Shown here: positions 1 to 64,000 of the stretch, piece by piece
Numbering within the stretch: position 1 is the stretch's first letter
Layout of the letters: every line of letters starts with the position of its first letter
NCBI RefSeq assembly: GCF_040702995.1
Contig: NZ_CP159992.1
Location: 4,117,501 to 4,181,500, forward strand
DNA length: 64,000 bases
Source: Paenibacillus sp. AN1007
Lineage (GTDB): Bacteria > Bacillota > Bacilli > Paenibacillales > Paenibacillaceae
Reading direction: 5' to 3'
Notes under the pieces: model-generated
Told to the model about the DNA's origin: nothing
The model's database searches: none
Seen by the model: the letters and a program-made list of their open reading frames with translations, nothing else
Program-made: the position numbers and the translations under genes

Positions 1-14
1 ATTATATTATTTTA
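1..14 (-). repeat. Edge-truncated, worn end of a cassette repeat
   Basis: The first bases read TATTATTTTATACGAC, close to the repeat end TATTATGTTATACGAC seen at 22231-22248. It lies 15 bases beyond the stop of the first GNAT gene, where a cassette repeat is expected. Most of the repeat lies outside the window. Confidence 0.4.
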
Positions 15-29
15 TACGACACCAATTTC

Positions 30-527
30 TTAGTACCTGTGTAATTCAAGTCTACATCCCTTTTCACCTTTGAACTTTCCCTCTTCAAAAACAAAGTCTT
101 TTACTTTTTTAAATCCGTTCTTCTCCAGAACCTTTAACGAGCCTGTATTGCTCACCAAGCAGGCACTTCTGAGAACATGGAGATCTAATTCACTAAATGC
201 AAATGCCGCTGCCTTTTGGGCTGCGGCTGTACCTATGCCCCGGTTCCAAAAAGGAACGGCAATCCAGTAATCCAATTCTGCTGTTCTCTCTTCTAGGTCC
301 ACAGCGTTTAAAGACATAACACCCGCGAATCGGTCATCAACTAAAATACTAAATACATAAGATATTCCCTGTTCACGCCTGCCAATGACCATTTTTGCCC
401 ATGATTCTCCTGCCCCATCTGGATAAGGATACGGAACGTTACTTGTCTCTGAAATTAGAGGGTTACCTGCATACTCCTGTACAAATGCAGCATCGCTAGG
501 TAATACAAATCGAAGCATAACCTCCAT
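30..527 (-). CDS. GNAT family N-acetyltransferase (RimJ/RimL type)
   Basis: A 165-residue single-domain GNAT predicted to transfer an acetyl group from acetyl-CoA to an amine; the substrate is unknown. The acetyl-CoA loop motif R-G-I-G-T-A lies at about residues 95-100, after the beta-4 strand ELDYWIAVPFW. A C-terminal SLKVLEKNGFKKV segment is typical of the RimJ/RimL branch. The ATG at 527 follows an AAGGAGATT ribosome binding site. It is the most distal complete gene of the array and lies 21 bases from the next gene upstream with no clear repeat between them. Family sure, substrate unknown. Confidence 0.85.
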   Translation of the reverse strand: MEVMLRFVLPSDAAFVQEYAGNPLISETSNVPYPYPDGAGESWAKMVIGRREQGISYVFSILVDDRFAGVMSLNAVDLEERTAELDYWIAVPFWNRGIGTAAAQKAAAFAFSELDLHVLRSACLVSNTGSLKVLEKNGFKKVKDFVFEEGKFKGEKGCRLELHRY

Positions 528-548
528 AAGATTAATCTCCTTTGTTAT

Positions 549-1193
549 TTAACTTCTTTTAGACTTAAGATAATCAATAGCGTGCCAATGATCATTAAAA
601 ACAAATACTTTTTGACCTTCGAATTTTTCCATTTTACATTCATCGCTCTCAATAACATCTGCGATCTGAATGACGAACTCGTTCATATTATTTGCTATTA
701 CTAACTTTTCGTTTTCATCTCTTCCGAAATTAATAATTTGACCAACCTCACCCTGTTCATCCGGGTCCAGATCAATTCCAATGTAATTCCCGCCATGATC
801 CTCTGCAATAGGTATCCATAACGGATTGTAACACTGACATTTAATTTTCTTCGGATCAATGGACGTGCATTGTGCATTCAAGTTCAGAACATCTGATTTT
901 GAAAGAGAAGAAAGTAAATCGTTTTGCAGCTTCCACTGTTCATAAACTTTTCCAATAGTAAGAAATTTCATTCCTAATATAGATCCTGCTATAAACTTAT
1001 CGTTATCTCCGTTACATATAGAATAGAGTTCTCTCAGATCCTCGGGCAGCTTGAACCCAAATTGTGCTTCGTATTGCTGCAGCTCGTTCTCCGAAACTCC
1101 TTTATTAAAATTTTTAGAGAATCCTTTGTATTTTTTCTCATAGTTAAGTATTAATCTATCCCAATTTCTTTTCATTTCACTCTTATTAAGCAT
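549..1193 (-). CDS. SMI1/KNR4 (SUKH) family protein
   Basis: A 214-residue cytoplasmic protein. The N-terminal third carries the SMI1/KNR4 signature: a helix VSENELQQYEAQFGFKLPEDLRELYSICNG, then later an acidic patch PIAEDHGGNYIGIDLDPDEQGEVGQIINFG. In bacteria this fold is common among immunity proteins of polymorphic toxins, but it also occurs in orphan proteins. No toxin is adjacent, so an immunity role here would be a guess. The gene sits between an inositol-phosphatase-like gene and a GNAT in a repeat-poor, older-looking part of the array. Confidence 0.8.
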   Translation of the reverse strand: MLNKSEMKRNWDRLILNYEKKYKGFSKNFNKGVSENELQQYEAQFGFKLPEDLRELYSICNGDNDKFIAGSILGMKFLTIGKVYEQWKLQNDLLSSLSKSDVLNLNAQCTSIDPKKIKCQCYNPLWIPIAEDHGGNYIGIDLDPDEQGEVGQIINFGRDENEKLVIANNMNEFVIQIADVIESDECKMEKFEGQKVFVFNDHWHAIDYLKSKRS

Positions 1194-1232
1194 TAATTAG
1201 CCCCCTTAGAAGGATCTTTTCTGCTTCCAGCG

Positions 1233-2033
1233 TTAACTCAATCCTTCTCTTACCGTTCTTAATAATTCTTCCATGTGGTCTGCGTGACATGCAATGAGAT
1301 AAGGTTCTTCCTTCATGCCGTTAAAGGGATTTCCTTCAAAATCAATAACCAGTCCCCCCGCTTCCTTAACCATTAAGATTCCTGAATACAAGTCATCACC
1401 TTCAGAATTGTATAAAATAATCCCATCGATATCTCCTTTGGCCAACATGCACCATTGAACCGTCGGAGCCCATAATCTTAACATGCGCTTGAATCTAATA
1501 TCAATGTGTTGTCTTAGTTTTACGGCTTTGGGGTCGTTTTGTACGGCGTGACCTTGAATCCAGCCGATATTTCCTTTGAAAATATTCGGACTGCTCTTCA
1601 TTTGTATTCGTTGATGATTACAGCTTGTCCCTTCACCGATAACCGATACAAATAAACGTTCTGTTAGCGGTTCGTAGACCACTCCAAGAACAGGCTCTCT
1701 TCTGTACATCAAGGTAATGGATATCGAAAAAACAGGTAATCCAATTGCAAAATTATTTGTTCCATCTAAAGGATCAATCAACCATAACCAATCGTCCTTC
1801 ATTCCAATTAGCCCTGCCTCTTCGCTGTGTATCTGATGATTTGGAAATGTTTTTTGTATTTGTTTAATAATGATTTCTTCACACATATGATCTACTTCAG
1901 TAACCACATCCCCAAATTCATCTTTAGATCTCAGTTCGAGAACGTTATCAAACTTCTCTTTACAGATGAGACCTGCTTCTTGAATAACATTTATCGCAAT
2001 CTCTTTTGCAGCTTGAATAATTTCACGATCCAT
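1233..2033 (-). CDS. Inositol monophosphatase family protein
   Basis: A 266-residue Mg2+-dependent phosphatase of the inositol monophosphatase/CysQ superfamily. Metal-binding motifs are present: HSEEAG near residue 65 and WLIDPLDGTNNF near residue 82. The second family motif, usually PWDxAAG, reads EGDDLYSG here, so the Trp is missing but the metal-binding Asp is kept. The substrate cannot be told from sequence. The start is set at the ATG at 2033, preceded by GAGGTGCGTT; an upstream ATG at 2078 lacks a good ribosome binding site. It lies 39 bases upstream of the SUKH gene with no recognisable repeat between. Confidence 0.85.
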   Translation of the reverse strand: MDREIIQAAKEIAINVIQEAGLICKEKFDNVLELRSKDEFGDVVTEVDHMCEEIIIKQIQKTFPNHQIHSEEAGLIGMKDDWLWLIDPLDGTNNFAIGLPVFSISITLMYRREPVLGVVYEPLTERLFVSVIGEGTSCNHQRIQMKSSPNIFKGNIGWIQGHAVQNDPKAVKLRQHIDIRFKRMLRLWAPTVQWCMLAKGDIDGIILYNSEGDDLYSGILMVKEAGGLVIDFEGNPFNGMKEEPYLIACHADHMEELLRTVREGLS

Positions 2034-2100
2034 AACGCACCTCATATCGATTTTGATTTTATCTGATGATTTCATCATTATCCGAAGCTGTCTTTATTGT

Positions 2101-2682
2101 TCATCTTTTTAACTCTAGATTGTTCATATTGTAGTCTTCTCCCGAGAAATTTAATACTCCTGAAAATCCACTGAATTTCCATTCGCCGTTTTCGTCAGGT
2201 ATGAAAATATACTCTCTGTTCCATGACTTTAACTTTTCGTCATCACCGACATACTCTTCTTTGATGGTTAGTGTAGTTTCATTGAAAAACTCGTTCTCAT
2301 ATTCGGTCTTGTGAACCACCGCTTTTGTTATCTTGATTCCTTCATGGAAGATGGTTGGGTATAGAATGTTTTTATTGATGTATATATCTGCATTAGGCTC
2401 AGCATCCATATTATTGATACATAATATCCCTAAAATATCCTGTGCGCGGTTTCCAAATTCTTTCGTAAAAGACTGTTCCATTTCTTTATACTCCGGTTTG
2501 GTTAGCTTTTCTCTCAATGCTGCGTCGACAATCATTTTTTCTTTTGCTTTTACCATTTCCACTGCAGTGTTTATGTCAAAATCAATCGTTTCTTCCGTTA
2601 TCAATTTGGATTGTTGTGAGGATTGACAAGCTGCCAGGAGAAAAATGACTGTAATACAAATGAATAGTTTTACTTTTTTCAT
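2101..2682 (-). CDS. Putative lipoprotein, unknown function
   Basis: A 193-residue predicted lipoprotein. It starts MKKVKLFICITVIFLLAAC, a basic n-region, hydrophobic core and lipobox LAAC, so Cys19 should be lipidated and the protein held on the outer face of the membrane. The rest is charged, soluble and not recognised; it may have a nuclear-transport-factor-like or DUF4878-like fold, but this is weak. The ATG at 2682 is preceded by AAAGGAGG, which favours it over an upstream ATG at 2703. Confidence 0.7.
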   Translation of the reverse strand: MKKVKLFICITVIFLLAACQSSQQSKLITEETIDFDINTAVEMVKAKEKMIVDAALREKLTKPEYKEMEQSFTKEFGNRAQDILGILCINNMDAEPNADIYINKNILYPTIFHEGIKITKAVVHKTEYENEFFNETTLTIKEEYVGDDEKLKSWNREYIFIPDENGEWKFSGFSGVLNFSGEDYNMNNLELKR

Positions 2683-2703
2683 AATCAGATTTCCTCCTTT
2701 CAT

Positions 2704-2804
2704 GACGGCGTGTTCAAATTATAATGTGCTTCATATCCGCATCGATATTGGAACAAGTTTTATTCTTGTGTCGGATCTGCTGTGCATCTCATGATTACGT
2801 ACTA
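2704..2804 (-). repeat. Possible heavily worn cassette repeat
   Basis: This 100-base gap has no gene. Its last part, TGTCGGATCTGCTG then CATGATTACGTA, weakly resembles the end of the repeat at 19275-19364 (GTCGGATCAAGG, CATGAGTATTACGTTA). The left half is not recognisable. Confidence 0.25.
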
Positions 2805-3815
2805 TCACGCGAATTTAAGATGTTGGTAAATAAGGTTAGTCACATTATTCGAAATGTCGTCTACGTCCGTGGTCGAAAGATTATTTAAAACGATAATAGA
2901 AACCTGATCATCAAGGTATCTTGTTATTTTGTTTTTAAAGCCAACAATTCCACCTCCATGGAAGACAGTTTTACTGGGTCTGTTATGAATCAACTCCTCT
3001 TTTACAAACCAACCATAACCGTAACCAAATCCATAATCCGTGAACAGCCGCTGCATTCCGTCACTTGTAACTAACTTGTTAAACGACAACGCACGATCCC
3101 ATTTATATAAATCTTCTGTGGTAGACAGCAGATCCCCCCCACCAGCTGCAATAGACATATCAATAAAGGCGGAATTTACAAACCTTTTTGTATTGTCCAT
3201 CTCATAACCGGATGCTCTTTGTGAGATAATCTCCCTATAATTATCCGGCCTTGTACTATTCATTAATAATGGCGAAAATATATTCTTCGTTAGGAATTCT
3301 TCATAAGTCTGTCCTGTTACAACCTGAATCAGTTGAGCTAATAGCAAATAACCCGAATTGGAATATTTAAATTGAGTTCCTGGCTGAAAATCTAATGGAA
3401 GTTTCATGATTAATGCTGTGGTCAAATTTAGTGGATTAAATTCCTTCATTAATGTATTGAAGTCTTGAAGTTGAGTAATATTAGGTATTCCTGACGTGTG
3501 AGTTAACAGATGATGGATGGTTATATGCTCACCATAGATATAGTTCGGGAAAAATTTTGTTAATGTATCCCGCTCATTCAGAATCTTTTGCTCGATCAGC
3601 ATCATTACAGCCATTGAGGTGAACTGCTTTGTTATTGAACCAATTCGGAATTTAGTCTCGGGGGTGCATTGAATGGAATGCTCTCTGTTCGCTAATCCGA
3701 CTCCTGCGCTGAATATGATTTCGTTGTTCTTTGTTACCAAGACAGAACCACTGAACTCTTCCTTCTGGAACTTATTCTCCAAGTAGTCTTGTAATGTAGT
3801 TGATAGACGATCCAA
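2805..3815 (-). CDS. Serine hydrolase, beta-lactamase/DD-peptidase fold
   Basis: A 336-residue class C beta-lactamase-like protein (Pfam Beta-lactamase family) without signal peptide. The catalytic SxxK is SITK near residue 60, the YxN motif is YSN near residue 150, and the KTG-equivalent is HGG (FHGGGI) near residue 290. Members include DD-peptidases, esterases and lactamases, so substrate is open. The start is a TTG with a weak ribosome binding site. A second, diverged member of this fold sits at 13117-14052 in the same array. Confidence 0.85.
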   Translation of the reverse strand: MDRLSTTLQDYLENKFQKEEFSGSVLVTKNNEIIFSAGVGLANREHSIQCTPETKFRIGSITKQFTSMAVMMLIEQKILNERDTLTKFFPNYIYGEHITIHHLLTHTSGIPNITQLQDFNTLMKEFNPLNLTTALIMKLPLDFQPGTQFKYSNSGYLLLAQLIQVVTGQTYEEFLTKNIFSPLLMNSTRPDNYREIISQRASGYEMDNTKRFVNSAFIDMSIAAGGGDLLSTTEDLYKWDRALSFNKLVTSDGMQRLFTDYGFGYGYGWFVKEELIHNRPSKTVFHGGGIVGFKNKITRYLDDQVSIIVLNNLSTTDVDDISNNVTNLIYQHLKFA

Positions 3816-3872
3816 TAGATCACCACTTTCATATATTGTATGTATTTTTATTATGCTCCAGGCGGTTTCGTT

Positions 3873-3902
3873 CAGCGTTCCCGCAGCATGAGAGCGTTAT
3901 CA
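3873..3902 (-). repeat. Cassette repeat with internal deletion
   Basis: CAGCGTTC is fused directly to CCGCAGCATGAGAGCGTTAT. The two ends match the two ends of the repeat at 19275-19364, but the 60 or so bases between are missing. It lies downstream of the Nudix/serine hydrolase boundary, where a repeat is expected. Confidence 0.5.
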
Positions 3903-3937
3903 ACTGATGCCATTGTTTCTATTGCATGTCACTCCGT

Positions 3938-4399
3938 CTATTGTGTGCTGAAATGTTTAATATGTCTTTCGTCTGCTCTGTCTTGAAGCAGCTCTAGCAA
4001 CCCATCTGGTACCAACTTTACTTTCGAATTCCCTTTAAAGTAATTTAGCGGTTTCCATACTGCTTTAAAGGGTTTGATTCCCTCTATTCCATCGATCTCT
4101 TTCATATCGTAAAGGGACTTATTCATAAGTTCAGCCTCATAAATAAAATCATTTTCGTGTCCGATTTGATTCTGGTAGTTAAATATATTTTCAATGATAC
4201 CAATCAACTTAGGTTCTGAAATATCTGCATCAATTTCTTCTTTTACTTCACGAATGACGGTAGTTTTGCTGGGTTCTCCATATTCAACTGTTCCCCCAAT
4301 AGGTCGATAATACGTTAGGTTGCCAGTCTTATCAAAAAACTCTTCTAACAGTATCTCCTCTCCTCTTCGGATAACACAAAGTGAAACGGTTCTAATCAT
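3938..4399 (-). CDS. Nudix hydrolase
   Basis: A 153-residue Nudix protein predicted to hydrolyse a nucleoside diphosphate linked to another group. The Nudix box is complete, from GGTVEYGE at about residue 35 through REVKEEID at about residue 50 (G-x5-E-x7-R-E-x2-E-E). The ATG follows GGAGGACATTATTA. It is one of two Nudix genes in the array (the other at 11488-11979); they are not close copies. Substrate unknown. Confidence 0.88.
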   Translation of the reverse strand: MIRTVSLCVIRRGEEILLEEFFDKTGNLTYYRPIGGTVEYGEPSKTTVIREVKEEIDADISEPKLIGIIENIFNYQNQIGHENDFIYEAELMNKSLYDMKEIDGIEGIKPFKAVWKPLNYFKGNSKVKLVPDGLLELLQDRADERHIKHFSTQ

Positions 4400-4419
4400 T
4401 AATAATGTCCTCCTTACTT

Positions 4420-4495
4420 ACGGAATGGCACCATGCACTATTTTATGTGGTACGGACCGAGGATGAATGTCCGATGCGTGAATATTATGTTTTCT
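4420..4495 (-). repeat. Half-worn cassette repeat (short type)
   Basis: The right part, CGGACCGAGGATGAATGTCCG followed by GCGTGAATATTATGTT, matches the repeat at 20904-20996 closely. The left part is poorly preserved and its TAACGTTCCTG box cannot be found. Confidence 0.6.
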
Positions 4496-4530
4496 TATGC
4501 GCACTTCTTTAAAATATCCCAATACATTCT

Positions 4531-4995
4531 TTAATTCTTCTCTTTCAAAAGGGCTTCCCATTCTTCTATTGACAATTTATTGGATATATGCTTCAAATTT
4601 TCAGGGACATATACAAAACACATTAATTCTAAACTATTTCCATCTGGATCATTGAAGTAGACCGAGGCATTGCCCTGATTAGGCCTAACAAATGGATCTA
4701 TTGACCCTCTCTTCCCAAATGGAACAGGCTCTATTTCATTTGTTCGAAGCCATTTCACACTCTCTCGAAGATTTTCATAACTCACTCGAAATGCGATATG
4801 CCTTAATGATGGATGATAAGAAGTTTTATGCTCTTCACCCTGCCATAGTCCCAGCCAACTTTTTTCTTTTTCAATCCAGAAGAAAGCTGTATCTTCATCT
4901 CTCCAAGCCAGTTCTAGTCCTAACTTAGAGTAAAATTCAATGGATTGATGTAAATTACTCACGGGTAAATGTGCTTCATATAATCCTCGTATCAT
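4531..4995 (-). CDS. VOC (glyoxalase/bleomycin-resistance) family protein
   Basis: A 154-residue VOC-superfamily protein. It has two beta-alpha-beta-beta-beta halves; the second ends in YFNDPDGNSLELM, a typical metal-ligand Glu strand. The first His ligand fits AHLPVSNL at residue 8, and HIAFRV near residue 67 supplies a second. Members include glyoxalases, fosfomycin-modifying enzymes and dioxygenases; resistance function is possible but not shown. The gene is followed by a half-worn repeat. Confidence 0.82.
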   Translation of the reverse strand: MIRGLYEAHLPVSNLHQSIEFYSKLGLELAWRDEDTAFFWIEKEKSWLGLWQGEEHKTSYHPSLRHIAFRVSYENLRESVKWLRTNEIEPVPFGKRGSIDPFVRPNQGNASVYFNDPDGNSLELMCFVYVPENLKHISNKLSIEEWEALLKEKN

Positions 4996-5027
4996 TTTTT
5001 TCTCCTTTCACTTTTGCCAGTTTCAGA

Positions 5028-5066
5028 TAACGCCACTATAGTCATGTACCCGGAAGAGGTTGTCAG
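5028..5066 (-). repeat. Worn head of a cassette repeat
   Basis: TAACGCCACTATAGTCATGTACCC followed by GGAAGAGGTTGTC parallels the head of the long-type repeats (TAACGTTCCTGTATTCATGAACCC, AACGGGGTTGTC), including a hairpin ACCC-GGAAGA-GGTT. The right half is replaced by the toxin-antitoxin remnant. Confidence 0.5.
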
Positions 5067-5081
5067 TCAAGCTGTCTCTAT

Positions 5082-5310
5082 GGAATCTTGGTCAATACAA
5101 TAGGCTTGGATGGCCTATCCCTTCTTAAGTCATCGGAATCAAAACCACCTTTGGCGGTCAACCATTGGGTAGGTTGTTACTTTCTCTTGACATCAAAGTA
5201 TCGCATCTTTTACTATGGCCTCACCTCCTTTCGAAGGAAAACCACGCCTACTTAATATTGAATTGTGTCAATATTTTACCTTTATTTACATCTACGTACA
5301 AGCGTTCTTA
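5082..5310 (-). pseudogene. Degenerate copy of the type I toxin-antitoxin cassette
   Basis: This stretch is clearly homologous to the toxin-antitoxin cassette at 19794-20100. It keeps the antitoxin segment (AGGCTTGGATGG), the bidirectional terminator half CACCTTTGGCGGTCAACC, the toxin ribosome binding site (CCTCACCTCCTTTCGAAGG on the plus strand) and the promoter region. The toxin reading frame (5177-5216) has lost its ATG (now ATA), has lost about 50 bases and hits a stop after seven codons. It is therefore dead. Confidence 0.75.
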
Positions 5311-5313
5311 AGT

Positions 5314-5849
5314 TTAAACGTTGATTTTAGAAATCTTCTTTAAAATAATTCTCGCAATTTCTTCTATTTCTTTATTATCTGTGTCAATATGTTCTTGAAA
5401 TTTTATATCTTTAAATGTGATTACACCTGCGTTTGTGTGCTTCCGATACAATTATCAAATTTGTCCCCACGTTTCTCAATTCGTTTTTTGATTGTTTCTT
5501 CTGTCGCTAATAAGCAAAAATGAAAAGTATCTTGATCAATACTTCTAAATCCATTGACTATGTAATCAAAATTTTCAGACTTATATATCGTCATTGGAAC
5601 AATGAGATGTTTCTTATACCTATTCATTAATTCTTGAGCTGTCTGCACAACAAGTATTCTCCATAGTTCTATATCCTGAAAATCATCCGTTCGTTCTTCT
5701 TCAAAGTAGATGTCTTCTGTTATCATTTTTCTCAACATATACCCAATTTCTTCAGGATCATAAATCATACTATTAGGTATTAGAGGCTGCAGGTGCTGAG
5801 AAGTCGAGGTCTTGCCGGATCCAAATGACCCATTAATCATAATAATCAA
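5314..5849 (-). pseudogene. TmrB-like P-loop kinase with a frameshift
   Basis: The protein starts MIIMINGSFGSGKTSTSQHL, with the Walker A GSFGSGKT and NSMIYDPEEIG that mark the TmrB/AAA_33 family of small cytosolic ATP-binding proteins (TmrB gives tunicamycin resistance in B. subtilis). The open frame stops at 5421 after 142 residues. In another frame the sequence goes on from about 5445 as RKHTNAGVITF, then HIDTDNKEIEEIARIIL, which is a good family C-terminus, to a TAA at 5314-5316. One base has been gained or lost near 5440-5450. It may be a true pseudogene or a sequence error. Confidence 0.75.
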
Positions 5850-5998
5850 GTGATCACTCCTTCTGGCTTAGATTCATATTAGGAACTTAGCCGATAATGC
5901 TGATATATTCGCGAATTGAGATGCTTAAAGGAACGTAGAAATTAGTTATTGAATCTAAACACAACACAGATAAGGATATGAAATGACTCGAGAATGGC

Positions 5999-6565
5999 TT
6001 ACTTTGTAGTGTCTGACTTCAATAGTGAGTACATAACTAAATCAACAACACCTTTGCCCTTCCAGATATGCCCTTCACGGACTATTCCTTCTTGAGTAAA
6101 TTTATTGCGCTGTAACACATTTTGGGATTTTATGTTTTCTGGTAATACGAATGCCTGTATACGATTAACACCCACACGGTTGAACAGATAATCTGTCATA
6201 GCGTTAACGGTTATTGTGGCTATACCTTGACCCCAAAACTGTTCGTGAAGTCTGTAACCTATAGTTATCATGTTGACATCACTATGATAATCAAACATTT
6301 CGGCTACTCCAACGATACTTTCAGGCGAATCACTCTGGGAAATTCCAAGAAAAACCCCTTTGCGTTTATTGAAATCCCTCTCAAAGTGCCCAATCATGTT
6401 TTTTACCGTTTCCTTATTTTTTTTCAACATGACAGGAGAATGTTGAAAAAGATTTTCATTGCTGTATATTTCAAACAGACGGTCTAAATCTGTTTCGACA
6501 ATTTTTCTCAATGTTACTTCTGATGTTTTAATATGAGGAAATTCTTCATATGGGCTTCTATTCAC
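5999..6565 (-). CDS. GNAT family N-acetyltransferase (RimJ/RimL type)
   Basis: A 188-residue acetyltransferase. The core includes GVAEMFDYHSDVNMITIGYRL (beta-4) and the acetyl-CoA loop GQGIAT at about residue 112, then NVLQRNKFTQEGIVREG near the end. This order is typical of ribosomal-protein-alanine-acetyltransferase-like GNATs, but the substrate is unknown. The start is a GTG at 6565 after GGAGAGGAG. Second of six GNATs in the array. Confidence 0.86.
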   Translation of the reverse strand: MNRSPYEEFPHIKTSEVTLRKIVETDLDRLFEIYSNENLFQHSPVMLKKNKETVKNMIGHFERDFNKRKGVFLGISQSDSPESIVGVAEMFDYHSDVNMITIGYRLHEQFWGQGIATITVNAMTDYLFNRVGVNRIQAFVLPENIKSQNVLQRNKFTQEGIVREGHIWKGKGVVDLVMYSLLKSDTTK

Positions 6566-6621
6566 GAAACTCCTCTCCGATCCTATAAATTTTCACATCC
6601 TGCAGTATTGAAATCATATTT

Positions 6622-6684
6622 CTTTGCGTTTTTGTATTCATGACTCAGTGCATGCTTAATAATCGCAATGTGAATATTATCTCA
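6622..6684 (-). repeat. Shortened, worn cassette repeat
   Basis: TGTATTCATGACTCAGTGCATGC, then AATCGCAATGTGAATATTAT, keep both outer arms of the repeat (TGTATTCA against TGAATATTA), with little of the internal arms left. It follows the 6720-7139 gene on the minus strand. Confidence 0.5.
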
Positions 6685-6719
6685 GATGATACAATGCGGT
6701 TCCTGAGTAACCTAGAAGA

Positions 6720-7139
6720 TTATGGTTGTTCTTTTATCGGTCCTCCAATGTATACTGTCTTTCCATTCCAATAATCCATTAAATGGTTCCACCATCGTTT
6801 TGATTCTGGTTTTAATAATCTTTCGAATTCACTGTATTTTATATTTTTGTCCGGTAACTGGTTCTGAAATGTTTCTAGAATGCCGACTGCAGCAAATTCT
6901 CTAACATATGCATCCCCATTCGTATGGAACTGTTCGATCACTTCAAATAAATCATCAAATTCATCCGTCTGTTTACTTTGATAACATTCAATGACATGTT
7001 TAACGAAGTCACCTATATCTACATAGATCAATCTCTCTTCTCCAAGTTCATAATTCTCATTGATATACTGCTCATATCTACTCTTATAGGAAGGGACCGC
7101 TGTTAATAATTTTTCTAGGATTTGTTCTTTTTCAATCAT
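6720..7139 (-). CDS. Conserved hypothetical protein (DUF7674-like)
   Basis: A 139-residue soluble, mainly helical protein. The segments LIYVDIGDFVKHVIECYQ and YVREFAAVGILETFQN resemble a family of small hypothetical proteins now called DUF7674; this is from memory and moderately sure. No catalytic motif is visible. The ATG at 7139 follows GGAAGGTG with good spacing; the longer frame would need a TTG. It might act in immunity against a toxin, but nothing here shows it. Confidence 0.6.
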   Translation of the reverse strand: MIEKEQILEKLLTAVPSYKSRYEQYINENYELGEERLIYVDIGDFVKHVIECYQSKQTDEFDDLFEVIEQFHTNGDAYVREFAAVGILETFQNQLPDKNIKYSEFERLLKPESKRWWNHLMDYWNGKTVYIGGPIKEQP

Positions 7140-7270
7140 TATAGTATTCACCTTCCGATTCAATATCCTTGTTCAAGCATCATTGAATATACTAGGGCGT
7201 GTCTTGAACCTACTAAAGTGCATCTTTTACAGCCTATTTCGTCAGCCTCGGGCATAATTGCCCGAATTAT

Positions 7271-7663
7271 TTAGGTTCTCATCTCTCTTATATATGGTGT
7301 AATTGAAAAACAATCTTCCAGATCGCTCTTATCTAGTGCCCAATAATGAATAGTATTGATATGTAATTCATAGTCTTGAAGTAGATTTTGTTTTATTCTA
7401 TTCCATAGTTTGTTATTCTCTGTTTCAATTCCTTCGGAAAGGTAATCATCAAAAGAAGAAATAATAACGATCATCAGTGTGAATTTCTCATTTTTGTTTA
7501 ATTGGTTATTCTCATAATATGTAATGAATTCATCTACTCTCGATGAATCAGCTGACGTATATTCCCAATCCTGCGAATATGGAGTCAGGGGCGGTAAGTT
7601 TAACTTCTTTATGAGACTTTCAATGGATTCTTTGTCAGCATACTTAGGAGCACTTTCCTTCAT
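7271..7663 (-). CDS. Hypothetical protein
   Basis: A 130-residue acidic soluble protein not recognised by me. It has no transmembrane segment or motif. The segment EKFTLMIVIISSFDDYLSEG looks like a buried helix and is followed by NKLWNRIKQNLL, as in small immunity-type proteins. The ATG at 7663 follows GAGGTGTGGACAG. The gap below it (7164-7270) ends in CCCGAATTATTTAGG, possibly a worn repeat end. Confidence 0.6.
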   Translation of the reverse strand: MKESAPKYADKESIESLIKKLNLPPLTPYSQDWEYTSADSSRVDEFITYYENNQLNKNEKFTLMIVIISSFDDYLSEGIETENNKLWNRIKQNLLQDYELHINTIHYWALDKSDLEDCFSITPYIREMRT

Positions 7664-7791
7664 CTGTCCACACCTCACAACTATATGTTAATTACAGCAA
7701 TTTCATCCAACCCGTTTTTAATATAACTTCTCTTTTTATTTTTTTCCGATTGCTCTTCAGATCCCTTTCTTCACCAGATATTGAGCAGCTA

Positions 7792-8247
7792 TCAATTATC
7801 TTGTTCATATCTCATTGCTGAATCCTTAAGTGATCTATCTAGTGTTTTAGAATTCAATCCAAAGAATTGCGAATTGATCCCCTCAATTATAGGAGAATAG
7901 AAAGCAATCACATTCATTTCTTTGTTCTCAATATTTAAGCCCTTCGCTTTAAAAAACTTTTCTGAATACCTCTTATCCAATCTATAAGTGGAGTATTTTT
8001 CTCCATTCGTTTGCTCGCTCTCTTCAATAGTTACTCGGAAATGTTCTACAAATTCAATTCGATCCTTAATTAAAGTCCACTCGAAAAGGGTGATATCCTG
8101 ACTATAAGGTGTCAAATAGGCATAACACCCTGTGCCGTCCGCATGAAATTCTAATTGTGTATCCTCAAAAGAATCATAGAAAAATATCTCAGATGACCAT
8201 GATCCAACAAGATCATTAGCATGTAAAAAATGTATTGATTCACTCAT
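7792..8247 (-). CDS. Hypothetical protein, possibly lipocalin-like
   Basis: A 151-residue soluble protein. The start NDLVGSWSSEIFF, followed by LEFHADGTGCYAYL and FEWTLIKDRIEFV, alternates short beta strands as in lipocalin-like or DUF-type beta-barrels that begin with LxGxW. No active site is evident. The ATG follows TGAGGTAC. No repeat is visible in the 113-base gap below it. Confidence 0.55.
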   Translation of the reverse strand: MSESIHFLHANDLVGSWSSEIFFYDSFEDTQLEFHADGTGCYAYLTPYSQDITLFEWTLIKDRIEFVEHFRVTIEESEQTNGEKYSTYRLDKRYSEKFFKAKGLNIENKEMNVIAFYSPIIEGINSQFFGLNSKTLDRSLKDSAMRYEQDN

Positions 8248-8291
8248 ATTTTGTACCTCATTTTATTTATTTCACCGATGCTGCTGACTTT

Positions 8292-9056
8292 TTATAGAAC
8301 ACGTTTCTTTTGCATTTCATTTAAGGCGTTCTCAAAATAGCTGTATACTTCATCTGCATTTCTCAAAAACTCTTCAACAGGTACATGACGACTATCCAAG
8401 TAACAAGCATACAGATATTCAACTAAAGCGGGGTCAATCTCGCAAAAGTTTAATATCGCATTTTTCATCTTAGTTATGTCGTCTTCCCATACCCCTGTAT
8501 TTTCTATAATCAATGAGTATAATGCACGAAGTAATCTCTTCGAGTAACCTTTAGTATATCTAGTTTTCAGCGCGTCATCACTAGCATTAGAAAGTGATTG
8601 ATGTACACGATCCACTTCCTCCTTGGTGTCTGTATTTAAGTCTAAGATGAATTCTGGAGAGATGATGATCGGGGGTACTTTTTCACCAATGTCCTCCCCA
8701 TGTATGCAAACACAAATGATCTTAACCCAAAAACCCCAATCATTCGGTCTACTTAATACATCATCCATCGAGCAAATGATCGTATCCATCTTCGTGACAA
8801 ATGGGTATTCTTCCAAAAGCTTATCTTTGATATTCGACAATTTTTCGTAATCAATATCTTCGGGATTCGTACATACAATCGTAAAGTCTGCATCTGACTT
8901 ATAAGGTTGAGCCGTTCCTTTGGGAATTGAGCCACACATATAAATGCTATGAATCTTATCTTTGAATTCGTTCAGGATATGCTCCACGTACGTATCAACC
9001 AAATCCTTATATTCACTTTGTATGGTAATTTTCTTTATAACTTTTTCTAATATCAT
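8292..9056 (-). CDS. Nucleotidyltransferase domain protein (aminoglycoside-adenylyltransferase-like)
   Basis: A 254-residue protein. The nucleotidyltransferase motif G-S-x-x-x-G-x(6)-S-D-x-D is seen as CGSIPKGTAQPYKSDADF near residue 41, with the third carboxylate likely in KMDTIICS. A helical C-terminal domain (from about residue 150) resembles DUF4111/substrate-binding domains of antibiotic adenylyltransferases, so drug modification is possible. The ATG follows TTAGGAGG. Family sure, substrate not. Confidence 0.78.
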   Translation of the reverse strand: MILEKVIKKITIQSEYKDLVDTYVEHILNEFKDKIHSIYMCGSIPKGTAQPYKSDADFTIVCTNPEDIDYEKLSNIKDKLLEEYPFVTKMDTIICSMDDVLSRPNDWGFWVKIICVCIHGEDIGEKVPPIIISPEFILDLNTDTKEEVDRVHQSLSNASDDALKTRYTKGYSKRLLRALYSLIIENTGVWEDDITKMKNAILNFCEIDPALVEYLYACYLDSRHVPVEEFLRNADEVYSYFENALNEMQKKRVL

Positions 9057-9090
9057 ATAAATTCCTCCTAAACTTAAGAACTCTTTCGGC

Positions 9091-9127
9091 TAACGTTCCT
9101 GTATTCGCGACGTTCAAGCAGCTTAGG
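9091..9127 (-). repeat. Truncated cassette repeat
   Basis: A well-kept head, TAACGTTCCTGTATTCGCGAC, joins directly to GTTCAAGCAGCTTAGG, and the internal arms are missing. The head box GCTAAC is intact, so this site may have been shortened by an internal deletion. Confidence 0.6.
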
Positions 9128-9562
9128 TCACGGTTGTTTCGTTATGAATTGGATCATTCCTGCACCATAACTTTCATTGGGTCTCTCCATGAATCCAAAC
9201 CTCTTATAAAAATCCTCTTTGCCTTTTGCTGACATGAGTCCCACTGAACTTCCTGGCGGATAAGTACTTGTAATATACTCCATTAGTTCCGTCATTATTT
9301 TATGGCCTAACCCCATCCTCTGATAGGAAGGCAGCACGATAATGTCTTGTATGTAAAAAGTAAAACCACCGTCGCCTACGACTCTTCCATATCCTATGGT
9401 CTTCTCCTCAACCTCTACACAGATGGAGTATAACGTGTTCTTTAATCCCAGTTCAACGGCCTCTATATTTTCAGGGCTGCCCCAACCCACGATTTCCCTT
9501 AGGTTCATATAATCTTCTACACTAATTTGTTTGTTGACTATTTTTACTTCCACTGAAATCAC
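9128..9562 (-). CDS. GNAT family N-acetyltransferase
   Basis: A 144-residue small GNAT. The family core runs IGYGRVVGDGG, FYIQDIIVLPSYQRMGLGHKIM; the Q-R-M-G-L-G loop binds acetyl-CoA. The tail GKEDFYKRFGFMERP carries the usual beta-6 Phe-Tyr pattern. This type is similar to AttT36-like acetyltransferases. The start is a GTG, either at 9562 or, with better spacing from AGGTG, at 9553. Substrate unknown. Confidence 0.85.
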   Translation of the reverse strand: MISVEVKIVNKQISVEDYMNLREIVGWGSPENIEAVELGLKNTLYSICVEVEEKTIGYGRVVGDGGFTFYIQDIIVLPSYQRMGLGHKIMTELMEYITSTYPPGSSVGLMSAKGKEDFYKRFGFMERPNESYGAGMIQFITKQP

Positions 9563-9598
9563 CTACGTTAAATTTATGGTTAGATTCTCTACAATCCT

Positions 9599-10087
9599 TT
9601 ACTGCACTTTAAATTCTTTGGATTCACTCGATAAGCTTAATTTCTTTTGTTTGCCATCATTATTCATCATAAATTCGACATGCGTTTTAACTTTGTAATT
9701 GCCTGGCTGGTGGATAACGAATTCATAATATCCCTTACTTCGTTGATCTTGTCCATTGTTTCTATATTCTTCACCTGGCCCAATCTCAACCTGATAGCCA
9801 ATAGCGTGTTCTAACAGCACGGTTGCGTTTGGAAGGATTTTCTCGCCAGCTTCATTATAAATCTCATAACTGAACATGCCTGAACCATGAGATATCTCCA
9901 CTGTACGCATTGATGAATTTTTCAAATACCCTACGATTTGAAATTTTTCGTTGACCTTAACATCTTCAATCTCATCTACGTCAACCTGAAAGATGGAGTC
10001 AGAAGGATCTTTTTCATTATTGGGCGAACAGGCAGACAAAATTAAAAGTATGATCAAGGTTATGATTTTCATATTTAATTTTATCAT
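9599..10087 (-). CDS. Putative lipoprotein with BsuPI-like domain
   Basis: A 162-residue predicted lipoprotein. The signal peptide ends in the lipobox LSAC (Cys20). The mature part reads VNEKFQIVGYLKNSS, then FSYEIYNEAGEKIL, GPGEEYRN and GYYEFVIHQPGNYKVKTHVEF, an Ig-like beta sandwich resembling the intracellular proteinase inhibitor BsuPI domain found in many Bacillota lipoproteins. No binding partner can be inferred. The gap at 10088-10213 above it holds no clear repeat. Confidence 0.68.
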   Translation of the reverse strand: MIKLNMKIITLIILLILSACSPNNEKDPSDSIFQVDVDEIEDVKVNEKFQIVGYLKNSSMRTVEISHGSGMFSYEIYNEAGEKILPNATVLLEHAIGYQVEIGPGEEYRNNGQDQRSKGYYEFVIHQPGNYKVKTHVEFMMNNDGKQKKLSLSSESKEFKVQ

Positions 10088-10213
10088 TTCAAATGCATAA
10101 CCTCCGTTAAATCAGCTAAAATCCCTGCAGCTATTACCAATTCACCATAATACTTTGTGATAAGATTCCCTCGCTCACTTCCGAAATTTCTTTACAAACT
10201 TTTTAAAGTTGTA

Positions 10214-10642
10214 TTAACGCTTCTCATTCCGCTTTATTAATAGCTTTTCCATTGTATTAAAAATTGCCTTGGTTAAAGTACCGCCGGTTCCCTTATACTC
10301 AATACCATCCTCATCAAAAACTATAAATTTAAATCCTGAACCAATGTTTTTTACAAGCCTCATCCCATAACCATTCACATGGATCCAGTCAAATATCTCG
10401 TCAATCGTAAATAATTTAACTCCTTGGTTATAGACTTCCTGTGGTGCCAGCAGTAATTCACTGCCTGTAATCTGCCCCCCATGAGACCATTCTTCATCCT
10501 TGTGACTGTAGAATTGGTAAGCATAAACCTCTCCTGTTTCATAGGGAGGTCTAAAACCTAATTCTTTGAGTCGTAATACATCTTCTTTCTCCAGGTATAC
10601 CATCGTCCTCCTGCTAAAAGGTTTTATTTTTGAAATAGTCAT
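10214..10642 (-). CDS. Hypothetical protein
   Basis: A protein of about 142 residues that I do not recognise. Aromatic-rich segments (PPYETGEVYAYQFYSHKDEEW, FDWIHVNGYGMRLVKN) suggest a compact alpha/beta fold; no motif is seen. The start is uncertain: the ATG at 10642 lies just inside the upstream gene-repeat junction, while the ATG at 10603 has AGGAGG only three bases before it. The 5' end touches a broken repeat, so the true N-terminus may have been replaced when the junction formed. Confidence 0.55.
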   Translation of the reverse strand: MTISKIKPFSRRTMVYLEKEDVLRLKELGFRPPYETGEVYAYQFYSHKDEEWSHGGQITGSELLLAPQEVYNQGVKLFTIDEIFDWIHVNGYGMRLVKNIGSGFKFIVFDEDGIEYKGTGGTLTKAIFNTMEKLLIKRNEKR

Positions 10643-10649
10643 TGCGAGG

Positions 10650-10692
10650 AACCTAGGCTCCAAGGGAGCCGCAGCTTGAATATGATGTTGAT
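10650..10692 (-). repeat. Cassette repeat, one half only
   Basis: GGCTCCAAGGGAGCC, then GCAGCTTGAATATGATGTT, keeps arm 3 and the outer right arm of the long-type repeat. The TAACGTTCCTG half is absent and coding sequence of the 10214-10642 gene begins instead. This is a break inside the repeat. Confidence 0.6.
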
Positions 10693-10696
10693 GATG

Positions 10697-11344
10697 TCAG
10701 ATGTATGACTCTTCATGAATGACCTTCATAATTTTCTTAGGGATATTACCATTCTCATCGGGGTATCCCAAAGAGGCATTTACAAGTCTACATCCTTCAA
10801 TGATGTAATCTTCTCTTCGATGAACATGCCCAGAACACCAGACTTTTTTATTTAGTTTGGACAACAGCTCTCTCCCGTTAAAATAATAAAAGCTATTGCT
10901 AATATCATTGATATCGCTAAGCGGAACTTTAGACCAATCGGGCGAAATATGAGTAACGATTACATCTGAACGATGAAGCACATTCTTAAGTTTTGTTAAT
11001 TCTTCCGCATACATGGTTTCAACCAATCGTGGTAACCCTTCTATTAAGACAGAATCGTTAGATATTGATTTCCAATGATCATAGATTTTGTCCATGTCTA
11101 GATCCAACTGATTTATTCCATATTGAAAGTCGTACCATTTAAGTTTTTCAAGAAAAATCAAATTTTGTTTGTTGTAATGACCTAGATCCCCAGCTATCAC
11201 TAATACTTCTGAAGGCTCATTAGGAAGAATTAAATCTATGAACTTATCTACTTTTTGATTGTGCTTCCTAAGATTACTTGAGTACTCCACCCAAAAATCT
11301 AAATGTATATCAGATATGAGATCGAACTGGATTATGGTTTTCAC
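10697..11344 (-). CDS. Calcineurin-like phosphoesterase with an internal deletion
   Basis: A 215-residue metallophosphoesterase-type protein. The first metal motif DxH (DIHLD, residue 11), the GD motif (AGDLGH near residue 51), and the late motifs THISP and SGHVHR are present. The GNHD/E motif that should lie between is missing: LIFLEKLK runs straight into WYDFQYG, which normally follows it by some 60 residues in this family. I infer an in-frame deletion and probably a dead enzyme. The start is a GTG. Confidence 0.7.
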   Translation of the reverse strand: MKTIIQFDLISDIHLDFWVEYSSNLRKHNQKVDKFIDLILPNEPSEVLVIAGDLGHYNKQNLIFLEKLKWYDFQYGINQLDLDMDKIYDHWKSISNDSVLIEGLPRLVETMYAEELTKLKNVLHRSDVIVTHISPDWSKVPLSDINDISNSFYYFNGRELLSKLNKKVWCSGHVHRREDYIIEGCRLVNASLGYPDENGNIPKKIMKVIHEESYI

Positions 11345-11362
11345 CTCTGTTGTGATATTTCA

Positions 11363-11476
11363 TCTAATGTTTCTGGATTCATGAACTTGTGCAGAGAAGT
11401 TGATCAGACAGTAATAACATCCTGACTTTCCTCTGCTGACCAAGGCGCAGCCACCAAGTGAATACTTTGTTATGTA
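11363..11476 (-). repeat. attC-like cassette repeat (long type)
   Basis: The repeat starts CTAATGTTTCTGGATTCATGAAC and ends GCAGCCACCAAGTGAATACTTTGTTATGTAG (quoted in parts: GTGAATACTTTGTTATG). The outer arms ATTCA and TGAAT pair, and arm 2 CTCTGCTGACC is recognisable. It lies between the Nudix stop and the phosphoesterase start, slightly diverged from consensus. Confidence 0.7.
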
Positions 11477-11487
11477 GTGCTGCCTGC

Positions 11488-11979
11488 TTAGATTTGCTTT
11501 CCAAATCTGTGTTTTAAATAGTACTTTATCCCCGCGCGATCCACATCTGAAAACTGTTTTTGATCTTCTATCATCAATCTATAGACTTCTTCAACAGCTT
11601 CCCATCTGATATTTGTAGTTTCATCTCCCGCTTCTAACAGATTGCCATCAGCCTTACATATAAAATACATACCCATAGAATCAACTGGACCCTTTATTGT
11701 TTGGTATACACAATAAGGTTCTAAACACTCAACCTCAAACTCGGGGTTAATCCCACGTGTATCTATACGCTTATGACTACCTTCCACCTCTATAACAGTT
11801 AAACCTGTTTCTTCAAATACTTCTCGTCTCAGACCATCGAATACGGATTCAAATTCTTCTAATCTTCCACCTGGTAATTCTAATGATTCCTCATTCTTTT
11901 TATTTCGGGTCTGTATGATTATTTCGGTATCATCGCTTCCTTTACGTTCGACAATTGCTCTTGCATTAACATAAAACAT
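11488..11979 (-). CDS. Nudix hydrolase
   Basis: A 163-residue Nudix enzyme. The Nudix box is complete, from GGRLEEFE near residue 38 to REVFEETG near residue 53. The product IIIQTRNKKNEESLELPGG resembles the ADP-ribose pyrophosphatase/MutT-like branch. The ATG at 11979 follows AAAGGAGAATGCTTG; the preceding in-frame TTG is not needed. Substrate unknown. It ends 12 bases from its repeat. Confidence 0.88.
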   Translation of the reverse strand: MFYVNARAIVERKGSDDTEIIIQTRNKKNEESLELPGGRLEEFESVFDGLRREVFEETGLTVIEVEGSHKRIDTRGINPEFEVECLEPYCVYQTIKGPVDSMGMYFICKADGNLLEAGDETTNIRWEAVEEVYRLMIEDQKQFSDVDRAGIKYYLKHRFGKQI

Positions 11980-12034
11980 CAAGCATTCTCCTTTAATTTT
12001 TATGTGGTTTCCAATTGTCTGCAGCAGTTTCGCC

Positions 12035-12143
12035 TAACGTTCCTGTATCCAATAAACCTGGAAGGGTTATCTGCTGAATCCGTTTCCATATAAACATTCT
12101 GCAGACCAAGGGTCAGCTTTCTGGCCAGCTGTAGGAATGTTGT
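12035..12143 (-). repeat. attC-like cassette repeat (long type)
   Basis: Starts TAACGTTCCTGTATCC, keeps arm 1 (AACCTGGAAGGGTT), arm 2 (ATCTGCTG against CTGCAGAC), and ends GGAATGTTGTAAG. The terminal box GCCTAAC precedes it on the plus strand. Arm 3 is altered. Confidence 0.72.
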
Positions 12144-12211
12144 AAGTGAAGGAACCGACATCTACGAAATACTAATAGTTACTGCCCTTATTGTTCCATC
12201 CAATCTCTTCG

Positions 12212-12967
12212 TTACTTCTCACCAATCATAAAATACTGCTTGATCTGCTGGTTTTCCGAATTAAATGGTTGTCCTTCATAATCTACGAACCTCACATTCT
12301 TAAAACCTGCAGCCTCCATAATTTGGACATGACAATAACTGTTTACATTCTTCGCACCTAATCCTGTCTTATGAATCATCGTATCATTGGGTATATCAAA
12401 TATTATCTCTTCGTGTTCCGAAACACATGTCGCTCTATTATACTCGTGGCGTACCAAGCGATAAACTCCATCGCGATATGTCCAAGTACGGCAGTCATTA
12501 TGTCGTTCATCAGTATGGTATTTAAAATAATTCTCATTCCACATCTCATAGATAAAGATACCGGTCGGCTTTAAAGCATTGAACACTCGATTCGTAGATA
12601 CTCCTGTTAATCCAACAGGATCAGTCCAAATCGCTATATCAAATTCCCTATCAAAACTTAATTCATTAAAATCACATACAACATAACTTGCCTTTTCAAA
12701 AGCTCTGTTGTAATCCTTTGAATATTCAATGAACGTATTTGAGATGTCTATGCCTGTAACCTCATAACCTGATTTCAACCATACTTGATGATACCTTGAT
12801 ATTCCACATGCAATATCCAGAATTTTGGTTGAATTCTCGGGAAATACCCTTTGCAGTTTTTCAGCCATGACGATCTGGATTTCAAGATCATCAAAACCCC
12901 AATTGATATATTCTTTGTCGTAATCTTGTTCACCGTATCTATTGAACTTTTCTTCTATAATTTTCAT
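12212..12967 (-). CDS. Class I SAM-dependent methyltransferase
   Basis: A 251-residue methyltransferase. Motif I is ILDIACGISRY near residue 50, the acidic residue after beta-2 is GIDIS near residue 72, and motif III/IV is CDFNELSFDREFDIAIW. The substrate is not indicated; the acceptor domain from about residue 130 is typical of small-molecule enzymes. The ATG follows GAGGGGGATAA. It ends 69 bases from its repeat. Confidence 0.85.
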   Translation of the reverse strand: MKIIEEKFNRYGEQDYDKEYINWGFDDLEIQIVMAEKLQRVFPENSTKILDIACGISRYHQVWLKSGYEVTGIDISNTFIEYSKDYNRAFEKASYVVCDFNELSFDREFDIAIWTDPVGLTGVSTNRVFNALKPTGIFIYEMWNENYFKYHTDERHNDCRTWTYRDGVYRLVRHEYNRATCVSEHEEIIFDIPNDTMIHKTGLGAKNVNSYCHVQIMEAAGFKNVRFVDYEGQPFNSENQQIKQYFMIGEK

Positions 12968-13006
12968 TTATCCCCCTCATTTCTTACGATTTACGCTTCT
13001 TTCGGA

Positions 13007-13088
13007 TAACGTTTCTGTATTCAGGCCTCAGCGTATGCTGTCTCTTGCGGATCAAGGATCCAGTATGTATAAATGAATTGTTAGATTG
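13007..13088 (-). repeat. attC-like cassette repeat (short type)
   Basis: Starts TAACGTTTCTGTATTCA, then CAGCGTATGCTG (arm 1), GGATCAAGGATCC, and ends near AATGAATTGTTAG. It has the short-type layout shared with 18700-18792. Confidence 0.72.
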
Positions 13089-13116
13089 AGTAGTATGCCT
13101 CTTCGAATTCGCTCCG

Positions 13117-14052
13117 CTATAAATGAATAAGCCATTGCTCAAGTATTCTTAATGGTTTCAGCGAGTCTTCATACATTTCACTAGTTATGGCAATAACCAT
13201 ACTCAAACTAGGTACTATACATATATATTGACCACCAAAACCCAAAGCAAATATCATTTCTGTCCCGCTTACTTCTATATTGTTCATATTAAGGTGTCTT
13301 ACCCACCAATGGTAAGCATAATAACCAATAGATTCATAAGTTAAATAATAGGGTTGTGTAGATTTTTTCAACCAGTCTGATGAAACAATACGAGTGTTTT
13401 TCCATTTCCCTTGCTGCAAGTATAAAGTACCAATCTTTAACATATCGACAGTGGTCATTGTCAAGCCGTCTCCACCCCGGTTAATCCCTTTACTATCTTC
13501 GTACCAATGTACATTCGTGATACCAAGAGGTTTAAACAGATGGAGGTGTGCAAACTCTACAGCTGTCATTCCTGTAGTCTTCTGCAAGATCGCTGTTAAC
13601 ACATGTGAACAACCAGAATTGTAATTCATTTTTTCTCCTCTGTTATTTTCAAGATTTCGTTCAAAAACATACTGTATCATGTCTGAACTAAACAGCATTG
13701 GAGTGGAATAATTCCATTCACCGAATTCGGGCCATTCAAACCCCGCCGACATCGTAAGTAAATCTTCAATAGTGATGTCTCGTTTTCTAGGATCATCAAG
13801 GATATTCGTTAATTCCGGGAAAAAACTACACACTTGTTCTGCAATACTCTTTATGTATCCCTTATCAAGTGCAATGCCAATAAGTATGGATAAAATACTT
13901 TTAGTACACGAATTAATTTTTTGAGGATTGTTTTCTATTTTACGATTTTTATAGTATTCAAACACTAAACTGTCTTCCCTCATGATTAGACAGCTTTTGA
14001 TCTTTGTCTTTTTTATCGCTCGTGCAAATTCATCAAGCGTCTTCGAATTCAT
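13117..14052 (-). CDS. Serine hydrolase, beta-lactamase/DD-peptidase fold
   Basis: A 311-residue class C beta-lactamase-like enzyme, cytosolic by its lack of a signal peptide. SxxK is SCTK near residue 48, YxN is YNS near residue 145 and the last strand region GFGGQYICIVP supplies the G-G motif. This subgroup (W-N-Y-S near YXN) is close to 6-aminohexanoate-dimer-hydrolase-like proteins. Substrate unknown. The ATG follows AAGGATG. Confidence 0.83.
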   Translation of the reverse strand: MNSKTLDEFARAIKKTKIKSCLIMREDSLVFEYYKNRKIENNPQKINSCTKSILSILIGIALDKGYIKSIAEQVCSFFPELTNILDDPRKRDITIEDLLTMSAGFEWPEFGEWNYSTPMLFSSDMIQYVFERNLENNRGEKMNYNSGCSHVLTAILQKTTGMTAVEFAHLHLFKPLGITNVHWYEDSKGINRGGDGLTMTTVDMLKIGTLYLQQGKWKNTRIVSSDWLKKSTQPYYLTYESIGYYAYHWWVRHLNMNNIEVSGTEMIFALGFGGQYICIVPSLSMVIAITSEMYEDSLKPLRILEQWLIHL

Positions 14053-14089
14053 TCTATCATCCTTATCTGCATATTATTTAATCTTACGT

Positions 14090-14199
14090 TCTCACGTTCC
14101 TGAACCCAAAAAAGGCTGTGTGCCGAAAGAAAGACCTCTCCGAAATCCATCCAGCCAGCAAGAGACCGAAAGGAGCCAGAGTATGAATACTATCTTAGA
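14090..14199 (-). repeat. attC-like cassette repeat (long type, diverged)
   Basis: Reads CACGTTCCTGAACCC, then CTCCGAAATCCATCCAGCCAGC, GAGACCGAAAGGAGCC and ATGAATACTATCTTAGAG. The middle block CCGAAATCC-TCCAGC matches the long type well; the head has lost TATTCA. Confidence 0.6.
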
Positions 14200-14220
14200 G
14201 AGCCCCCGCCCCCTTCACAA

Positions 14221-15012
14221 TTAAATTCTTGTCCATGCTGCTCGGGTATATCCAATTCTCATACCTACTCTTTCCATATTCCGATGGCTTTGCGAGCCAT
14301 ATGAGCACTGACTAACAACGAGATTACAATTTTTGTAGGCATCCTGAATTCGTCTAAGTAATAAACTGGTTTGAAATCCTTTATTTCGATACTCCGGTAG
14401 TGTTGTCGCAAATGTTAATGAAGCAGCATTATCCTCGATATACATTACAGCTACTGCAGCTGGACGCCCCTGAGCCAACCCCAAATAATAGTGCCATCCC
14501 GGACGGGAGAACAGCACTCGGTTATTTGCAGCTACGTGATCTTTCCCATCAAGAGATAATCCTGTACCTAAACAATGAATTTCTGCATATGTTTCGAACT
14601 CATCTTCGTGCAGTTCACGAATTTCCAGGTTGTCATTATCGAACGAATCCTGATTTCTAGGTTCACAAAAAAGCGTTGTATGAAATCCTGATTGATAAAA
14701 TCCTTTATTATGGAGTTTTTTCATTACTTCTTGATTTATCTTACCGGGGATGACTTGAATCTCAAAATTCCTTTCCCGCTCATTATAAAAGTCTAAGATA
14801 TCTTCAATCGCATCTTCAGAGATTCTTCCCTTTACATTATTAAAAAGACCCCAAGGCATGGTTTTACTATAAAACGCCGTGCTCTCCCCGAATCGTTTAA
14901 TCTCAATTCCTTCAGGGTTTCCTTCTCGTTCTCTGATTGCAGTCATTCGATCAACCATATAATTAATTTCAGATTTCTCTAGAATATCTGCTAGTTCCAA
15001 ATTCAATATCAT
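14221..15012 (-). CDS. GNAT family N-acetyltransferase, two-lobed
   Basis: A 263-residue GNAT. The N-terminal half (about 1-125) looks like a degenerate GNAT lobe and the C-terminal half carries the active core: AAVAVMYIEDNAASLTFATTLPEYRNKGFQTSLLLRRI. The R-x-K-G-x-Q loop is the acetyl-CoA site. C-terminal SQSHRNMERVGMRIGYTRAAW is typical. Substrate unknown. The ATG follows GGAAGGGGAT. Confidence 0.84.
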   Translation of the reverse strand: MILNLELADILEKSEINYMVDRMTAIREREGNPEGIEIKRFGESTAFYSKTMPWGLFNNVKGRISEDAIEDILDFYNERERNFEIQVIPGKINQEVMKKLHNKGFYQSGFHTTLFCEPRNQDSFDNDNLEIRELHEDEFETYAEIHCLGTGLSLDGKDHVAANNRVLFSRPGWHYYLGLAQGRPAAVAVMYIEDNAASLTFATTLPEYRNKGFQTSLLLRRIQDAYKNCNLVVSQCSYGSQSHRNMERVGMRIGYTRAAWTRI

Positions 15013-15094
15013 TAAATTTTATCCCCTTCCTTAAGTAGTATACAAATCACACTTTTCTTTATTAACTGCTCTTTAATTTCATTTACTTTTATTT

Positions 15095-15625
15095 TCATTC
15101 ATTTATATATTCCAAAACTTTTGGAAAGTAATCTGCGATTGGTTTCGATGAATCTACTACTATATACTTCTCTCCTTCTGGTTTTTTACTGTTTTTTATA
15201 GTCCTATAAAATCCTTCTTCTGATGATGGTCCTTCGATTTGACTCAGAAGTCTTTCTCGATTTTTTAATCGATTTCGTATTATTTCAATGTCTTCTATAT
15301 AACACTCCACATACTTATATCTCTTTTGGTATTTTCTCGCTAATTCAAGTCCGGTTTCTAATACATTACTGTACAAACAAGGACTATCCATAATGACACT
15401 GTGTCCATTCGATAAATAAAAATCCACCAACGACCAATCTACATCATAGGATAGCTGTCCTATTGCTCTGCTCTCCATCGTGTTTCCTTGTAATGATAAC
15501 GATTTCATAATTGCTGTTTTAGAAATGTCATGATCGACAATCACAGCTCCAACTGCTTGGCTAATCTGTCTTGCCAATGTTGACTTTCCTGATCCCGGGA
15601 ATCCTGACATCTGTAAAAAGAACAT
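15095..15625 (-). CDS. AAA/P-loop kinase-like protein
   Basis: A 176-residue P-loop protein of the AAA_33 (zeta-toxin/shikimate-kinase-like) type. Walker A is GFPGSGKST at residue 8; DHD after beta-2 and NGHSVIMDSPC near residue 75 fit a Walker B-like strand; a lid segment RNRLKNRERL follows. Such proteins phosphorylate small molecules or nucleotides; the target is unknown. The ATG at 15625 follows AGGAGGTGTAAGC. It lies 10 bases below a GNAT gene, so the two share a cassette. Confidence 0.82.
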   Translation of the reverse strand: MFFLQMSGFPGSGKSTLARQISQAVGAVIVDHDISKTAIMKSLSLQGNTMESRAIGQLSYDVDWSLVDFYLSNGHSVIMDSPCLYSNVLETGLELARKYQKRYKYVECYIEDIEIIRNRLKNRERLLSQIEGPSSEEGFYRTIKNSKKPEGEKYIVVDSSKPIADYFPKVLEYINE

Positions 15626-15656
15626 GCTTACACCTCCTATCTTCAAGGTATTGAAT

Positions 15657-16112
15657 TTATATTTCTTTTGCCATTACGATGCTCGTTTCTTTATAACCTA
15701 GCTTTTCATATAAATTACGTGCTATTGGATTATGAGCAAAGACGTGAAGTTCTATACTCCTTATGCCAAATTCTCTACCCACTTTTTCTATCTCCTCCAT
15801 CGCTTGCTTACCAAATCCACGTCCTCGGTAATCTTCCCTAATCTTTATATCGTAGATAACCCCCTTGTTATTTGGTTTTAATGCCAGCCAAATCATTCCA
15901 ACCTCTTTGCCATCAGAACGAATTGTAAATAATTTGTTATTAGCTGTTTTCTCGTCGTCCGGCAAAAGTTGTGCGTATTGTTCTGCAGCCTTACTGACAG
16001 ATTCCTGTTCACTCCAATTACCAGATTGAACGTTGCTTTCTGCATAGCTTTTAACTGCTGAATTTAGATACTCCTGGAATTCAGAAGAATTCATTAATTC
16101 TAATGTAATCAT
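15657..16112 (-). CDS. GNAT family N-acetyltransferase
   Basis: A 151-residue GNAT. Beta-4 GVIYDIKIREDYRGRGFGKQAMEEIEKV contains the R-G-R-G-F-G acetyl-CoA loop, and IELHVFAHNPIARNLYEKLGYKETSIVMAKEI is a textbook C-terminus. The start at 16112 follows GAGGGGGAAC; the longer frame begins in noncoding sequence. The gap 16173-16260 above it shows nothing clear. Confidence 0.9.
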   Translation of the reverse strand: MITLELMNSSEFQEYLNSAVKSYAESNVQSGNWSEQESVSKAAEQYAQLLPDDEKTANNKLFTIRSDGKEVGMIWLALKPNNKGVIYDIKIREDYRGRGFGKQAMEEIEKVGREFGIRSIELHVFAHNPIARNLYEKLGYKETSIVMAKEI

Positions 16113-16260
16113 TTCTTTGTTCCCCCTCTTATAATATTTCGAAATATTTCGCAGTTCCATTGAAAATATCAATATCCTAGTTTACTTCGCAAGACTGCCC
16201 TTTAATTCAACAATGAATTTAAGTAGGTTTTGTTTAATAAAATCTTGCGCTGATTTCCTA

Positions 16261-16335
16261 TAACATTCCTGTACCCACAACCCAGCGAATGCCAGACCCA
16301 AGGAGTTTGCCCGCTGCTTGAATATGTAGTTATAC
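16261..16335 (-). repeat. attC-like cassette repeat (short type)
   Basis: Starts TAACATTCCTGTACCCAC, continues CAGCGAATGCCAGACCC and AGGAGTTTGCCC, and ends GCTGCTTGAATATGTAGTTATAC. At 75 bases it is the shortest well-kept copy, with reduced inner arms. Confidence 0.75.
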
Positions 16336-16367
16336 GGTGTTGGTACCTTCTTGATTACTCATAAGTA

Positions 16368-16913
16368 CTATAAATTAAATTCATCTTTAATTAATCTTGC
16401 GACTTCATTTGCACCTAAATTTGTATTATTGATTCTCAGATAGTTCTCTCTAGTAATTTCTCCCTCTTTAGAATTGAGTCTATGTTTTTCCATCGTTTTG
16501 ATTAAGTCCATTTTAGAATTTTCAATATTTCTTTTTGTTGGTTTTTGATCAAGTCTAAACTCCGTTGTATTTCGTTTTAATCTTTCTTCTATAGTTGACT
16601 CTAATTCAACAAAATATATTTCTGCTCCTTTTGTTTCAAACATGTTACATGTTTGCTCCACGAATTCCCAGTCCTCCTTAAGATCAAACCCCCAAACGTA
16701 AGTAAAAATAAGTCCGTACTGGCTGCTGCTTGCAAACGATTCAAAAAGTTCTCTCCTTACGATACTTGATAACCTCCAAGTTTCACTACCAAAACCAAAA
16801 AAGGGATGAAACAGCTCGATCGACATATGATTGTGAAACAATTTTAATTCCGTTATTTTCGTTAATTCATGACCAACCGTCATCTTTCCGACGGCCTGTG
16901 GGCCAAATATCAT
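16368..16913 (-). CDS. P-loop kinase-like protein, start uncertain
   Basis: A small P-loop protein (at least 181 residues) starting MIFGPQAVGKMTVGHEL, in which GPQAVGKMT is the Walker A. LFHNHMSIELF follows, a pattern common to a family of shikimate-kinase-like resistance-type proteins often named AAA family ATPase. The open frame continues upstream as KFI without a normal start codon; relatives begin MKKFIMIFG, so the true start may be a non-ATG codon or may have been lost. It ends 33 bases from its repeat. Confidence 0.78.
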   Translation of the reverse strand: MIFGPQAVGKMTVGHELTKITELKLFHNHMSIELFHPFFGFGSETWRLSSIVRRELFESFASSSQYGLIFTYVWGFDLKEDWEFVEQTCNMFETKGAEIYFVELESTIEERLKRNTTEFRLDQKPTKRNIENSKMDLIKTMEKHRLNSKEGEITRENYLRINNTNLGANEVARLIKDEFNL

Positions 16914-16961
16914 TATGAACTTAATAGTAATCGCCCCTGTTCGTCCCCGTCGTGTGACTGT

Positions 16962-17732
16962 TTATATAGAGTACACTTCGTATTCTTTTTCCATTTTGTA
17001 ACCTAATTTTTCTGCAAGAGCAACTGACTCTAAATTGGCTGCGTCCCAGTTTGGGTGGATATTTCGGCTCAGGCACTCAAGAATCAATCTTGATGCGCAA
17101 GCTAGTGCCAAACCTTGGCGCCTGTACAAGGGATGTGTCCCAATTGTAACTTCAATTCCCCCTTCATGATAAGTATAAGAAGAAGCACCGACAATAATCT
17201 GATTATCCTTGAGGATAACAAGTCCAATTCCATGCTGCATAAATTCTTCTAAGGAAGAGAAGAAACAACAACAATCTGCCATAAAGGGATCCTGCAGTAC
17301 CATTGGATAAATATGTTCATCTATGGGTACGATTTTGAAAGCAGTATCTATCATTTTTATGTTCTCTTCTAACTGTTCTAATTGGAAATTCGATTCTTTC
17401 TTAAAGGAATACCGATTAAACTTTTGGAATGAATCGGAGTAATGTTGAGATAAAAGGGATATCCAAGAAAACTCATTCGTAATTATGATTTTCCCCCTGC
17501 ATTCTTCAAGAACAAACCGCAATGGAACATCTACTTCTTTCAAAGCTTCGACACTTCCAAGTAAGAATGCGAAATCTCCTGCAATAATCACGGAGTATGT
17601 GGGCTTCTTCTTATTATCAATCCATGTCCTTCCTATCTTCCCTTCTATATTTGCAAAAAGAACTGTATTACTTATACCGCTGCATAAAAAGCGAACAGTC
17701 TCGAGCTCATTCTTCGCTAATTCTAACACCAA
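16962..17732 (-). CDS. GNAT acetyltransferase (PF12746-like)
   Basis: A 256-residue two-lobed GNAT. The N-terminal lobe (about 1-135) is the sort found in the GNAT_acetyltr_2/ZapA-type group; the C-terminal core reads IVGASSYTYHEGGIEVTIGTHPLYRRQGLALACASRLI, with R-R-Q-G-L-A as the acetyl-CoA loop. NPNWDAANLESVALAEKLGY is the usual end of this group. The start is a GTG following GGGGGG. It shares a cassette with the kinase-like gene below it. Confidence 0.85.
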   Translation of the reverse strand: MVLELAKNELETVRFLCSGISNTVLFANIEGKIGRTWIDNKKKPTYSVIIAGDFAFLLGSVEALKEVDVPLRFVLEECRGKIIITNEFSWISLLSQHYSDSFQKFNRYSFKKESNFQLEQLEENIKMIDTAFKIVPIDEHIYPMVLQDPFMADCCCFFSSLEEFMQHGIGLVILKDNQIIVGASSYTYHEGGIEVTIGTHPLYRRQGLALACASRLILECLSRNIHPNWDAANLESVALAEKLGYKMEKEYEVYSI

Positions 17733-17821
17733 TTATCCCCCCAGATCTAAGTAAGCTGCACTTAAAAAATACTTTTAATTTCTATGAATATGTCTTTAAA
17801 TATATTTGACTTTCCATTACC

Positions 17822-17965
17822 TCATGTATCCTTGTTGTTGATTCTACTGACATACTTTTGTGCATCGTCAATAATTTTCAATAATTGTTTCATAGCATTT
17901 TCTTTACGCTGCCATATACCCTTCCACCCTAGTACATCAAAAAATGTTACTGCTCCTTCGGCCAT
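17822..17965 (-). pseudogene. N-terminal fragment of a nucleotide-cyclase-like protein
   Basis: A 47-residue frame starting MAEGAVTFFDVLGWKGIWQR, resembling the start of hypothetical proteins with a nucleotidyl-cyclase-like fold (FFDVLGWKGI). This likeness is from memory and not sure. Downstream the sequence loses the family and stops. Its 5' end begins directly inside a cassette repeat: GGTTCATGAATACA is followed by coding sequence rather than GGAACGTTA. I infer that a deletion or illegitimate recombination formed both ends. Confidence 0.45.
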
Positions 17966-18118
17966 TGTATTCATGAACCCTCACTGGCTTAAACACGTAA
18001 GCGCGGGTCCGACGGACTTGGCAGTGCAGGGTTGTGCGGCTGTCATCACTTCCCCGAAATTCCTTTGCCGCACCGAGGGGCGGATGCCCGAATGTTGGGC
18101 CATCTTTGAGTTAACATA
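17966..18118 (-). repeat. Broken or expanded cassette repeat
   Basis: TGTATTCATGAACCC at the left and CGAAATTCCTTTGCCGCACCGAGG, then TGAGTTAAC at the right, are recognisable, but extra GC-rich sequence lies between and the TAACGTTCC head is missing. The right TTAAC box overlaps the stop codon of the M23-like gene. Confidence 0.5.
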
Positions 18119-18656
18119 AATAAAGTCTGTCTCCAAATTCCTTCATCTGTGTTCCCATTCTCTGCAAGTCGAATCGGATTTGTAATGGAGTATCACCAAG
18201 CCATGCACCCACATGAATATGTGGATTTCTGGAATATCCATTGTTCCCAGCTTTCGCAACTACTTGACCAGTCGTAACGATGTCACCTTCTTTAACGCTT
18301 ATATCCATTACATGGGCATAAGTAACAAGAACACCATCTTCTCTTTCAAATACTATAGAACTTGCCCTCCCCGGTGTTAAAGTCCCGGGATTATTAGTTA
18401 TCGGATTTATAAATATAGATTTCACAACTCCATCAAATGGAGCTAGTACATCAGCCCCCCATGTATACCAATCCTCATTGAGCATACCGTCACCATCATA
18501 CATTCGCATCCATCCATCTTTGAATCTGGTAATCATGCAATCTCTACCTAATGCATCACCTATGTACTGGTACTGCCCTTCAGGATGTTCAATTGTTAGA
18601 AATAAATGATTGAATACAGGATGTATAATCACTTCAGAGATATTCAAATCTTTCAT
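18111..18656 (-). CDS. M23-like (LytM) peptidoglycan peptidase domain protein
   Basis: A protein of about 181 residues with an M23/LytM beta-barrel: WYTWGADVLAPFDGVVKSIFI, then VTYAHVMDISVKEGDIVTTGQVVAKAGNNGYSRNPHIHVGAW. HxH (HIH) and the AH before DI are present, as zinc ligands require; the usual first HxxxD reads WGADVLAP, so the first His is absent. No signal peptide is seen, so a wall hydrolase role is doubtful. The ATG at 18656 follows GAAGAAAGG; a TTG at 18692 is an alternative. Its TAA stop overlaps the repeat box. Confidence 0.7.
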   Translation of the reverse strand: MKDLNISEVIIHPVFNHLFLTIEHPEGQYQYIGDALGRDCMITRFKDGWMRMYDGDGMLNEDWYTWGADVLAPFDGVVKSIFINPITNNPGTLTPGRASSIVFEREDGVLVTYAHVMDISVKEGDIVTTGQVVAKAGNNGYSRNPHIHVGAWLGDTPLQIRFDLQRMGTQMKEFGDRLYLC

Positions 18657-18699
18657 CCTTTCTTCATTGATTTGCAAAAAACATTGCCTCAATTGTATA

Positions 18700-18792
18700 T
18701 AACGTTCCTGTATTCACGACCCAGCGCATGCCGGGTGTCCGACGTATGTTGGACCAAGGGCGTATCCCCGCAGCGTGAATATTATTTTAGGT
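18700..18792 (-). repeat. attC-like cassette repeat (short type)
   Basis: Starts TAACGTTCCTGTATTCACGACC, continues with CAGCGCATGCCGGGTGTCC and GGACCAAGGGCG, and ends GCAGCGTGAATATTATTTTAGGTG. It has clear outer arms (TATTCACG and CGTGAATA). It is 38 bases after the DUF4279 gene on the minus strand. Confidence 0.85.
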
Positions 18793-18830
18793 GATGTCCT
18801 GCTCTTATTTGAATCTTCTCTCATCAGGTC

Positions 18831-19232
18831 TCAGCTACAAATGTATGGGTCAAAATCAATCTCTGCCCCTAAATCGTAAATGAACTTTATGATGTCTTTA
18901 TTTAGATACATGGCAGGCTTTAGATTGTTCTCAATATTAATCACAACCTCGAACTTACATTCAAGATTGTTCTGTTCAATTAACTTTACAACTTGATCTT
19001 TTTGATCCTGAATCAAAGCTTTAACCTTATCGATTTGATCATTAATATCCAAAGACTCTTCGTAATCAGTCGCTATTCCCCAACACGTTTCTTTACGAAC
19101 TAGATCTCTTCGTATAGGATCACCTTTAAGCCAAGCTCTTGTAGGATTAATTAATAGTGTGTTTGTAATAATATTGGGGTCAAATTGATCTCCAAATATA
19201 CTGAATTCGACTTTAACATTTGTTCTTTCCAT
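18831..19232 (-). CDS. DUF4279 domain protein
   Basis: A 133-residue soluble protein of the DUF4279 family, recognised from VKVEFSIFGDQFDPNIITNTLLINPTRAWLKGD, then CWGIATDYEESLDINDQIDKVKALI and the end LKPAMYLNKDIIKFIYDLGAEIDFDPYI. The family is found widely in accessory regions and its function is unknown. The ATG at 19232 follows TTGAGGAGAATTTCAAG; the longer frame would begin inside the adjoining repeat. Confidence 0.85.
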   Translation of the reverse strand: MERTNVKVEFSIFGDQFDPNIITNTLLINPTRAWLKGDPIRRDLVRKETCWGIATDYEESLDINDQIDKVKALIQDQKDQVVKLIEQNNLECKFEVVINIENNLKPAMYLNKDIIKFIYDLGAEIDFDPYICS

Positions 19233-19274
19233 CTTGAAATTCTCCTCAATTTGTATGTCCGGCAGGATTTCATC

Positions 19275-19364
19275 TAACGTTCCTGTATTCATGGACCCAG
19301 CTTATGATGGGTGTCCGGCGTCGGATCAAGGGCGTATGCCTGCAGCATGAGTATTACGTTATCG
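19275..19364 (-). repeat. attC-like cassette repeat (short type)
   Basis: Starts TAACGTTCCTGTATTCATGG, has ACCCAGCTTATGATGGGT as arm 1 and ends GCAGCATGAGTATTACGTTATC. The outer boxes TAAC and GTTA are intact. Confidence 0.85.
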
Positions 19365-19457
19365 GATACTTCTGGCTTCTCTAATCCACTCTCATACTAT
19401 TGTTGAATTCTGTTAATAATCTTGCTTTTATTCATCTTCAAACTCTTTATTATCCTG

Positions 19458-19598
19458 TTACATAACTATGTTTCTCCACTCTTCAAATGAATTATGGATC
19501 TGAAATCTTGGCCAATGAGGATTATTCTCTTCTCTCCTCTTCCAGGTCGAATGAACTTGCACATATTTGTCGGTTGATTTTAACGTTCCTGTATTCAT
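19458..19598 (-). CDS. Small ORF starting inside a cassette repeat
   Basis: A 46-residue frame whose ATG lies within the conserved repeat end. The first six residues, MNTGTL, come from the repeat (ATGAATACAGGAACGTTA) and the frame then runs through the predicted crossover box into KSTDKYVQVHSTWKRREENN. The rest is not recognised and may be the tail of a larger lost gene. Whether it is translated is unknown; no ribosome binding site is obvious before the ATG. Confidence 0.4.
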   Translation of the reverse strand: MNTGTLKSTDKYVQVHSTWKRREENNPHWPRFQIHNSFEEWRNIVM

Positions 19599-19700
19599 GA
19601 AACCCAACGGGGTTCTCTGCTGAAATTCCTCTTCGAAATCCCCCCCCCCCCCCGCAGACCGAGGCTCCAACGGAGCCGATGCTTGAATATTATGTTATAT
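19581..19700 (-). repeat. attC-like cassette repeat (long type) with a C14 run
   Basis: Starts TAACGTTCCTGTATTCATG, has arm 1 AACCCAACGGGGTT, arm 3 GGCTCCAACGGAGCC, and ends GCTTGAATATTATGTTATATG. A run of 14 C (19640-19653) replaces the TTCCAG of arm 2 and may be prone to slippage. Confidence 0.88.
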
Positions 19701-19758
19701 GATGGAAATACTTCTTCGAGATTGCTTACTAACCTGTTCATTTTATAGCTTTTTTATT

Positions 19759-19787
19759 TTGATTCATCTTTTTCGATGTGTTATCAT
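19759..19787 (+). promoter_or_regulatory. Promoter of the antitoxin RNA
   Basis: TTGATT (19759-19764), 17 bases, TATCAT (19782-19787), on the plus strand. It points toward the toxin gene and ends at their shared terminator. Start of transcription is expected near 19794. Confidence 0.65.
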
Positions 19788-19793
19788 ATTCTT

Positions 19794-19912
19794 AAATAAA
19801 GACCAAGTGCAGCGAACACTTGGTCAGTACAATTGGCTTGGATGGTCTATTCCCTTCTAAGTCTCAGGTAATAAAAACCCACCTTCGGCGGTCAACCTTT
19901 GGGTGGGTTTTT
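19794..19912 (+). ncRNA. Putative antisense RNA antitoxin of a type I toxin-antitoxin pair
   Basis: A predicted RNA of about 120 bases. It starts with a hairpin GACCAAGTG-CACTTGGTC (19801-19825) and ends in the bidirectional terminator at 19873-19912. It converges on the toxin mRNA and overlaps its 3' end, the arrangement of Fst/RNAII- and TxpA/RatA-type pairs. The same antitoxin segment is kept in the dead copy at 5082-5310, which supports selection on it. Expression is inferred. Confidence 0.6.
19873..19912. terminator. Bidirectional terminator of the toxin-antitoxin pair
   Basis: AAAAACCCACC, a 17-base loop region with GGCGGTCAACC, then GGGTGGGTTTTT. A-runs and T-runs flank both sides, so it can end both the toxin mRNA and the antitoxin RNA. 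Confidence 0.8.
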
Positions 19913-20003
19913 ACTTTCTCTTGTTGTTATTGATGTAAGTTAAAAGTGCAAGAATGAATGTTCCGAATAACAGCATTAGAGTCATCGCATCTTTCACTTC
20001 CAT
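19911..20003 (-). CDS. Small hydrophobic type I toxin (holin-like, Fst/TxpA type)
   Basis: A 30-residue membrane peptide: a charged start MEVKDAMT, a hydrophobic span LMLLFGTFILALLTYI, and a basic tail NNNKRK. This matches the putative holin-like toxins of Bacillota, which depolarise the membrane when overproduced. The ATG follows AAAGGAGGTGAAACC, and the ribosome binding site is held in a hairpin GGTTTC-CCTTCGAAAGGAGGT-GAAACC, as in Fst mRNA. A promoter (TTGTAC 20083-20088, 17 bases, TAAAAT 20060-20065 on the minus strand) lies upstream. It is a cassette by itself, bounded by repeats on both sides, which would discourage loss of the array. Confidence 0.8.
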   Translation of the reverse strand: MEVKDAMTLMLLFGTFILALLTYINNNKRK

Positions 20004-20059
20004 GGTTTCACCTCCTTTCGAAGGGAAACCATACCCACCCAAGATTCAATTGTATCTAT

Positions 20060-20088
20060 ATTTTACCTGTTCTTACATCCCCGTACAA
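20060..20088 (-). promoter_or_regulatory. Promoter of the type I toxin gene
   Basis: On the minus strand TTGTAC, 17 bases, TAAAAT, followed by a 5' leader of about 50 bases that includes the ribosome-binding-site hairpin. Confidence 0.65.
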
Positions 20089-20160
20089 GTGTTCTTATCT
20101 ACTTTCTTGTATTATTCCTTTATTCTATTATTCTATTTTCAGCCCATCATTTCTATCATA

Positions 20161-20273
20161 TAACGTTCCTGTATTCATGAAACCCGAAGGGGTTCTCTGC
20201 CGAAATTCCTTTCCGAAATCCTTCTCACAGACCAAGGCTCCAAAGGAGCCGCTGCTTGAATATTATGTTAGCT
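20161..20273 (-). repeat. attC-like cassette repeat (long type)
   Basis: Starts TAACGTTCCTGTATTCATG, arm 1 AACCCGAAGGGGTT, block CCGAAATTCC, arm 3 GGCTCCAAAGGAGCC, end GCTTGAATATTATGTTAGCTG. Very close to consensus. Confidence 0.92.
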
Positions 20274-20297
20274 GATGTAACTGACTCCTTGAATTAC

Positions 20298-20867
20298 TTA
20301 CATTATGAGTTTCTTTAAAATATTTATTTCATCTTTTAGACTTGTTTCTAATTTTTCAATCCATTCATTATTTGGATTTCTAATCTGTAACGGAAAGCTA
20401 CTTTGATTCAAAATATAATATTTTAATTGAAGATAACTACTCATTGGGAAATCTTGAGCATACCATTGCTTTCTATATCCTAATATCCCATGATCCCTCA
20501 ATAATGCCTCCATAAATTGTACAACTTCTGATATGAATTCATTTAGATTGCATTCCTCACTGAACTCTAATTTCCCTGGAATTGTCTTTATCCCCTCATC
20601 ATATACCGTAATATTAATTTGTATTTTTTCTTTTGATTTCATTTCAATTTTCCAGTTATGAATAGCAGGCTCCGAATTCCAATCAAAGTAAACTATACTT
20701 TTAATTTCATCTTGAGGGGTACATTCAGGTAGTAATAATTCAACTGACCTTACTAAGTCAACTAATGGTTCTGAGAGATAGCTTGGGAAAATATATATTT
20801 CTGATTCTCCAATTTGTAGATAAACATCTGCCCAACCAATATTATTTAATGTATAAGTGAACTTCAT
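20298..20867 (-). CDS. Hypothetical protein
   Basis: A 189-residue soluble acidic protein beginning MKFTYTLNNIGWADVYLQIG. It has beta-rich first half (IYIFPSYLSEPLVDLV; SIVYFDWNSEPAIHNWKIEM) and helical second half (NEFISEVVQFMEALLRDHG; KYYILNQSSFPLQIRN). Proteins starting this way occur as orphans in accessory regions; no function is known to me. The ATG follows AAGGTGAGAT. It is a one-gene cassette. Confidence 0.65.
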   Translation of the reverse strand: MKFTYTLNNIGWADVYLQIGESEIYIFPSYLSEPLVDLVRSVELLLPECTPQDEIKSIVYFDWNSEPAIHNWKIEMKSKEKIQINITVYDEGIKTIPGKLEFSEECNLNEFISEVVQFMEALLRDHGILGYRKQWYAQDFPMSSYLQLKYYILNQSSFPLQIRNPNNEWIEKLETSLKDEINILKKLIM

Positions 20868-20903
20868 TTTATCTCACCTTTTTAATGTTTCGGTTATATC
20901 AGC

Positions 20904-20996
20904 TAACGTTCCTGTATTCACGACTCGGCGTACGTCGAGTGTCCGGCGAATGCCCGACCCAGGACGAATGTCCGCAGCGTGAATATTATGTTAGGC
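20904..20996 (-). repeat. attC-like cassette repeat (short type)
   Basis: Starts TAACGTTCCTGTATTCACG, arm 1 ACTCGGCGTACGTCGAGT, then GTCCGGCGAATGCCCGAC, arm 3 GGACGAATGTCC, end GCAGCGTGAATATTATGTTAGGC. The right box reads GCCTAAC on the gene strand, a perfect RYYYAAC. Confidence 0.92.
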
Positions 20997-21001
20997 GAAT
21001 T

Positions 21002-21676
21002 CTAGTTGAATAGCTTAAAAAACTCTTTCAAAATTACAACTGAATATTTAAGTTTATCTACAAAGTTATTCGTATTAGATAATAGCTCTTCACCTTTTTT
21101 CAAACTCTCATTGTATTCTGTAAATAGATTTTTACTTTCTATCTTATCTTCATTACTAGGTTCACCTTCAGGATCTTTGGGTTCTAGCATGCTTACATCA
21201 GTTCTATCTTCTTGTTTTTCATTTTCTAATTCTGAAAATAAATCTGTATTTATATAATAATCTCTATAAAAATTATGGTTTATCACAGGAAGCTTCTCAT
21301 ACTCGTGAAATATATCTTTTTCTAAAAACTGAATAGCAGTTTTCACTTCTGCATCTACTCTTTCAGCAATTGTTGCAAGCTTTTCAAATCTGTTTTTCTT
21401 CGAAAGAAAAATCCTAAAACTAAAGAAATCAACTTGGTTATTACAATGTAAGAATGTTTCAAAGTTTAACGTCAAAAGTCTGTTCCTTAACTCTTCAGGC
21501 ATACTATAAAACTCAGCTTTCAATTGAATTGAAAGTTCAAAGAGGGTGGGATGTGAAAATTTATATTCATGCTCTTCTCCAAACTCGCCCATCATATACT
21601 CGGTTAAAGCTTTAAAGTACTTATCATAAACTGATTGAAAAGAGTTAATGGCATTTATAGATTTGTTTGTCTCCAT
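21002..21676 (-). CDS. Hypothetical protein
   Basis: A 224-residue protein not recognised. The first 150 residues are helical (FQSVYDKYFKALTEYMMGEFGEEHEY; PEELRNRLLTLNFETFLHCNNQVDFF). An acidic low-complexity linker follows (EPKDPEGEPSNEDK), then a short helix. No membrane segment or motif is seen. The ATG at 21676 follows AAGGAGTG. Between two well-kept repeats, so a recent single-gene cassette. Confidence 0.65.
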   Translation of the reverse strand: METNKSINAINSFQSVYDKYFKALTEYMMGEFGEEHEYKFSHPTLFELSIQLKAEFYSMPEELRNRLLTLNFETFLHCNNQVDFFSFRIFLSKKNRFEKLATIAERVDAEVKTAIQFLEKDIFHEYEKLPVINHNFYRDYYINTDLFSELENEKQEDRTDVSMLEPKDPEGEPSNEDKIESKNLFTEYNESLKKGEELLSNTNNFVDKLKYSVVILKEFFKLFN

Positions 21677-21698
21677 AATATCACTCCTTGATTTCACC

Positions 21699-21811
21699 TA
21701 ACGTTCCTGTATTCACGAACCCCAACGGGGTTGTCTGCTGAAATTCCTCTTCGAAATCCTTCCAGCAGACCAAGGCTCCATCGGAGCCGCTGCTTGAATA
21801 TTATGTTATTG
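21699..21811 (-). repeat. attC-like cassette repeat, reference copy (long type)
   Basis: All parts are clear. Outer boxes: TAAC 21699-21702 and GTTA 21805-21808. Outer arms: TATTCA 21710-21715 and TGAATA 21795-21800. Arm 1: AACCCC 21718-21723 and GGGGTT 21727-21732. Arm 2: GTCTGCTG 21733-21740 and CAGCAGAC 21763-21770. Arm 3: GGCTCC 21774-21779 and GGAGCC 21783-21788. The fold is thus a closing stem with three arms. On the gene strand it ends GTTAGGT, a perfect GTTRRRY. Confidence 0.95.
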
Positions 21812-22131
21812 GACGGTCTTGCCTTCTTCGAATCTACTGCACATTTCTCTTCAATGTTTCTTCATGTATGTGTTTTTTGTTCTTTCATGGTTCTCATTTT
21901 TTATGTCATTTCATTTTCACTGGTCTTCGTTCTCAATATGTCCTTGATCCTCAATCTCTTTTGATCTTTTGAATGTTACTTGACCTTTTTTTAATCCGAT
22001 TTTTAAAATCGCTTTTGTCCTTCAATGTCATTTTATCTCTTCTTTGATCCTTTTTTGTTAATCGATTTTTGACCTTTCAATTCTTTCATCCGATCCATTC
22101 AAGGCTTTAATCCATTGCAAGTCTGTTCCAA
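21812..22131 (-). other. Cassette without a convincing gene
   Basis: A 320-base stretch between two near-identical repeats. On the minus strand it is purine-rich with GATC and AAAG motifs and the short palindrome CGATTTTAAAAATCG; the best frames are 21 and 26 codons, both Lys-rich and without a good ribosome binding site. It may encode a small RNA, a promoter, or be a decayed gene. A longer plus-strand frame overlaps the repeat and is not credible. Confidence 0.5.
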
Positions 22132-22244
22132 TAACGTTCCAGTATTCATGAACCCCAGAGGGGTTGTCTGCTGAAATCCCCATCGAAATGCATCCAGCAG
22201 ACCAAGGCTCCAACGGAGCTGCAGACGTGAATATTATGTTATAC
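22132..22244 (-). repeat. attC-like cassette repeat (long type)
   Basis: Starts TAACGTTCCAGTATTCATG, arm 1 AACCCCAGAGGGGTT, arm 2 GTCTGCTG and CAGCAGAC, then GGCTCCAACGGAGCT, end GTGAATATTATGTTATAC. Same length and layout as 21699-21811. Confidence 0.92.
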
Positions 22245-22273
22245 GACGGAATTACATCTTGAAATTACCTTCA

Positions 22274-22440
22274 CTATTGGTTTTCTTCAGGTACATATAC
22301 AATTAAATTTGATAATCTGTAGTTAAATTTATCGCATAGCTGAATACAGTTTTCAGCTTTGTTGTTTCTATATTAGTTTTCCTATACAGCTGATTAATTT
22401 CAGTCCGACTCACAAATGACAAACTACTCAGTTTTAGCGT
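22274..22440 (-). pseudogene. Decayed paralogue of the XRE regulator
   Basis: This matches the intact regulator at 24006-24230: SRTEINQLYRKTNIETTKLKT in one frame, then KFNYRLSNLIVYVPEENQ and a stop in another. The first third, with its start codon, is not recognisable, and at least one frameshift separates the two parts. Like the intact gene, it is the last gene before a repeat. Confidence 0.75.
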
Positions 22441-22474
22441 AGCTATTCCCATTTACTTCGTAAAGACCTGATAA

Positions 22475-22512
22475 TGTATGCTCCCTTTGAACTCTGAGTT
22501 AGACGATGTTGA
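22475..22512 (-). repeat. Possible worn cassette repeat end
   Basis: TATGCTCCCTTTGAACTCTGAGTTAGACG resembles a degraded repeat end followed by GTTAGACG. Lies between the ATPase stop and the XRE remnant. Weak. Confidence 0.25.
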
Positions 22513-22519
22513 ATTAAAT

Positions 22520-23851
22520 TTATCTCCTAGATTTTAGTTCGATTTGTATCTCATGAGTCTTGAGTTTTCTCTTTCCACCATCAGTTTTTATATAAACTTC
22601 ATCTTTGCCAGTAGAAAAAAAATATTCAGAAGAATATGGATAAACAGTAACTTCAACAATGTATTTATCCTCTAAAACTTTCATATCTTCATCATATACT
22701 TCAACTAATAAAATTGAATAAACTTGACTTGGTACAGGCGGAGATATTTGAGAGAGTTTATTTACCACATCTCTTCTTAATTTATCTCTTTCACTATATG
22801 CAAGCTTTACACCCATAACAGTCCTATCATCACTAATTCCCCATAAAACTTTACCGATTATGTTTCTTTTAATATTTAGGTAAGCTACAACATATTGATC
22901 TACAGTACTTAGAATCGAATCAATTGAATTTATTCCCTTAACCTCTTTAAATTCCATATCAATATTTTCTTCAAGCTTAATTTTTGAATTCATAACATAT
23001 TGGACTATCTTATTTTTGGTGATAGGAGAATCCGATGATTGTATCCTGGTGGATAAAATAGAGTCCAAAAAATCATATTTAAATCCACATTTGTTTCTAT
23101 CGCTGGGGTTTGTTACATGTAGTAATTCAATGGACTTTTTTTCCAATTTTAACGAATGTACATGATAACTACTCATAACTATAATTACTTGTATTTTTCT
23201 GGAGATTGAGTCTAATAAACTCATTAGGATTGAAAATGAATTAGAATCAAGATCGCCTCCAAATTCATCAATTAATATTATTTTTCTCTTATCCTCTAGA
23301 GCAATCGACAACTGTCCCAACAGTTCTAGAATATATCTCTCTCCTCCAGAATAAATTCGATATGCATTTTTTACTTTTGTTTTTTCAACTCGATTAATTA
23401 TTTCTAAAAAAAAGTCGATTATATCACTTTCAAGTTTAAGCTGAAAAAGATGTTTTTTTATAATATCTATATCAAACTCCAACGAATTATTCTTATAACT
23501 TATAATTATTGGCTCATACTCAACAATATCAATATTTCTTAAATGAGATATTCTATTGCTTGAAAGACAACGTGTGAAATTCTCAAAATAGAATATACCA
23601 TTTGAATAACTCCTTATCACTTCAATTTGACTATCAGATAACTTGAATTTCAATGAAATATGCATATTATCTATACCTGAAGTACTATTAACTCTAATCG
23701 ATTCTCTTCCATAAAAAACAGCAGCGATAGCACCTAGTAATTGTGTCTTCCCGGATCCGTTTCTACCAACAATTACTGTAATATCTTTATTGAATTTCAT
23801 TTCAAATGTTTCAAATGATCCAAAGTTATTTATCATTATCTTTTCTAGCAT
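22520..23851 (-). CDS. AAA ATPase fused to a Schlafen-type AlbA_2 domain
   Basis: A 443-residue protein. The N-terminal part is an SMC/RecF-like ATPase: Walker A GRNGSGKT near residue 33, signature YSGGERYILELLGQL near residue 166, Walker B KIILIDEFGGDLDS near residue 190. From about residue 300 it carries an AlbA_2 (Schlafen) domain: MEFKEV, AYLNIKRNIIGKVLWGISDDRTVMGVKL. AlbA_2 domains bind or cut nucleic acid and occur in prokaryotic regulators and phage-defence proteins. The fusion suggests an ATP-driven nucleic-acid sensor or nuclease; defence is inferred, not shown. The ATG follows GGAGGTCAT. It was probably followed by its own XRE gene, now dead at 22274-22440. Confidence 0.8.
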   Translation of the reverse strand: MLEKIMINNFGSFETFEMKFNKDITVIVGRNGSGKTQLLGAIAAVFYGRESIRVNSTSGIDNMHISLKFKLSDSQIEVIRSYSNGIFYFENFTRCLSSNRISHLRNIDIVEYEPIIISYKNNSLEFDIDIIKKHLFQLKLESDIIDFFLEIINRVEKTKVKNAYRIYSGGERYILELLGQLSIALEDKRKIILIDEFGGDLDSNSFSILMSLLDSISRKIQVIIVMSSYHVHSLKLEKKSIELLHVTNPSDRNKCGFKYDFLDSILSTRIQSSDSPITKNKIVQYVMNSKIKLEENIDMEFKEVKGINSIDSILSTVDQYVVAYLNIKRNIIGKVLWGISDDRTVMGVKLAYSERDKLRRDVVNKLSQISPPVPSQVYSILLVEVYDEDMKVLEDKYIVEVTVYPYSSEYFFSTGKDEVYIKTDGGKRKLKTHEIQIELKSRR

Positions 23852-23875
23852 ATGACCTCCAATATTAAATGTCGT

Positions 23876-23985
23876 CTATCGTTTCTGGATTCATAAACCT
23901 GTTAAGTTATCTGCTGAAATTCCTCTCGAAATCCTTCCTGCAGACCACGGCTCCACAAGGAGTCGTTGCTTGAATATTAGGAATC
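23876..23985 (-). repeat. attC-like cassette repeat (long type), nearest to the recombinase
   Basis: Starts CTATCGTTTCTGGATTCA, then ATCTGCTGAAATTCCTCTCGAAATCC (arm 2 with CTGCAGAC), GGCTCCACAAGGAGTC, end GCTTGAATATTAGGAATC. The terminal boxes have drifted, so this copy may be less active than those at 20-22 kb. Confidence 0.82.
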
Positions 23986-24005
23986 GCTTCTCGACACGGC
24001 TCTCA

Positions 24006-24230
24006 CTACTTGTTTTCTTCTGGTACATATTCGATCAAATCAGACAACTTACAATTAAACGTATCACACAACTTGAATAGTGTTTCTAATTTTGTTGTTT
24101 CTATATTCGTCTCCCTATATAACTTGTTAATTGAGTTACGACTTAGACCTGATCTCGTCATCAATTCGGTTATATCATCTATTCTATGTTCTGCCATGAG
24201 TTCTCGTATATTGCACTTAATTACGTTCAT
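24006..24230 (-). CDS. Cro/C1-type (XRE, HTH_26) transcriptional regulator
   Basis: A 74-residue DNA-binding protein that is little more than a helix-turn-helix: IRELMAEHRIDDITELMTRSGLSRNSINKLYRETNIETTKLETLFKLCDTFNCKLSDLIEYVP. The segment matches the HTH_26 family of small Cro-like regulators. It is the third gene of the cassette that also holds the 93-residue plus-strand gene and the reverse transcriptase. Repeated operator-like sites lie in the divergent promoter region (24295-24373), so it probably represses its own and the plus-strand gene. Confidence 0.85.
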   Translation of the reverse strand: MNVIKCNIRELMAEHRIDDITELMTRSGLSRNSINKLYRETNIETTKLETLFKLCDTFNCKLSDLIEYVPEENK

Positions 24231-24294
24231 CTTTTCCCCTCCATAGCTCTATCTTATCTTCCACATCCATAATCATCAACGAAAAGCGAAGTTT

Positions 24295-24373
24295 TAACTC
24301 TATAAAGTCAGATATTCACCTTGTAATTAACTTTATGAGGTTATATAATAACTTTGTAGAGTTAATTACAAGG
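24295..24373. promoter_or_regulatory. Divergent control region with promoter, three operator-like sites and a 14-bp inverted repeat
   Basis: A plus-strand promoter TTGTAA (24321-24326), 17 bases, TATAAT (24344-24349). Three related 13-base sites lie in and around it: AACTCTATAAAGT (about 24296-24308), ACTTTATGAGGTT (24331-24343), ACTTTGTAGAGTT (24352-24364). A perfect inverted repeat CCTTGTAATTAACT (24319-24332) and AGTTAATTACAAGG (24360-24373) encloses the -10 box. The sites fit a dimeric repressor, most likely the adjacent XRE protein. Confidence 0.7.
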
Positions 24374-24384
24374 AGGATAATTAT

Positions 24385-24666
24385 ATGGTTAATTCAATAG
24401 AATCGTTAACAGAACCACTAATAAGAATACGTTTAGAATTACTCTATACTGAGCTTGTGGAATGTCATACCGAATACAATCAGCTTTCTGCGGAGGCAGA
24501 TCAATACTTTAAAACTCTTCGTGATGCTTTACCTGATCAACTTCAACATACGGTTTTTCTTTACGAAGATGCTCAAATTTCTCTTCAGTCCATCTTAGAA
24601 AGAAGTATCTACATACAAGGTTTCAAAGACGCGCTACAACTATTTAGTGAATTACAAAATTGTTGA
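24385..24666 (+). CDS. Small helical protein (DUF6809-like)
   Basis: A 93-residue, mostly helical cytosolic protein, the only clear plus-strand gene in the array. The C-terminal part, ISLQSILERSIYIQGFKDALQLFSEL, resembles a family of small proteins (DUF6809-type) common in Bacillota mobile regions; likeness from memory. The ATG follows AAGGAGGATAATTAT, part of which is the right arm of the inverted repeat, so translation could be affected by that structure. It has its own promoter. Confidence 0.65.
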   Translation: MVNSIESLTEPLIRIRLELLYTELVECHTEYNQLSAEADQYFKTLRDALPDQLQHTVFLYEDAQISLQSILERSIYIQGFKDALQLFSELQNC

Positions 24667-24730
24667 CCTAAACTATGCCCAATAACGTACTTCTTAAAAA
24701 ATATCCAGGCATTATCCATAACTTCATTTT

Positions 24731-24771
24731 ATTAAACAAATACCAAAATGATATTTTGGTATTTGTTTAAT
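24731..24771. terminator. Perfect 19-bp hairpin between convergent genes
   Basis: Left arm 24731-24749 and right arm 24753-24771 (ends ATTAAAC and GTTTAAT) pair perfectly around a GAT loop. It lies between the stops of the plus-strand gene and the reverse transcriptase. It is A+T-rich and without a long T-run, so it may be a terminator or an RNA structure serving the reverse transcriptase. Confidence 0.6.
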
Positions 24772-24772
24772 A

Positions 24773-26422
24773 TCAATAATCTCCCCCTCCACCACCATGA
24801 GATACAATTCTTGATTCTCTCTGCGTTCTTGCTCCTCTATGCATATTGCTAGATGATACAGGTCTATAATTCATTTCTGATGGACTTGCAGGTTCTAATT
24901 GTAGTGTAGAATCGTAAAACTCTATATTTCTGGAAGAAAGTAATGAAAAAAAGTTGTCCGATGATATATAATTTGATCTACTTGTTAAAAAGCCTTTCTT
25001 GATTGCTTCGTAGGCAAATATCCAATGCTCTTGATAAAGATGCTCATGTGATAAATAATTATTCCACTCTGATATATTTAATCCAGTAGTTATCAAACCA
25101 TTACTCCTCATATCAAGTGCTACAATTCTAGAGAAAGAATCTTCGATTGTTGATAGCTCTTTTGCGGCGGCTCTACTAATTTTAATGTTAAGAGATTTCG
25201 CGACCCATAGATTCCATGAAACTTCATATCCATGACTATATTTCGAGTGATAACCAATGTTGTTATCAATAGTCTTAGCGATTTTTTTATAATTCAAATT
25301 ATAACCTTTATCTCTATATGCCAATAAAATTTCTATGACAGTAGGTATAACACTTGGTTCTGCAATCATAGAATTTAAAATGAGAGATTCAAACAATTCC
25401 CAATTATCCTTATGAACTAATACATTTTTTATTCTAGCCAATGAATATTTCAGAACATATTCATTAGGGTGTTTTTTGCTATACTCAAAAGCCTTCGAAA
25501 AAAAAGTAACCAAGTCTGTTTTCTGTCTTTTAATACTACTATGAAATTCATAATTACGAATTTCTGAGATCCAGTTAAACTCCAGTGGCTCTGGTAATGA
25601 ATAAATCATCGTTTTTTCAGGATTTATTTCTAATTCGTATCTTTTTACTACTTTATGAATTTTAGTAAGTGCCTCTTCAGCCTCAGATAATGAATTAAAA
25701 AAGAAATAATAATCATCAATATAACGCAAACCAGTTACACCAAGTTCTTGATAAATCTCTTGATCCATAACAGATCCTATTAATTCAGAAATCACATAAG
25801 AAGAATCTGGACCAATCGGTATTCCAATTGTTTGTTGATCCTGAGTATTTCTCACATTAGTGTCCAGTACATTTCCAAAATGAGCCGGTCCTCTATTCCT
25901 CTTCGCAAAAGTCTTTCCATGACAGGCCCATGGAATTGAATGTGTATAGATTGTAGGATAGTATCTTGAAATATCTGTTTTTAATACAAATCTACTGTTA
26001 GATGATAGAATAGGTACTATTTGAGGAATCTCACTAAAACTATGTTGTCGATTAATTGCTCTTTGTAGATGTTTATTTACCATTGGCTTAGTAAGAGAAT
26101 ATCTCGACTTTTTAATCTCATTTTTTATTGTTGTCCAATTGTCAATTATAGTCTCAAACACTTTTATTTGATGAAAGGGGTTGGGAATACTTAAGGTTCT
26201 ACGATGATGTTGAATCTTTGGAATACTATGTATACAACACTTACTACTATGTACCCTTTGTCCGTTAACTATTATTGACATTCCTGGAATTGATGAAGAA
26301 ATACTATTTATTTGAGTTCCAAGCATTTTTGTTGTAAATCCTGGAACTAGTTCTGCTGGAAAGTATCCTTTTAGTATACAATTCTGTAAAGTAAGTCTTG
26401 CTTGTCTCGCCAACTTCATCAT
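24773..26422 (-). CDS. Reverse transcriptase of an unknown/defence-associated (DRT-like) group
   Basis: A protein of about 549 residues with a reverse transcriptase core. The first catalytic Asp is in KTDISRYYPTIY near residue 152, the GIPIGPDSS motif is near residue 202, and YIDD is near residue 236. After the palm a 250-residue helical C-terminal domain follows, ending in a low-complexity HGGGGGDY. There is no maturase or HNH domain, so it is not a group II intron. The layout suits the unknown-group RTs, several of which are anti-phage (DRT) systems. Which class cannot be told by eye. No second RT, nitrilase or SLATT partner is next to it. The start is unclear: GGAG abuts the first ATG pair. 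Confidence 0.8.
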   Translation of the reverse strand: MMKLARQARLTLQNCILKGYFPAELVPGFTTKMLGTQINSISSSIPGMSIIVNGQRVHSSKCCIHSIPKIQHHRRTLSIPNPFHQIKVFETIIDNWTTIKNEIKKSRYSLTKPMVNKHLQRAINRQHSFSEIPQIVPILSSNSRFVLKTDISRYYPTIYTHSIPWACHGKTFAKRNRGPAHFGNVLDTNVRNTQDQQTIGIPIGPDSSYVISELIGSVMDQEIYQELGVTGLRYIDDYYFFFNSLSEAEEALTKIHKVVKRYELEINPEKTMIYSLPEPLEFNWISEIRNYEFHSSIKRQKTDLVTFFSKAFEYSKKHPNEYVLKYSLARIKNVLVHKDNWELFESLILNSMIAEPSVIPTVIEILLAYRDKGYNLNYKKIAKTIDNNIGYHSKYSHGYEVSWNLWVAKSLNIKISRAAAKELSTIEDSFSRIVALDMRSNGLITTGLNISEWNNYLSHEHLYQEHWIFAYEAIKKGFLTSRSNYISSDNFFSLLSSRNIEFYDSTLQLEPASPSEMNYRPVSSSNMHRGARTQRESRIVSHGGGGGDY

Positions 26423-26535
26423 CTCCAATATAATTTATTTTTATATTTGTAGCTGTTACCTGCGTGATAAACAAGAATTACAAAATTCTCTAATCCATGT
26501 ACTTATTTTGATTCATAATCTCTTTTGATTCTGTC

Positions 26536-26665
26536 GTATAACATCTAATTTATGTACTTCGTAAATACCACACATTCAACGTAATATATGAACTACGTAT
26601 ATGATAACCTATGGGGCGATATATGCGAAGAAAAATATGGTGAATAAGGGAGAAGTTTAAGGTGT
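26536..26665 (-). promoter_or_regulatory. attI-like primary insertion site (predicted)
   Basis: Between the recombinase stop and the first cassette. On the gene strand a core GTTATAC (26536-26542) is followed by GACAGAATC. The same GTTATACGAC follows the repeat at 22132-22244 on the other strand, and TTATACGAC is at the left edge of the window. Upstream of the core are imperfect direct repeats TATGTACTTCGTAAAT (about 26551-26566) and TATGAACTACGTATAT (about 26587-26602, plus-strand reading), such as a recombinase could bind. No inner arms are seen, as expected for an attI rather than an attC. Prediction only. Confidence 0.5.
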
Positions 26666-27775
26666 TCAATCTCCCATGTCCATCCGATCCAGTGGACTCT
26701 GAATACGCTGAATATTTTTCGTGCTCACATGCGTATATCGCTGCGTTGTTTGTGCACTGGTATGACCAAGAAGCTCTTGAATATAGCGCAGGTCTGTTCC
26801 GTTTTCCAGCAAATGTGTAGCGAAAGAGTGCCGCAACGCATGAATGCTGCACTTTTTTACAATACCCGCTCGTTGTCTAGCTTCTTCAAAAACCTTTTGT
26901 ACGCTGCGCTCCGTAAGATGTCGATCTGAAGATTGTCCTGGAAACAACCAACGATCGGTTTTATATTCAGCGATGTACCTCTGTACAATCTCCCAAGCAA
27001 GATGAGAGAGAAGAGTTCTCCGATCCTTTTGACCTTTTCCCTGCCTCACAATAATGGTTTGACGCTCAATATCCAAATCACTGTAGCGTAGACGAACGAC
27101 TTCGCCTACACGAAGTCCAGCTGAGTACGTAAGATACAGAATCGTCTTATGCTTGAGGTTAGTCACAGCTTTCAACAATTGGGTGACTTCTGTTTCAGAC
27201 ATGACATTGGGCAGCTTCGTTTGCTTTTTGGGACGTATATACTGAATTTCAGCAGGATGATGGAGGACATGTTTACAATAGAATCGAATCGCACTGATCG
27301 TCTGATTTACACTGGAATGGGAGACTCCTCGCTCAAGTAAACTTAAACAATAGGTTTGGACATGAGACGCGCTGATCCCGTTGTTGATCTGAGGAAGACT
27401 GGCCATAAATCGTTCAACCTGATTACAGTATGCTTTCATCGTTTTACGACTGTATCCTCTTAACTTCAAAGCTTGCTGCAATTCTTCTCTCTTCCATTGT
27501 GTTTGCTCTCCACTTAACTTCCAGTTCCTTAAAAGCTCACTCTCTACCCACAACTCCGGGGAAATCTCTACATCTAGCGCATCAAAGTGCTGTGTAAACT
27601 CCTGAAGAGATGCGTCTGAGTAGGGAATGATCCAGCGTTTCGTATCAGTCTCCCACCTTCTCCCTGTCACCTGACGAATCCGCTGAATATGCACCGTATT
27701 ATATGGAATTTGCACATATAATGTATCAGCAGAACCTTTGCTTAAAATGATGGCAGCTTCTGTTTTGTTGTTCAT
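26666..27775 (-). CDS. Tyrosine recombinase, candidate cassette integrase
   Basis: A 369-residue tyrosine recombinase. An N-terminal extension (about 15-65, LYVQIPYNTVHIQRIRQVTG) precedes a SAM-like core-binding domain (about 95-175) and the catalytic domain. The catalytic residues are Arg222 (AGLRVGE), Lys250 (GKGQKDR), His312 and Arg315 (HALRH), His338 (LGHTS) and Tyr347 (QRYTH). The end RIQSPLDRM recalls the R-S-P-L-D end of integron integrases. But Lys250 and His312 are only 62 apart, as in XerC/D, against about 106 in IntI1, so the IntI-specific insert is absent. The ATG at 27775 follows GAAGGAGAATGTCGT; a TATAAT lies near 27805-27810. It runs in the same direction as the cassettes. Confidence 0.85.
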   Translation of the reverse strand: MNNKTEAAIILSKGSADTLYVQIPYNTVHIQRIRQVTGRRWETDTKRWIIPYSDASLQEFTQHFDALDVEISPELWVESELLRNWKLSGEQTQWKREELQQALKLRGYSRKTMKAYCNQVERFMASLPQINNGISASHVQTYCLSLLERGVSHSSVNQTISAIRFYCKHVLHHPAEIQYIRPKKQTKLPNVMSETEVTQLLKAVTNLKHKTILYLTYSAGLRVGEVVRLRYSDLDIERQTIIVRQGKGQKDRRTLLSHLAWEIVQRYIAEYKTDRWLFPGQSSDRHLTERSVQKVFEEARQRAGIVKKCSIHALRHSFATHLLENGTDLRYIQELLGHTSAQTTQRYTHVSTKNIQRIQSPLDRMDMGD

Positions 27776-27830
27776 ACGACATTCTCCTTCAGCTCCATTA
27801 ATTATATGAGTTCTATTGAATTTGAAAAAT

Positions 27831-27879
27831 AAAAAAAGGAAGATCGTCTTCATCCCTTAAGGGAATCCAATGATCTTCC
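27831..27879 (-). terminator. Terminator of the radical SAM gene
   Basis: On the minus strand GGAAGATC, an inner palindrome CCCTTAAGGG, then GATCTTCC and a run of T. It separates the chromosomal gene above from the recombinase gene. Confidence 0.75.
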
Positions 27880-27907
27880 GATGCTTTCGGAAATATGGTC
27901 GCTGCAC

Positions 27908-29951
27908 CTACATGGCAGCGGCTTCTTCTCCCAGCGGCAGCGTGTAATACTGCGCCTGCTGGTCTTCGTGCTGCTGGTATACCACGACCAGCAGCGTCTG
28001 GCCTTTCGCGGCAAGCGGGCTGGCGCCAGCAAGCACACGCTCAAGCCGGAACGGAAGCACGTCCAGTACGGCGTGCTTCTGCAGTTCCTTTTCGCCGAGT
28101 CCCAGATCGGCGAAAGCCCGGGCACCCATGACCGTCTGTGCGGTCATGGCCGAGGTCATCGGCAGCGCACGCGAAGCGCTGCCATCCCCCATGTCCGCCG
28201 CTCCATCCGCGGCGGACCCTACTGCGTCGCGCGCTGCAGGCGGCGCAGCATCCCCGGCATGGCTGCCGATTACACCCGCCGCATCCGCGGCAGTGTGCTC
28301 TCCGGCAGCCGCCGAAGTTCCCGCAGCGGCCGCTGCACTCGCGCCGCTGCTTTCCAGCCACGCCGAGCCAGAGGCACCGGCGATACGCGGCAATCGAACG
28401 TCCTCTGGACGTTCGGCCAGCATTTTCATATAACCCGCCCACTGGTCTTTCTGGAGCGCATCGTCCCACCAGATTTTACGCGGCTTGTACTTGTGGCCGA
28501 GGAAATAATCCAGCTTCATCAGACCAAGCACAATATCCATATGCGGCGTATTGCGCGACTCCAGAAAGCTGTGCAGACGAGTAAACAAATCTTCAAGCTG
28601 GTGACCAATCTTCTGCCACCCCTGACCTTCCCAGTAATCGCCAAAGGCCTGAAAGAAATCAAACGGTGAATCAAACTCCTGCTCCATCAAATACTTCAGC
28701 GTATGGTCCATCCGGTGTGCATTCCAATATTTCTCCAGCACATCTTCGAGACGCTTCAGACGTACGATGTCGCTGAACGGCAGCACGTCACTGCCCAAAA
28801 TCTCATACGGCGCGTGATCCATGTACGTATAGTTGTACTTTTCCGCATCCAGACGAAGTCCCGTACCGCGAAGCATTTTGAGAAATCCGAGCTCCGAGCT
28901 CTTCCGGTCCCAAAGCAAATACATCGTTAAACGTCTTGCGGAACGTATTGTAATCTTCCTCCGGCAAGCCTGCGATCAGATCCAAATGCTGATCGATCTT
29001 GCCGCTGGCTTTCACCTTGTTCACCGTACGGCTCAGCTTGGCAAAGTTCTGACGGCGTTTCACCAGTTCATTCGTCGGATCATTTGTGGACTGTACCCCG
29101 ATTTCGAAACGGAACGTACCCGGCGGCGCGTTCTCTGCCAAATAGTCGAGCACCTCAGGACGCATAATGTCAGCCGTAATTTCAAACTGAAATACCGTTC
29201 CCTGATGATTCTCGATCAAAAATTTAAACATCTCCATCGCATAATCCCGTTTAATGTTAAACGTCCGGTCTACAAACTTAATCAGCTTCGCACCCTTCTC
29301 AATCAGGTACAGAATGTCCGACTTCGTTCGCTCGATATCGTAATACCGCACGCCGACCTCAATACTGGATAAACAGAACTGACAGCTAAACGGACAACCC
29401 CGGCTGGTCTCAAAATAAACAACCCGCTTCCCGAGATCCGGGATATCCTCTGCAAATCGATGCGGCGAAGGCAGATCATTCAAGTCCGCTTTCGGGCGTC
29501 CTGGCATGAGAATAACTTCTTCTCCTTTGCGATACGCCAGTCCATAGACAAAATGAAACTTCTTGCTGCCTTCAAGCTCCGTCAAAAGCTGGTGCAGCGT
29601 CTCTTCTCCTTCACCCATGACGATAAAATCGACATTGGGAATCCGGTTCATCCAATACTCGGTGTCGTAGGACACCTCCGGTCCGCCCAGCAAAATTTTC
29701 ACGTCAGGCATAACCTTTTTCAAATTATCAATGACCTTAATCGTCTCTTCAATGTTCCAGATGTAACACGAAAACCCAATCACATCCGCCCCGCGCTGGT
29801 ACAGATCCGACACAATATTCATGACCGGGTCTTTGATCGTATACTCCGCCAGCTCAATATCAAAATCCTTCTCACTGTACGCCTTCAAACACCGCAGCGC
29901 CAGCGAGGTATGGATGTACTTTGCATTCAAAGTCGATAAAATTACCTTCAT
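27908..29951 (-). pseudogene. B12-binding radical SAM protein, interrupted by a frameshift
   Basis: Read through one frameshift this is a protein of about 680 residues. The N-terminal cobalamin-binding domain (GFSCYIWNIEE, LLGGPEVSYD) is followed by the radical SAM cluster motif SRGCPFSCQFCLSS (CxxxCxxC) near residue 187 and a DUF4080-type C-terminal domain (LGFLKMLRGTGL onward). At about 28880-28892 the sequence GAAGAGCTCGGAGCTCGG carries one base too many: frame 1 goes off after ALGPEEL and frame 2 picks up at LGFLKML. The last part holds a long Ala/Gly-rich stretch before a conserved-looking tail. It is either a true frameshift mutation or a sequence error. Confidence 0.8.
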
Positions 29952-30176
29952 GGTTCACAACCTTTGCCTGGACACCCAGACCATATATTTTTGGGAAAAG
30001 TAAAGCTCCACAGCCATCCCGCTCCGGATGCTGTTCAGACAAACCTCTACGCAAGTCCGAGCCTTATCTATGGCCCCACTTGCACAAAACCACATGTATA
30101 AATCCACATCGACAACCGCACAAGTACACGCGCATCACGCACTAACACACGCGCAGGACCTATTAATAAGATTTAT

Positions 30177-30418
30177 AAACAAGATCTTTCAACTAGTCCG
30201 TATGCTAAATCGTCCGCAGCTCATAAACAAATCCCTAATTTGTCTTTCAAAGAGTGGACACCTCTTTTAAAAACACACACACTCTCCGCCCGACTAAAAA
30301 CAAGATCTATTAACCAGTCCCTATGCTATAACCGTCCATGCATCATAAACAAATCCCCATTTTGTCTTTCAAAGAGTGGACACTTCTTTTAAAAATACAT
30401 ACACTCCCCAACCGACTT
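30177..30418 (+). repeat. Tandem direct repeat, two units of about 120 bp
   Basis: Unit 1 (30177-30297) and unit 2 (30298-30418) share AAACAAGATCT, AGTCC, TATGCTA, CATAAACAAATCCC, TTGTCTTTCAAAGAGTGGACAC and CTTTTAAAAA. AAAGAG-TGGACAC-CTCTTT in unit 1 is a short hairpin. Units differ at perhaps one base in six. Confidence 0.8.
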
Positions 30419-30813
30419 AAAACGCAATATATAGACTAAATTACATCAAATCAACTATATATTGTGCCAAAACCCGTTATCCGTTTTTCAAGTCCATGTC
30501 CATCCTTTAAAAGACATTTTCGCCTATTTCGTCTACTGTGCAGAGACACATTTCATGAAATACATATCCTAATTTTCGATTACGTTTCTTTTCTGATCTT
30601 GGCTCTGATTCTGTTACTGATTCTAATTCTAGCTGCGCCTCTTGTTGTGATCCTTCTTCTAATTGTGCTTCCGATTCTACATCTGCTTCTATCTATATAA
30701 GTTAAAAAAGGATGTACACAATCCACTCCGATATGCTCATCAATTCAGGCACATTAGTCAAATATCACCCAGCCGCCATGCTAGTGCAAGTCTGCCACCC
30801 TCTACTGCGAGCG

Positions 30814-31008
30814 CTAACGATCAGGAGAAACCTTATTCCGGCACATTCGGGCTTTGGAAAATTCTAACGATTCACAGAGACGCTATTCTGCTGAAATCAG
30901 CTTGATCAGGCTCATTTTTCAGGATTTTGTGTGGAATAAGCTTCCTGGAGATCGTTAGATTTCAAATGTCCCCGATTCGGGGCAAATAAGCTCCTGGGGA
31001 ATCGTTAG
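30814..31008. repeat. Nested inverted-repeat element, copy 1
   Basis: A 195-bp intergenic element made of four half-sites: CTAACGATCAGG and CTAACGATTCAC forward, then CCTGGAGATCGTTAG and CCTGGGGAATCGTTAG reversed. Internal blocks CTTATT/CGCTATT and GGAATAAG also pair. The same layout and length occur at 40804-40999. Confidence 0.75.
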
Positions 31009-31318
31009 CGTTCCATCTTCTACTTGAGCAGCCTGCCGAGGCTGGCATTCCTGCCTCATTACAGGGCACTTTGACGATCATTGACCGTTAATCAGCATAA
31101 CGTCGCTTCTTTAGTTCAATTTAAATAGTTTCTGTATCTGCATCTGTCCATATCTCTGTCTGTGTCTAATGACTAGCTCCTAAACTTTAGTCTAATCTCT
31201 AATATCTAATATCTAGGTTTTAGGTTCTAGTCTTTAAAGGTAGTCTTTAGGCCCCAGTCACTGATCATAGATCAGATATCACTTTCCATTAACCCCATGA
31301 CTTATCTCATACCACATA

Positions 31319-33199
31319 TCACTCATACTCATAAAAAGCATCATCGTCCGTGTCCACTTCTTCGCCCGATTGTTTCTGGAAGAATTCCAGGAACGGCAGT
31401 CCGTACTTCCGGTACTTGACCTCACCGACCCCTTTGATACTCAGCATGTCACGTTCCGTCTTCGGACATACCACACTCATCTCACGCAGCGTAGCATCAT
31501 TGAAGATGATGTAGGATGGCACATGTTCTTTCGCGGCCAGATCACGGCGGATCAAGCGCAGCTGTTCGAACACGGTTTCATTCACTGCCGATGGCATCGC
31601 GTCACGTCCGCGGCGTCCGCCGTAGTTCGTACCCGAAGCTGTGGCTGCTGTTTTGCGTACGACACGCTGCATGACTTCGCGCTGGCCCTTCAGTACTTCC
31701 ACCGCCAGCGGCTGCAAACGAACCACTGGATATTGCCCTTCGGACAACATCAGGTAGCCTTCGGATACCATCACGTTGATGATCTCGGCAATTTCCCGCT
31801 CTGTACGATTGCCCATGACGCCGTAAGTTGGCAGGGAATCAAAGCCGTAGTCCAGCACCTTTTTGGCACGGGAGCCTTTGAGCACCGAAGCCACGAGAGA
31901 TACCCCGTAGCGTTCACGCATGCGGTGAATGCAGCTGAATATTTTTTGCGCATCAATGGTCATATCTACCAGTTCGCGATCATCCGTGCAGGAGCTGCAG
32001 ATACCGCACGGCTTGTCTTCATGTACTTCACCGAAGTAATCCAGCTGTGCACTGCGCAGACAGCGTGTAGTGTAACAGTAATCGACCATCTGCTGCAGCT
32101 TGCGGTAATCGTTGGCTTTGCGGTCACCCTCCATCGGGTTCTGCTCGATCAGGAACTTTTGGGTGATGATGTCCTGCGCTCCAAACAGCAAAATGCACTG
32201 ACTTGGCTCACCGTCCCGTCCCGCACGCCCGGCTTCCTGTACATATGCCTCCATGTTCTTCGGCATGCTGTAGTGCAGTACATAACGCACGTTGGACTTG
32301 TCGATCCCCATTCCAAAGGCATTGGTCGCTACCATAACGCGAATATCATCGTACAAAAACTGCTCCTGACTCTGGGCCCGTTCATCGTCCGTCATGCCTG
32401 CATGGTAGCGGCCCGCGGGCAAACCTGCCTGCATCAAACGCTGATGCAGATCGTCCACGTCCTTACGGGTCGCGGCGTATACAATACCCGGCTCGCTCGC
32501 ATGCTCGCGTGCGTAGTTCAAGACAAAATCCTTTTTGCTCTCGCCGCGCAGCACGCTGAACGCGAGATTGTCCCGCCCAAGTCCGGTCACATACGTCTGC
32601 GGGTCCTGCAAACGCAGCAGCCGCAGAATATCGCCCATGACCTCGGGCGTCGCCGTTGCCGTAAAGGCCGCAACCACCGGCCGCTCCGGCAAACTGTCCA
32701 CAAACGGCGCTACCGCCAGGTAGCTTGTCCGAAAATCATGGCCCCACTGTGACACACAGTGGGCCTCATCCACTGCCACGCACGAGATCGGCAGCTGCCC
32801 CATCTCATCGCGGAACCAATCCAGCTCCAGTCGCTCCGGCGCGACATAGAGCAGCTTCAGCTCACCGCGCTGCGCCGCGCGGATGCGCTCATTCACTTCT
32901 CTGCCGCTTAACGTACTGTTAATATAAGCGGCGGCAATGCCGGCGGTCGTCAGCGCATCGACCTGGTCTTTCATCAATGAAATTAACGGAGAAACCACAA
33001 GCGTCAGCCCCGGATATAACAGAGCCGGAATCTGGTAACAGATCGACTTCCCGCCCCCGGTTGGCATAATGCCCAGCGTATCCTCATATTCGAGCAGGCT
33101 GGATACAATCTTTTTTTGGCCCTCACGAAAGTCGGGGTAACCGTAATATTTTTGCAGGAGACCCTGCGCTTCTTCTAAAGTAGGTGCTTGCACACTCAT
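31319..33199 (-). CDS. recQ: ATP-dependent DNA helicase RecQ
   Basis: A 626-residue superfamily 2 3'-5' DNA helicase acting in recombination repair and fork rescue. The helicase core has Walker [11 protein letters not shown] near residue 44, DEAH in [15 protein letters not shown] near 143, and motif [17 protein letters not shown] near 318. The RQC zinc-binding domain is seen as [15 protein letters not shown] (about 380-410). The HRDC domain near 525-600 includes [24 protein letters not shown]. Length and domain order match standard RecQ. Monocistronic, with a strong ATG after AAGGAGTC-type spacing. Confidence 0.95.
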
Positions 33200-33417
33200 G
33201 TAAAGACTCCTTACTTGTCACCGGTGCTGCTGCACCAGCTTGGTTCTATCCGATTCTGACATCCAAACGCAGGCATCGTCACCGCGTCCTCGACAACAAA
33301 ATGGCGTTCTCATGACTTGTCCGTCAAGCAAAACGCCGCTCCCTTTAGTTTAACGGGCCAGCCCCAAATGAGCAACCGCGTTTTCCCGCAAATCGTTGGA
33401 AGGGCATACACTTAGAC

Positions 33418-33457
33418 AAAAAAACAACCGTTCATCCAAAATAGGACAAACGGCTGC
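33418..33457 (-). terminator. Terminator of the ABC exporter operon
   Basis: On the minus strand CAGCCGTTTGTCC, loop, GGATGAACGGTTG, then a T-run. It follows the stop at 33464. Confidence 0.7.
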
Positions 33458-33463
33458 TTTCCG

Positions 33464-35494
33464 TTACTCTCCTGAGGCCGCACCTCTGGTATGCATGTGA
33501 TAGTACAGCCCTTTTTGTGCCATCAGCTGCTCGTGTGTACCATCCTCGGCAATACGTCCCCGCTCCATCACTACAATGCGAGAACACTGCCGGGCAGTCT
33601 CCATTCGATGCGTAACCAGCAGCCCTGTTTTCCCCTCCATAAAACGGCGCAGCTCTTTCATCACGTACTGCTCTGTCCGATTATCGAGCGAGGATGTCGG
33701 TTCGTCCAGAACATAAACATCCGATGACCTCATCAACAACCGGGCTAAGGACAGCCGCTGCTTCTGCCCACCAGACAGGTTAGCCCCTTTTTCCTGCAGT
33801 ATCGCATCGTACTGTCCCTCCTGAGCTTCAATAAACTCATGCAAACCTGCCCGTTGCGCTGCTCGCTTCATTTCATGCAGCGCAGCGTTCCTGCCCAGTC
33901 GGATATTCTCTCCAATCGTTCCTGTAAAAAAAGCAGGTGTCTGCGGCATATAGGTCACGCGGGATGGATGCCCCCCACCCATAATCTGCGATGTGTCCTC
34001 GTTTCCCAGCATTACACGGCCATCATCGGGTTCAATCAGCCCCGCACACACCTGACATAATGTAGATTTACCTGCTCCACTGGTGCCCATCAGCGCAACC
34101 AGTTCACCCGGTGCCAAGTGCAGCGTAATCCGATCCAGAATGGTTCGGCCGCTGCTCTCATCCATTACTGTAACCTGTTCGAGTATCAGGATGGGTAATT
34201 TGTTTTCCATAATTTCAGCGGACTGCGGGCTGTCTTGTTTGAGATCATCCGCCGCTGCACGCTGCCTCAGGTTAAACCAGGCCGAAATCCTTGCAAATGT
34301 GCCAACACTCGCCTGCATTTGACTCCACTGACCGGACAGGCCCAGCACAGGCCATACGACAAGTTCAAACAGCAGACTGCTGGCTACAACTACCCCCGGC
34401 GACAAGGCTCCTCTCGCAGCAGCTAAACCGATTACAAACAGCGCCGCCAGCTGGGCCAGACCAAACACGGCCATCGCCACGTTATCTGACATGCTTAGAG
34501 TCATCTGCAGCTTTGCCTGAACACGATTCAGTGATTGCTGCTGCGTGCGAAAACGTGTGAGAAACCATGGTGAAGCATTGTACGCCTGAATCACAGCAGC
34601 GCCTTCAGCATATTGTTGAATCTGCTGCTGCGACTCTCCTTCCATGGATTCCACTTCATCCGATAATCGTATGATACGCTGATCATATAATCTGGCCGTA
34701 AACCAGATCGCTGCCGCGCTCACAAGTGCAATCACTGCTGCCCATGCATCTGCACGGTAAAGGTACACCAGCGACAAGGCAATAATAAATATAACCGTAA
34801 CCCCTTCTGCCAAAGCTTCCACCACTTCTGCACCATGCTTGGTATCTTCCTTGATTCGAAGCATGATATCTCCTGATTTCTGTCTCCGAACCCAAGCGTA
34901 GGGCATCTGATGTAACCGTTTGAGCAGATCCATCGACATATCTCTGTTCATGGATTCTTTGAGCCGTACCAGTACATATCGATGCATGGCGAGTAAAATG
35001 ATAAACCCGATCAGAACCGCGATCCAAGTTACCGCCGCTGCATTCAGTTTCTCCTGTCCTCCATCCTGGATGGCATCAACGAAAAATCCCTGCACAAAGG
35101 CCAGTCCCCAATCAAACACGGCATCCGCTGCTATAAAAAGAAACATAACGACTACCGCCCATCTATACGGCTTCATGTAGCGGAAAATAACGGGCCATAC
35201 CATTTTTAAAGAGGGTGCCTCTGCAGCCTTATCCCCTTCCTTCTCTTTCTCCTGAACCTCGTCCTGATGCTCTGCCCGATGTTTCTTCAGTTTCTCAGAC
35301 GGACTCTTCTCTAGATTCCTATCTTCTTCCGCTTCTATTTCCTCTCGTCCCTTTATTTTCTCTAATTCCTCTACTTCGTCATGCGCCTTACTGTTGTCAT
35401 ACTCCATTATGCTTTTATTTCCTGTACTTTTCTGATGACTCTGGGCTTCTTCAGTCATTTCTGTACCCGGTCTGTCTTTCTCTTCACGTCGCAT
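33464..35494 (-). CDS. ABC exporter, fused permease/ATPase (half-transporter A)
   Basis: A 676-residue half-transporter. After a charged N-terminal tail of about 90 residues (Glu/Lys-rich and likely cytosolic), the six-helix membrane domain runs from about 95 to 390, followed by an ATPase: Walker A GTSGAGKST near 478, signature LSGGQKQRLSLARLLM near 575, Walker B VYVLDEPTSSLD near 598. It is the downstream partner of the next gene, with 48 bases between, so they should form a heterodimeric exporter of the multidrug/lipid type. Substrate unknown. The charged tail is unusual; a later start near the membrane domain is possible. Confidence 0.87.
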   Translation of the reverse strand: MRREEKDRPGTEMTEEAQSHQKSTGNKSIMEYDNSKAHDEVEELEKIKGREEIEAEEDRNLEKSPSEKLKKHRAEHQDEVQEKEKEGDKAAEAPSLKMVWPVIFRYMKPYRWAVVVMFLFIAADAVFDWGLAFVQGFFVDAIQDGGQEKLNAAAVTWIAVLIGFIILLAMHRYVLVRLKESMNRDMSMDLLKRLHQMPYAWVRRQKSGDIMLRIKEDTKHGAEVVEALAEGVTVIFIIALSLVYLYRADAWAAVIALVSAAAIWFTARLYDQRIIRLSDEVESMEGESQQQIQQYAEGAAVIQAYNASPWFLTRFRTQQQSLNRVQAKLQMTLSMSDNVAMAVFGLAQLAALFVIGLAAARGALSPGVVVASSLLFELVVWPVLGLSGQWSQMQASVGTFARISAWFNLRQRAAADDLKQDSPQSAEIMENKLPILILEQVTVMDESSGRTILDRITLHLAPGELVALMGTSGAGKSTLCQVCAGLIEPDDGRVMLGNEDTSQIMGGGHPSRVTYMPQTPAFFTGTIGENIRLGRNAALHEMKRAAQRAGLHEFIEAQEGQYDAILQEKGANLSGGQKQRLSLARLLMRSSDVYVLDEPTSSLDNRTEQYVMKELRRFMEGKTGLLVTHRMETARQCSRIVVMERGRIAEDGTHEQLMAQKGLYYHMHTRGAASGE

Positions 35495-35542
35495 TTCTTT
35501 CCCCCACTCTAACTAACTCCAGCTCCAGCTCGAACTTTACTT

Positions 35543-37333
35543 TTACCCATACTTTTCCTCAAACTCCTGCTCCGCAATATAGTCCCGATATCCAACCCGG
35601 CGCTCCAGCAGCTCATCGTGAGTGCCGATATCAACAACCTTTCCGTCCTGCATATAAATCACCTGATCCGCACACTCAATTAGAGACAAGCGATGGGTAA
35701 CTGCAATGATCGTCGTACCATGCTCCGCAGCTAACCCGGTAAATAACATATTCAGCTGCTGCTCGTGCCACGGGTCCTGTGAAGATGTCGGTTCATCAAG
35801 CAGTAAAATATCCGGTTTTCTTACAACCGCTCTCGCAAGACTGATCCGTTGGAGTTCTCCGCCGGACATGGACCCGCCTTGCGGCTGGAGCTCCGTCCCG
35901 TATCCATTATTCTGGCGCATGATCGCATCATGTGCATGAGTCATATGAGCGGCAAGCTGTACTTCCTCGCTGGATATCCCTTCAGCACCGAACACAATAT
36001 TGTCTTCTACGGTTCCTGAGAAAATAAACGGCTGCTGCGGAACATACACTTGGTTGATATCTACGTTTAATCTCTGGGCCTGGAATTTGGAATCAGCCGA
36101 TTCCGACATATTCCACTGGATTGAACCACCTTCAGGTGTGTATAATCCGCTAATGATGTTCAATAAGGTAGTCTTTCCGCATCCGCTAGGTCCCGTAATT
36201 ACCGTGAGTTCACCTTTCACTGCAGCGAAGGAAATATCTGATAATACTTCTTCCTGCCCAGTATATTTGTAGGATACCTGCACTGCATGGACACCTTCGG
36301 TTTTAAACTTGTACTGCGGTGAGGCAGCAGCTGTTTTCTTTTTTTCCAGATCCAACATTTCGAATACACGAGCGGCATGAGAGGCCGATCCAATGACCTC
36401 GTTCCATAAACCCGACAGTGCTTCAATCGGACGTGTCAGCTGACTGCTTGCCACCAGAAAAGCAGCCAAACCGCCCACATCCATCTGTCCCTGCAGCACC
36501 TGCTTTCCGCCGATATACAGGATCAGGATCATGCCACCATAAGTAGAGACCCGTCCAGCCGCCTCCGATAGACGCTTCAGTACGGAAACCGACATCATAC
36601 GTTTGAATACCTTGTCCATGCGTTTGCTGAATTGATGCTGCAGGTAACCCGAAAGCCCATAGCTGCGGATTTCTACAGGAGCTTGAATCATATCCGTAAG
36701 CAGTTCATCTCTTGACGCTTCATCTGCATGCAGCCGGTCATGTTCACGCTGCAGTCTTCTTCCAAGCCCTGCCGTCACTAGAGGATAGATTAACGTAAAC
36801 GCAATGATGGCAAGGGAGAGCTGCAGGTTCACCCAACTGAAATAGGCAAAGGCCAGAACCAGTTGAATAATATTTTTGGCAAGCTCGATACCATGCCGAT
36901 TGATCCCTTTCTGAGCCGCTGCCGCCGATGTCCACACTCTGGATGTGAGATCTCCTGTATGAACCTTCGCTAATTCCTGCGGGCTGGTGCTCCCAAGGGA
37001 TTGCAGCAGTCTTGTTTGTAAAGACACGAGTGTCTTTTGCTGAAATAACGTCTCGGCCCATGTCGTGAATGCGGTCACAAAAATCCGAAGTACCACGATG
37101 GAAACACCGATGATAAGCCCTGAATAGATTAGTGAAAATTGGGACTCCGAAGCCCCTTTGACCAGTCTTCGAATGGATTCCAGATATCCTACCTCAACCA
37201 GCGAAGCGGCCAAGGCGGCCAAGAGCAGCACGATGATGAACATTCGATGCTTTCCGGTTAACGTCCATAATCGTTTCAGCATGGTTAAGGGGTTATACGT
37301 TTTTTGGTCTGTAATTCTTTGGGTGGCTAACAT
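35543..37333 (-). CDS. ABC exporter, fused permease/ATPase (half-transporter B)
   Basis: A 596-residue half-transporter with membrane domain from about 20 to 300 and ATPase with Walker A GPSGCGKTT near 378, signature MSGGELQRISLARAVV near 486 and Walker B ILLLDEPTSSQD near 508. The position after Walker B is Gln (SSQD) where an active site Glu is usual only upstream (DEP is intact). Start at ATG 37333 after GGAG; an ATG at 37357 is possible. It is divergent from the AraC-type gene, 122 bases away, which may control it. Confidence 0.87.
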   Translation of the reverse strand: MLATQRITDQKTYNPLTMLKRLWTLTGKHRMFIIVLLLAALAASLVEVGYLESIRRLVKGASESQFSLIYSGLIIGVSIVVLRIFVTAFTTWAETLFQQKTLVSLQTRLLQSLGSTSPQELAKVHTGDLTSRVWTSAAAAQKGINRHGIELAKNIIQLVLAFAYFSWVNLQLSLAIIAFTLIYPLVTAGLGRRLQREHDRLHADEASRDELLTDMIQAPVEIRSYGLSGYLQHQFSKRMDKVFKRMMSVSVLKRLSEAAGRVSTYGGMILILYIGGKQVLQGQMDVGGLAAFLVASSQLTRPIEALSGLWNEVIGSASHAARVFEMLDLEKKKTAAASPQYKFKTEGVHAVQVSYKYTGQEEVLSDISFAAVKGELTVITGPSGCGKTTLLNIISGLYTPEGGSIQWNMSESADSKFQAQRLNVDINQVYVPQQPFIFSGTVEDNIVFGAEGISSEEVQLAAHMTHAHDAIMRQNNGYGTELQPQGGSMSGGELQRISLARAVVRKPDILLLDEPTSSQDPWHEQQLNMLFTGLAAEHGTTIIAVTHRLSLIECADQVIYMQDGKVVDIGTHDELLERRVGYRDYIAEQEFEEKYG

Positions 37334-37454
37334 GAATGACTGCTCCAATCTTCTCATTAAATTGAGTACCTGGTTATGGTATCATCGTTTATAAGGAAAA
37401 AATGAACATTTCTTGCTGTACCCATTAAATCCGGACCAAACAAGGAGATTTTAC

Positions 37455-38348
37455 ATGCAACATGATCTGCTGCAGACATTAGACAGGCTGTTTGATTATA
37501 TCGAAGATCATATTCACAAGAAGCTTACACTTGACCACCTCGCTTCAGTAACCCATATCTCCAAATTCCATCTGCACCGCATGTTCAAGCATGCCAGCGG
37601 TCAACTCCCTGGTGAATACATACGCTCTCGTAAATTGGCCCGCAGTCTGGAACAGCTGGTTGATCTGAACTGGAAGATTATCGATATTAGCGGGCATTAC
37701 TCTTTTGAACATGAACAATCTTATATTCGTGCTTTTAAGCAGGCCTTTGGCATCACACCACTGCAGTATCGCAAACAGGGTGCTGGTGATTTGCAGTTTA
37801 CGGCCCGTATGACCTCATCGATGATTACCATGCTCCCATTCGGATACATTTTCCAACCAGCCTATGTTCGGAAACCTGCAATGAAGCTCATTGGCCAGCA
37901 ATCACAGATCCGTTACGAAGACAATGAGACATATTATGAAGCCAATTCGGCGGGCAACCATTTTTATGAAAAATACGTTCATCTCATTCCTAACGTGCTG
38001 CACCCCGACGTCTATATTGGACTTACGAATGAAATCAAGGATCACCACAGTACATATCAGCCATCCGTAGAAGTGACAAGCTTGGAACAAATCCCCGAGG
38101 GGCTGAGCGGTATTGAAATACCAGCCAATCAATATGCCGTGTTCAAATTTGTTTGTGACTTCCACCCGAGCCTGATCCATATTGACCACCTGGACAGCGT
38201 CTGGACATTTATTGACGAGTACTGGCAGAGTCATTCCGGATACGTCAAGAGTGATGCTTATTATTTTGAAAGAATAGACGGCAGTCTCGCGCAGGAGCAT
38301 TACGGTGAGCTGGACATTTACATTCCGGCCAAACAAATTACACTTTAA
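37455..38348 (+). CDS. AraC-family regulator with GyrI-like effector domain
   Basis: A 297-residue regulator of the Rob/SoxS-with-effector type. The two-helix-turn-helix AraC domain is N-terminal (about 1-110: LTLDHLASVTHISKFHLHRMFKHASGQLPGEYI; IIDISGHYSFEHEQSYIRAFKQAFGITPLQYR). The C-terminal GyrI-like domain (about 150-297) binds small ligands and ends PANQYAVFKF, YYFERIDG, DIYIPAKQ. The ATG at 37455 follows CAAGGAG. Divergent from the ABC exporter, so a drug-responsive activator of it is a fair guess. Confidence 0.88.
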   Translation: MQHDLLQTLDRLFDYIEDHIHKKLTLDHLASVTHISKFHLHRMFKHASGQLPGEYIRSRKLARSLEQLVDLNWKIIDISGHYSFEHEQSYIRAFKQAFGITPLQYRKQGAGDLQFTARMTSSMITMLPFGYIFQPAYVRKPAMKLIGQQSQIRYEDNETYYEANSAGNHFYEKYVHLIPNVLHPDVYIGLTNEIKDHHSTYQPSVEVTSLEQIPEGLSGIEIPANQYAVFKFVCDFHPSLIHIDHLDSVWTFIDEYWQSHSGYVKSDAYYFERIDGSLAQEHYGELDIYIPAKQITL

Positions 38349-38363
38349 GAAAGGTTTATTGTT

Positions 38364-38918
38364 ATGGAAAAAGAGATCACTACGCGTTCGGCTTCATCGT
38401 CTGCAGGCAATTCACGTCAATCCTGGATACACAGACATCCGATCGCTTCGGTAATCATCATCCTGTTTGCCTTGTCCGCCGCAGCTTTGATTCTTTTCTT
38501 TACGCTTCGTCCCTATCTCTCCACGTTTGATCGTGCCGGTCAGGGCGATCTAAGCTCTTCGATGTCATCACCAAACGGTGAGCACACGGCAGAACTATAC
38601 GGTGTTCCCTACGGCGGTGCTGCAGGCGGGGTTACGCTGTGGGTGGATGTGAAGAAAACAGGAGATACATCCCTTTCAGGCGCCAAAAGTATCTATCGCG
38701 CGGCATTCCACGGCAGCAACCACCTCGAATGGGAGAGTGAACACATGCTGCGCATCGAAAACAGGAACGAGTACAGCAATGAGACAATCACACTGAACAT
38801 TAATGAGGAAATCTATGACGGGCGGGGCTGGGCCTGCAAAAGCCTGCTGACCAAAGACCAGTATGTACGCTGTCTCGCACCTGAAGGTGAAGGGGGAACA
38901 GCGGGAAAGGATGATTAA
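38364..38918 (+). CDS. DUF5412-like single-span membrane protein
   Basis: A 184-residue protein with one membrane helix (about residues 27-49, IASVIIILFALSAAALILFFTL) and an outside domain: SPNGEHTAELYGVPYGGAAGGVTLWVDVKK, then ITLNINEEIYDGRGW. This fits DUF5412, a family of unknown function. It starts 16 bases after the AraC gene and is likely co-transcribed. A Gly/Asp-rich tail follows. Confidence 0.68.
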   Translation: MEKEITTRSASSSAGNSRQSWIHRHPIASVIIILFALSAAALILFFTLRPYLSTFDRAGQGDLSSSMSSPNGEHTAELYGVPYGGAAGGVTLWVDVKKTGDTSLSGAKSIYRAAFHGSNHLEWESEHMLRIENRNEYSNETITLNINEEIYDGRGWACKSLLTKDQYVRCLAPEGEGGTAGKDD

Positions 38919-38973
38919 TACCGCCTGCCTCTCGCCTCGGATAAGACTTTAGAAGTGGATGGGACTGAAGTGA

Positions 38974-39018
38974 TTGGGATTGGTTGACTTGATTGGTTTG
39001 ATTGGTTTGATTGGTTTC
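38974..39018 (+). repeat. Short tandem repeat (TTGATTGG-type)
   Basis: GGTTGACTTGATTGGTTTGATTGG, then TTTGATTGGTTTCG, is a run of TTTGATTGG units in the gap after the DUF5412 gene. No gene is supported here. Confidence 0.55.
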
Positions 39019-39095
39019 GTTTGGCTTGGATTAAGTCGAATTGAATCGGGGAGTCATTCCATTTGGTCGAAGCATTATAACTTGTTCAGACAAAA

Positions 39096-39141
39096 AGAAA
39101 TACCCCGTTTACCGTTGCTCACGGTTGAACGGGGTATTTCT
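39096..39141. terminator. Rho-independent terminator
   Basis: AGAAATACCCCGTT (39096-39109) pairs with AACGGGGTATTTCT (39128-39141) around CCGTTGCTCACGG, itself a small stem. The A-rich left side and T-rich right side make it bidirectional. Confidence 0.85.
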
Positions 39142-39336
39142 GCATCCGTCTCTCTCAAAGAGACCCTGATCTAATACGGCAGGGCAGCCTGTCATGAAAA
39201 TAGGGCACGAATGTCCGCCACACTGTACAAAATTTTGGCCGTGCTGTACGGTTTTTTCTTTCTGATCACTGCTGCAAACGGATGTAAGCTATCCGACTGT
39301 TCCTCTTTATGACAGTGCTTTTCCTTCCTGTTAACC

Positions 39337-39402
39337 GCGTTAGAGACTTTGGACTCCTGCGTAAGAGACTTCGAGTTCCTGCATTAGAAGCTTCGAGTTC
39401 CG
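39337..39402 (+). repeat. Three tandem 22-bp units
   Basis: Units 39337-39358, 39359-39380 and 39381-39402 follow GC(G/A)T-AGAGACTT-GAGTTCCT. They lie beyond the stop of the glycosyltransferase gene in a 320-base gap with no other feature. Confidence 0.7.
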
Positions 39403-39461
39403 AGAAGAGGCTCACTCTTCCCTCTATCTCCTCATCCCTCTTTCTCCGCTTTTCTCCTATC

Positions 39462-40562
39462 TTACTGCGCTTTCCGCTGCTTGCGAATTACAGCTTCGAG
39501 CTTATCCCGATTGCCCAGCAAACCTGGATCCTTCGGCAGATATTCCCGGGCCTTCGTGTTATGCAGCAGAGCCTGCTCCCAGCTGCCGAGGTGAGCATAA
39601 CAGAGTGAGAGCCGGGCATGCGGCAGCCAGGTCCGGCAGGCTGCCGGGACGGGCCGCAGACCCGGATCGCGACTGCTCACGTCCACCGCCTGCATATACC
39701 AATAGATGGCGGTGATTACCTCCTGCCGCTCATGGAAGCAGGAAGCAATTGCGCAGCAGAAATCGGCATGCGGCAGGTCGTACTGGAACGACTGCAGCAG
39801 TGCGCCCAGTTTGCGGCCCGGCTCGCCAAGCCGCTCATAACATTCCGCCAGCCTTGCGCAGGCAATGAGCCGGTCCTCGCGGTAACCGCTGGGCTGCTCC
39901 AGCAGCTTGGCGTAACCGCGTGCCGCAGCCGCATAGCGCTGGCGGTCATAACATTCGCCTGCATAGTAGAACAGCAGGCGTCCCTGGGCTATGCCCTCTT
40001 CGGCGATCCATTTGCGCAGAATGCGCACGTTTCGCGCCGAATGATTGACCGCCTCGCGGCGATGGGTAACGGCAATATCTGCCGTAATGATCTCGCCTTG
40101 CGGGAAGTGCAGCTGCTCGTGCAGCCGGCCCTGCCAGCGGCACCCGGCATCCCGCTTGACCAGGCGGAGCCGGCGGTCCGCTACCAGCGGACTGCCTTCC
40201 GGTCCCTCGGCCAGCGTATAGCCCATAATCACACCGGCCGTCTTTCCGCCGGACGGCAGCTGCTTCTTCAATACCTCCAGCTTTGCACGTTCCGAAGGCA
40301 GCAGCACATCATCTGCATCGAGCCATAGGATGTACTCCTGCGTGGCCCGGGCAAACGACTCGTTGCGCGCTGCGGCGAAGTCCTCATTCCACATATACGT
40401 ATAGACCTGGTCGGTATACTTCGCAGCGATATCCATCGTTCGATCCGACGACCCCGTATCGACGATGATGATCTCATCTGCAATACCAGCCACCGAGTCA
40501 AGACAACGTGCAAGTTTGCGTTCTTCGTTTTTCACAATCATACACAAACTGATGGTGATCAC
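39462..40562 (-). CDS. Glycosyltransferase family 2 with TPR-like C-terminal domain
   Basis: A 366-residue cytosolic glycosyltransferase. The GT-A core starts MITISLCMIVKNEERKLARCLDSV, then DEIIIVDTGSSDRT, and the DxD-type metal site is WLDADDVL near residue 82. The C-terminal half (from about 190) has helical repeats of the TPR type (RLIACARLAECYERLGEPGRKLGALLQSF; LSLCYAHLGSWEQALLHNTKAREYLP). This layout is found in SunS-like and spore/surface glycan enzymes of Bacillota. It is the first gene of a surface-glycan cluster but is separated from the others by a repeat-rich gap. Confidence 0.85.
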   Translation of the reverse strand: MITISLCMIVKNEERKLARCLDSVAGIADEIIIVDTGSSDRTMDIAAKYTDQVYTYMWNEDFAAARNESFARATQEYILWLDADDVLLPSERAKLEVLKKQLPSGGKTAGVIMGYTLAEGPEGSPLVADRRLRLVKRDAGCRWQGRLHEQLHFPQGEIITADIAVTHRREAVNHSARNVRILRKWIAEEGIAQGRLLFYYAGECYDRQRYAAAARGYAKLLEQPSGYREDRLIACARLAECYERLGEPGRKLGALLQSFQYDLPHADFCCAIASCFHERQEVITAIYWYMQAVDVSSRDPGLRPVPAACRTWLPHARLSLCYAHLGSWEQALLHNTKAREYLPKDPGLLGNRDKLEAVIRKQRKAQ

Positions 40563-41035
40563 GTTTCAAGCCCCTTCCTGTCGTACCCGTACTAATTCAC
40601 GCTTCTGCATCACTTTAACTTTAACTTTAACTTTAACTTTACTTACTCGCCTACTTACTCATTCAGCACACAACTACTCATACACACTCTCTCTTACTCA
40701 CTTACTACTCGCTCTGGTTTACTGACTGACTTATTCACTTACTCACTTACTCACTTACTCACTACTGGCTCACCTACTTACTCCACTTACGCCTGCTGCT
40801 GCGGCTAACGATTCCAGATGACGTTATTTTGTTCATTTCAAGCCTTTTGAAAATGTAACGATTCCGAGGAACGCTATTTTCGCGATTCGGGTGTAAATTC
40901 AAGGCATTTCGTCCGTTTTACGAGAAATAGCGTCGCTGGAGATCGTTACACTTCTCATCCTGCCTAAATAAACTAAATAAGGTTCCTGCAGATCGTTAGA
41001 GTCGTGCGGCGGAACTCACTGTCACAGCACACCGT
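40563..41035. other. Intergenic region with short and long repeats
   Basis: Holds a run of TTTAAC hexamers (40614-40641, five units), CTTACTCA-type octamers (about 40730-40770) and the nested inverted-repeat element at 40804-40999. No gene is supported. Confidence 0.65.
40804..40999. repeat. Nested inverted-repeat element, copy 2
   Basis: A 196-bp element with the same order of half-sites as 30814-31008: CTAACGATTCCAG and TAACGATTCCGAGG forward, then CTGGAGATCGTTA and CCTGCAGATCGTTAG reversed. GAACGCTATTTTCGCG and GAGAAATAGCGTC pair inside. Only the half-sites are conserved between copies. Confidence 0.78.
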
Positions 41036-41782
41036 CTATCTTTCCTCGTTCTCCTGACGGCGAAGGCGTTTCAACTGATCGACAGCACTGTCCAGTGCTT
41101 TTTTGCGCTGTTTCATGGACCGCAGATGCTGCTGCTCCACCTCGGTAAAATGCGTATGATCCAGCTTCATCCAGTCCAGTACCTGATTCAAGTCCGGCTT
41201 CATATGAAGCTGTGCTTTCTCTCGCTTACGCGCCGTACAACATAGATATTTATGATGCACTTCCAATTTCAGTACTTCAAAATACGGCATCAGACACATT
41301 GCCAAATTGCCCGCATAGAACGTCTGTTTATGATCATGGAATGGATGATAGCCATAGGGAACCGTCACAATCAGTGTGCCTTCCTCCTCCAGCAGGCGAT
41401 GCAAATGCGTCAACAATGTCTCGGGATGTGCAAAATGCTCCAGCACTTCTCCCAGCAGGATTGTGTCAAACTTCGTTCTGGCCTTCCACTGCGTAATATC
41501 CAGCATGCGGAAATCCACATTGTTACGCACCGGCTTCGATTCTTTGGCCAGCTCCTGCTGCGCATAAGTGATACTGCCTTCCTCCAGATCGACCCCTGTC
41601 ACGCGGAAGCCTTCCCTTCCCAGCAAAATGGACGTAATCCCCTGGCTGCATCCGACATCTAGAATACGTCTGCCCGTTGTCTCGCGGCACATCCAGTGCA
41701 CGCGGGCTCTCGTCGCTTCGTGGGAATCCTCCGAATTGATCTCTCCATAGTAACGTTCGTTCACCCGGTCATGATTGGCCAT
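41036..41782 (-). CDS. Class I SAM-dependent methyltransferase
   Basis: A 248-residue methyltransferase. Motif I is ILDVGCSQGITSILL near residue 38, followed by GVDLEEGSI, LLGEVLEHF and TLIVTVPYGYHPFHDHKQTFY, as in UbiG/COQ5-type small-molecule or sugar methyltransferases. A charged C-terminal helix follows. The ATG at 41782 follows GGGAG and overlaps the end of the dehydrogenase gene by 14 bases, which suggests coupled translation. In this glycan cluster it could methylate a sugar. Confidence 0.84.
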   Translation of the reverse strand: MANHDRVNERYYGEINSEDSHEATRARVHWMCRETTGRRILDVGCSQGITSILLGREGFRVTGVDLEEGSITYAQQELAKESKPVRNNVDFRMLDITQWKARTKFDTILLGEVLEHFAHPETLLTHLHRLLEEEGTLIVTVPYGYHPFHDHKQTFYAGNLAMCLMPYFEVLKLEVHHKYLCCTARKREKAQLHMKPDLNQVLDWMKLDHTHFTEVEQQHLRSMKQRKKALDSAVDQLKRLRRQENEER

Positions 41783-43424
41783 AGTCATCTCCCGTTTTTC
41801 CGTGCGCATTTTCTCCGTCTGGATGAGCCCTGCGAGTCTGAGCGCGGTCACGGTTTTCGTTCGCTTTGTCATTCTCGTCATTTCGAACCGACGCAGTATC
41901 TTTGCGCGCTGCATCCGGTATTTTGCTCACTTCTCGCCGCGTTTGGCCTGCTGCCAGGTGTTTATCACCTTTTTCTTGATATTTATCATTTTTTACCGGA
42001 TGTTCTTGTCTTACTTCTAGAAGTTCCTGCCCCGCTTCTAAACGTTTTCGATTTGCTTCTTTTCCTGTCGGCTGGCCCAGTACAACGATGTTTCCCCCGC
42101 GGCATGAAGCAGTCGCATTGCGTGTGTCAAAAATCAGCTGAGCATGATCCGCCATCTCCTGATAATTGAACGCAGAGTGGTCGGTTGTGATTATCACCAG
42201 ATCAGCCCATGTCCACAATTCCGGCGAAGCGGTCCGAGATTGGAGCATCGTGCCGTCATCCTGCCGGAAGACCGGTACCATCGGGTCGGTGAAAACAACC
42301 TCGGCTCCCGCCTCGCGCAGCAGCCGGAATACGTCAAGCGCTGGCGATTCGCGCAGGTCGTCAATGTCTTTTTTGTACGCCATTCCCGCCAGTACAACGC
42401 GGGCGCCGCGAATAGAACGGCCGCGCTGCTCCAGCAGAGCTGCTGCACGCCGCACCACATGCTCCGGCATCTGCCTGTTGGTGGCATCTGCAAGCTGGAT
42501 AAACTGCAGCTCCGATCCTTGACGGCTGGCCGCCCAGGACAGATAGATCGGATCAATCGGGATGCAGTGCCCGCCAATGCCTGGGCCGGGGTAGAACGGC
42601 ATATAACCAAACGGCTTCGTTGCCGCTGCCTGAAGCACTTCCCAGATGTTAACACCCATCTGCTCACAGGCCGGGGTCAGTTCATTGACCAGCGCAATGT
42701 TTACGCTGCGAAACGTATTTTCGAACAGTTTAGCGGTCTCGGCTACAGTCGTTGAACTTACCGGAACCACTTCATTCAGAAACGAGCCGTAAAATTGTGC
42801 ACCATAACTCAGACAGGCTGGAGTAGAGCCGCCAATGATTTTGGGGGTGTTTTTCACACCATAATGCACACTGCCCGGGTCCACGCGCTCAGGAGAGTAA
42901 CAGACGTGGAAGTGCTCACCTGCTGTCCAGCCGCGTGCTTCCTCTACCGGCAGCTTCACATGTTCTTCCGTTGTACCCGGATACGTTGTGCTCTCCAGAA
43001 TGACCAGGCAGCCTTCCTGAAGATGGGGAGTCATGGCGCCAACAGCTGATGATATATAGGATATATCCGGCTGGTGTGCATCCGTCAGCGGGGTTGGCAC
43101 GCAGATCACGACCACATCTGCCTCAGCAGCTGCTTGGTAATCCGTACCTGCCGAGAACAGTTCTGCTTCGATCAGGGATTGAAGCACAGCATCTTCGATA
43201 CCGATAATATAGGAACGGCCTGCACGAAGCTTGGCTGTTCTGTCCGCATCAATATCTATGCCGTGCACCCGATAACCGGCCTGTGCCATCTCGACCGCCA
43301 TCGGCAGACCAACGTAGCCCAGACCAATGACCACAGCCTTGAGGGAGCGGTCATGAATGCGTGCTGCATGTCTCTCGTCTTTTTTCTGTCCTTGTTGTTC
43401 GGGATACGGGCTGTGTTCATTCAT
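41769..43424 (-). CDS. Nucleotide-sugar dehydrogenase (UDP-GlcNAc/ManNAc 6-dehydrogenase-like)
   Basis: A 551-residue NAD-dependent enzyme that oxidises a UDP-sugar to its uronic acid. The Rossmann motif is VIGLGYVGLPMAVEMA near residue 28, the catalytic Cys lies in GPGIGGHCIPIDP near residue 270, and FENTFRSVNIALVNEL is typical of the WbpA/WecC branch. The catalytic part ends near 440; about 110 residues of Lys/Glu/Arg-rich sequence follow, which is not usual. ATG at 43424 after GGAGGTGGAAGAT. It lies next to a 4,6-dehydratase, fitting the making of an acidic amino sugar. Confidence 0.88.
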   Translation of the reverse strand: MNEHSPYPEQQGQKKDERHAARIHDRSLKAVVIGLGYVGLPMAVEMAQAGYRVHGIDIDADRTAKLRAGRSYIIGIEDAVLQSLIEAELFSAGTDYQAAAEADVVVICVPTPLTDAHQPDISYISSAVGAMTPHLQEGCLVILESTTYPGTTEEHVKLPVEEARGWTAGEHFHVCYSPERVDPGSVHYGVKNTPKIIGGSTPACLSYGAQFYGSFLNEVVPVSSTTVAETAKLFENTFRSVNIALVNELTPACEQMGVNIWEVLQAAATKPFGYMPFYPGPGIGGHCIPIDPIYLSWAASRQGSELQFIQLADATNRQMPEHVVRRAAALLEQRGRSIRGARVVLAGMAYKKDIDDLRESPALDVFRLLREAGAEVVFTDPMVPVFRQDDGTMLQSRTASPELWTWADLVIITTDHSAFNYQEMADHAQLIFDTRNATASCRGGNIVVLGQPTGKEANRKRLEAGQELLEVRQEHPVKNDKYQEKGDKHLAAGQTRREVSKIPDAARKDTASVRNDENDKANENRDRAQTRRAHPDGENAHGKTGDDYGQS

Positions 43425-43457
43425 ATCTTCCACCTCCAAACGTTCCGCCTCCCTTCC

Positions 43458-44447
43458 TTAGTTGATATAGCCTCCTGCCCGTAAAAACGCGGCGATAGCC
43501 GGTTTGTTCATCATTTCACTGTCCGAACGGTATTGGGCAAACTGCACACGCGGCAGATGATCATAATGCTTTGTCAATTCCTGGTCAGGATGCTCCGGCA
43601 AAATGACATAATACTGCGCATCGTACTGACGTGTACGCGGTGCTTCAAATGGCGAGATCAGCACTTCATGCAGTTTCTCCCCCGGCCGAATCCCTGTCAC
43701 TTTGTAATCGCCAGACGGGCGGCCGGCCTGGTCCAGCATGACGGAAGCCAGATCGGTCATGCTGCAGGCTTTCATTTTCATCACAAAGGTCTCCCCGCCC
43801 ACCGCTGCTTCCGCTGCTTTGAGCAGCAGGTGAATGGCCTCGGTACGTGTCAGGAAAAAGCGCGTCATGCCTTCATCTGTGATGGTCAGGTTTTTACCTT
43901 CATCAATCTGCCGCCGGAATAGAGGTACCACACTGCCGCTAGTACCCAGCACATTACCACCGCGGATACATACAAAACGCGTTTTCTCGCTCAGCCAGTT
44001 GGCACGAATCATCATTTTTTCGCCCAGTGCCTTGGTCATGCCGTACACGTTAATCGGATCAACCGCCTTGTCAGTAGAAACATCGATCACTTTCGGAATC
44101 TGCATACGAATGGCTGCACGAATAATATTTTGTGTTCCGATAACATTTGTTTTGAACGCCTCATCGGGCTGGTCTTCACAGACGGGAACATGCTTCAAGG
44201 CAGCCAGATGGAAGAGCACATCTACGCCTTTACACGCATCCTCCACCGCCCGGTAATCCCGAATATCTCCAATGATGAAACGCAGGCGCGGATCATGATT
44301 GAATTCCCGCTGCATCGCAATCTGTGCATATTCGTTCCGGGAAAGCAGGCGAATCTCCGCCGGGTTCTGCGCCAGCAGCACCTCAGTCAGCTTTTGGCCC
44401 CAGGAGCCTGTTCCTCCGGTGACCAGAATCGTTTGTCCTTGAATCAT
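43458..44447 (-). CDS. SDR-type UDP-GlcNAc 4,6-dehydratase (PseB/CapD-like)
   Basis: A 329-residue extended short-chain dehydrogenase. The cofactor motif is VTGGTGSWGQ near residue 9, the aspartate box GDIRDYRAVEDACKGVDVLFHLAALKHVP near 60, and the catalytic region DVSTDKAVDPINVYGMTKALGEKM near 120 has YxxxK (YGMTK). The V-P-V-C-E and RFFLT features are those of PseB/FlaA1/CapD enzymes, which make the first step of pseudaminic acid or modified amino sugars. It is 33 bases upstream of the dehydrogenase gene. Confidence 0.88.
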   Translation of the reverse strand: MIQGQTILVTGGTGSWGQKLTEVLLAQNPAEIRLLSRNEYAQIAMQREFNHDPRLRFIIGDIRDYRAVEDACKGVDVLFHLAALKHVPVCEDQPDEAFKTNVIGTQNIIRAAIRMQIPKVIDVSTDKAVDPINVYGMTKALGEKMMIRANWLSEKTRFVCIRGGNVLGTSGSVVPLFRRQIDEGKNLTITDEGMTRFFLTRTEAIHLLLKAAEAAVGGETFVMKMKACSMTDLASVMLDQAGRPSGDYKVTGIRPGEKLHEVLISPFEAPRTRQYDAQYYVILPEHPDQELTKHYDHLPRVQFAQYRSDSEMMNKPAIAAFLRAGGYIN

Positions 44448-44465
44448 GGATGAATCCCCTCCTGT

Positions 44466-45155
44466 TTAGTTCATGAATTCGCGTAAAACCTGAGCCATCT
44501 CTTCTTGGGTGAGTCGATCTTTAGGCGGTACCTTTTTAACCGATGTGTTGCTGGAATGCACAATGTTCACGTAGTTCCGCGGCGCCAGCAGCTCATGCGG
44601 CAGATCGATCACATTGCCGTGCGTACCTCGGCCTGGAAGTTTGACACGGTATCCTGCGGCATATTCCGCCGTCTTGTAGAGATACACATAAAATTGCGGA
44701 GAGCGATGGAACGCCGGCGCCATCTCGTTGTTTACACTGTCCCAGAGATAGCCGTTCTGGTTAATCAAGGCCATCGTGCCAGGCTGCGGCTGCACATCGT
44801 AGAGCTGCTGTACGAATGTTTTATGATACAAATCGTCCGAATCCAGACGCGCAATATAGATGTCTTCAGCATCTTTGGCAAATTCCAGAATAGCTCTGAC
44901 ACTCTCAATGTGGGTTCCAAAACGAACATTGGATGGCAGCGGCTCCTGGCCCGCCAGTATCTCCTGCATTAACTCCCCGGATTCCTTCGAGAGCTTCACT
45001 ACCGTAAGGAAATCCTGATTCGTCTGCGCCTTGAGACAGTGCAGTGTGAATGTGCGAAAAATCGTCATGCGGCGCTCCAGCCATTCACGTGTCAGACGCT
45101 GCGGGTCCAGCCCGTAATTATTAAAGTTAATTTCAATGACAACTTTCCTGGACAT
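44466..45155 (-). CDS. Putative rhamnosyltransferase-like glycosyltransferase
   Basis: A 229-residue GT-A glycosyltransferase of the PF11316 (putative rhamnosyltransferase) type: RKVVIEINFNNYGLD near the start, FTLHCLKAQTNQDFLTVVKLS, and the metal site IARLDSDDLYHKTF near residue 115. The ATG at 45155 follows AGGAGGAAGGGT. It is the first gene of the minus-strand glycan operon (45155 down to 41036). The sugar donor is uncertain. Confidence 0.78.
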   Translation of the reverse strand: MSRKVVIEINFNNYGLDPQRLTREWLERRMTIFRTFTLHCLKAQTNQDFLTVVKLSKESGELMQEILAGQEPLPSNVRFGTHIESVRAILEFAKDAEDIYIARLDSDDLYHKTFVQQLYDVQPQPGTMALINQNGYLWDSVNNEMAPAFHRSPQFYVYLYKTAEYAAGYRVKLPGRGTHGNVIDLPHELLAPRNYVNIVHSSNTSVKKVPPKDRLTQEEMAQVLREFMN

Positions 45156-45194
45156 ACCCTTCCTCCTCATAACGCTGTAAGCCGGTGTGGGCAA

Positions 45195-45458
45195 GTACAG
45201 ACGTTTTCATAGTTTTTTAGCAGCCTCTGTCTACGAAACTCTTTTATTGCGCTGATCGCCTGCTCGTAGATTTCTTCACTGCCAGCACTATATAACGTAT
45301 GAACTGCTTACCATTCCGGCACCGACATATGTACTGATTTTCCTATAAATAGATTGATATACATCCCAAGTTATCTTCTGCGGGTCGAACGCACAGATCA
45401 CGGTTTCTCTCGCAACATAGAATAGAGGAGCTTGATTTTCAAAGGAGGCAGGTTTCGA
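45195..45458. promoter_or_regulatory. Divergent intergenic region of the glycan locus
   Basis: About 300 bases between divergent glycosyltransferase genes. It must hold promoters for both, but I see no single convincing pair; TTGATAT with TATAAATAG near 45343-45358 is a possible element. No riboswitch or attenuator is recognised. Confidence 0.3.
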
Positions 45459-46169
45459 ATGAATTCGATTTATCTGGAAATGCAGGAAGTGCTGGACCAG
45501 CTCGAAACGGCTTTGCGGGAGCAGCGTCCCTTCTCACTGGTGCGTGTGGGGGATGGCGAGAATATCGTCATGTCACAAGAAACGGTGTGGCCGATGGAAC
45601 AGGTGCTTCAGGAGCGCTGGGCGGTAAAAGCCAATCTTGGTCAAAAGGGGCTGCGGCTGCCCAATCTGAAGATGCGGGACGAAGTGGCCTCTTCATTGAA
45701 GCGTGCCACTATTGTCGGTGTCCTTCCACGCGGAGACAGCATGATCAAAGCTCCGGATTATCTCAAGCGGCCGCTGACCGATATGATATTTGCTCACTAC
45801 GGCATCTCACCTGCGCTGACCTGTCATGCTTGTGTGAATCGTGAACTTGTGCAGGTGCCGCGGTTCTGGCAGATGCTTGCTGGCAAACGAGTGCTGCTCG
45901 TGACACGTGAGCTGGAAGAGTTACAGGCCGCACTAGTTAAGGAGCCTTACCATCTCAACCTTGTAAGCTCACTTCCGTTTGATAACTACGATCAGATGGA
46001 TGAAACTTTGGAATGGATTCAAGCCCACAAAGATGATTTTGATGTGGCACTTTTCTCCTGCGGCGTTAACGCTGTCATTCTAGCCGAGCGAACAGCAGCA
46101 CTTACAGGTAAAGTCGCCATCGATTTTGGTAAAGCCAACAACATGATTTTGAAAGGACGCCCCAACTAA
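45459..46169 (+). CDS. GT-D fold domain glycosyltransferase-like protein
   Basis: A 236-residue cytosolic protein. PFSLVRVGDGENIVMSQETVW near residue 24 is the signature of the GT-D fold family, in which the DGE acidic motif binds the metal or sugar nucleotide. Later motifs VLLVTRELEELQAALVK and DVALFSCGVNAVILAERTAALTGKVAIDFGKANN match the second Rossmann-like half. ATG at 45459 follows AAGGAGGCAGGTTTCGA. Divergent from the glycan operon and likely to work with it. Confidence 0.82.
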   Translation: MNSIYLEMQEVLDQLETALREQRPFSLVRVGDGENIVMSQETVWPMEQVLQERWAVKANLGQKGLRLPNLKMRDEVASSLKRATIVGVLPRGDSMIKAPDYLKRPLTDMIFAHYGISPALTCHACVNRELVQVPRFWQMLAGKRVLLVTRELEELQAALVKEPYHLNLVSSLPFDNYDQMDETLEWIQAHKDDFDVALFSCGVNAVILAERTAALTGKVAIDFGKANNMILKGRPN

Positions 46170-46249
46170 TCTGTATTCATCCACTTCCCTTTTCCCTCTA
46201 ACCTGATCCGTTCTCATACGGGACGTGCACAGTACAGCTGTATATGATA

Positions 46250-46288
46250 ATGCAAAACCCCCGCCTGCCGAGGTCGGGGGTTTTGCAT
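46250..46288. terminator. Strong bidirectional terminator
   Basis: GCAAAACCCCCG pairs with CGGGGGTTTTGC around CCTGCCGAGGT. It sits between convergent genes (stops at 46169 and 46432). Confidence 0.9.
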
Positions 46289-46431
46289 ATCACCTTAATT
46301 GAAACGAAACATGCTGAAGCATGAGCTGTGCGCTGGTCAGATCCAAAGATTGTTTGGCAAAACACGTCGGGTGGTTGTACAATTCTTCCACCCTCCGAGC
46401 TGTACCCGAAATCATGCATGCCTTTATTTGA

Positions 46432-46839
46432 TTAGTTTGTCGCAGCAATGCCATAGAACATCTCCGGCCCAGTCCGCACGGCTGTAGACACACCCGAGAT
46501 GAACGAAGTATATACACTTTCCAGCGCTGGTGGTGCGGCCAGATCCTGAGCTGTAAACGAATGGAACTCGGCACCACCATTCTGGCCGATTGTTCCTTGT
46601 GCACGATAGATGATGAAGAACGGATCGTACAGAAAACCGCGTACAATCTCTACAGTAAACGTATCGCCGAGTTCTCCTGTTACACCCACCGTACCGTTCA
46701 AGGTAATGATCGGATTAATGACCCCCTGTGTTTGAAGACCAATTGCGCCGAAGGCTTCAGGGGATTCGGATAAGGGAAGCCCTGGCGCTCCTACGTATCC
46801 CGAGTTCTCCGAGGTTCTCATATCGAGAAACACGCCCAT
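46432..46839 (-). CDS. Hypothetical protein, possibly surface or exosporium
   Basis: A 135-residue beta-rich protein, not confidently recognised. It starts MGVFLDMRTSENSGYVGAPGLPLSESP and then runs INPIITLNGTVGVTGELGDTFTVEIVRGFLYDPFFIIYRAQGTIG, which has the look of a jelly-roll or exosporium-type domain of spore formers. No signal peptide. ATG at 46839 follows GGAGGTG. No Cys, Gly/Asn-rich; an extracellular structural role is a guess. Confidence 0.5.
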   Translation of the reverse strand: MGVFLDMRTSENSGYVGAPGLPLSESPEAFGAIGLQTQGVINPIITLNGTVGVTGELGDTFTVEIVRGFLYDPFFIIYRAQGTIGQNGGAEFHSFTAQDLAAPPALESVYTSFISGVSTAVRTGPEMFYGIAATN

Positions 46840-47030
46840 GAAAGTAACACCTCCAATGCTGTGGGATAACATATTCTATGAAACTGAAAACTCTTCGGAT
46901 TGGATGGGCTGCAGATTTGAGGAACCTATTTTTAATTCCGTGCGGTTAATGGTATATTGAACTGCATAACGAATTGAACGGATCGTATGCACACAAAGGG
47001 TACAGGCTGTTCAGAAGGAGATAGTTATCT

Positions 47031-48164
47031 ATGAATAAACGCAAACGCTCAACGGGCAGTACATCTGCCAAAGGAAAATCATACGGAGGTTCCTCCCAGC
47101 CGCGATCCGGCCGCTCCAATGCTTCCTCATCAAAACCTTCTTCCCCTCGCTCGGGGAATGCTGCCAAACAAGCTTCCGCCTCCCATTCGCCTGCGGGTGT
47201 TACCAAAAGCGGTGGTAAAGCGGCCAAGCCGGCCGCGGCATCCAAGCGTCCAGGTAGTGCACATTATCGCAAATCCGAACCGCCACGCCAGTACAAAGTA
47301 ACGGAGCCGGATGAACTGCTGCATTTCCTGCTGAAACATCTGAAGTCAGGACGTAATGCCGTTAAATCCATTTTGGGACGTGGGCAAGTATCCGTGGATG
47401 AGAAAGTCGTGACCAAGTTTAACGAGCCGCTGACGCCTGGACAGACTGTGTTCATCAGCAAAGAAGGTGCTGTCGCCGCTCCTTCCCTGACGGGCATTAA
47501 CATTTTGCATGAAGACGACGATATCATTGTCATTCGCAAGGAAGCCGGCCTGCTGTCTATCGCAGCTGACAAGAGTGATGATCTGACCGCTTATCGCCAG
47601 CTGATGGCACATGTCCGTCGTACGAATCCGCTAAACCGGATTTTCGTTGTGCATCGTCTGGACCGGGATACATCCGGTGTGATGATGTTTGCCAAAAGCG
47701 AAGAGGTGCAGCAGCAGCTGCAGGACAACTGGAAAGAAAACGTACAGGATCGTGTTTATGTCGCACTAGTTGAGGGCGCCGTAGCTCAAGAAGAAGGCAC
47801 CATCTCCTCCTGGCTCAAGGAAACCAAAACGCTGAAGATGTACTCCAGTCCTCGTCCGAACGATGGACAGCATGCCATTACTCACTATAAACGTCTGAAG
47901 TCGAATCGAGAATTCTCCCTGCTTGAAGTTCGTCTGGAAACGGGCCGCAAAAATCAGATTCGTGTGCATATGGAGGACCTTGGTCATCCGATTGCCGGGG
48001 ACCGCAAATACGGTGCACGCACGAGAGATCTTGGACGTCTGGGGCTGCATGCACGTGTGCTGTCCTTTATTCATCCGACAACCGGCAAGTTAATGACGTT
48101 TGAGACGGATATTCCGAAGCCATTCCTGTATCCGTTCCGCGGAGAGACTGCACCTGAACAATAA
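47031..48164 (+). CDS. RluA-family pseudouridine synthase
   Basis: A 377-residue enzyme that changes uridine to pseudouridine in rRNA (or tRNA). A basic, low-complexity Ser/Lys-rich extension (about 1-85) is followed by an S4 RNA-binding domain (LLHFLLKHLKSGRNAVKSILGRGQVSVDEKVV) and the catalytic domain with the RluA motif IFVVHRLDRDTSGVMMFAKS (catalytic Asp in HRLDRD, near residue 210). The end YGARTRDLGRLGLHARVLSFIHP is conserved. The N-terminal extension is longer than in the B. subtilis relatives. ATG follows AGGAGATAGTT. Confidence 0.9.
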   Translation: MNKRKRSTGSTSAKGKSYGGSSQPRSGRSNASSSKPSSPRSGNAAKQASASHSPAGVTKSGGKAAKPAAASKRPGSAHYRKSEPPRQYKVTEPDELLHFLLKHLKSGRNAVKSILGRGQVSVDEKVVTKFNEPLTPGQTVFISKEGAVAAPSLTGINILHEDDDIIVIRKEAGLLSIAADKSDDLTAYRQLMAHVRRTNPLNRIFVVHRLDRDTSGVMMFAKSEEVQQQLQDNWKENVQDRVYVALVEGAVAQEEGTISSWLKETKTLKMYSSPRPNDGQHAITHYKRLKSNREFSLLEVRLETGRKNQIRVHMEDLGHPIAGDRKYGARTRDLGRLGLHARVLSFIHPTTGKLMTFETDIPKPFLYPFRGETAPEQ

Positions 48165-48236
48165 GGAGCTCATATGAAGACGGACAGATGCTGCGTGACA
48201 TCGTTCATACCGTCCGTCTGAAAGGAGGGCATCACG

Positions 48237-48815
48237 CTGCAAAACCTGTTCATCACCGGGTACCGTGCCCATGAACTGCAGATTTTTGGACAGAAGCACG
48301 AAGGCATTCCCTTCATTAAGAAAGCCATCTCTTCCCGCCTTACTCCGCTTGTGGAAGATGGACTCGAATGGGTGCTCACCCCCGGACAATACGGTGTGGA
48401 CCTATGGGCATGCGAGGTAGTGCTTGAACTGAAACAGAACTATCCGCATCTGAAGCTGTCGATTATCACTGCCTTTCAGAATCCCGAGGAACAGTGGAAA
48501 GAAGACAAGCAGGAATACTACCGTTCCATTCTGTCCGGAGTGGATTATTATGGCGCCATCAGCAAACAGCCGTATATCGGACCGTGGCAGTTCACTGCCC
48601 GGGATGACCTGCTGCTTCGTAAAAGCGATGGTCTGCTGCTTGTCTATGACGAAGATGCCGGGGAAGGCAGTCCGCGTTTCGTGAAGGAAAAGGCAGTCAA
48701 AAAACAGCAGCAGGAGCATTACCCCATCATCACCGTAACCTCGGAAGACATTCAGTCTGTCGCAGAGGAAGAACGCATGAATGATTACGGCTATGATGAA
48801 GGCCTGCCCTTTTAA
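48237..48815 (+). CDS. ypsA: YpsA/DUF1273 family protein, with an unusual CTG start
   Basis: A 192-residue SLOG-superfamily protein of the YpsA family (nucleotide/NAD-binding-like; in B. subtilis linked to cell division). The start LQNLFITGYRAHELQIF, then GLEWVLTPGQYGVDLWACEVVLELK, and DYYGAISKQPYIGPWQF, match YpsA along its length. The conserved N-terminus begins upstream of the first ATG (48351): the in-frame CTG at 48237 has AAGGAGGG 8 bases upstream and is the best start. Follows the pseudouridine synthase gene by 72 bases. Confidence 0.85.
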   Translation: MQNLFITGYRAHELQIFGQKHEGIPFIKKAISSRLTPLVEDGLEWVLTPGQYGVDLWACEVVLELKQNYPHLKLSIITAFQNPEEQWKEDKQEYYRSILSGVDYYGAISKQPYIGPWQFTARDDLLLRKSDGLLLVYDEDAGEGSPRFVKEKAVKKQQQEHYPIITVTSEDIQSVAEEERMNDYGYDEGLPF

Positions 48816-49025
48816 CGTTGGATGCCGTGCAGCTGATGCTGTGCGGCATTTTTTCAGCCACATGCCGGATTATGTGACCTGATGAGAAACCTGATTATGA
48901 CGAATGATGAGCACCTTTTGGGTTTCGGATTACGCAATTTCATGTTTTTTTTCGGGCAAGGTTGGGTATAAGTAGTATTAAAACTGCGATTTTTATGTCG
49001 TATGGGACAAAGGGGAACTGCAACC

Positions 49026-49850
49026 ATGACTTTAACGCCAGAGCAGCGCATTCAGCTGCACGGGTTCAACAACCTCACCAAGTCGCTCAGTTTCAATATG
49101 TACGATATCTGCTACACCAAGACCAAAGAAGAACGTGAAGCTTACATTGAATATATCGATGAACAATATAACGCAGATCGGCTGACGCATATTTTGAAAA
49201 ATGTGTCGGACATCATCGGAGCCCACGTCCTGAATGTCGCGCAGCAGGATTACGTGCCGCAGGGCGCCAGTGTAACGATGCTGGTATCCGAAGGTCCGAT
49301 CGTCGAGATTCCCGAAGAATCCTTCGATGAATCGCCCGGCCCCCTGCCCGATAATGTCGTGATGCAGCTGGATAAAAGCCATATCACCGTGCACACCTAT
49401 CCCGAATTTCACCCCAGCGAAGGCATCAGCACCTTCCGTGCAGATATCGATGTGTCAACCTGTGGCGAGATTTCACCGCTTAAAGCGCTGCATTACCTGA
49501 TTCATTCTTTCGATACGGACATTATGATTATGGATTATCGGGTGCGTGGTTTTACGAGGGATACGAGCGGACGCAAGCTGTTTATTGATCACGAGATCAG
49601 CTCTATCCAGAACTATATCCCGGACGAGATCAAAAGTGGGTTCGACATGATTGACGTGAACGTATATCAGGAGAACATTTTCCACACCAAATGCAAGCTG
49701 AAGGAATTCGATCTGGATAATTATTTGTTCGGATACACCAAGGACAAGCTGAGCAAGGCCGAACAGCAGGAGATTACCGAGTGGCTGAAGCTGGAGATGG
49801 ACGAAATTTATTACGGCAAAAATATTAACCGCTCTCCTGAATCGAATTGA
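49026..49850 (+). CDS. speD: S-adenosylmethionine decarboxylase proenzyme (class 1, E. coli type)
   Basis: A 274-residue pyruvoyl enzyme of spermidine synthesis. The self-cleavage site is at Ser in [16 protein letters not shown] (about residue 111), followed by [23 protein letters not shown] and [11 protein letters not shown], all as in E. coli SpeD. Chain self-cleavage before Ser makes the pyruvoyl group. The E. coli-type (long) enzyme is used here rather than the short Bacillus type. ATG at 49026 follows AAAGGGG; a GTG/ATG start at 49002 is less likely. Monocistronic. Confidence 0.95.
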
Positions 49851-50044
49851 AGAGAACTTACCAACGACAAAGACGAGTAATGAGGATAATCGGCTTCTTG
49901 AATCGGAGTCAGATCGATCATGTGCTTGTCTTTTTTTTGTATGAGAGGCGATGCTTGAATTTGTTCGTTACCTTGACAGTGTGTGGGCAAATTTCTTAAA
50001 ATAGAGATAACTGCATTTCGATTGCGGTGAAGGAGGATCTCAGC

Positions 50045-50455
50045 ATGATCGAAACCAATACTTCCAAACGGAATGAATCTCTTTTGCAAGCATTGAACGC
50101 GCGGCATCAGGCCATCACCAACAACATCGCTAACGCAGATACGCCGAATTACAAGAACACTACCGTTGAGTTTCAGGATGAGCTGCGGCGTATTATCGAG
50201 AATGGCAAAACAGGACAGCTTAGAATGCAGCGGACACACGAGAAACATTTCCCCGTGACCAATCCTAACGCATCCATTGTACAGTACCGAGTCATGCAGA
50301 ACAATGAAACAGCCATGAACAATAACAACAACAACGTGGATATTGACCGGGAGATGGCCATGCTTTCCGAGAACCAACTGCTGTACAATTACATGGCGGA
50401 TCGGGTTAGCGGACATTATAAAAAAATGAAGAATTTATTGAATAACTTAAAATAA
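50045..50455 (+). CDS. flgB: Flagellar basal-body rod protein FlgB-like, standing alone
   Basis: A 136-residue protein. ALNARHQAITNNIANADTPNYKNTTVEFQDEL carries the flagellar rod signature ANNIANxDTPxYK, and the end MAMLSENQLLYNYMADRVSGHYKKMKNLLNNL is the usual FlgB C-terminus with a helix for stacking. In Bacillota flgB normally begins the fla/che operon followed by flgC; here no flagellar gene is next to it. A poly-Asn run (NNNNNN) lies in the middle. ATG at 50045 follows GAAGGAGG. It may be an extra copy or displaced original. Confidence 0.85.
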   Translation: MIETNTSKRNESLLQALNARHQAITNNIANADTPNYKNTTVEFQDELRRIIENGKTGQLRMQRTHEKHFPVTNPNASIVQYRVMQNNETAMNNNNNNVDIDREMAMLSENQLLYNYMADRVSGHYKKMKNLLNNLK

Positions 50456-50464
50456 TTAGGAAGC

Positions 50465-50488
50465 AGCAGCCCTCGCGGCTGTTTTTTT
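50465..50488 (+). terminator. Terminator of the flgB-like gene
   Basis: CAGCC, loop CTCGC, GGCTG and a run of seven T. Confidence 0.75.
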
Positions 50489-50640
50489 GTGCAAAAATCT
50501 TTTCTGAATTTCATAAATATCTCGGACGCCAATCTCTTATTCTCGAAAACAAACAATTTAACGGGTATGTTCGGTATTCCTATCGGCTGTAGTATAATGG
50601 GATGAACGAAGGATGTTATATCAACCAAAAGAGGTGCGGC

Positions 50641-51741
50641 ATGACTCGTCAATATAATGCTTTTCAAGGCTCCAAGGTCAAACTCACGGCACCCTGCCCT
50701 GAAGATCGCATGCAGATCGCATATTTCACGGATAACTATGAATACTTGCGTAACATGGATACAGATATTGCGACCCCACAAACATCGGATGAAGTCGGAA
50801 CCTCGTCGGTTCGGAACGGTCAGGATTTCGAGTTTGCACTGCGCACTCTCGACGACAACCGATTTATCGGATTTGTAGCCATTTATCGGATTGAATGGAA
50901 TAACCGCTCTGCACAGCTGGCCATTGGTATCGGTAATGAAAGTGATCGCGGCAGGGGTTACGGCAGTGACGCGCTTGCCTTGATTTTGCGATACGCATTC
51001 CATGAATTGAACCTGAATCGGATTGCTCTGGACGTGATTGAATACAACGAAGCCGCTAGACGGGCGTACTTGAAGGTTGGCTTCCGTGAAGAAGGACGCC
51101 ATCGGGCTGCTGTACTGCGGGACGGCACACAATACGATCTGATCTCCATGAGCATTCTGGCAGCGGATTGGTCCGCCCAGACCGGACACCCGATTGCATT
51201 TCAGCCAGTACCTGCTTCTCTCGTCAGCTCCGATCCCCATCAATACCTGCTTTCCGGCAGTTACAATGAGTCAGCAGAAGCTGCCGAGGGCAGCAGTTCT
51301 ACAGATGCTGCTCCACGAATCGGGGTAGGTGCGGTGATCCTCAACGAACACAGCGAGGTACTGCTTGTTTGGCGTAATCGTGCACCAGAGCAGCATACCT
51401 GGAGCATTCCCGGCGGAAAAGTAGATGCGTACGAAACACTGGAAAAGGCTGTGATCCGCGAGATTAAGGAAGAAGTTAATCTGGATATCATCATCGATGG
51501 GCTGCTCTGCACTGCGGAGACGATTCGTCCCGAGCTTCAGGAGCACTGGATATCTGTGCTCTACTCCACCAAAGTCCTTGGCGGAACAGCATGTAACCTG
51601 GAAGCAGGCGGAGCCATTGGTCAGATTGGCTGGTTCCCGCTGCATAAACTGCCCACTCCCCTTGCCCATTTTGCCATTCCGGCATTAGAAGCCGCGAAGC
51701 AGCGTCTCGCTGCAAAACATCTTGGCGAAGATCCGCAATGA
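50641..51741 (+). CDS. GNAT-Nudix fusion protein
   Basis: A 366-residue two-domain protein. The first half (about 30-180) is a RimJ/RimL-type GNAT with acetyl-CoA loop RGRGYGSDAL near residue 110 and NRIALDVIEYNEAARRAYLKVGFREEGR. A Ser/Ala-rich linker follows. The second half (about 225-355) is a Nudix hydrolase; its box runs GGKVDAYETLEKAVIREIKEEVNLD. The fusion suggests linked chemistry on one metabolite. ATG at 50641 follows AGAGGTGCGGC. The AraC gene starts inside its stop codon, so the two are one operon. Confidence 0.88.
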   Translation: MTRQYNAFQGSKVKLTAPCPEDRMQIAYFTDNYEYLRNMDTDIATPQTSDEVGTSSVRNGQDFEFALRTLDDNRFIGFVAIYRIEWNNRSAQLAIGIGNESDRGRGYGSDALALILRYAFHELNLNRIALDVIEYNEAARRAYLKVGFREEGRHRAAVLRDGTQYDLISMSILAADWSAQTGHPIAFQPVPASLVSSDPHQYLLSGSYNESAEAAEGSSSTDAAPRIGVGAVILNEHSEVLLVWRNRAPEQHTWSIPGGKVDAYETLEKAVIREIKEEVNLDIIIDGLLCTAETIRPELQEHWISVLYSTKVLGGTACNLEAGGAIGQIGWFPLHKLPTPLAHFAIPALEAAKQRLAAKHLGEDPQ

Positions 51742-52637
51742 ACAAAGGGTCTGAACATAAAACGACGCAAAGATCCGTGCCGTTCATCCTGCATGAGTCC
51801 AGATCGCAGTTTGATTGGAAAGGACAAGGAGCTCTGTCTCTGAAAACGTTTCGTCATGGAACAACACTGTACGAAGCGGGTCACGGACATTTTACAGTCG
51901 GTCAGGAGCGATACCTGCTGCTGAATGCCAGTCAGGAATATCAGCTCCATATCGACTCTCCTGTACCCGTTGAATCTTTCTGTGTCTTCTTCCCTCCGGG
52001 ATTCGTCGAAGAGGTTAACCGCAGTGTCAGCAGCAATGATCTGAATCTGCTGCATGAGCCTTATGCCTCGTCCACTCCCCTGACATTGGATTGGGTTGAA
52101 CGCACATATCCTATGGGAGATCACCTGGGTACTGCGATTGAAAGGCTGCGTTCCTCCTATATTTCTCCATTAACAGATCCTTGGGAGCTGGAGGAACAGC
52201 TTCATCAGCTTGCACTGCATATGCTCGTTTTACGTCATGAAATCAGGTCCGAAATGCATGCCCTTGATGCGGCGAAATCTTCAACAAGAGAAGAGTTATA
52301 TCGCAGAGTCTATATTGGACATGAATATATGGCTGCTTACTATGACCAAGCCATAACGCTGACAGAGACTGCCTCGGCGGCACATCTGTCTGTAAATCAT
52401 TTTCTTCGAAGCTATAAAAAGCTGTTTGGCATTTCGCCGCATCAATTTCTGACAGAACGACGACTGCAAGCCGCGAGGAAGCTGTTAGTGGACACCGACC
52501 TGCCTGTCACCGATATCTGTTTAAGCGTCGGCTTCGAGAGTCCAGGCTCATTCAGCTCGCTGTTCACCAAAAGGTTTCATCTCCCTCCTTCTCTGTACCG
52601 GAAAAAAGGTGATTTTGAAGAAGCGCTGCCGAATTGA
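51738..52637 (+). CDS. AraC-family transcriptional regulator
   Basis: A 299-residue regulator. An N-terminal cupin-like sensor (about 25-120) precedes the AraC DNA-binding domain (about 195-290: ITLTETASAAHLSVNHFLRSYKKLFGISPHQFLTERRLQAARKLL; TDICLSVGFESPGSFSSLFTKRF). ATG overlaps the previous stop by four bases (ATGA). Regulon unknown. Confidence 0.88.
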   Translation: MNKGSEHKTTQRSVPFILHESRSQFDWKGQGALSLKTFRHGTTLYEAGHGHFTVGQERYLLLNASQEYQLHIDSPVPVESFCVFFPPGFVEEVNRSVSSNDLNLLHEPYASSTPLTLDWVERTYPMGDHLGTAIERLRSSYISPLTDPWELEEQLHQLALHMLVLRHEIRSEMHALDAAKSSTREELYRRVYIGHEYMAAYYDQAITLTETASAAHLSVNHFLRSYKKLFGISPHQFLTERRLQAARKLLVDTDLPVTDICLSVGFESPGSFSSLFTKRFHLPPSLYRKKGDFEEALPN

Positions 52638-52710
52638 ATGGCCTATAATTGCAATATCTCAGCAGGCATCATAACCATTCACAGGACGAGAAAGAGGAGG
52701 TTTTGTACAG

Positions 52711-53250
52711 ATGAACGAAGCGAAGCATTATACAGAACAGGTGAATCAGCTGTTTCAAGCTGCACAAGATGGCGAGGCGGCAGGACTGAAGTCTCTGCTT
52801 GAGGCGCATCCGGAACTGGCGAATACGGAAAATCAGGACGGCTTAACTCCTCTGGGATATGCCGCACATTATGGACAAGCAGCGAGTGTGCAGCTGTTAC
52901 TTGAGCATGGAGCAGATGTAAATGCCATCTCCCACTCCCTCATTTCCTTCATTCCCAGCAATACCGCTCTGCACGCCGCACTGGCTGGAGAACGTTCAGT
53001 CCAAGTCATCCGTCTACTGCTGGAACATGGCGCATCCACAAATATCGCTGATAGTGATGGACAGCATGCGCTTCATACCGCAGCCTTTCATACGGATCAG
53101 ACAGCCATTATTGAACTGCTCCTCGAATATGGAGCCGATGCCGAAGCATTAAGCACTTCAGGTGAAACGGCACTGGACATTGCACGGCAGCGAGGCAATG
53201 CATCTGCAGCAGCGCGCCTGCAGCAGGCGGTGGAGACGCTCCGCAAATAG
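52711..53250 (+). CDS. Ankyrin repeat protein
   Basis: A 179-residue cytosolic protein made of about five ankyrin repeats: DGLTPLGYAAHYGQAASVQLLLEHGADVN near residue 50, then TALHAALAGERSVQVIRLLLEHGAS, DGQHALHTAAFHTDQTAIIELLLEYGAD and GETALDIARQRGNASAAARL. It should mediate protein binding. ATG after GAGGAGGTTTTGTACAG. Single gene. Confidence 0.88.
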   Translation: MNEAKHYTEQVNQLFQAAQDGEAAGLKSLLEAHPELANTENQDGLTPLGYAAHYGQAASVQLLLEHGADVNAISHSLISFIPSNTALHAALAGERSVQVIRLLLEHGASTNIADSDGQHALHTAAFHTDQTAIIELLLEYGADAEALSTSGETALDIARQRGNASAAARLQQAVETLRK

Positions 53251-53292
53251 AATGGATTCGAGATACGGCCACGAAGGATAAAGGATACACTT

Positions 53293-53344
53293 ATAACCGT
53301 CAGACTCTCATGGAGCAGCATGCTTCTAGGAGGTTTGACGGTTA
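53293..53344. terminator. Inverted repeat after the ankyrin gene
   Basis: TAACCGTCA pairs with TGACGGTTA around 34 bases that hold a smaller stem. No T-run follows, so it is only a possible terminator. Confidence 0.4.
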
Positions 53345-53464
53345 TTCGCTGTATAATGCAGAGGAACTTTCTCCAAGCAGCATGAATAATTTTTTTTGAA
53401 TACAAGAACCGTTTGACCGCTTTCCCTGTCTAATATGAAACAACATCAACAAAGGAGGAGCCTT

Positions 53465-53980
53465 GTGACCCCTACCGAACTTACGCGCGCTGCACAAAAG
53501 GGGGATGCTGCAGCTTTTGCAGCCTTAATGGAAATGCATCAGAGCCGCCTGTACCGGATCGCCTATGCGTATCTGCATAATGAGGGCGATGCTCTGGAAG
53601 CGATACAGGAAGCAACCTACCGGGCATACCGCAAACTCAAAAAACTGAAAGAACCCTCTTACTTCAGTACGTGGTTGATCCGCATTCTTCTAAATTACTG
53701 TGCAGACGAGCGGAAACGCATAATCCGGTTCAGCCCGGTCACGGAAATCCAGGAATCCGGCCGCTGGGATCGTCCCGAGGACCCGGATCTGGCTGCTGCA
53801 GTAGCAGCACTGGAACCGGAATATAAACAAATCATCATTCTAAGTTACTTCGAAGGTTTCTCGCTGACCGAAGTGGCTGATATTCTGGAAATCCCGGCAG
53901 GTACGGTAAAATCACGGCTGCACCGCGCCCTTGGAAAGCTCCGGGATCAACTTGAACCGAAAGGAGAACAATCATCATGA
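53465..53980 (+). CDS. ECF RNA polymerase sigma factor (SigV/SigX-like)
   Basis: A 171-residue group 4 sigma factor. Region 2 reads FAALMEMHQSRLYRIAYAYLHNEGDALEAIQEATYRAYRKLKKL; region 4 reads LEPEYKQIIILSYFEGFSLTEVADILEIPAGTVKSRLHRALGKLR. The start is a GTG at 53465 after AAAGGAGGAGCCTT. A candidate self-controlled promoter (GAACCGTT, about 16 bases, GTCTAAT) lies at 53404-53435. The partner gene overlaps it by four bases. Confidence 0.9.
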   Translation: MTPTELTRAAQKGDAAAFAALMEMHQSRLYRIAYAYLHNEGDALEAIQEATYRAYRKLKKLKEPSYFSTWLIRILLNYCADERKRIIRFSPVTEIQESGRWDRPEDPDLAAAVAALEPEYKQIIILSYFEGFSLTEVADILEIPAGTVKSRLHRALGKLRDQLEPKGEQSS

Positions 53981-55314
53981 CCAACGAACATCACCCGTTT
54001 GAAGCATTGGAAGAACGTCTGCAGGCTCGGAAGACCGAATATGATGCAATGAGCGTACCGGACGCTGCGGCATCGCGCGCTGTTCGGGCCGGAATCGAGC
54101 AAGCTTCCCGTAAACGAAAATCCAGACTGCGCTGGCTTACCAGTTCTATCTCGGCAGCTGCCATCATTTTGTTATTTACTGGCTGTATTCGCGTGTCTCC
54201 TGCATTTGCGTCCTTTGTGGAGCAGCTGCCTGGCATGGAAGGTGTCGTCAGTCTGATCCGGCAGGATAAAGGACTCATGATGGCTATTGATCAGTCCCTG
54301 CTGCAGAAGGTCGGCATCACCGACGAGCATGATGGGGGCTCTGTAACCGTGGAAGGCATTATTACAGACGAGTCACGAATGGTTATTTTTTATAAGATAA
54401 AGAATATGAAAGATACGGAAAAATTCGACTATGACATCGACTTGCTTGATGAAAATGGTAAACATCTTCCGGTTGCCTTTAGTTACTCTTCACCCAAACC
54501 TGTATCGGAATCGGAAAGTCCTACCTATGAGGATATTATTGACGTATCATTCAATGAATCTTTACCGCCAGATCAACTGACCGTTGTCTTTAAAAATCGT
54601 CTGGAGAAAACAAATAATACGTGGAAAATCACTTTTCCAGTAGATCACACTCTCACCAAAAACATGAAAAAGGTCATCCCCGTTAACCAAACCATCACTC
54701 TTGACGGGCAGCGATTTACTGTTGAACAGGCCACTTTATACCCGACAAGGCTTGTGCTGGATATCCAGTATGATGCAAACAATAGCAAAAAGATTTTTGG
54801 CATCCGTGATCTGCAGCTGGTCGATGAACAAGGCCGAGCTTGGCGAACGGACGGAGCTTCCATTGGGGGTTACGGGACTTCTGTATTTTTTGAGAGCATG
54901 TATTTCTCGATACCTAAGAAACTGACCCTGCAAGCATCTGGACTTTCAGCACTGGATAAGGATAAACTGATGATTAAAGTTGATCCATCTTCTAATAAAA
55001 TCGAAGGCGGACCGCAAGAATTAACCCTTCTAGACTACAAGACCAAAGGTAAGGATACCATTATGCATTTTTCCGCTGCTGATGCCGAAAATGCGACCTC
55101 AGGGCTCTCCTTCACTAATATCAAGGACAGTACCGGAAAAGATTTTGATATGAAAGAATCCGGTTGGAGTCCTTCCGGTGAACACGGCACAGCCGAAGCA
55201 TGGGTTACCATTTCTAATGGGACAGCAGCAAAAGGAAAACTGAGCATGGAGATTTACTCTTACCCTGTTCAAAGCCGTTCTCCTTTCTCTTTAGAAATAC
55301 CCGTAAACAAGTAA
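53977..55314 (+). CDS. DUF4179 membrane protein, probable anti-sigma factor
   Basis: A 445-residue protein with one membrane span (about 50-70, WLTSSISAAAIILLFTGC) and a large outside part. The DUF4179 pattern VSPAFASFVEQLPGMEGVVSLIRQDKGLMMAIDQSLLQKVG follows the span; DUF5643-like beta domains come after. Such proteins in Bacillota pair with the sigma gene directly upstream and hold the sigma factor inactive until an envelope signal. The start overlaps the sigma gene stop (ATGA). Confidence 0.85.
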   Translation: MTNEHHPFEALEERLQARKTEYDAMSVPDAAASRAVRAGIEQASRKRKSRLRWLTSSISAAAIILLFTGCIRVSPAFASFVEQLPGMEGVVSLIRQDKGLMMAIDQSLLQKVGITDEHDGGSVTVEGIITDESRMVIFYKIKNMKDTEKFDYDIDLLDENGKHLPVAFSYSSPKPVSESESPTYEDIIDVSFNESLPPDQLTVVFKNRLEKTNNTWKITFPVDHTLTKNMKKVIPVNQTITLDGQRFTVEQATLYPTRLVLDIQYDANNSKKIFGIRDLQLVDEQGRAWRTDGASIGGYGTSVFFESMYFSIPKKLTLQASGLSALDKDKLMIKVDPSSNKIEGGPQELTLLDYKTKGKDTIMHFSAADAENATSGLSFTNIKDSTGKDFDMKESGWSPSGEHGTAEAWVTISNGTAAKGKLSMEIYSYPVQSRSPFSLEIPVNK

Positions 55315-55348
55315 TGCAGTCGCACTTTAAATGAAAGGTGTGTTATGA

Positions 55349-56392
55349 ATGAACCAGCGTTCCATCCGTTACCCAAAGCCACTCGTGAAGGGCGATACCA
55401 TCGGACTAACCGCACCTTCCAGTGGTGTAAGCCCGTCCATGCATCACTATCTGGAGCACAGCAAAAATCATGTGGAGCGCCTTGGTTTCAAGGTTAAGGA
55501 AGGCTCTTCACTGCGCAGCAATTCCAAATGTGTGAGTGCTCCCAAAGAAATTCGCGCCGCAGAACTGAATGCGTTTATGCTTGATCCGGGAATTCAGGCT
55601 GTCATTCCTCCATGGGGAGGACAGTTTCTAATGGACATACTGCCCCTGCTGGACTGGGATGCGCTGAAAAAGTCACCTCCCAAATGGATTTTGGGTTACT
55701 CGGATACCAGTACGTTCCTGTTTGCTTATACGTTAATAACCGGATCAGCTTCAGCCCACGGCACTAACTTCATAGATCTTCGATTAAGTGAACAGGATTC
55801 CGTTACATCCCGCTGGTTGGATGTACTGCAGACCAGTGCTGGAGAAGAAGCTGCACAGATCTCCTCCACACATTATCAATCCGAATGGAATATGGAGCTG
55901 CCCGGCTTTAATCTGGATACGCCATCCCGCTGGAAGCAGCTTGGAGCTGCCGAAGATACAGATGCCCCGGTCCGTTTTGCCGGACGATTACTTGGAGGCT
56001 GTATGGACACGATCAGCTGCCTGATCGGCACTCCGTTTGCACCGGTAGAAACCTATTTGCAGCAGTACTGCACTGACGAAGGAACGATCTGGTATCTGGA
56101 AAGCTGCGAGATGGACGCAAGTGATATCTATCGCCGCCTGTGGCAGATGAGACAAGCCGGATGGTTTGCCGGTACGAATGGTTTCCTGTTTGGGCGACCT
56201 GACGGTTATTCCGACACAGATGATTTTACGTTTACCGATGCCCTGTCTTCCGCACTTGGTGATCTGAATGTGCCTATTTTATATGATGTAGATCTGGGTC
56301 ATATTCCACCTCAGATGACTTTTGTAAATGGCGCACTGGGTCAGGTTAGCTGCGAAAGCGGCCGTGGAGCGCTCAAGATGACCTATGTGTAA
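55349..56392 (+). CDS. S66 peptidase (LD-carboxypeptidase/MccF-like)
   Basis: A 347-residue cytosolic serine peptidase. VKGDTIGLTAPSSGVSP opens the family; the nucleophile Ser is in WILGYSDTST near residue 114; the Glu and His of the S66 triad fit IWYLESCEMD near 250 and DLGHIPPQM near 320. Members either cut LD-peptides of peptidoglycan or inactivate microcin C7-type drugs. The nearby envelope-stress sigma factor makes either role possible. ATG follows AAAGGTGTGTTATGA. Confidence 0.87.
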   Translation: MNQRSIRYPKPLVKGDTIGLTAPSSGVSPSMHHYLEHSKNHVERLGFKVKEGSSLRSNSKCVSAPKEIRAAELNAFMLDPGIQAVIPPWGGQFLMDILPLLDWDALKKSPPKWILGYSDTSTFLFAYTLITGSASAHGTNFIDLRLSEQDSVTSRWLDVLQTSAGEEAAQISSTHYQSEWNMELPGFNLDTPSRWKQLGAAEDTDAPVRFAGRLLGGCMDTISCLIGTPFAPVETYLQQYCTDEGTIWYLESCEMDASDIYRRLWQMRQAGWFAGTNGFLFGRPDGYSDTDDFTFTDALSSALGDLNVPILYDVDLGHIPPQMTFVNGALGQVSCESGRGALKMTYV

Positions 56393-56460
56393 TCACCTTT
56401 TGTAGGCGAATGCATATCTTGAAGTAAGAACGATTTTACTTTGAGGAAGGATTGAGCATC

Positions 56461-56766
56461 ATGTCTGAATCACCATCCACAACATCCGCCCGTGTTGTAT
56501 ATCAGGCCAATCAACCCCTGCTGCAATCCGTGCAGCGTGTACGGGATATGCTTCATCATACCGTTCGGCAGCATGTCGGCAAAAAAGTACAAGTTCAGAA
56601 CATCGACGGTCAGGTCTGGGAAGGTGTCATTATCAGCGCAGATCGCGGAATTCTGTACCTCCAGGTGACACCGATGCATGGTTATCCTGAACCACGTGCC
56701 TTGTTTGGTCCAACGATTCTGCCGTTAGTGCTGTATGAACTGCTTGTCATCACGCTGTTGATGTAA
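56461..56766 (+). CDS. Small conserved protein with LSm-like core
   Basis: A 101-residue protein. The middle part VGKKVQVQNIDGQVWEGVIISADRGILYLQV has the strand pattern of an Sm/LSm barrel, and the end PTILPLVLYELLVITLLM is hydrophobic, perhaps a membrane anchor. No enzyme motif. ATG at 56461 follows GAGGAAGG. Relatives in Paenibacillus exist as hypothetical proteins by memory. Confidence 0.55.
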   Translation: MSESPSTTSARVVYQANQPLLQSVQRVRDMLHHTVRQHVGKKVQVQNIDGQVWEGVIISADRGILYLQVTPMHGYPEPRALFGPTILPLVLYELLVITLLM

Positions 56767-56773
56767 GCTGCAG

Positions 56774-56812
56774 GCTTCGCCTCTGTCCTTTCGGATTGGG
56801 CGAAGCTTTTTT
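56774..56812 (+). terminator. Rho-independent terminator
   Basis: GCTTCGCC (56774-56781) pairs with GGCGAAGC (56799-56806) and a run of T follows. Confidence 0.82.
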
Positions 56813-56948
56813 AAATCCCATCCCAAGCTTCACCTGTGACTGCACGCAGCTCACTCCTTGCGGAAAGCCCTTATACCAACGTGTCCCGTGATTATTTGTC
56901 GGCGTATGAAATATGATACAATGGTGTCGATGCTGCGCCTTATCACAT

Positions 56949-57797
56949 ATGAAACGGAGCCTGATCCGGTTGGAATACATACGTCACGATACACCATCTC
57001 CAGTTGAACCCGAACCGGAGATGAATAATAAAGGTCAGCGTGCTGCTGAAACATCGGAGCAATCCCGTGTGATCGCCATCTGTCTGCTCGCTGGCAAAAT
57101 CATGCTTCAAAGTGGCGGCGAAACCTACCGCGTCGAAGATACGATGAAACGTATGGCAGCTGCGCTGGGTCTGCCTCATTCCCACAGCTATGTTGTGCCC
57201 ACAGGCATCTTTTTCTCGGTGGATGCTACCGAGCCCGCCAAGCTGATTCGAATCTCCGAACGCACAACAGATCTGGACAAAGTGTCTGAGGTTAATGCCG
57301 TCTCGCGCCGTATTGGAGAAGGCCAGCTGACCGTTCAGGAAGCGCACGAACTGCTGCTTGAGATTGAACGAAAACCTTCCGGTTATTCGTACGCTGTTCA
57401 GCTGGCCGCGGCCGCGATCTCCAGCGCCTGCTTTACTATTATGTTTGGTGGAGGCTGGGGTGATTTTCTCCCGGCATTGATCTGCGGCGGATGCGGTTAT
57501 GCAGCGGTCATTCTCTTTCACCGCTGGGTACGTGTCAAATTTTTTGCGGAGCTTACCGCTTCCTTTGTCATCGGTATCCTTGCTTTTTTCCTGGTATATG
57601 TGGGGGCAGGATTTGAGCGGGACAAAATTATTATCGGCTCTGTGATGCCGCTGGTGCCGGGGCTGCTGATTACGAATGCCGTACGCGACTTGATGGCCGG
57701 ACATCTCGTATCCGGCTTATCCAAGGGTGCCGAAGCTTTTCTGACTGCCTTTGCCATTGGCACGGGCATTGCAGTTGTATTTTCACTTTTTATGTAA
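56949..57797 (+). CDS. ThrE-type threonine/serine exporter, N-terminal-half protein
   Basis: A protein of about 282 residues of the ThrE (PF06738) family. A cytosolic part with LLAGKIMLQSGGETYRVEDTMKRMAAALG and SYVVPTGIFFSVDA precedes about five membrane spans (from about residue 155 to the end). ThrE exporters move threonine and serine out of the cell; here the protein is split over two genes as in YjjP/YjjB. The start is uncertain: ATGs at 56913, 56949 and 57021 all lack a good ribosome binding site. 20 bases from the next gene. Confidence 0.82.
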   Translation: MKRSLIRLEYIRHDTPSPVEPEPEMNNKGQRAAETSEQSRVIAICLLAGKIMLQSGGETYRVEDTMKRMAAALGLPHSHSYVVPTGIFFSVDATEPAKLIRISERTTDLDKVSEVNAVSRRIGEGQLTVQEAHELLLEIERKPSGYSYAVQLAAAAISSACFTIMFGGGWGDFLPALICGGCGYAAVILFHRWVRVKFFAELTASFVIGILAFFLVYVGAGFERDKIIIGSVMPLVPGLLITNAVRDLMAGHLVSGLSKGAEAFLTAFAIGTGIAVVFSLFM

Positions 57798-57816
57798 GAC
57801 GGAGGGTTGCAGAATA

Positions 57817-58275
57817 ATGCTCCATTTTATTGGACAAGCCTTGACCAGCTTTATCGCGTCAGCTGCGTTTGGCATTATTTTTAATGCCCCAAGACGAATG
57901 CTGCTTCACGGTGGATTTGTCGGTATGATCGGCTGGATCATCTATATCGTGCTTGAATATGCAGCAGATGCCGTTCCGGCCACATTGGCGGCCACGATCG
58001 CGGTGGGTGTGATCAGTCAGCTGTTTTCCCGCATGTTTCGCGCACCTGTTATTATTTTCAGCGTGGCAGGTATCATTCCACTCGTACCGGGAGGACTTGC
58101 ATATAATGCGATGCGCAGCTTTGTACAAAACAACTACAGTGCAGCCATGGAGATGGCCGCCAAAGCGCTCATGTTATCCGGTGCCATCGCTGTAGGACTT
58201 GTACTGTCGGAGGTATTAAACCAGATGATCCGCAGCTTATCCCGCTCAACCCGCGTCAAATCAGCTCCAAAATGA
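57817..58275 (+). CDS. ThrE-type exporter, C-terminal-half protein (DUF3815/YjjB-like)
   Basis: A 152-residue membrane protein with about four spans: FIGQALTSFIASAAFGIIFNAP, MIGWIIYIVLEYAA, TIAVGVISQLFSRMFRAPVIIFSVAGIIPLVPGGLAYNAM, ALMLSGAIAVGLVLSEVLNQM. It makes the exporter together with the gene upstream. ATG follows GGAGGG. A strong terminator follows. Confidence 0.85.
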   Translation: MLHFIGQALTSFIASAAFGIIFNAPRRMLLHGGFVGMIGWIIYIVLEYAADAVPATLAATIAVGVISQLFSRMFRAPVIIFSVAGIIPLVPGGLAYNAMRSFVQNNYSAAMEMAAKALMLSGAIAVGLVLSEVLNQMIRSLSRSTRVKSAPK

Positions 58276-58306
58276 AACAAGCTTTCGAGAGCGTTGATCT
58301 TCTTGC

Positions 58307-58372
58307 AAAAAAAGCCCATTGTCTCCAAGCTGGAATGCTGCCAAGCACAGCTCTTGTAGACAATGGGTTTTT
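58307..58372. terminator. Bidirectional terminator
   Basis: A-run and GCCCATTGTCT pair with AGACAATGGG and a T-run; an inner stem CAAGCTGG-type lies in the loop. Between convergent genes. Confidence 0.85.
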
Positions 58373-58411
58373 CATTTTATTTTGCATCCATTCAAACACA
58401 TGTCTTCCTCA

Positions 58412-58957
58412 TTACTTGATAAACGTATTTTTTACACGAACCGACTTGAGGAGATACGGAATAAAAATACAGCATGTCAGCAGAGAGCGAACGATGAGGT
58501 TAAACGCAGGTGTCGCATCCAGCACATGTTCATCTCTTCCCACTTCGCTTTGAGCGATGAGAACCCAAGTCATCACACCGATGATCACATTCACGATGTA
58601 CTGCATAATCATAAACCGCGTGAACAGCCGCTTACGTCTATATAACAGAACAAGATTCACAATAACAATCGCCAGCAGCAGGATACTGCTGATAAAACCA
58701 AACCATAGCAGAGGACGAATGACCTCCGTATACAACTGTGGATCAACTCCGCGAATTGTTTCCCATCGTGCCGGGTCCATAATAACCGTAACACTTGTGA
58801 TATCCGAGAGTAAAAAAATCAATGAAGCCCAAAGACTAATTTGTATCAAAATTAACCATCCACCCAAACCAGAGATACCCGGAAGTTCAGGCCGCCCCCC
58901 TCTTTGGGCTGAAGACAGCTCTGCCTCTCTATCCAACTTGTCATCTCGACTATGCAT
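58412..58957 (-). CDS. DUF2569 family membrane protein
   Basis: A 181-residue protein with four membrane spans. ISGLGGWLILIQISLWASLIFLLSD near residue 30 is the DUF2569 signature (G-G-W-L). Spans follow at about 80-100, 115-135 and 155-172. Function unknown. ATG at 58957 follows AAGGAGGAATTT. Single gene. Confidence 0.85.
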   Translation of the reverse strand: MHSRDDKLDREAELSSAQRGGRPELPGISGLGGWLILIQISLWASLIFLLSDITSVTVIMDPARWETIRGVDPQLYTEVIRPLLWFGFISSILLLAIVIVNLVLLYRRKRLFTRFMIMQYIVNVIIGVMTWVLIAQSEVGRDEHVLDATPAFNLIVRSLLTCCIFIPYLLKSVRVKNTFIK

Positions 58958-59067
58958 AAATTCCTCCTTATACGATATGAAGCATCTATTATAACTTAAC
59001 ATCTGTGTGCTGTGGTATAAAAAGGAGAAATAGCCGCTGATCAGCAAATTCTATGAAATTATTTTTA

Positions 59068-60948
59068 TTATCGCTTTGCTCGTTTCATTACCGCCGCGAA
59101 CAACTCCGCAGCAGTACCACTCCCCGTCTTCAAGTAATGTTCAGCATCCGTATGATCAAAACCCATCCACACAACACTTGTCCATTCCCGCGTATAACCG
59201 GCAAACCAGATATCCCGGTTCGCTCCTTTGGGAGCATTCGGAATCGCTGCCTGTGTTGTGCCTGTTTTACCAGCCACTTTATTCTGAGGCAGCTGGGCAC
59301 GTTTGCCGGTCCCTTGGCTGACAACAAGCTGCAGCATCTGTGTCATCTCTTGTGCTGTTCGCTTCGTTATCACCTGTTTCTGTTCAGCACGATGCCTATA
59401 TATCAAGCTGCCCTGCGCATCTGTGATTTCACGTATGAAATGTGCCTGATTGTACCTGCCTTCATTGGCAAAAACGGCATAGGCCTGCGCCAGTTTCATT
59501 GGCGAAACTCCCTGATGCAGGCCCCCAAGGGCTGTGGACAGGTTCATATCTTCATCACTTAATTCAATCCCTAACTGCTGAGCAAATGCTTTTGCCTGTT
59601 TTAATCCCGTTTCATGGAGCAGCCATACCGCCGGAGCATTGATGGACTGCTGCAGCGCCTGGGACAAAGTGACCGAGCCTCTATACCGCCCTCCCACATT
59701 GCCAGGCTGATAACTGCCGTAACGTTTGGGCTGGTCGGGCAGCATACTTTCCGGTTGAAATCGTCCTGATTCTAAAGCAGGCCCGTAAGCAATGATCGGT
59801 TTGAACACCGACCCTGGCTGCCTTGCATCCATCAGAGCCCGATTCATATCTCCCTTCACAGGATTCCGTCCGCCCATTACCGCCTTCACTTCGCCGTTAT
59901 GCTGATCAAGGATAACCATACTGCCCTGAACCTGCTGATCCTCCCGATCATCCGGGAACCAAACAGACTCGGCAAATGTTTCTTCAATCGCTCGCTGAGC
60001 ACCTGCATTTAACCCCGTTTGGATCGTCCAGCCAGCGGAGCGAATCTCGGCCTCACTTTTACCTGTAAGAAGGGAGGCTTCCTGTATTACAGCATCTACT
60101 GCCGATGCGTAATCGGGCCCATCGGGACGAGCCGATGTTTGGGCAGATGACAAGTTCCCCTTCTCAGCAAGAGGAGGTCTATACTCAACGGCAGCAGCCT
60201 CCTGCATCTGTTTGCTCGTAATCATCCCCTGTTCGTGCATCAGCGACAGGACTACACTGCGCCGTTCTGTGGAGAGAGCCTCGTCATCCACCGGATTGTA
60301 AATGGAAGGCCCTTTAGGAATTCCAGCAAGCGTAGCGATCTGCCACAGCTTCAGCTGATTCAGATCCTCCACCCCAAAGTAACGCCAGGCTGCCGCTTTG
60401 ACTCCGTACTGCTGCCGTCCCATGTAAATATGATTCAGGTACATTTCCAGAATCTCGTCTTTGGAATATTTCTTTTCCATCTCCATTGCAATGGATAACT
60501 CATTGAATTTACGAGTGATGGTCTTACTGCCATTCAGGTACAGATTTCTGGCCAGCTGCTGTGTGATCGAACTGCCGCCTTGGCTCCAGTCCATATGGAT
60601 CATGTTCTGCACTCCTGCCCTGCCAACACCAATAAGGTCAAGTCCGGCATGACGGTAGAAACGGCGATCCTCCACAGCCAAAAAAGCTTTTTTCAACATG
60701 TCCGGCATTTCATGCAGGCCTGCATACTCGGAATATCCTCGGTTCGGTGTAACCGTCCTCACAATTTCGCGGCCGGCTACATCCACAATTAATGTAGACG
60801 CAACCCGCTGCACGGCTTCCGGTTGATTCCGAATGACACTTTTGCCATACGAAAACAAATAGATATACATAATCACTAGCAGAACGGATGCAATGACAGC
60901 GACATCATAGAGTCGGTACATGGCGCGTTTTATTTTCAACCTCAACAT
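59068..60948 (-). CDS. Class A penicillin-binding protein (PBP1A-like)
   Basis: A 626-residue bifunctional cell-wall enzyme. A membrane anchor (about 12-34) is followed by the GT51 transglycosylase domain: FLAVEDRRFYRHAGLD near residue 89 (catalytic Glu in VEDRRF), GGSSITQQLARNLYLN and KRKFNELS-type helices. The transpeptidase domain has SxxK in QPGSVFKP near 378, SxN in SINAP near 433, and KTGTT near 562. ATG overlaps the stop of the kinase-less sensor gene by seven bases, so it is the last gene of an operon with the two-component system and is likely controlled by it. Confidence 0.93.
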   Translation of the reverse strand: MLRLKIKRAMYRLYDVAVIASVLLVIMYIYLFSYGKSVIRNQPEAVQRVASTLIVDVAGREIVRTVTPNRGYSEYAGLHEMPDMLKKAFLAVEDRRFYRHAGLDLIGVGRAGVQNMIHMDWSQGGSSITQQLARNLYLNGSKTITRKFNELSIAMEMEKKYSKDEILEMYLNHIYMGRQQYGVKAAAWRYFGVEDLNQLKLWQIATLAGIPKGPSIYNPVDDEALSTERRSVVLSLMHEQGMITSKQMQEAAAVEYRPPLAEKGNLSSAQTSARPDGPDYASAVDAVIQEASLLTGKSEAEIRSAGWTIQTGLNAGAQRAIEETFAESVWFPDDREDQQVQGSMVILDQHNGEVKAVMGGRNPVKGDMNRALMDARQPGSVFKPIIAYGPALESGRFQPESMLPDQPKRYGSYQPGNVGGRYRGSVTLSQALQQSINAPAVWLLHETGLKQAKAFAQQLGIELSDEDMNLSTALGGLHQGVSPMKLAQAYAVFANEGRYNQAHFIREITDAQGSLIYRHRAEQKQVITKRTAQEMTQMLQLVVSQGTGKRAQLPQNKVAGKTGTTQAAIPNAPKGANRDIWFAGYTREWTSVVWMGFDHTDAEHYLKTGSGTAAELFAAVMKRAKR

Positions 60949-61640
60949 TGCACTTCCTCTGACTTACCCTTGATCGAAGAGGTAACCTTATCTGCTTTTC
61001 TCTCGGATACCCCCAGCGCATGCTGGAGCAGGGCGGTCTGTTCATATGCTGCTCTCGCCCAGTGGCGCACTTCGGCGTCATGCCTGCCGGGTCCTTTCAG
61101 CAGCTCTTCCAAAGCTGACTGCACACCATATAGCGTTAGTTCAATCGGTAAGTCAATGCGTTCACTCCTGCTATGAGCCGGGGCATCCGTTATGTCTTCC
61201 ACATCATGCTTTTGCAAACGAGATAAATGAACCGCTCTCCCTTCCCGATCCGTGCGAGCTGCAATAGCGTTAATCTGGTCACTTAGCTGCCGAAGCTCAC
61301 CACTGCTCAAAACGCAAATGGGAGAAAGGCTCTGACCACTTGCAACCTCATGGGTTCCCCGAACAAGTTGTTGAAGATCCTCGGCTATTTTCTGAGAGCG
61401 AATCCAGAAAAACAAAACAAACAAACCTCCACCTGCAGCTAAAAGAAACGGCTTCTTCCCTATATGGTTGACGCACCAGTGTACCATCGCTGTAACCCAA
61501 ACGACTTCATGAAACATCAGACGATAAGCCAAGCTCATGATCTGATAGACAACAAAAAGAAGCACCGTGCTGAGAACCGCACTTGCTCCGCAAATGTATA
61601 TGTATTTCATTCTAACTGTGTTAAACCTTAAACTCATCAT
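60942..61640 (-). CDS. Kinase-less paralogue of the neighbouring sensor histidine kinase
   Basis: A 232-residue protein with two membrane spans and a HAMP-like region but no H-box or ATPase domain. Its first half parallels the kinase encoded just upstream: NTVRMKYIYICGASAVLSTVLL against NTVRWKFIYAFLLSGVLTAVIL, VNHIGKKPFLLAAGGGLFVLFF against VNHIGSVPLMIAVGIICFVLFF. The second half is helical with no known motif. I infer a duplicated sensor that lost its kinase and may modulate the true kinase or link it to the PBP. ATG at 61640 follows GAGGAGG. Confidence 0.75.
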   Translation of the reverse strand: MMSLRFNTVRMKYIYICGASAVLSTVLLFVVYQIMSLAYRLMFHEVVWVTAMVHWCVNHIGKKPFLLAAGGGLFVLFFWIRSQKIAEDLQQLVRGTHEVASGQSLSPICVLSSGELRQLSDQINAIAARTDREGRAVHLSRLQKHDVEDITDAPAHSRSERIDLPIELTLYGVQSALEELLKGPGRHDAEVRHWARAAYEQTALLQHALGVSERKADKVTSSIKGKSEEVQC

Positions 61641-61759
61641 CGGTATCCTCCTCAACCTGCTGACAAAGTGATAGAGGTAGCATACCGAATAGTTCTTAAA
61701 GAAGCATTGTTAACTTCTTATCAAATTCTTAATTTATGCCTATGCTGGATGTGAAACAA

Positions 61760-62893
61760 TCATTCTTCAAGAGCAGTAGGAGCAGGAGGAAGGATCATCG
61801 GAAAACGGGTAACAAAATCCGTTCGCCCGTTCTCGCTGTATGCAGCGATCCTGCCTTGATGCAGCTCAATCATCGATTTGGCAATTGCTAAACCAAGCCC
61901 TGTACCTCCGGTATCGCGGGAACGTGATTTATCCACACGATAGAAGCGCTCAAACAGATGCGGCAAATCCTGGGCCGGGATCGGATCTCCATAATTGCTA
62001 ATACGTACAACAGCCTCTTCATCCTCAAACGTAAGGCCAATCTCCATGACTTTACCCTTTGCACCATAACGGATAGCGTTGCTGAACAGGTTCTCGTAAG
62101 CTCGGACCAGCTCTCCCGCTGCAGCCTGAATCCATAGAGGCTTCTCACGTCCAACAATTCTATAAGTCATACCTGCATCTTCAAGCATCGGAGCAAATTC
62201 TTCGGCGAGCTGCATCAGGAACGGGTTCAGATTCAGCGGCGTTAATGATAATGGCAAGCCTCCACCACTCACTCGCGTATACTCAAACAAATCATCAATG
62301 AGTTTGCGGAGGGTCAAAGACTTCTCATAGGCGATGCTGACGTAATAACGCATTTCCAGTTCATCCTGATATCGATCCTTTTCAATGTATTCCAGAAATC
62401 CAAGAATGGAGGTTAGTGGTGTTCTTAGATCATGCGATATCCCGGTAATCAAATCATTCTTGGCAGCAACCGCACTGCGCTCTTCCTGAAGCGATCGCTG
62501 CAGCTTCTCGGCCATCTGATTGATGCTCGCAGCCACGACTCCGAACTCATCCGCGGTTTTCACTTCAATGCGATGTGACAATTCGCCTTTGGCTACTTCC
62601 TGAATACCCGCCGTGATCTCGTCCAGCACAACCATCACTTTGCGAGTGAACAGGAAAAAAAACAGCACAAAACAGATAATTCCTACAGCAATCATCAGAG
62701 GGACAGAGCCAATGTGATTCACGAGCCAGCGGACCGCTTGTCCCGGAATAGTATAGTTTGGATAGGGCTGGTTGGCCAGAATTGTCTCGCCGAGCTTGCC
62801 TGAGCCATACAAAATCACCGCAGTCAAAACGCCGCTTAACAGAAATGCATAAATAAACTTCCACCGGACCGTATTAATCAGTTTCGAATTCAT
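61760..62893 (-). CDS. Sensor histidine kinase (VanS-like)
   Basis: A 377-residue membrane kinase. Two spans (about 10-30 and 62-82) enclose a short outer loop, followed by HAMP (about 83-135), H-box ISHDLRTPLTSILGFLEYIEKD near 152, N-box NLFSNAIRYG near 265, G1 RISNYGDPIP and G2 GTGLGLAIAKSMIELHQG near 333. It should phosphorylate the response regulator encoded 46 bases upstream. The short outer loop suggests that it senses a lipid or membrane signal, as in VanS and similar kinases. Confidence 0.9.
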   Translation of the reverse strand: MNSKLINTVRWKFIYAFLLSGVLTAVILYGSGKLGETILANQPYPNYTIPGQAVRWLVNHIGSVPLMIAVGIICFVLFFFLFTRKVMVVLDEITAGIQEVAKGELSHRIEVKTADEFGVVAASINQMAEKLQRSLQEERSAVAAKNDLITGISHDLRTPLTSILGFLEYIEKDRYQDELEMRYYVSIAYEKSLTLRKLIDDLFEYTRVSGGGLPLSLTPLNLNPFLMQLAEEFAPMLEDAGMTYRIVGREKPLWIQAAAGELVRAYENLFSNAIRYGAKGKVMEIGLTFEDEEAVVRISNYGDPIPAQDLPHLFERFYRVDKSRSRDTGGTGLGLAIAKSMIELHQGRIAAYSENGRTDFVTRFPMILPPAPTALEE

Positions 62894-62939
62894 GGTAGAG
62901 ACTCCCTGCTTATTTCATTCAATCCGCTATACTATTATC

Positions 62940-63644
62940 TTACATCGGTTTGATCATCTTGTACCCGACACCCCATACCGTCTGAATAAATTTGGGATGT
63001 TTACTATCCTGCTCAATCTTCTCACGAAGTTTGCGAATATGCACCATGACCGTATTGTTCGACTCCATGAAATCTTCTTTCCACACTTGGCGGTAGATCT
63101 GCTCCATACTCAGGACCGATCCTTGATGACGAGCCAGCAGCTCCAGTACAGCGAATTCGCGAGGAGTCAGATGAATCTTTTCGTTATCTACCCACACTTC
63201 ATGTGTATCGGTATTAATAACCAGATCATCAATTACCCATTCATGCTCCTTGCTCTCTCTGCTTTCGTTAAACGTGTGGTACCTTCGAAGCTGGGACTTG
63301 GCCCGTGCTACTAATTCAAGCGGATTGAATGGCTTGGTTACATAATCATCGGCGCCAATGCTCAGTCCCGTTATTTTGTCAATGTCCGTACTTTTTGCGG
63401 ACAGCATAATAATCGGCATTTTCTGCTGCTCACGTATTTTCATACAAGCTTCAATTCCGTCCATATTCGGCATCATTACGTCAAGAATGATGAGGTCAAT
63501 CTTCTCCGTCTTAAGCAGCTGCAGCGCCTGCATCCCGTCATTCGCTGTAACAATTCGATATCCTTCATTAGCAAAATAAATCTCCATCAATTTAATAATG
63601 TCCTGCTCATCATCAACAAGCAGTATCGATGCTGGTTGTGCCAC
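62940..63644 (-). CDS. OmpR-family response regulator (VanR-like)
   Basis: A 234-residue response regulator. The receiver has ILLVDDEQDI near residue 7, phosphorylated Asp in ILDVMMPNMDG near 54 and KPF near 105. The winged helix (about 140-230) reads LTPREFAVLELLARHQGSVLSMEQIYRQVWKEDFMESNNTVMVHIRKLREKIE and ends WGVGYKM. It starts the envelope operon RR-HK-sensor paralogue-PBP, so control of cell-wall synthesis is likely. Confidence 0.92.
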   Translation of the reverse strand: MAQPASILLVDDEQDIIKLMEIYFANEGYRIVTANDGMQALQLLKTEKIDLIILDVMMPNMDGIEACMKIREQQKMPIIMLSAKSTDIDKITGLSIGADDYVTKPFNPLELVARAKSQLRRYHTFNESRESKEHEWVIDDLVINTDTHEVWVDNEKIHLTPREFAVLELLARHQGSVLSMEQIYRQVWKEDFMESNNTVMVHIRKLREKIEQDSKHPKFIQTVWGVGYKMIKPM

Positions 63645-63707
63645 GGCTTATTTCCTTTCTTCTTCACAAGTACTGCATGGGCTTAAACATCCACTCCTGC
63701 AGCAATC

Positions 63708-64000
63708 TTATCTGTTCACAGTATACCATCTTGGGATCACACTGCGAAAATCATCATGATCTTCACGCACACGTTCAATCTTCGTCATCATCTGATCCGT
63801 CTCGTCCGGCTTCACATTCTGAATCCACACTACAGAGGATACCAGTGCCATAGCCGTGTATAGCGAATACAAGTTCCAGAATTCTTCATCCGGATCATGT
63901 CCTTCAAAATAACCCTGTACCTGTCCAATCGAATAAGGAACACTGATCTCTGTGGCAAACAAACCCAGCTTCAGGAACTCATGTACAGGGTCCCCTTGAT
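63708..64000 (-). CDS. Aminoglycoside-phosphotransferase-like protein, C-terminal part
   Basis: The open frame continues to the window edge (97 residues seen). GDPVHEFLKLGLF resembles the brace after the catalytic loop of APH-family kinases (GDPxxDF), and FSVPYSIGQVQGYFEGHDPDEEFWNLYSLYTAMALVSSVVW is the C-terminal helical part of small-molecule kinases of that family. The N-terminus with the active site lies outside the window, so function is open. Confidence 0.7.
   Translation of the reverse strand, partial: QGDPVHEFLKLGLFATEISVPYSIGQVQGYFEGHDPDEEFWNLYSLYTAMALVSSVVWIQNVKPDETDQMMTKIERVREDHDDFRSVIPRWYTVNR

Follow-up and report, generated by a model that had tools for sequence, protein, structure and literature searches.

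Organization of the locus

Within the window (the whole 64,000-nt stretch of DNA that was analyzed), a tyrosine recombinase gene on the minus strand is followed, in the direction of its transcription, by an attI site and then by an array of short minus-strand genes, all pointing the same way, that runs leftwards from the recombinase. The GC content is 31 to 40% in the array and 45 to 55% across the remaining window, measured per 2 kb rather than per gene. The first-pass annotation had recognized a cassette array here, and both that observation and most of its reading hold. Of the approximately 26 kb of short minus-strand genes that it noted, positions 4384-26542 form the recognizable array; the two covariance models of the repeat, R1 and R2, gave no match at E ≤ 0.5 in positions 1-4383. 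A single SUKH gene lies at 549-1193, outside the recognizable array. The attI site at 26539-26665, absent from the first-pass annotation, is the clearest single feature of the locus. The genes and attI elements are as follows.

26666-27775, minus strand: tyrosine recombinase, 369 residues from ATG; the open frame reaches 27853
26539-26665, minus strand: attI, kept between species up to the core GTTA (26539-26542) and divergent after it
26601-26629, minus strand: promoter-like TTCGCA-17-TATCAT within attI, directed into the array, 9/12 match
22132-26542, minus strand: first cassette(s), 4.4 kb, at attI in the window and missing at the same point in locus L050
24773-26428, minus strand: DRT-class defense reverse transcriptase (PADLOC Drt4 638 bits, Drt6 610 bits; under the NCBIfam Drt4 cut-off)
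24006-24230, minus strand: HTH (Cro/C1-type) gene, within the first cassette(s)
22520-23851, minus strand: SMC/AAA ATPase with Schlafen AlbA_2 domain
4493-22131, minus strand: remaining cassette genes, some of them unknowns
18831-19292, minus strand: DUF4279
18111-18692, minus strand: M23 peptidase
16962-17732, 15657-16172, 9128-9562 and 5999-6565, minus strand: GNATs
15095-15646, minus strand: AAA_33 kinase-like
13117-14052, minus strand: serine hydrolase, beta-lactamase fold
12212-12967, minus strand: methyltransferase
11488-11982, minus strand: Nudix

The cassettes have a median length of 0.83 kb, and for 127 of 142 the longest reading frame is encoded on the same strand as the array.

Structure of the attC-like sites

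Cassettes end in attC-like sites of the form TAAC..TATTCA..arms..TGAATA..GTTA, in which outer boxes (TAAC/GTTA) and inner boxes (TATTCA/TGAATA) are separated by unpaired spacers of unequal length (4 nt versus 7 nt) and enclose three hairpin arms. The fixed orientation noted earlier for this palindromic repeat is borne out by both covariance models, which match on the minus strand (best E 9e-30 for R1 and 1e-34 for R2); the sole plus-strand match is the palindromic shadow of 20904-20993. Copies near the recombinase are almost perfect save the nearest one, and those far from it are decayed.

23877-23984, minus strand: decayed attC-like repeat, within the first cassette(s) (R2)
22132-22241, minus strand: attC-like repeat, 110-nt class, outer flank GTCGTA (R2)
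21699-21808, minus strand: attC-like repeat, 110-nt class (R2)
20904-20993, minus strand: attC-like repeat, 90-nt cloverleaf class (R1)
20161-20270, minus strand: attC-like repeat, 110-nt class (R2)
19581-19697, minus strand: attC-like repeat (R2)
19275-19361, minus strand: attC-like repeat (R1)
18700-18789, minus strand: attC-like repeat, 90-nt class (R1)
17959-18102, minus strand: weak attC-like match (R2, E 0.002)
16261-16332, minus strand: attC-like repeat, shortened (R1 and R2)
14084-14197, minus strand: decayed attC-like repeat (R2)
13007-13083, minus strand: decayed attC-like repeat, weak (R1 and R2)
12035-12145, minus strand: attC-like repeat (R2)
11365-11472, minus strand: attC-like repeat (R2)
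10579-10690, minus strand: decayed attC-like repeat (R2)
6625-6684, minus strand: weak attC-like repeat (R1, E 0.05)
4384-4492, minus strand: attC-like match, the farthest from the recombinase (R1, E 0.001)

Across 179 copies, repeat lengths range from 54 to 164 nt, with 90 and 110 nt the commonest, and copies are ≈90% alike inside a class. Each base of TAAC is retained in 170 to 174 of the 179, a figure that is partly built into the sample because the repeats were gathered by matching their end boxes. In the aligned cloverleaf, 95.5% of cells are paired and double changes occur in 14 of 30 pairs, a level that none of 500 shuffles reached; a pair-type measure, one of five measures of covariation, was equaled by 50 of the 500. 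Overall, the compensatory changes support a three-armed fold. The inner stem of the 90-nt class is paired at 8/8 positions with no bulge, so that its L stem lacks extra-helical bases. The terminal structure is variable, with three arms and several length classes. DNA folding energies favor neither strand (mean difference 0.3 kcal/mol, sd 1.8), and no Rfam family matches at its gathering score anywhere in the window.

The attI site and its promoter-like element

On the consensus of its relatives, attI contains the inverted repeat CTTCGCAAATACCACA/TGTGGTATTTACGAAG. The promoter-like element recurs in similar form in 24 of 27 loci and is a candidate Pc; scanning for such elements gave 7 matches in 1.6 kb against 3.3 expected. 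In the window, TACGAC behind attI is complementary to GTCGTA, the outer flank of the repeat at 22132-22241. In 20 of 26 loci, the first repeat likewise has a flank complementary to the three bases after attI, whereas shuffling gives 1.8 loci on average and never more than 7. This count scores as misses L054 and L056, where a scripted search misplaced the core. The search found no core in L062; judged by eye, the conserved stretch in all three of these loci also ends in GTTA.

A recombinase that lacks the I2 insert

The recombinase consists of an N-terminal extension of ≈90 residues, a SAM-like core-binding domain, and a catalytic domain without the I2 insert, and it ends in SPLDRM. Arg222, Lys247, His312, Arg315, His338, and Tyr347 are its catalytic residues and are invariant in 14 aligned sequences, in agreement with the first-pass annotation, which had credited the protein with a full catalytic set. 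That annotation counted 62 residues from Lys250 to His312; Lys247 is more likely to be the catalytic lysine, which would make the Lys-to-His spacing 65 residues. In IntI1, the spacing is 106 residues. According to excerpts of a published account, the I2 domain sits between these two residues in integron integrases, accommodates the extra-helical bases of attC, and had not been identified outside that group (PMC4792948). The absence of the insert, noted in that annotation, is confirmed by alignment: of the 12 rows compared among 36 aligned, all four IntI rows carry it and the other eight, our recombinase included, do not. It is also missing from the 14 aligned sequences in which the catalytic residues are invariant.

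Profile scores place the protein outside the named families. TIGR02249, the IntI integrase model, gives a split match of 204.9 bits, below its cut-off of 265, and the XerC/XerD models are missed by a wide margin (TIGR02224, 195.6 bits versus 335; TIGR02225, 191.1 bits versus 329.6). In the phylogenetic tree that the first-pass annotation had called for, the recombinase falls outside the IntI clade (support 100/100), which stands apart from a Paenibacillaceae clade (99/98). An exclusive clade of these two has a p-AU of 0.017, for a grouping chosen post hoc, and the tree, in which long branches were flagged, does not resolve how the Paenibacillaceae, Bacteroidota, and IntI groups branch relative to one another. 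A HARP profile scores 16.5 bits against the N-terminal extension, under the Pfam cut-off of 25, and matches 9 of 14 relatives at E ≤ 1; we treat the resemblance as a lead. No convincing LexA box was found in 27 loci, where the best LexA-like matches carried two to five mismatches.

From its constant position beside attI, we infer that the adjoining recombinase is the enzyme that carries out the cassette reaction; some arrays are without the gene.

Cassette joins and exchange between relatives

In Paenibacillus amylolyticus 27C64 (L050), attI is joined directly to a cassette whose counterpart in the window is 4.4 kb further in, past the DRT cassette, and the locus is without exactly the 4.4-kb defense cassette(s) that the window shows at attI. 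In addition, cassette c1 stands behind attI in one place and behind an attC in another with 100% identity, and cassette c4, 99.8% identical, is found in two species with different neighbors. The first-pass annotation anticipated that cassettes would differ between relatives with precise joins at GTTA. They do differ, and in most of the base-level cases the point of exchange is GTTA, whether in attI or in an attC. There is one exception: G038 carries an extra cassette between c8 and c9 that is missing from G034, and here the join lies away from GTTA. In G034 the repeat is a hybrid that combines a left half resembling the c8 repeat with a right half resembling the repeat before c9, which homologous recombination, gene conversion, or a left-box crossover would explain; homologous exchange probably accounts for it. 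Boundaries of homologous cassettes (17 left, 14 right) give coarser support for GTTA joins in a small sample, with the left side blurred because the last ≈16 bases are common to all repeats.

Cassette ends provide a further signature. In integrons, R'' is complementary to R' of the same cassette. Here, the two ends of the same cassette are complementary at all three bases in 75 of 149 pairs. When both ends are taken from a single repeat, this is so in 10 of 179, and 1000 shuffles never gave more than 17. The other 74 pairs have at least one mismatch among the three bases, in part because missed repeats fuse cassettes. The cassettes behave as units with complementary ends, as expected if they travel as circles.

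These observations bear on whether genes are simply shuffled by homologous recombination between like repeats, with no site-specific reaction. Repeats as similar as those within a class could indeed recombine, and the G038/G034 indel joins within the repeat body as that reading predicts, so some turnover probably does arise in this way. As the main explanation, we consider it very improbable and reject it: attI and attC share essentially only GTTA (AGATGTTA versus GAACGTTA), yet identical cassettes lie behind both; attI is joined directly to a cassette in L050; and crossovers in the repeat body do not predict complementary ends of the same cassette.

Distribution across genomes

As the first-pass annotation proposed, the repeat was sought beside relatives of the recombinase, and it is present downstream in every one of the 26 named Paenibacillus loci whose recombinase match covers 130 residues or more, a set that leaves out L064 (79-residue match; 12 repeats on the opposite strand) and L065 (24-residue match; 5 on its own strand). 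These 26 loci hold 139 downstream and 7 upstream copies on the recombinase strand and 1 on the opposite strand. Among 75 genomes of the genus, 71 have matches to the repeat model and 52 a detectable recombinase, and the repeat is therefore the more widely spread of the two. Many recombinase copies are truncated or interrupted, and 20 of the 75 genomes have one that matches without a break over 340 residues or more. Elsewhere in the Bacilli, relatives of the recombinase bear arrays with diverged versions of the site; in 8 kb at L122, from another Bacilli family, no convincing array repeats were found. The own genome could have shown a repeat scattered genome-wide, far from any recombinase; instead, it shows the repeat in three clusters only (from scoring 150 of the 2226 candidates of a first look), and at the head of each stands attI or an attI-like sequence (weak, 69%, for the cluster at ≈3.28 Mb). 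Two of its arrays, near 3.27 and 4.08 Mb, have no adjoining recombinase.

Such orphan arrays invite the view that a canonical IntI encoded elsewhere acts on what are just ordinary attC clusters (CALIN), with the adjoining recombinase incidental, and excerpts of the IntegronFinder 2.0 report do record a few CALIN in Firmicutes, without naming the genera (PMC9024848). We judge this very improbable and do not accept it as the main explanation, since TIGR02249 at E ≤ 1e-45 has matches in 2 of the 398 Bacillota genomes searched and in none of the four same-genus genomes among them, our own included, whereas attI and an array lie close behind the recombinase in 26 of 26 loci and relatives in other Bacilli bear arrays with their own diverged sites. 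A further reading takes the repeats for transcription terminators or REP-like elements and the region for a plain genomic island. It would suit hairpins after genes and low GC, and was rejected as extremely unlikely given the GTTA joins, attI, the conserved unpaired spacers and boxes, and the confinement to three clusters in the own genome; barring an assembly artifact, the attI junctions speak against it already.

A probable integron-type platform and its nearest relatives

It is very probable, judging from these comparisons, that the locus is an integron-type gene-cassette platform and not an IntI integron. The first-pass annotation had proposed just such a separate cassette system, integron-like in its working, with an N-terminally extended recombinase of XerC/D length, and comparison backs each structural part of that proposal. 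The recombinase would cut and join at GTTA. As in integrons, its attC-like substrate would be a folded single strand, and attI would be double-stranded. New cassettes would enter chiefly at attI, where the promoter-like element could drive their expression, and a recombinase acting in trans would serve the arrays near 3.27 and 4.08 Mb. With no I2 insert in the recombinase, the folded site would have to be recognized by other means, perhaps through the N-terminal extension.

The nearest described relatives are integrons, sedentary chromosomal ones among them, and the rAID clusters of Bacteroidales. With integrons, the locus shares a recombinase beside attI, co-oriented cassettes with complementary ends, attC-like outer boxes (AAC/GTT) with an unpaired spacer and variable terminal structure, cassette presence or absence exactly at attI, and a candidate promoter there; the cited text gives a length of 57 to 142 nt for integron attC. 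It differs in its recombinase, which lacks I2, scores under the TIGR02249 cut-off, lies outside the IntI clade, and is N-terminally extended; in its three-armed sites, with no extra-helical L-stem base in the 90-nt class; and in the recombinase gene, which is co-directional with the array and for which the search gave no convincing LexA box.

The recombinase resembles XerC/XerD and other Xer recombinases in catalytic-domain length and the absence of I2. Xer recombinases are associated with dif; the recombinase described here instead adjoins an array and attI. TnpF and other IS91-associated recombinases have a related catalytic domain without I2 (TnpF, 46% over 245 residues). In the two regions examined, however, they adjoin IS91-family transposases, and one of these regions (L095) gave no R1 match. 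TnpF clusters in the tree with array recombinases of Bacteroidota.

The rAID (recombinase-associated acquired interbacterial defense) clusters of Bacteroidales carry T6SS immunity genes, and in them a predicted tyrosine recombinase heads an array of short genes of low GC content that share one orientation and have conserved motifs between them; excerpts of their description contain no attI, attC folding, or precise joins (PMC12247911). The locus likewise has a tyrosine recombinase upstream of co-oriented genes with GC below 41% (per 2 kb, not per gene), but its host belongs to the Bacillota, outside the defining setting of a Bacteroidales host with orphan T6SS immunity genes. A recombinase on a Parabacteroides plasmid is 35% identical to ours and is followed by SMI1/Tdi1 genes and TAAC..ATTA repeats.

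We put at about even the chances that there is a second, IntI-independent branch of tyrosine recombinases with integron-type capture, spanning Bacteroidota, rAID included, as well as Paenibacillaceae and one or more further families of Bacilli. Such enzymes would recombine folded sites without I2, possibly via an N-terminal domain that binds DNA structure, and might represent the ancestral condition that gave rise to IntI. With a cassette system that has no I2, the origin of integrons becomes testable: either recombination of folded sites can do without the insert, or the sites are used differently. Integrons are described as very rare in Firmicutes, where, in excerpts of its report, IntegronFinder 2.0 found its one complete integron in Limnochorda pilosa (PMC9024848); in contrast, 71 of 75 genomes of a single genus carry the repeat of the present platform, which follows integron logic. 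Many genes of the arrays are uncharacterized, and an antiviral reverse transcriptase of the DRT class lies beside attI here, so the arrays may serve Gram-positive bacteria as a reservoir of defense genes.

Plasmid, phage, and viral sequences

Neither 72,556 plasmid records nor 50,697 phage records contain a match to a 90-nt repeat at E ≤ 0.001. An exact 16-mer scan of viral contigs returned 23 records, close to chance by a rough estimate rather than a calculation, and the paired motif occurs in only one of them (L079). A Bacteroidota recombinase had one weak match among viral contigs, and IntI relatives were seen there at six loci, one of them diverged.

Organization of the array

Judged from its sequence, the system in the window works like an integron, with a tyrosine recombinase that is not IntI, the integron integrase. 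Its head consists of two elements, which read as follows.

26666-27775, minus strand: tyrosine recombinase
26539-26542: core GTTA of attI, the conserved site behind the recombinase gene

Downstream of the recombinase, and in the same direction, lie ~22 kb of short genes with a GC content of 31-40%, compared with 45-55% elsewhere in the window. Between these genes recurs an attC-like repeat on the same strand, which reads TAAC-ATAA-TATTCA..arms..TGAATA-CAGGAAC-GTTA in the gene direction. Two covariance models, trained mostly on sequences of relatives with five window copies included, find it in the window at best E values of 9e-30 (R1, the 90-nt class) and 1e-34 (R2, the 110-nt class). Copies close to the recombinase are near-perfect with the exception of the nearest (23877-23984), and distant copies are decayed. 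Across the 6.64-Mb genome, a single contig, R1 matches at E ≤ 1 are confined to three clusters (3.268-3.279 Mb, 4.077-4.081 Mb, and that of the window) and lie on a single strand except for three weak palindromic shadows. Two stretches of the array (5087-5310 and 19819-20097) are related, 78-90% alike over pieces of 49-96 nt; they may be copies of one cassette that has either no gene or a small one. A SUKH (SMI1/KNR4) gene sits at the far end of the region (549-1193); this family is also among the cargo of the Bacteroidales recombinase-associated defence (rAID) clusters.

The attI site and its joins

The roughly 130 bp that follow the recombinase stop are conserved across species, with AGATGTTA at their end (GACGTTA in loci L056 and L062), beyond which almost every locus diverges from the rest. 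Among 26 loci, the majority base is present in 85-100% at each of the last 20 positions before the GTTA and in 69, 35, and 42% at the first, second, and third bases after it. An inverted repeat is part of the attI consensus. Inside attI, 24 of 27 loci also have a candidate promoter-like element, TTCGCA-17-TATCAT, directed into the array. In P. amylolyticus 27C64 (L050), GTTATTGGAACAGACTTG.. comes immediately after attI; in the window this cassette starts at 22135. The window has 4.4 kb between attI and this cassette that are absent in L050, bounded precisely from GTTA to GTTA; they hold one decayed repeat and genes for a DRT-class defence reverse transcriptase, an HTH protein, and an AAA/Schlafen protein. 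Both the architecture and the joins at attI are well supported. The other two clusters of the genome are also headed by attI copies, at 4.08 Mb with 92% identity (L090:8145-8223; no recombinase in the 20 kb searched) and at 3.28 Mb by a weak one with 69% (E 0.018; L089:17783-17854; no recombinase in the stretch searched). These two arrays are possibly served in trans.

Cassettes as units of exchange

Integron cassettes have complementary ends, and only circularization of the cassette makes their attC site whole. We compared the three bases outside the GTTA of one repeat with the three outside the TAAC of the next and found the two ends of a cassette fully complementary in 75 of 149 pairs. The ends of one physical repeat match fully in 10 of 179, and 1000 shuffles gave a mean of 6.9 and a maximum of 17 full matches. 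On the attI side, all three bases are complementary in 20 of 26 loci, against a shuffled mean of 1.8.

Only 17 homologous cassette pairs (≥80% identity) were found among 142 cassettes. On average over 17 left and 14 right boundaries, similarity falls after GTTA on the right side and before GTTA on the left, where the boundary is blurred because the repeat end is common to all. A closer comparison covered six genomes with 81 cassettes, 26 of them in shared clusters; attI-proximal cassettes are mostly different, and a distal block is common to two genomes. Within a single genome, cassette c1 follows attI in one copy and an attC in another, the two being 100% identical; the identity starts at GTTA (the preceding base differs) and stops at GTTA. 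Cassette c4 is shared at 99.8% identity by two genomes in which its neighbours differ, and identity stops one base past GTTA. One case runs counter to this pattern. Genome G038 carries an extra cassette between c8 and c9 (L155) that is absent in G034 (L156-L157), and here the join falls within the body of the repeat: G034 has a hybrid, with its left half from one G038 repeat and its right half from the other. Most likely the repeats underwent homologous exchange or gene conversion, and some of the turnover in the arrays probably reflects ordinary homologous exchange.

Structure of the repeat site

A cloverleaf of outer box, inner stem, and three arms was evaluated on 53 copies of 90 nt, in which pairing is kept in 95.5% of cells and drops to 27-37% in slid controls. 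Two-sided changes affect 14 of 30 pairs and 99 cells, compared with 34 cells in shuffles, none of 500 reaching this level; for pair types the count does not exceed chance (50/500 equally high). Selecting the copies by their end boxes biases the two outer helices towards pairing. The arms are free of this bias, and 12 of the 14 pairs with two-sided changes lie in them. The 110-nt class shares the three-armed plan with little variation (3/25 pairs doubly changed), and folding energy of the repeat shows no strand preference. The attC features used for comparison come from excerpts of PMC2727003. These patterns support, short of proof, use of the site as a folded single strand, and we infer a single-stranded mechanism.

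Association with the recombinase

A collection of 28 named loci was assembled by recombinase similarity, and these relatives assign the window to Paenibacillus. Where the match spans 130 residues or more, in 26 loci (L038-L063), repeats lie downstream of the recombinase without exception. On its strand lie 139 repeats downstream and seven upstream, with one on the opposite strand. The short partial matches L064 and L065 fall outside this set; L064 has 12 repeats, on the strand opposite to the match. Within the genus, the recombinase matches in 52 of 75 genomes (E ≤ 1e-40) and the repeat in 71 (E ≤ 1e-8). Recombinase copies are often broken: 20 of the 75 genomes have an uninterrupted match of 340 residues or more, and a few further copies are open from an inner start. 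We infer from this association a role for the recombinase in cassette exchange. Two attI-core-like sites on the same strand, ~30-37 kb apart, with at most three mismatches in 17 and repeats after each, were seen in G001 (L146-L148), G040 (L149-L150), G050 (L151-L152), and G041 (L153-L154); two recombinase copies were detected in G001.

The six catalytic residues are invariant across 14 aligned recombinase sequences. The window's enzyme scores 204.9 against a cut-off of 265 for TIGR02249 (integron integrase), 213.7 against 220 for NF040815, and far under the cut-offs for XerC and XerD. Its N-terminal extension shows only sub-threshold likeness to HARP. A tree of 36 rows places IntI (100/100) and the recombinases of Paenibacillaceae (99/98) in distinct groups; it does not settle the branching order of these two and the Bacteroidota group, and an exclusive IntI and Paenibacillaceae clade has a p-AU of 0.017. 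Among the 12 rows displayed, the Lys-His insert is present in 4/4 IntI and 0/8 others; an excerpt of PMC4792948 describes this I2 domain as not identified elsewhere. TIGR02249 was found in two of 398 Bacillota genomes (0/4 of the same genus within that set); the integrases above cut-off are L099 and L101 (G383) and L100 (G196). PMC9024848 reports a single complete integron in Firmicutes, that of Limnochorda pilosa. Among the matches listed from the open literature, which excludes subscription papers and most preprints, no title concerned such arrays in Paenibacillus.

Wider distribution

Among 398 genomes searched in the class, a recombinase match at E ≤ 1e-42 is present in 30, of which 13 belong to the same genus. 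Seven of 11 regions examined around such matches have clear repeats, all from the same family or order; six are arrays (L125, L126, L128-L131), and L127 has two repeat copies up to the contig end. In L121, from another family and with a recombinase 45% identical, the repeats are longer with the same TAACGTT..GTTA grammar. None were seen in the region around the L122 match, and L123 and L124 are short regions outside this judgement.

Beyond Bacillota, a Chryseobacterium plasmid (NZ_CP041688.1; L094:8992-18978) encodes a full-length recombinase relative followed by four structured repeats of ~280 nt, with unrelated genes between; the three displayed copies all end in GTTA. We read this region as a Bacteroidota cassette array without IntI. 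Two Persicobacter regions have no comparable short repeat among the repeat families listed. Relatives in Parabacteroides and Rufibacter are accompanied by TAAC..ATTA or GTTA repeats. The comparison with rAID clusters draws on excerpts of PMC12247911, with PMC8618304, also in excerpt, as a further printed source. On the Parabacteroides plasmid NZ_OY725747.1 (L140:6986-15083), the recombinase of a rAID-like cluster is 35% identical to that of the window and precedes SMI1/Tdi1 genes and TAAC..ATTA repeats, an arrangement suggesting that integron-type cassettes may make up rAID arrays.
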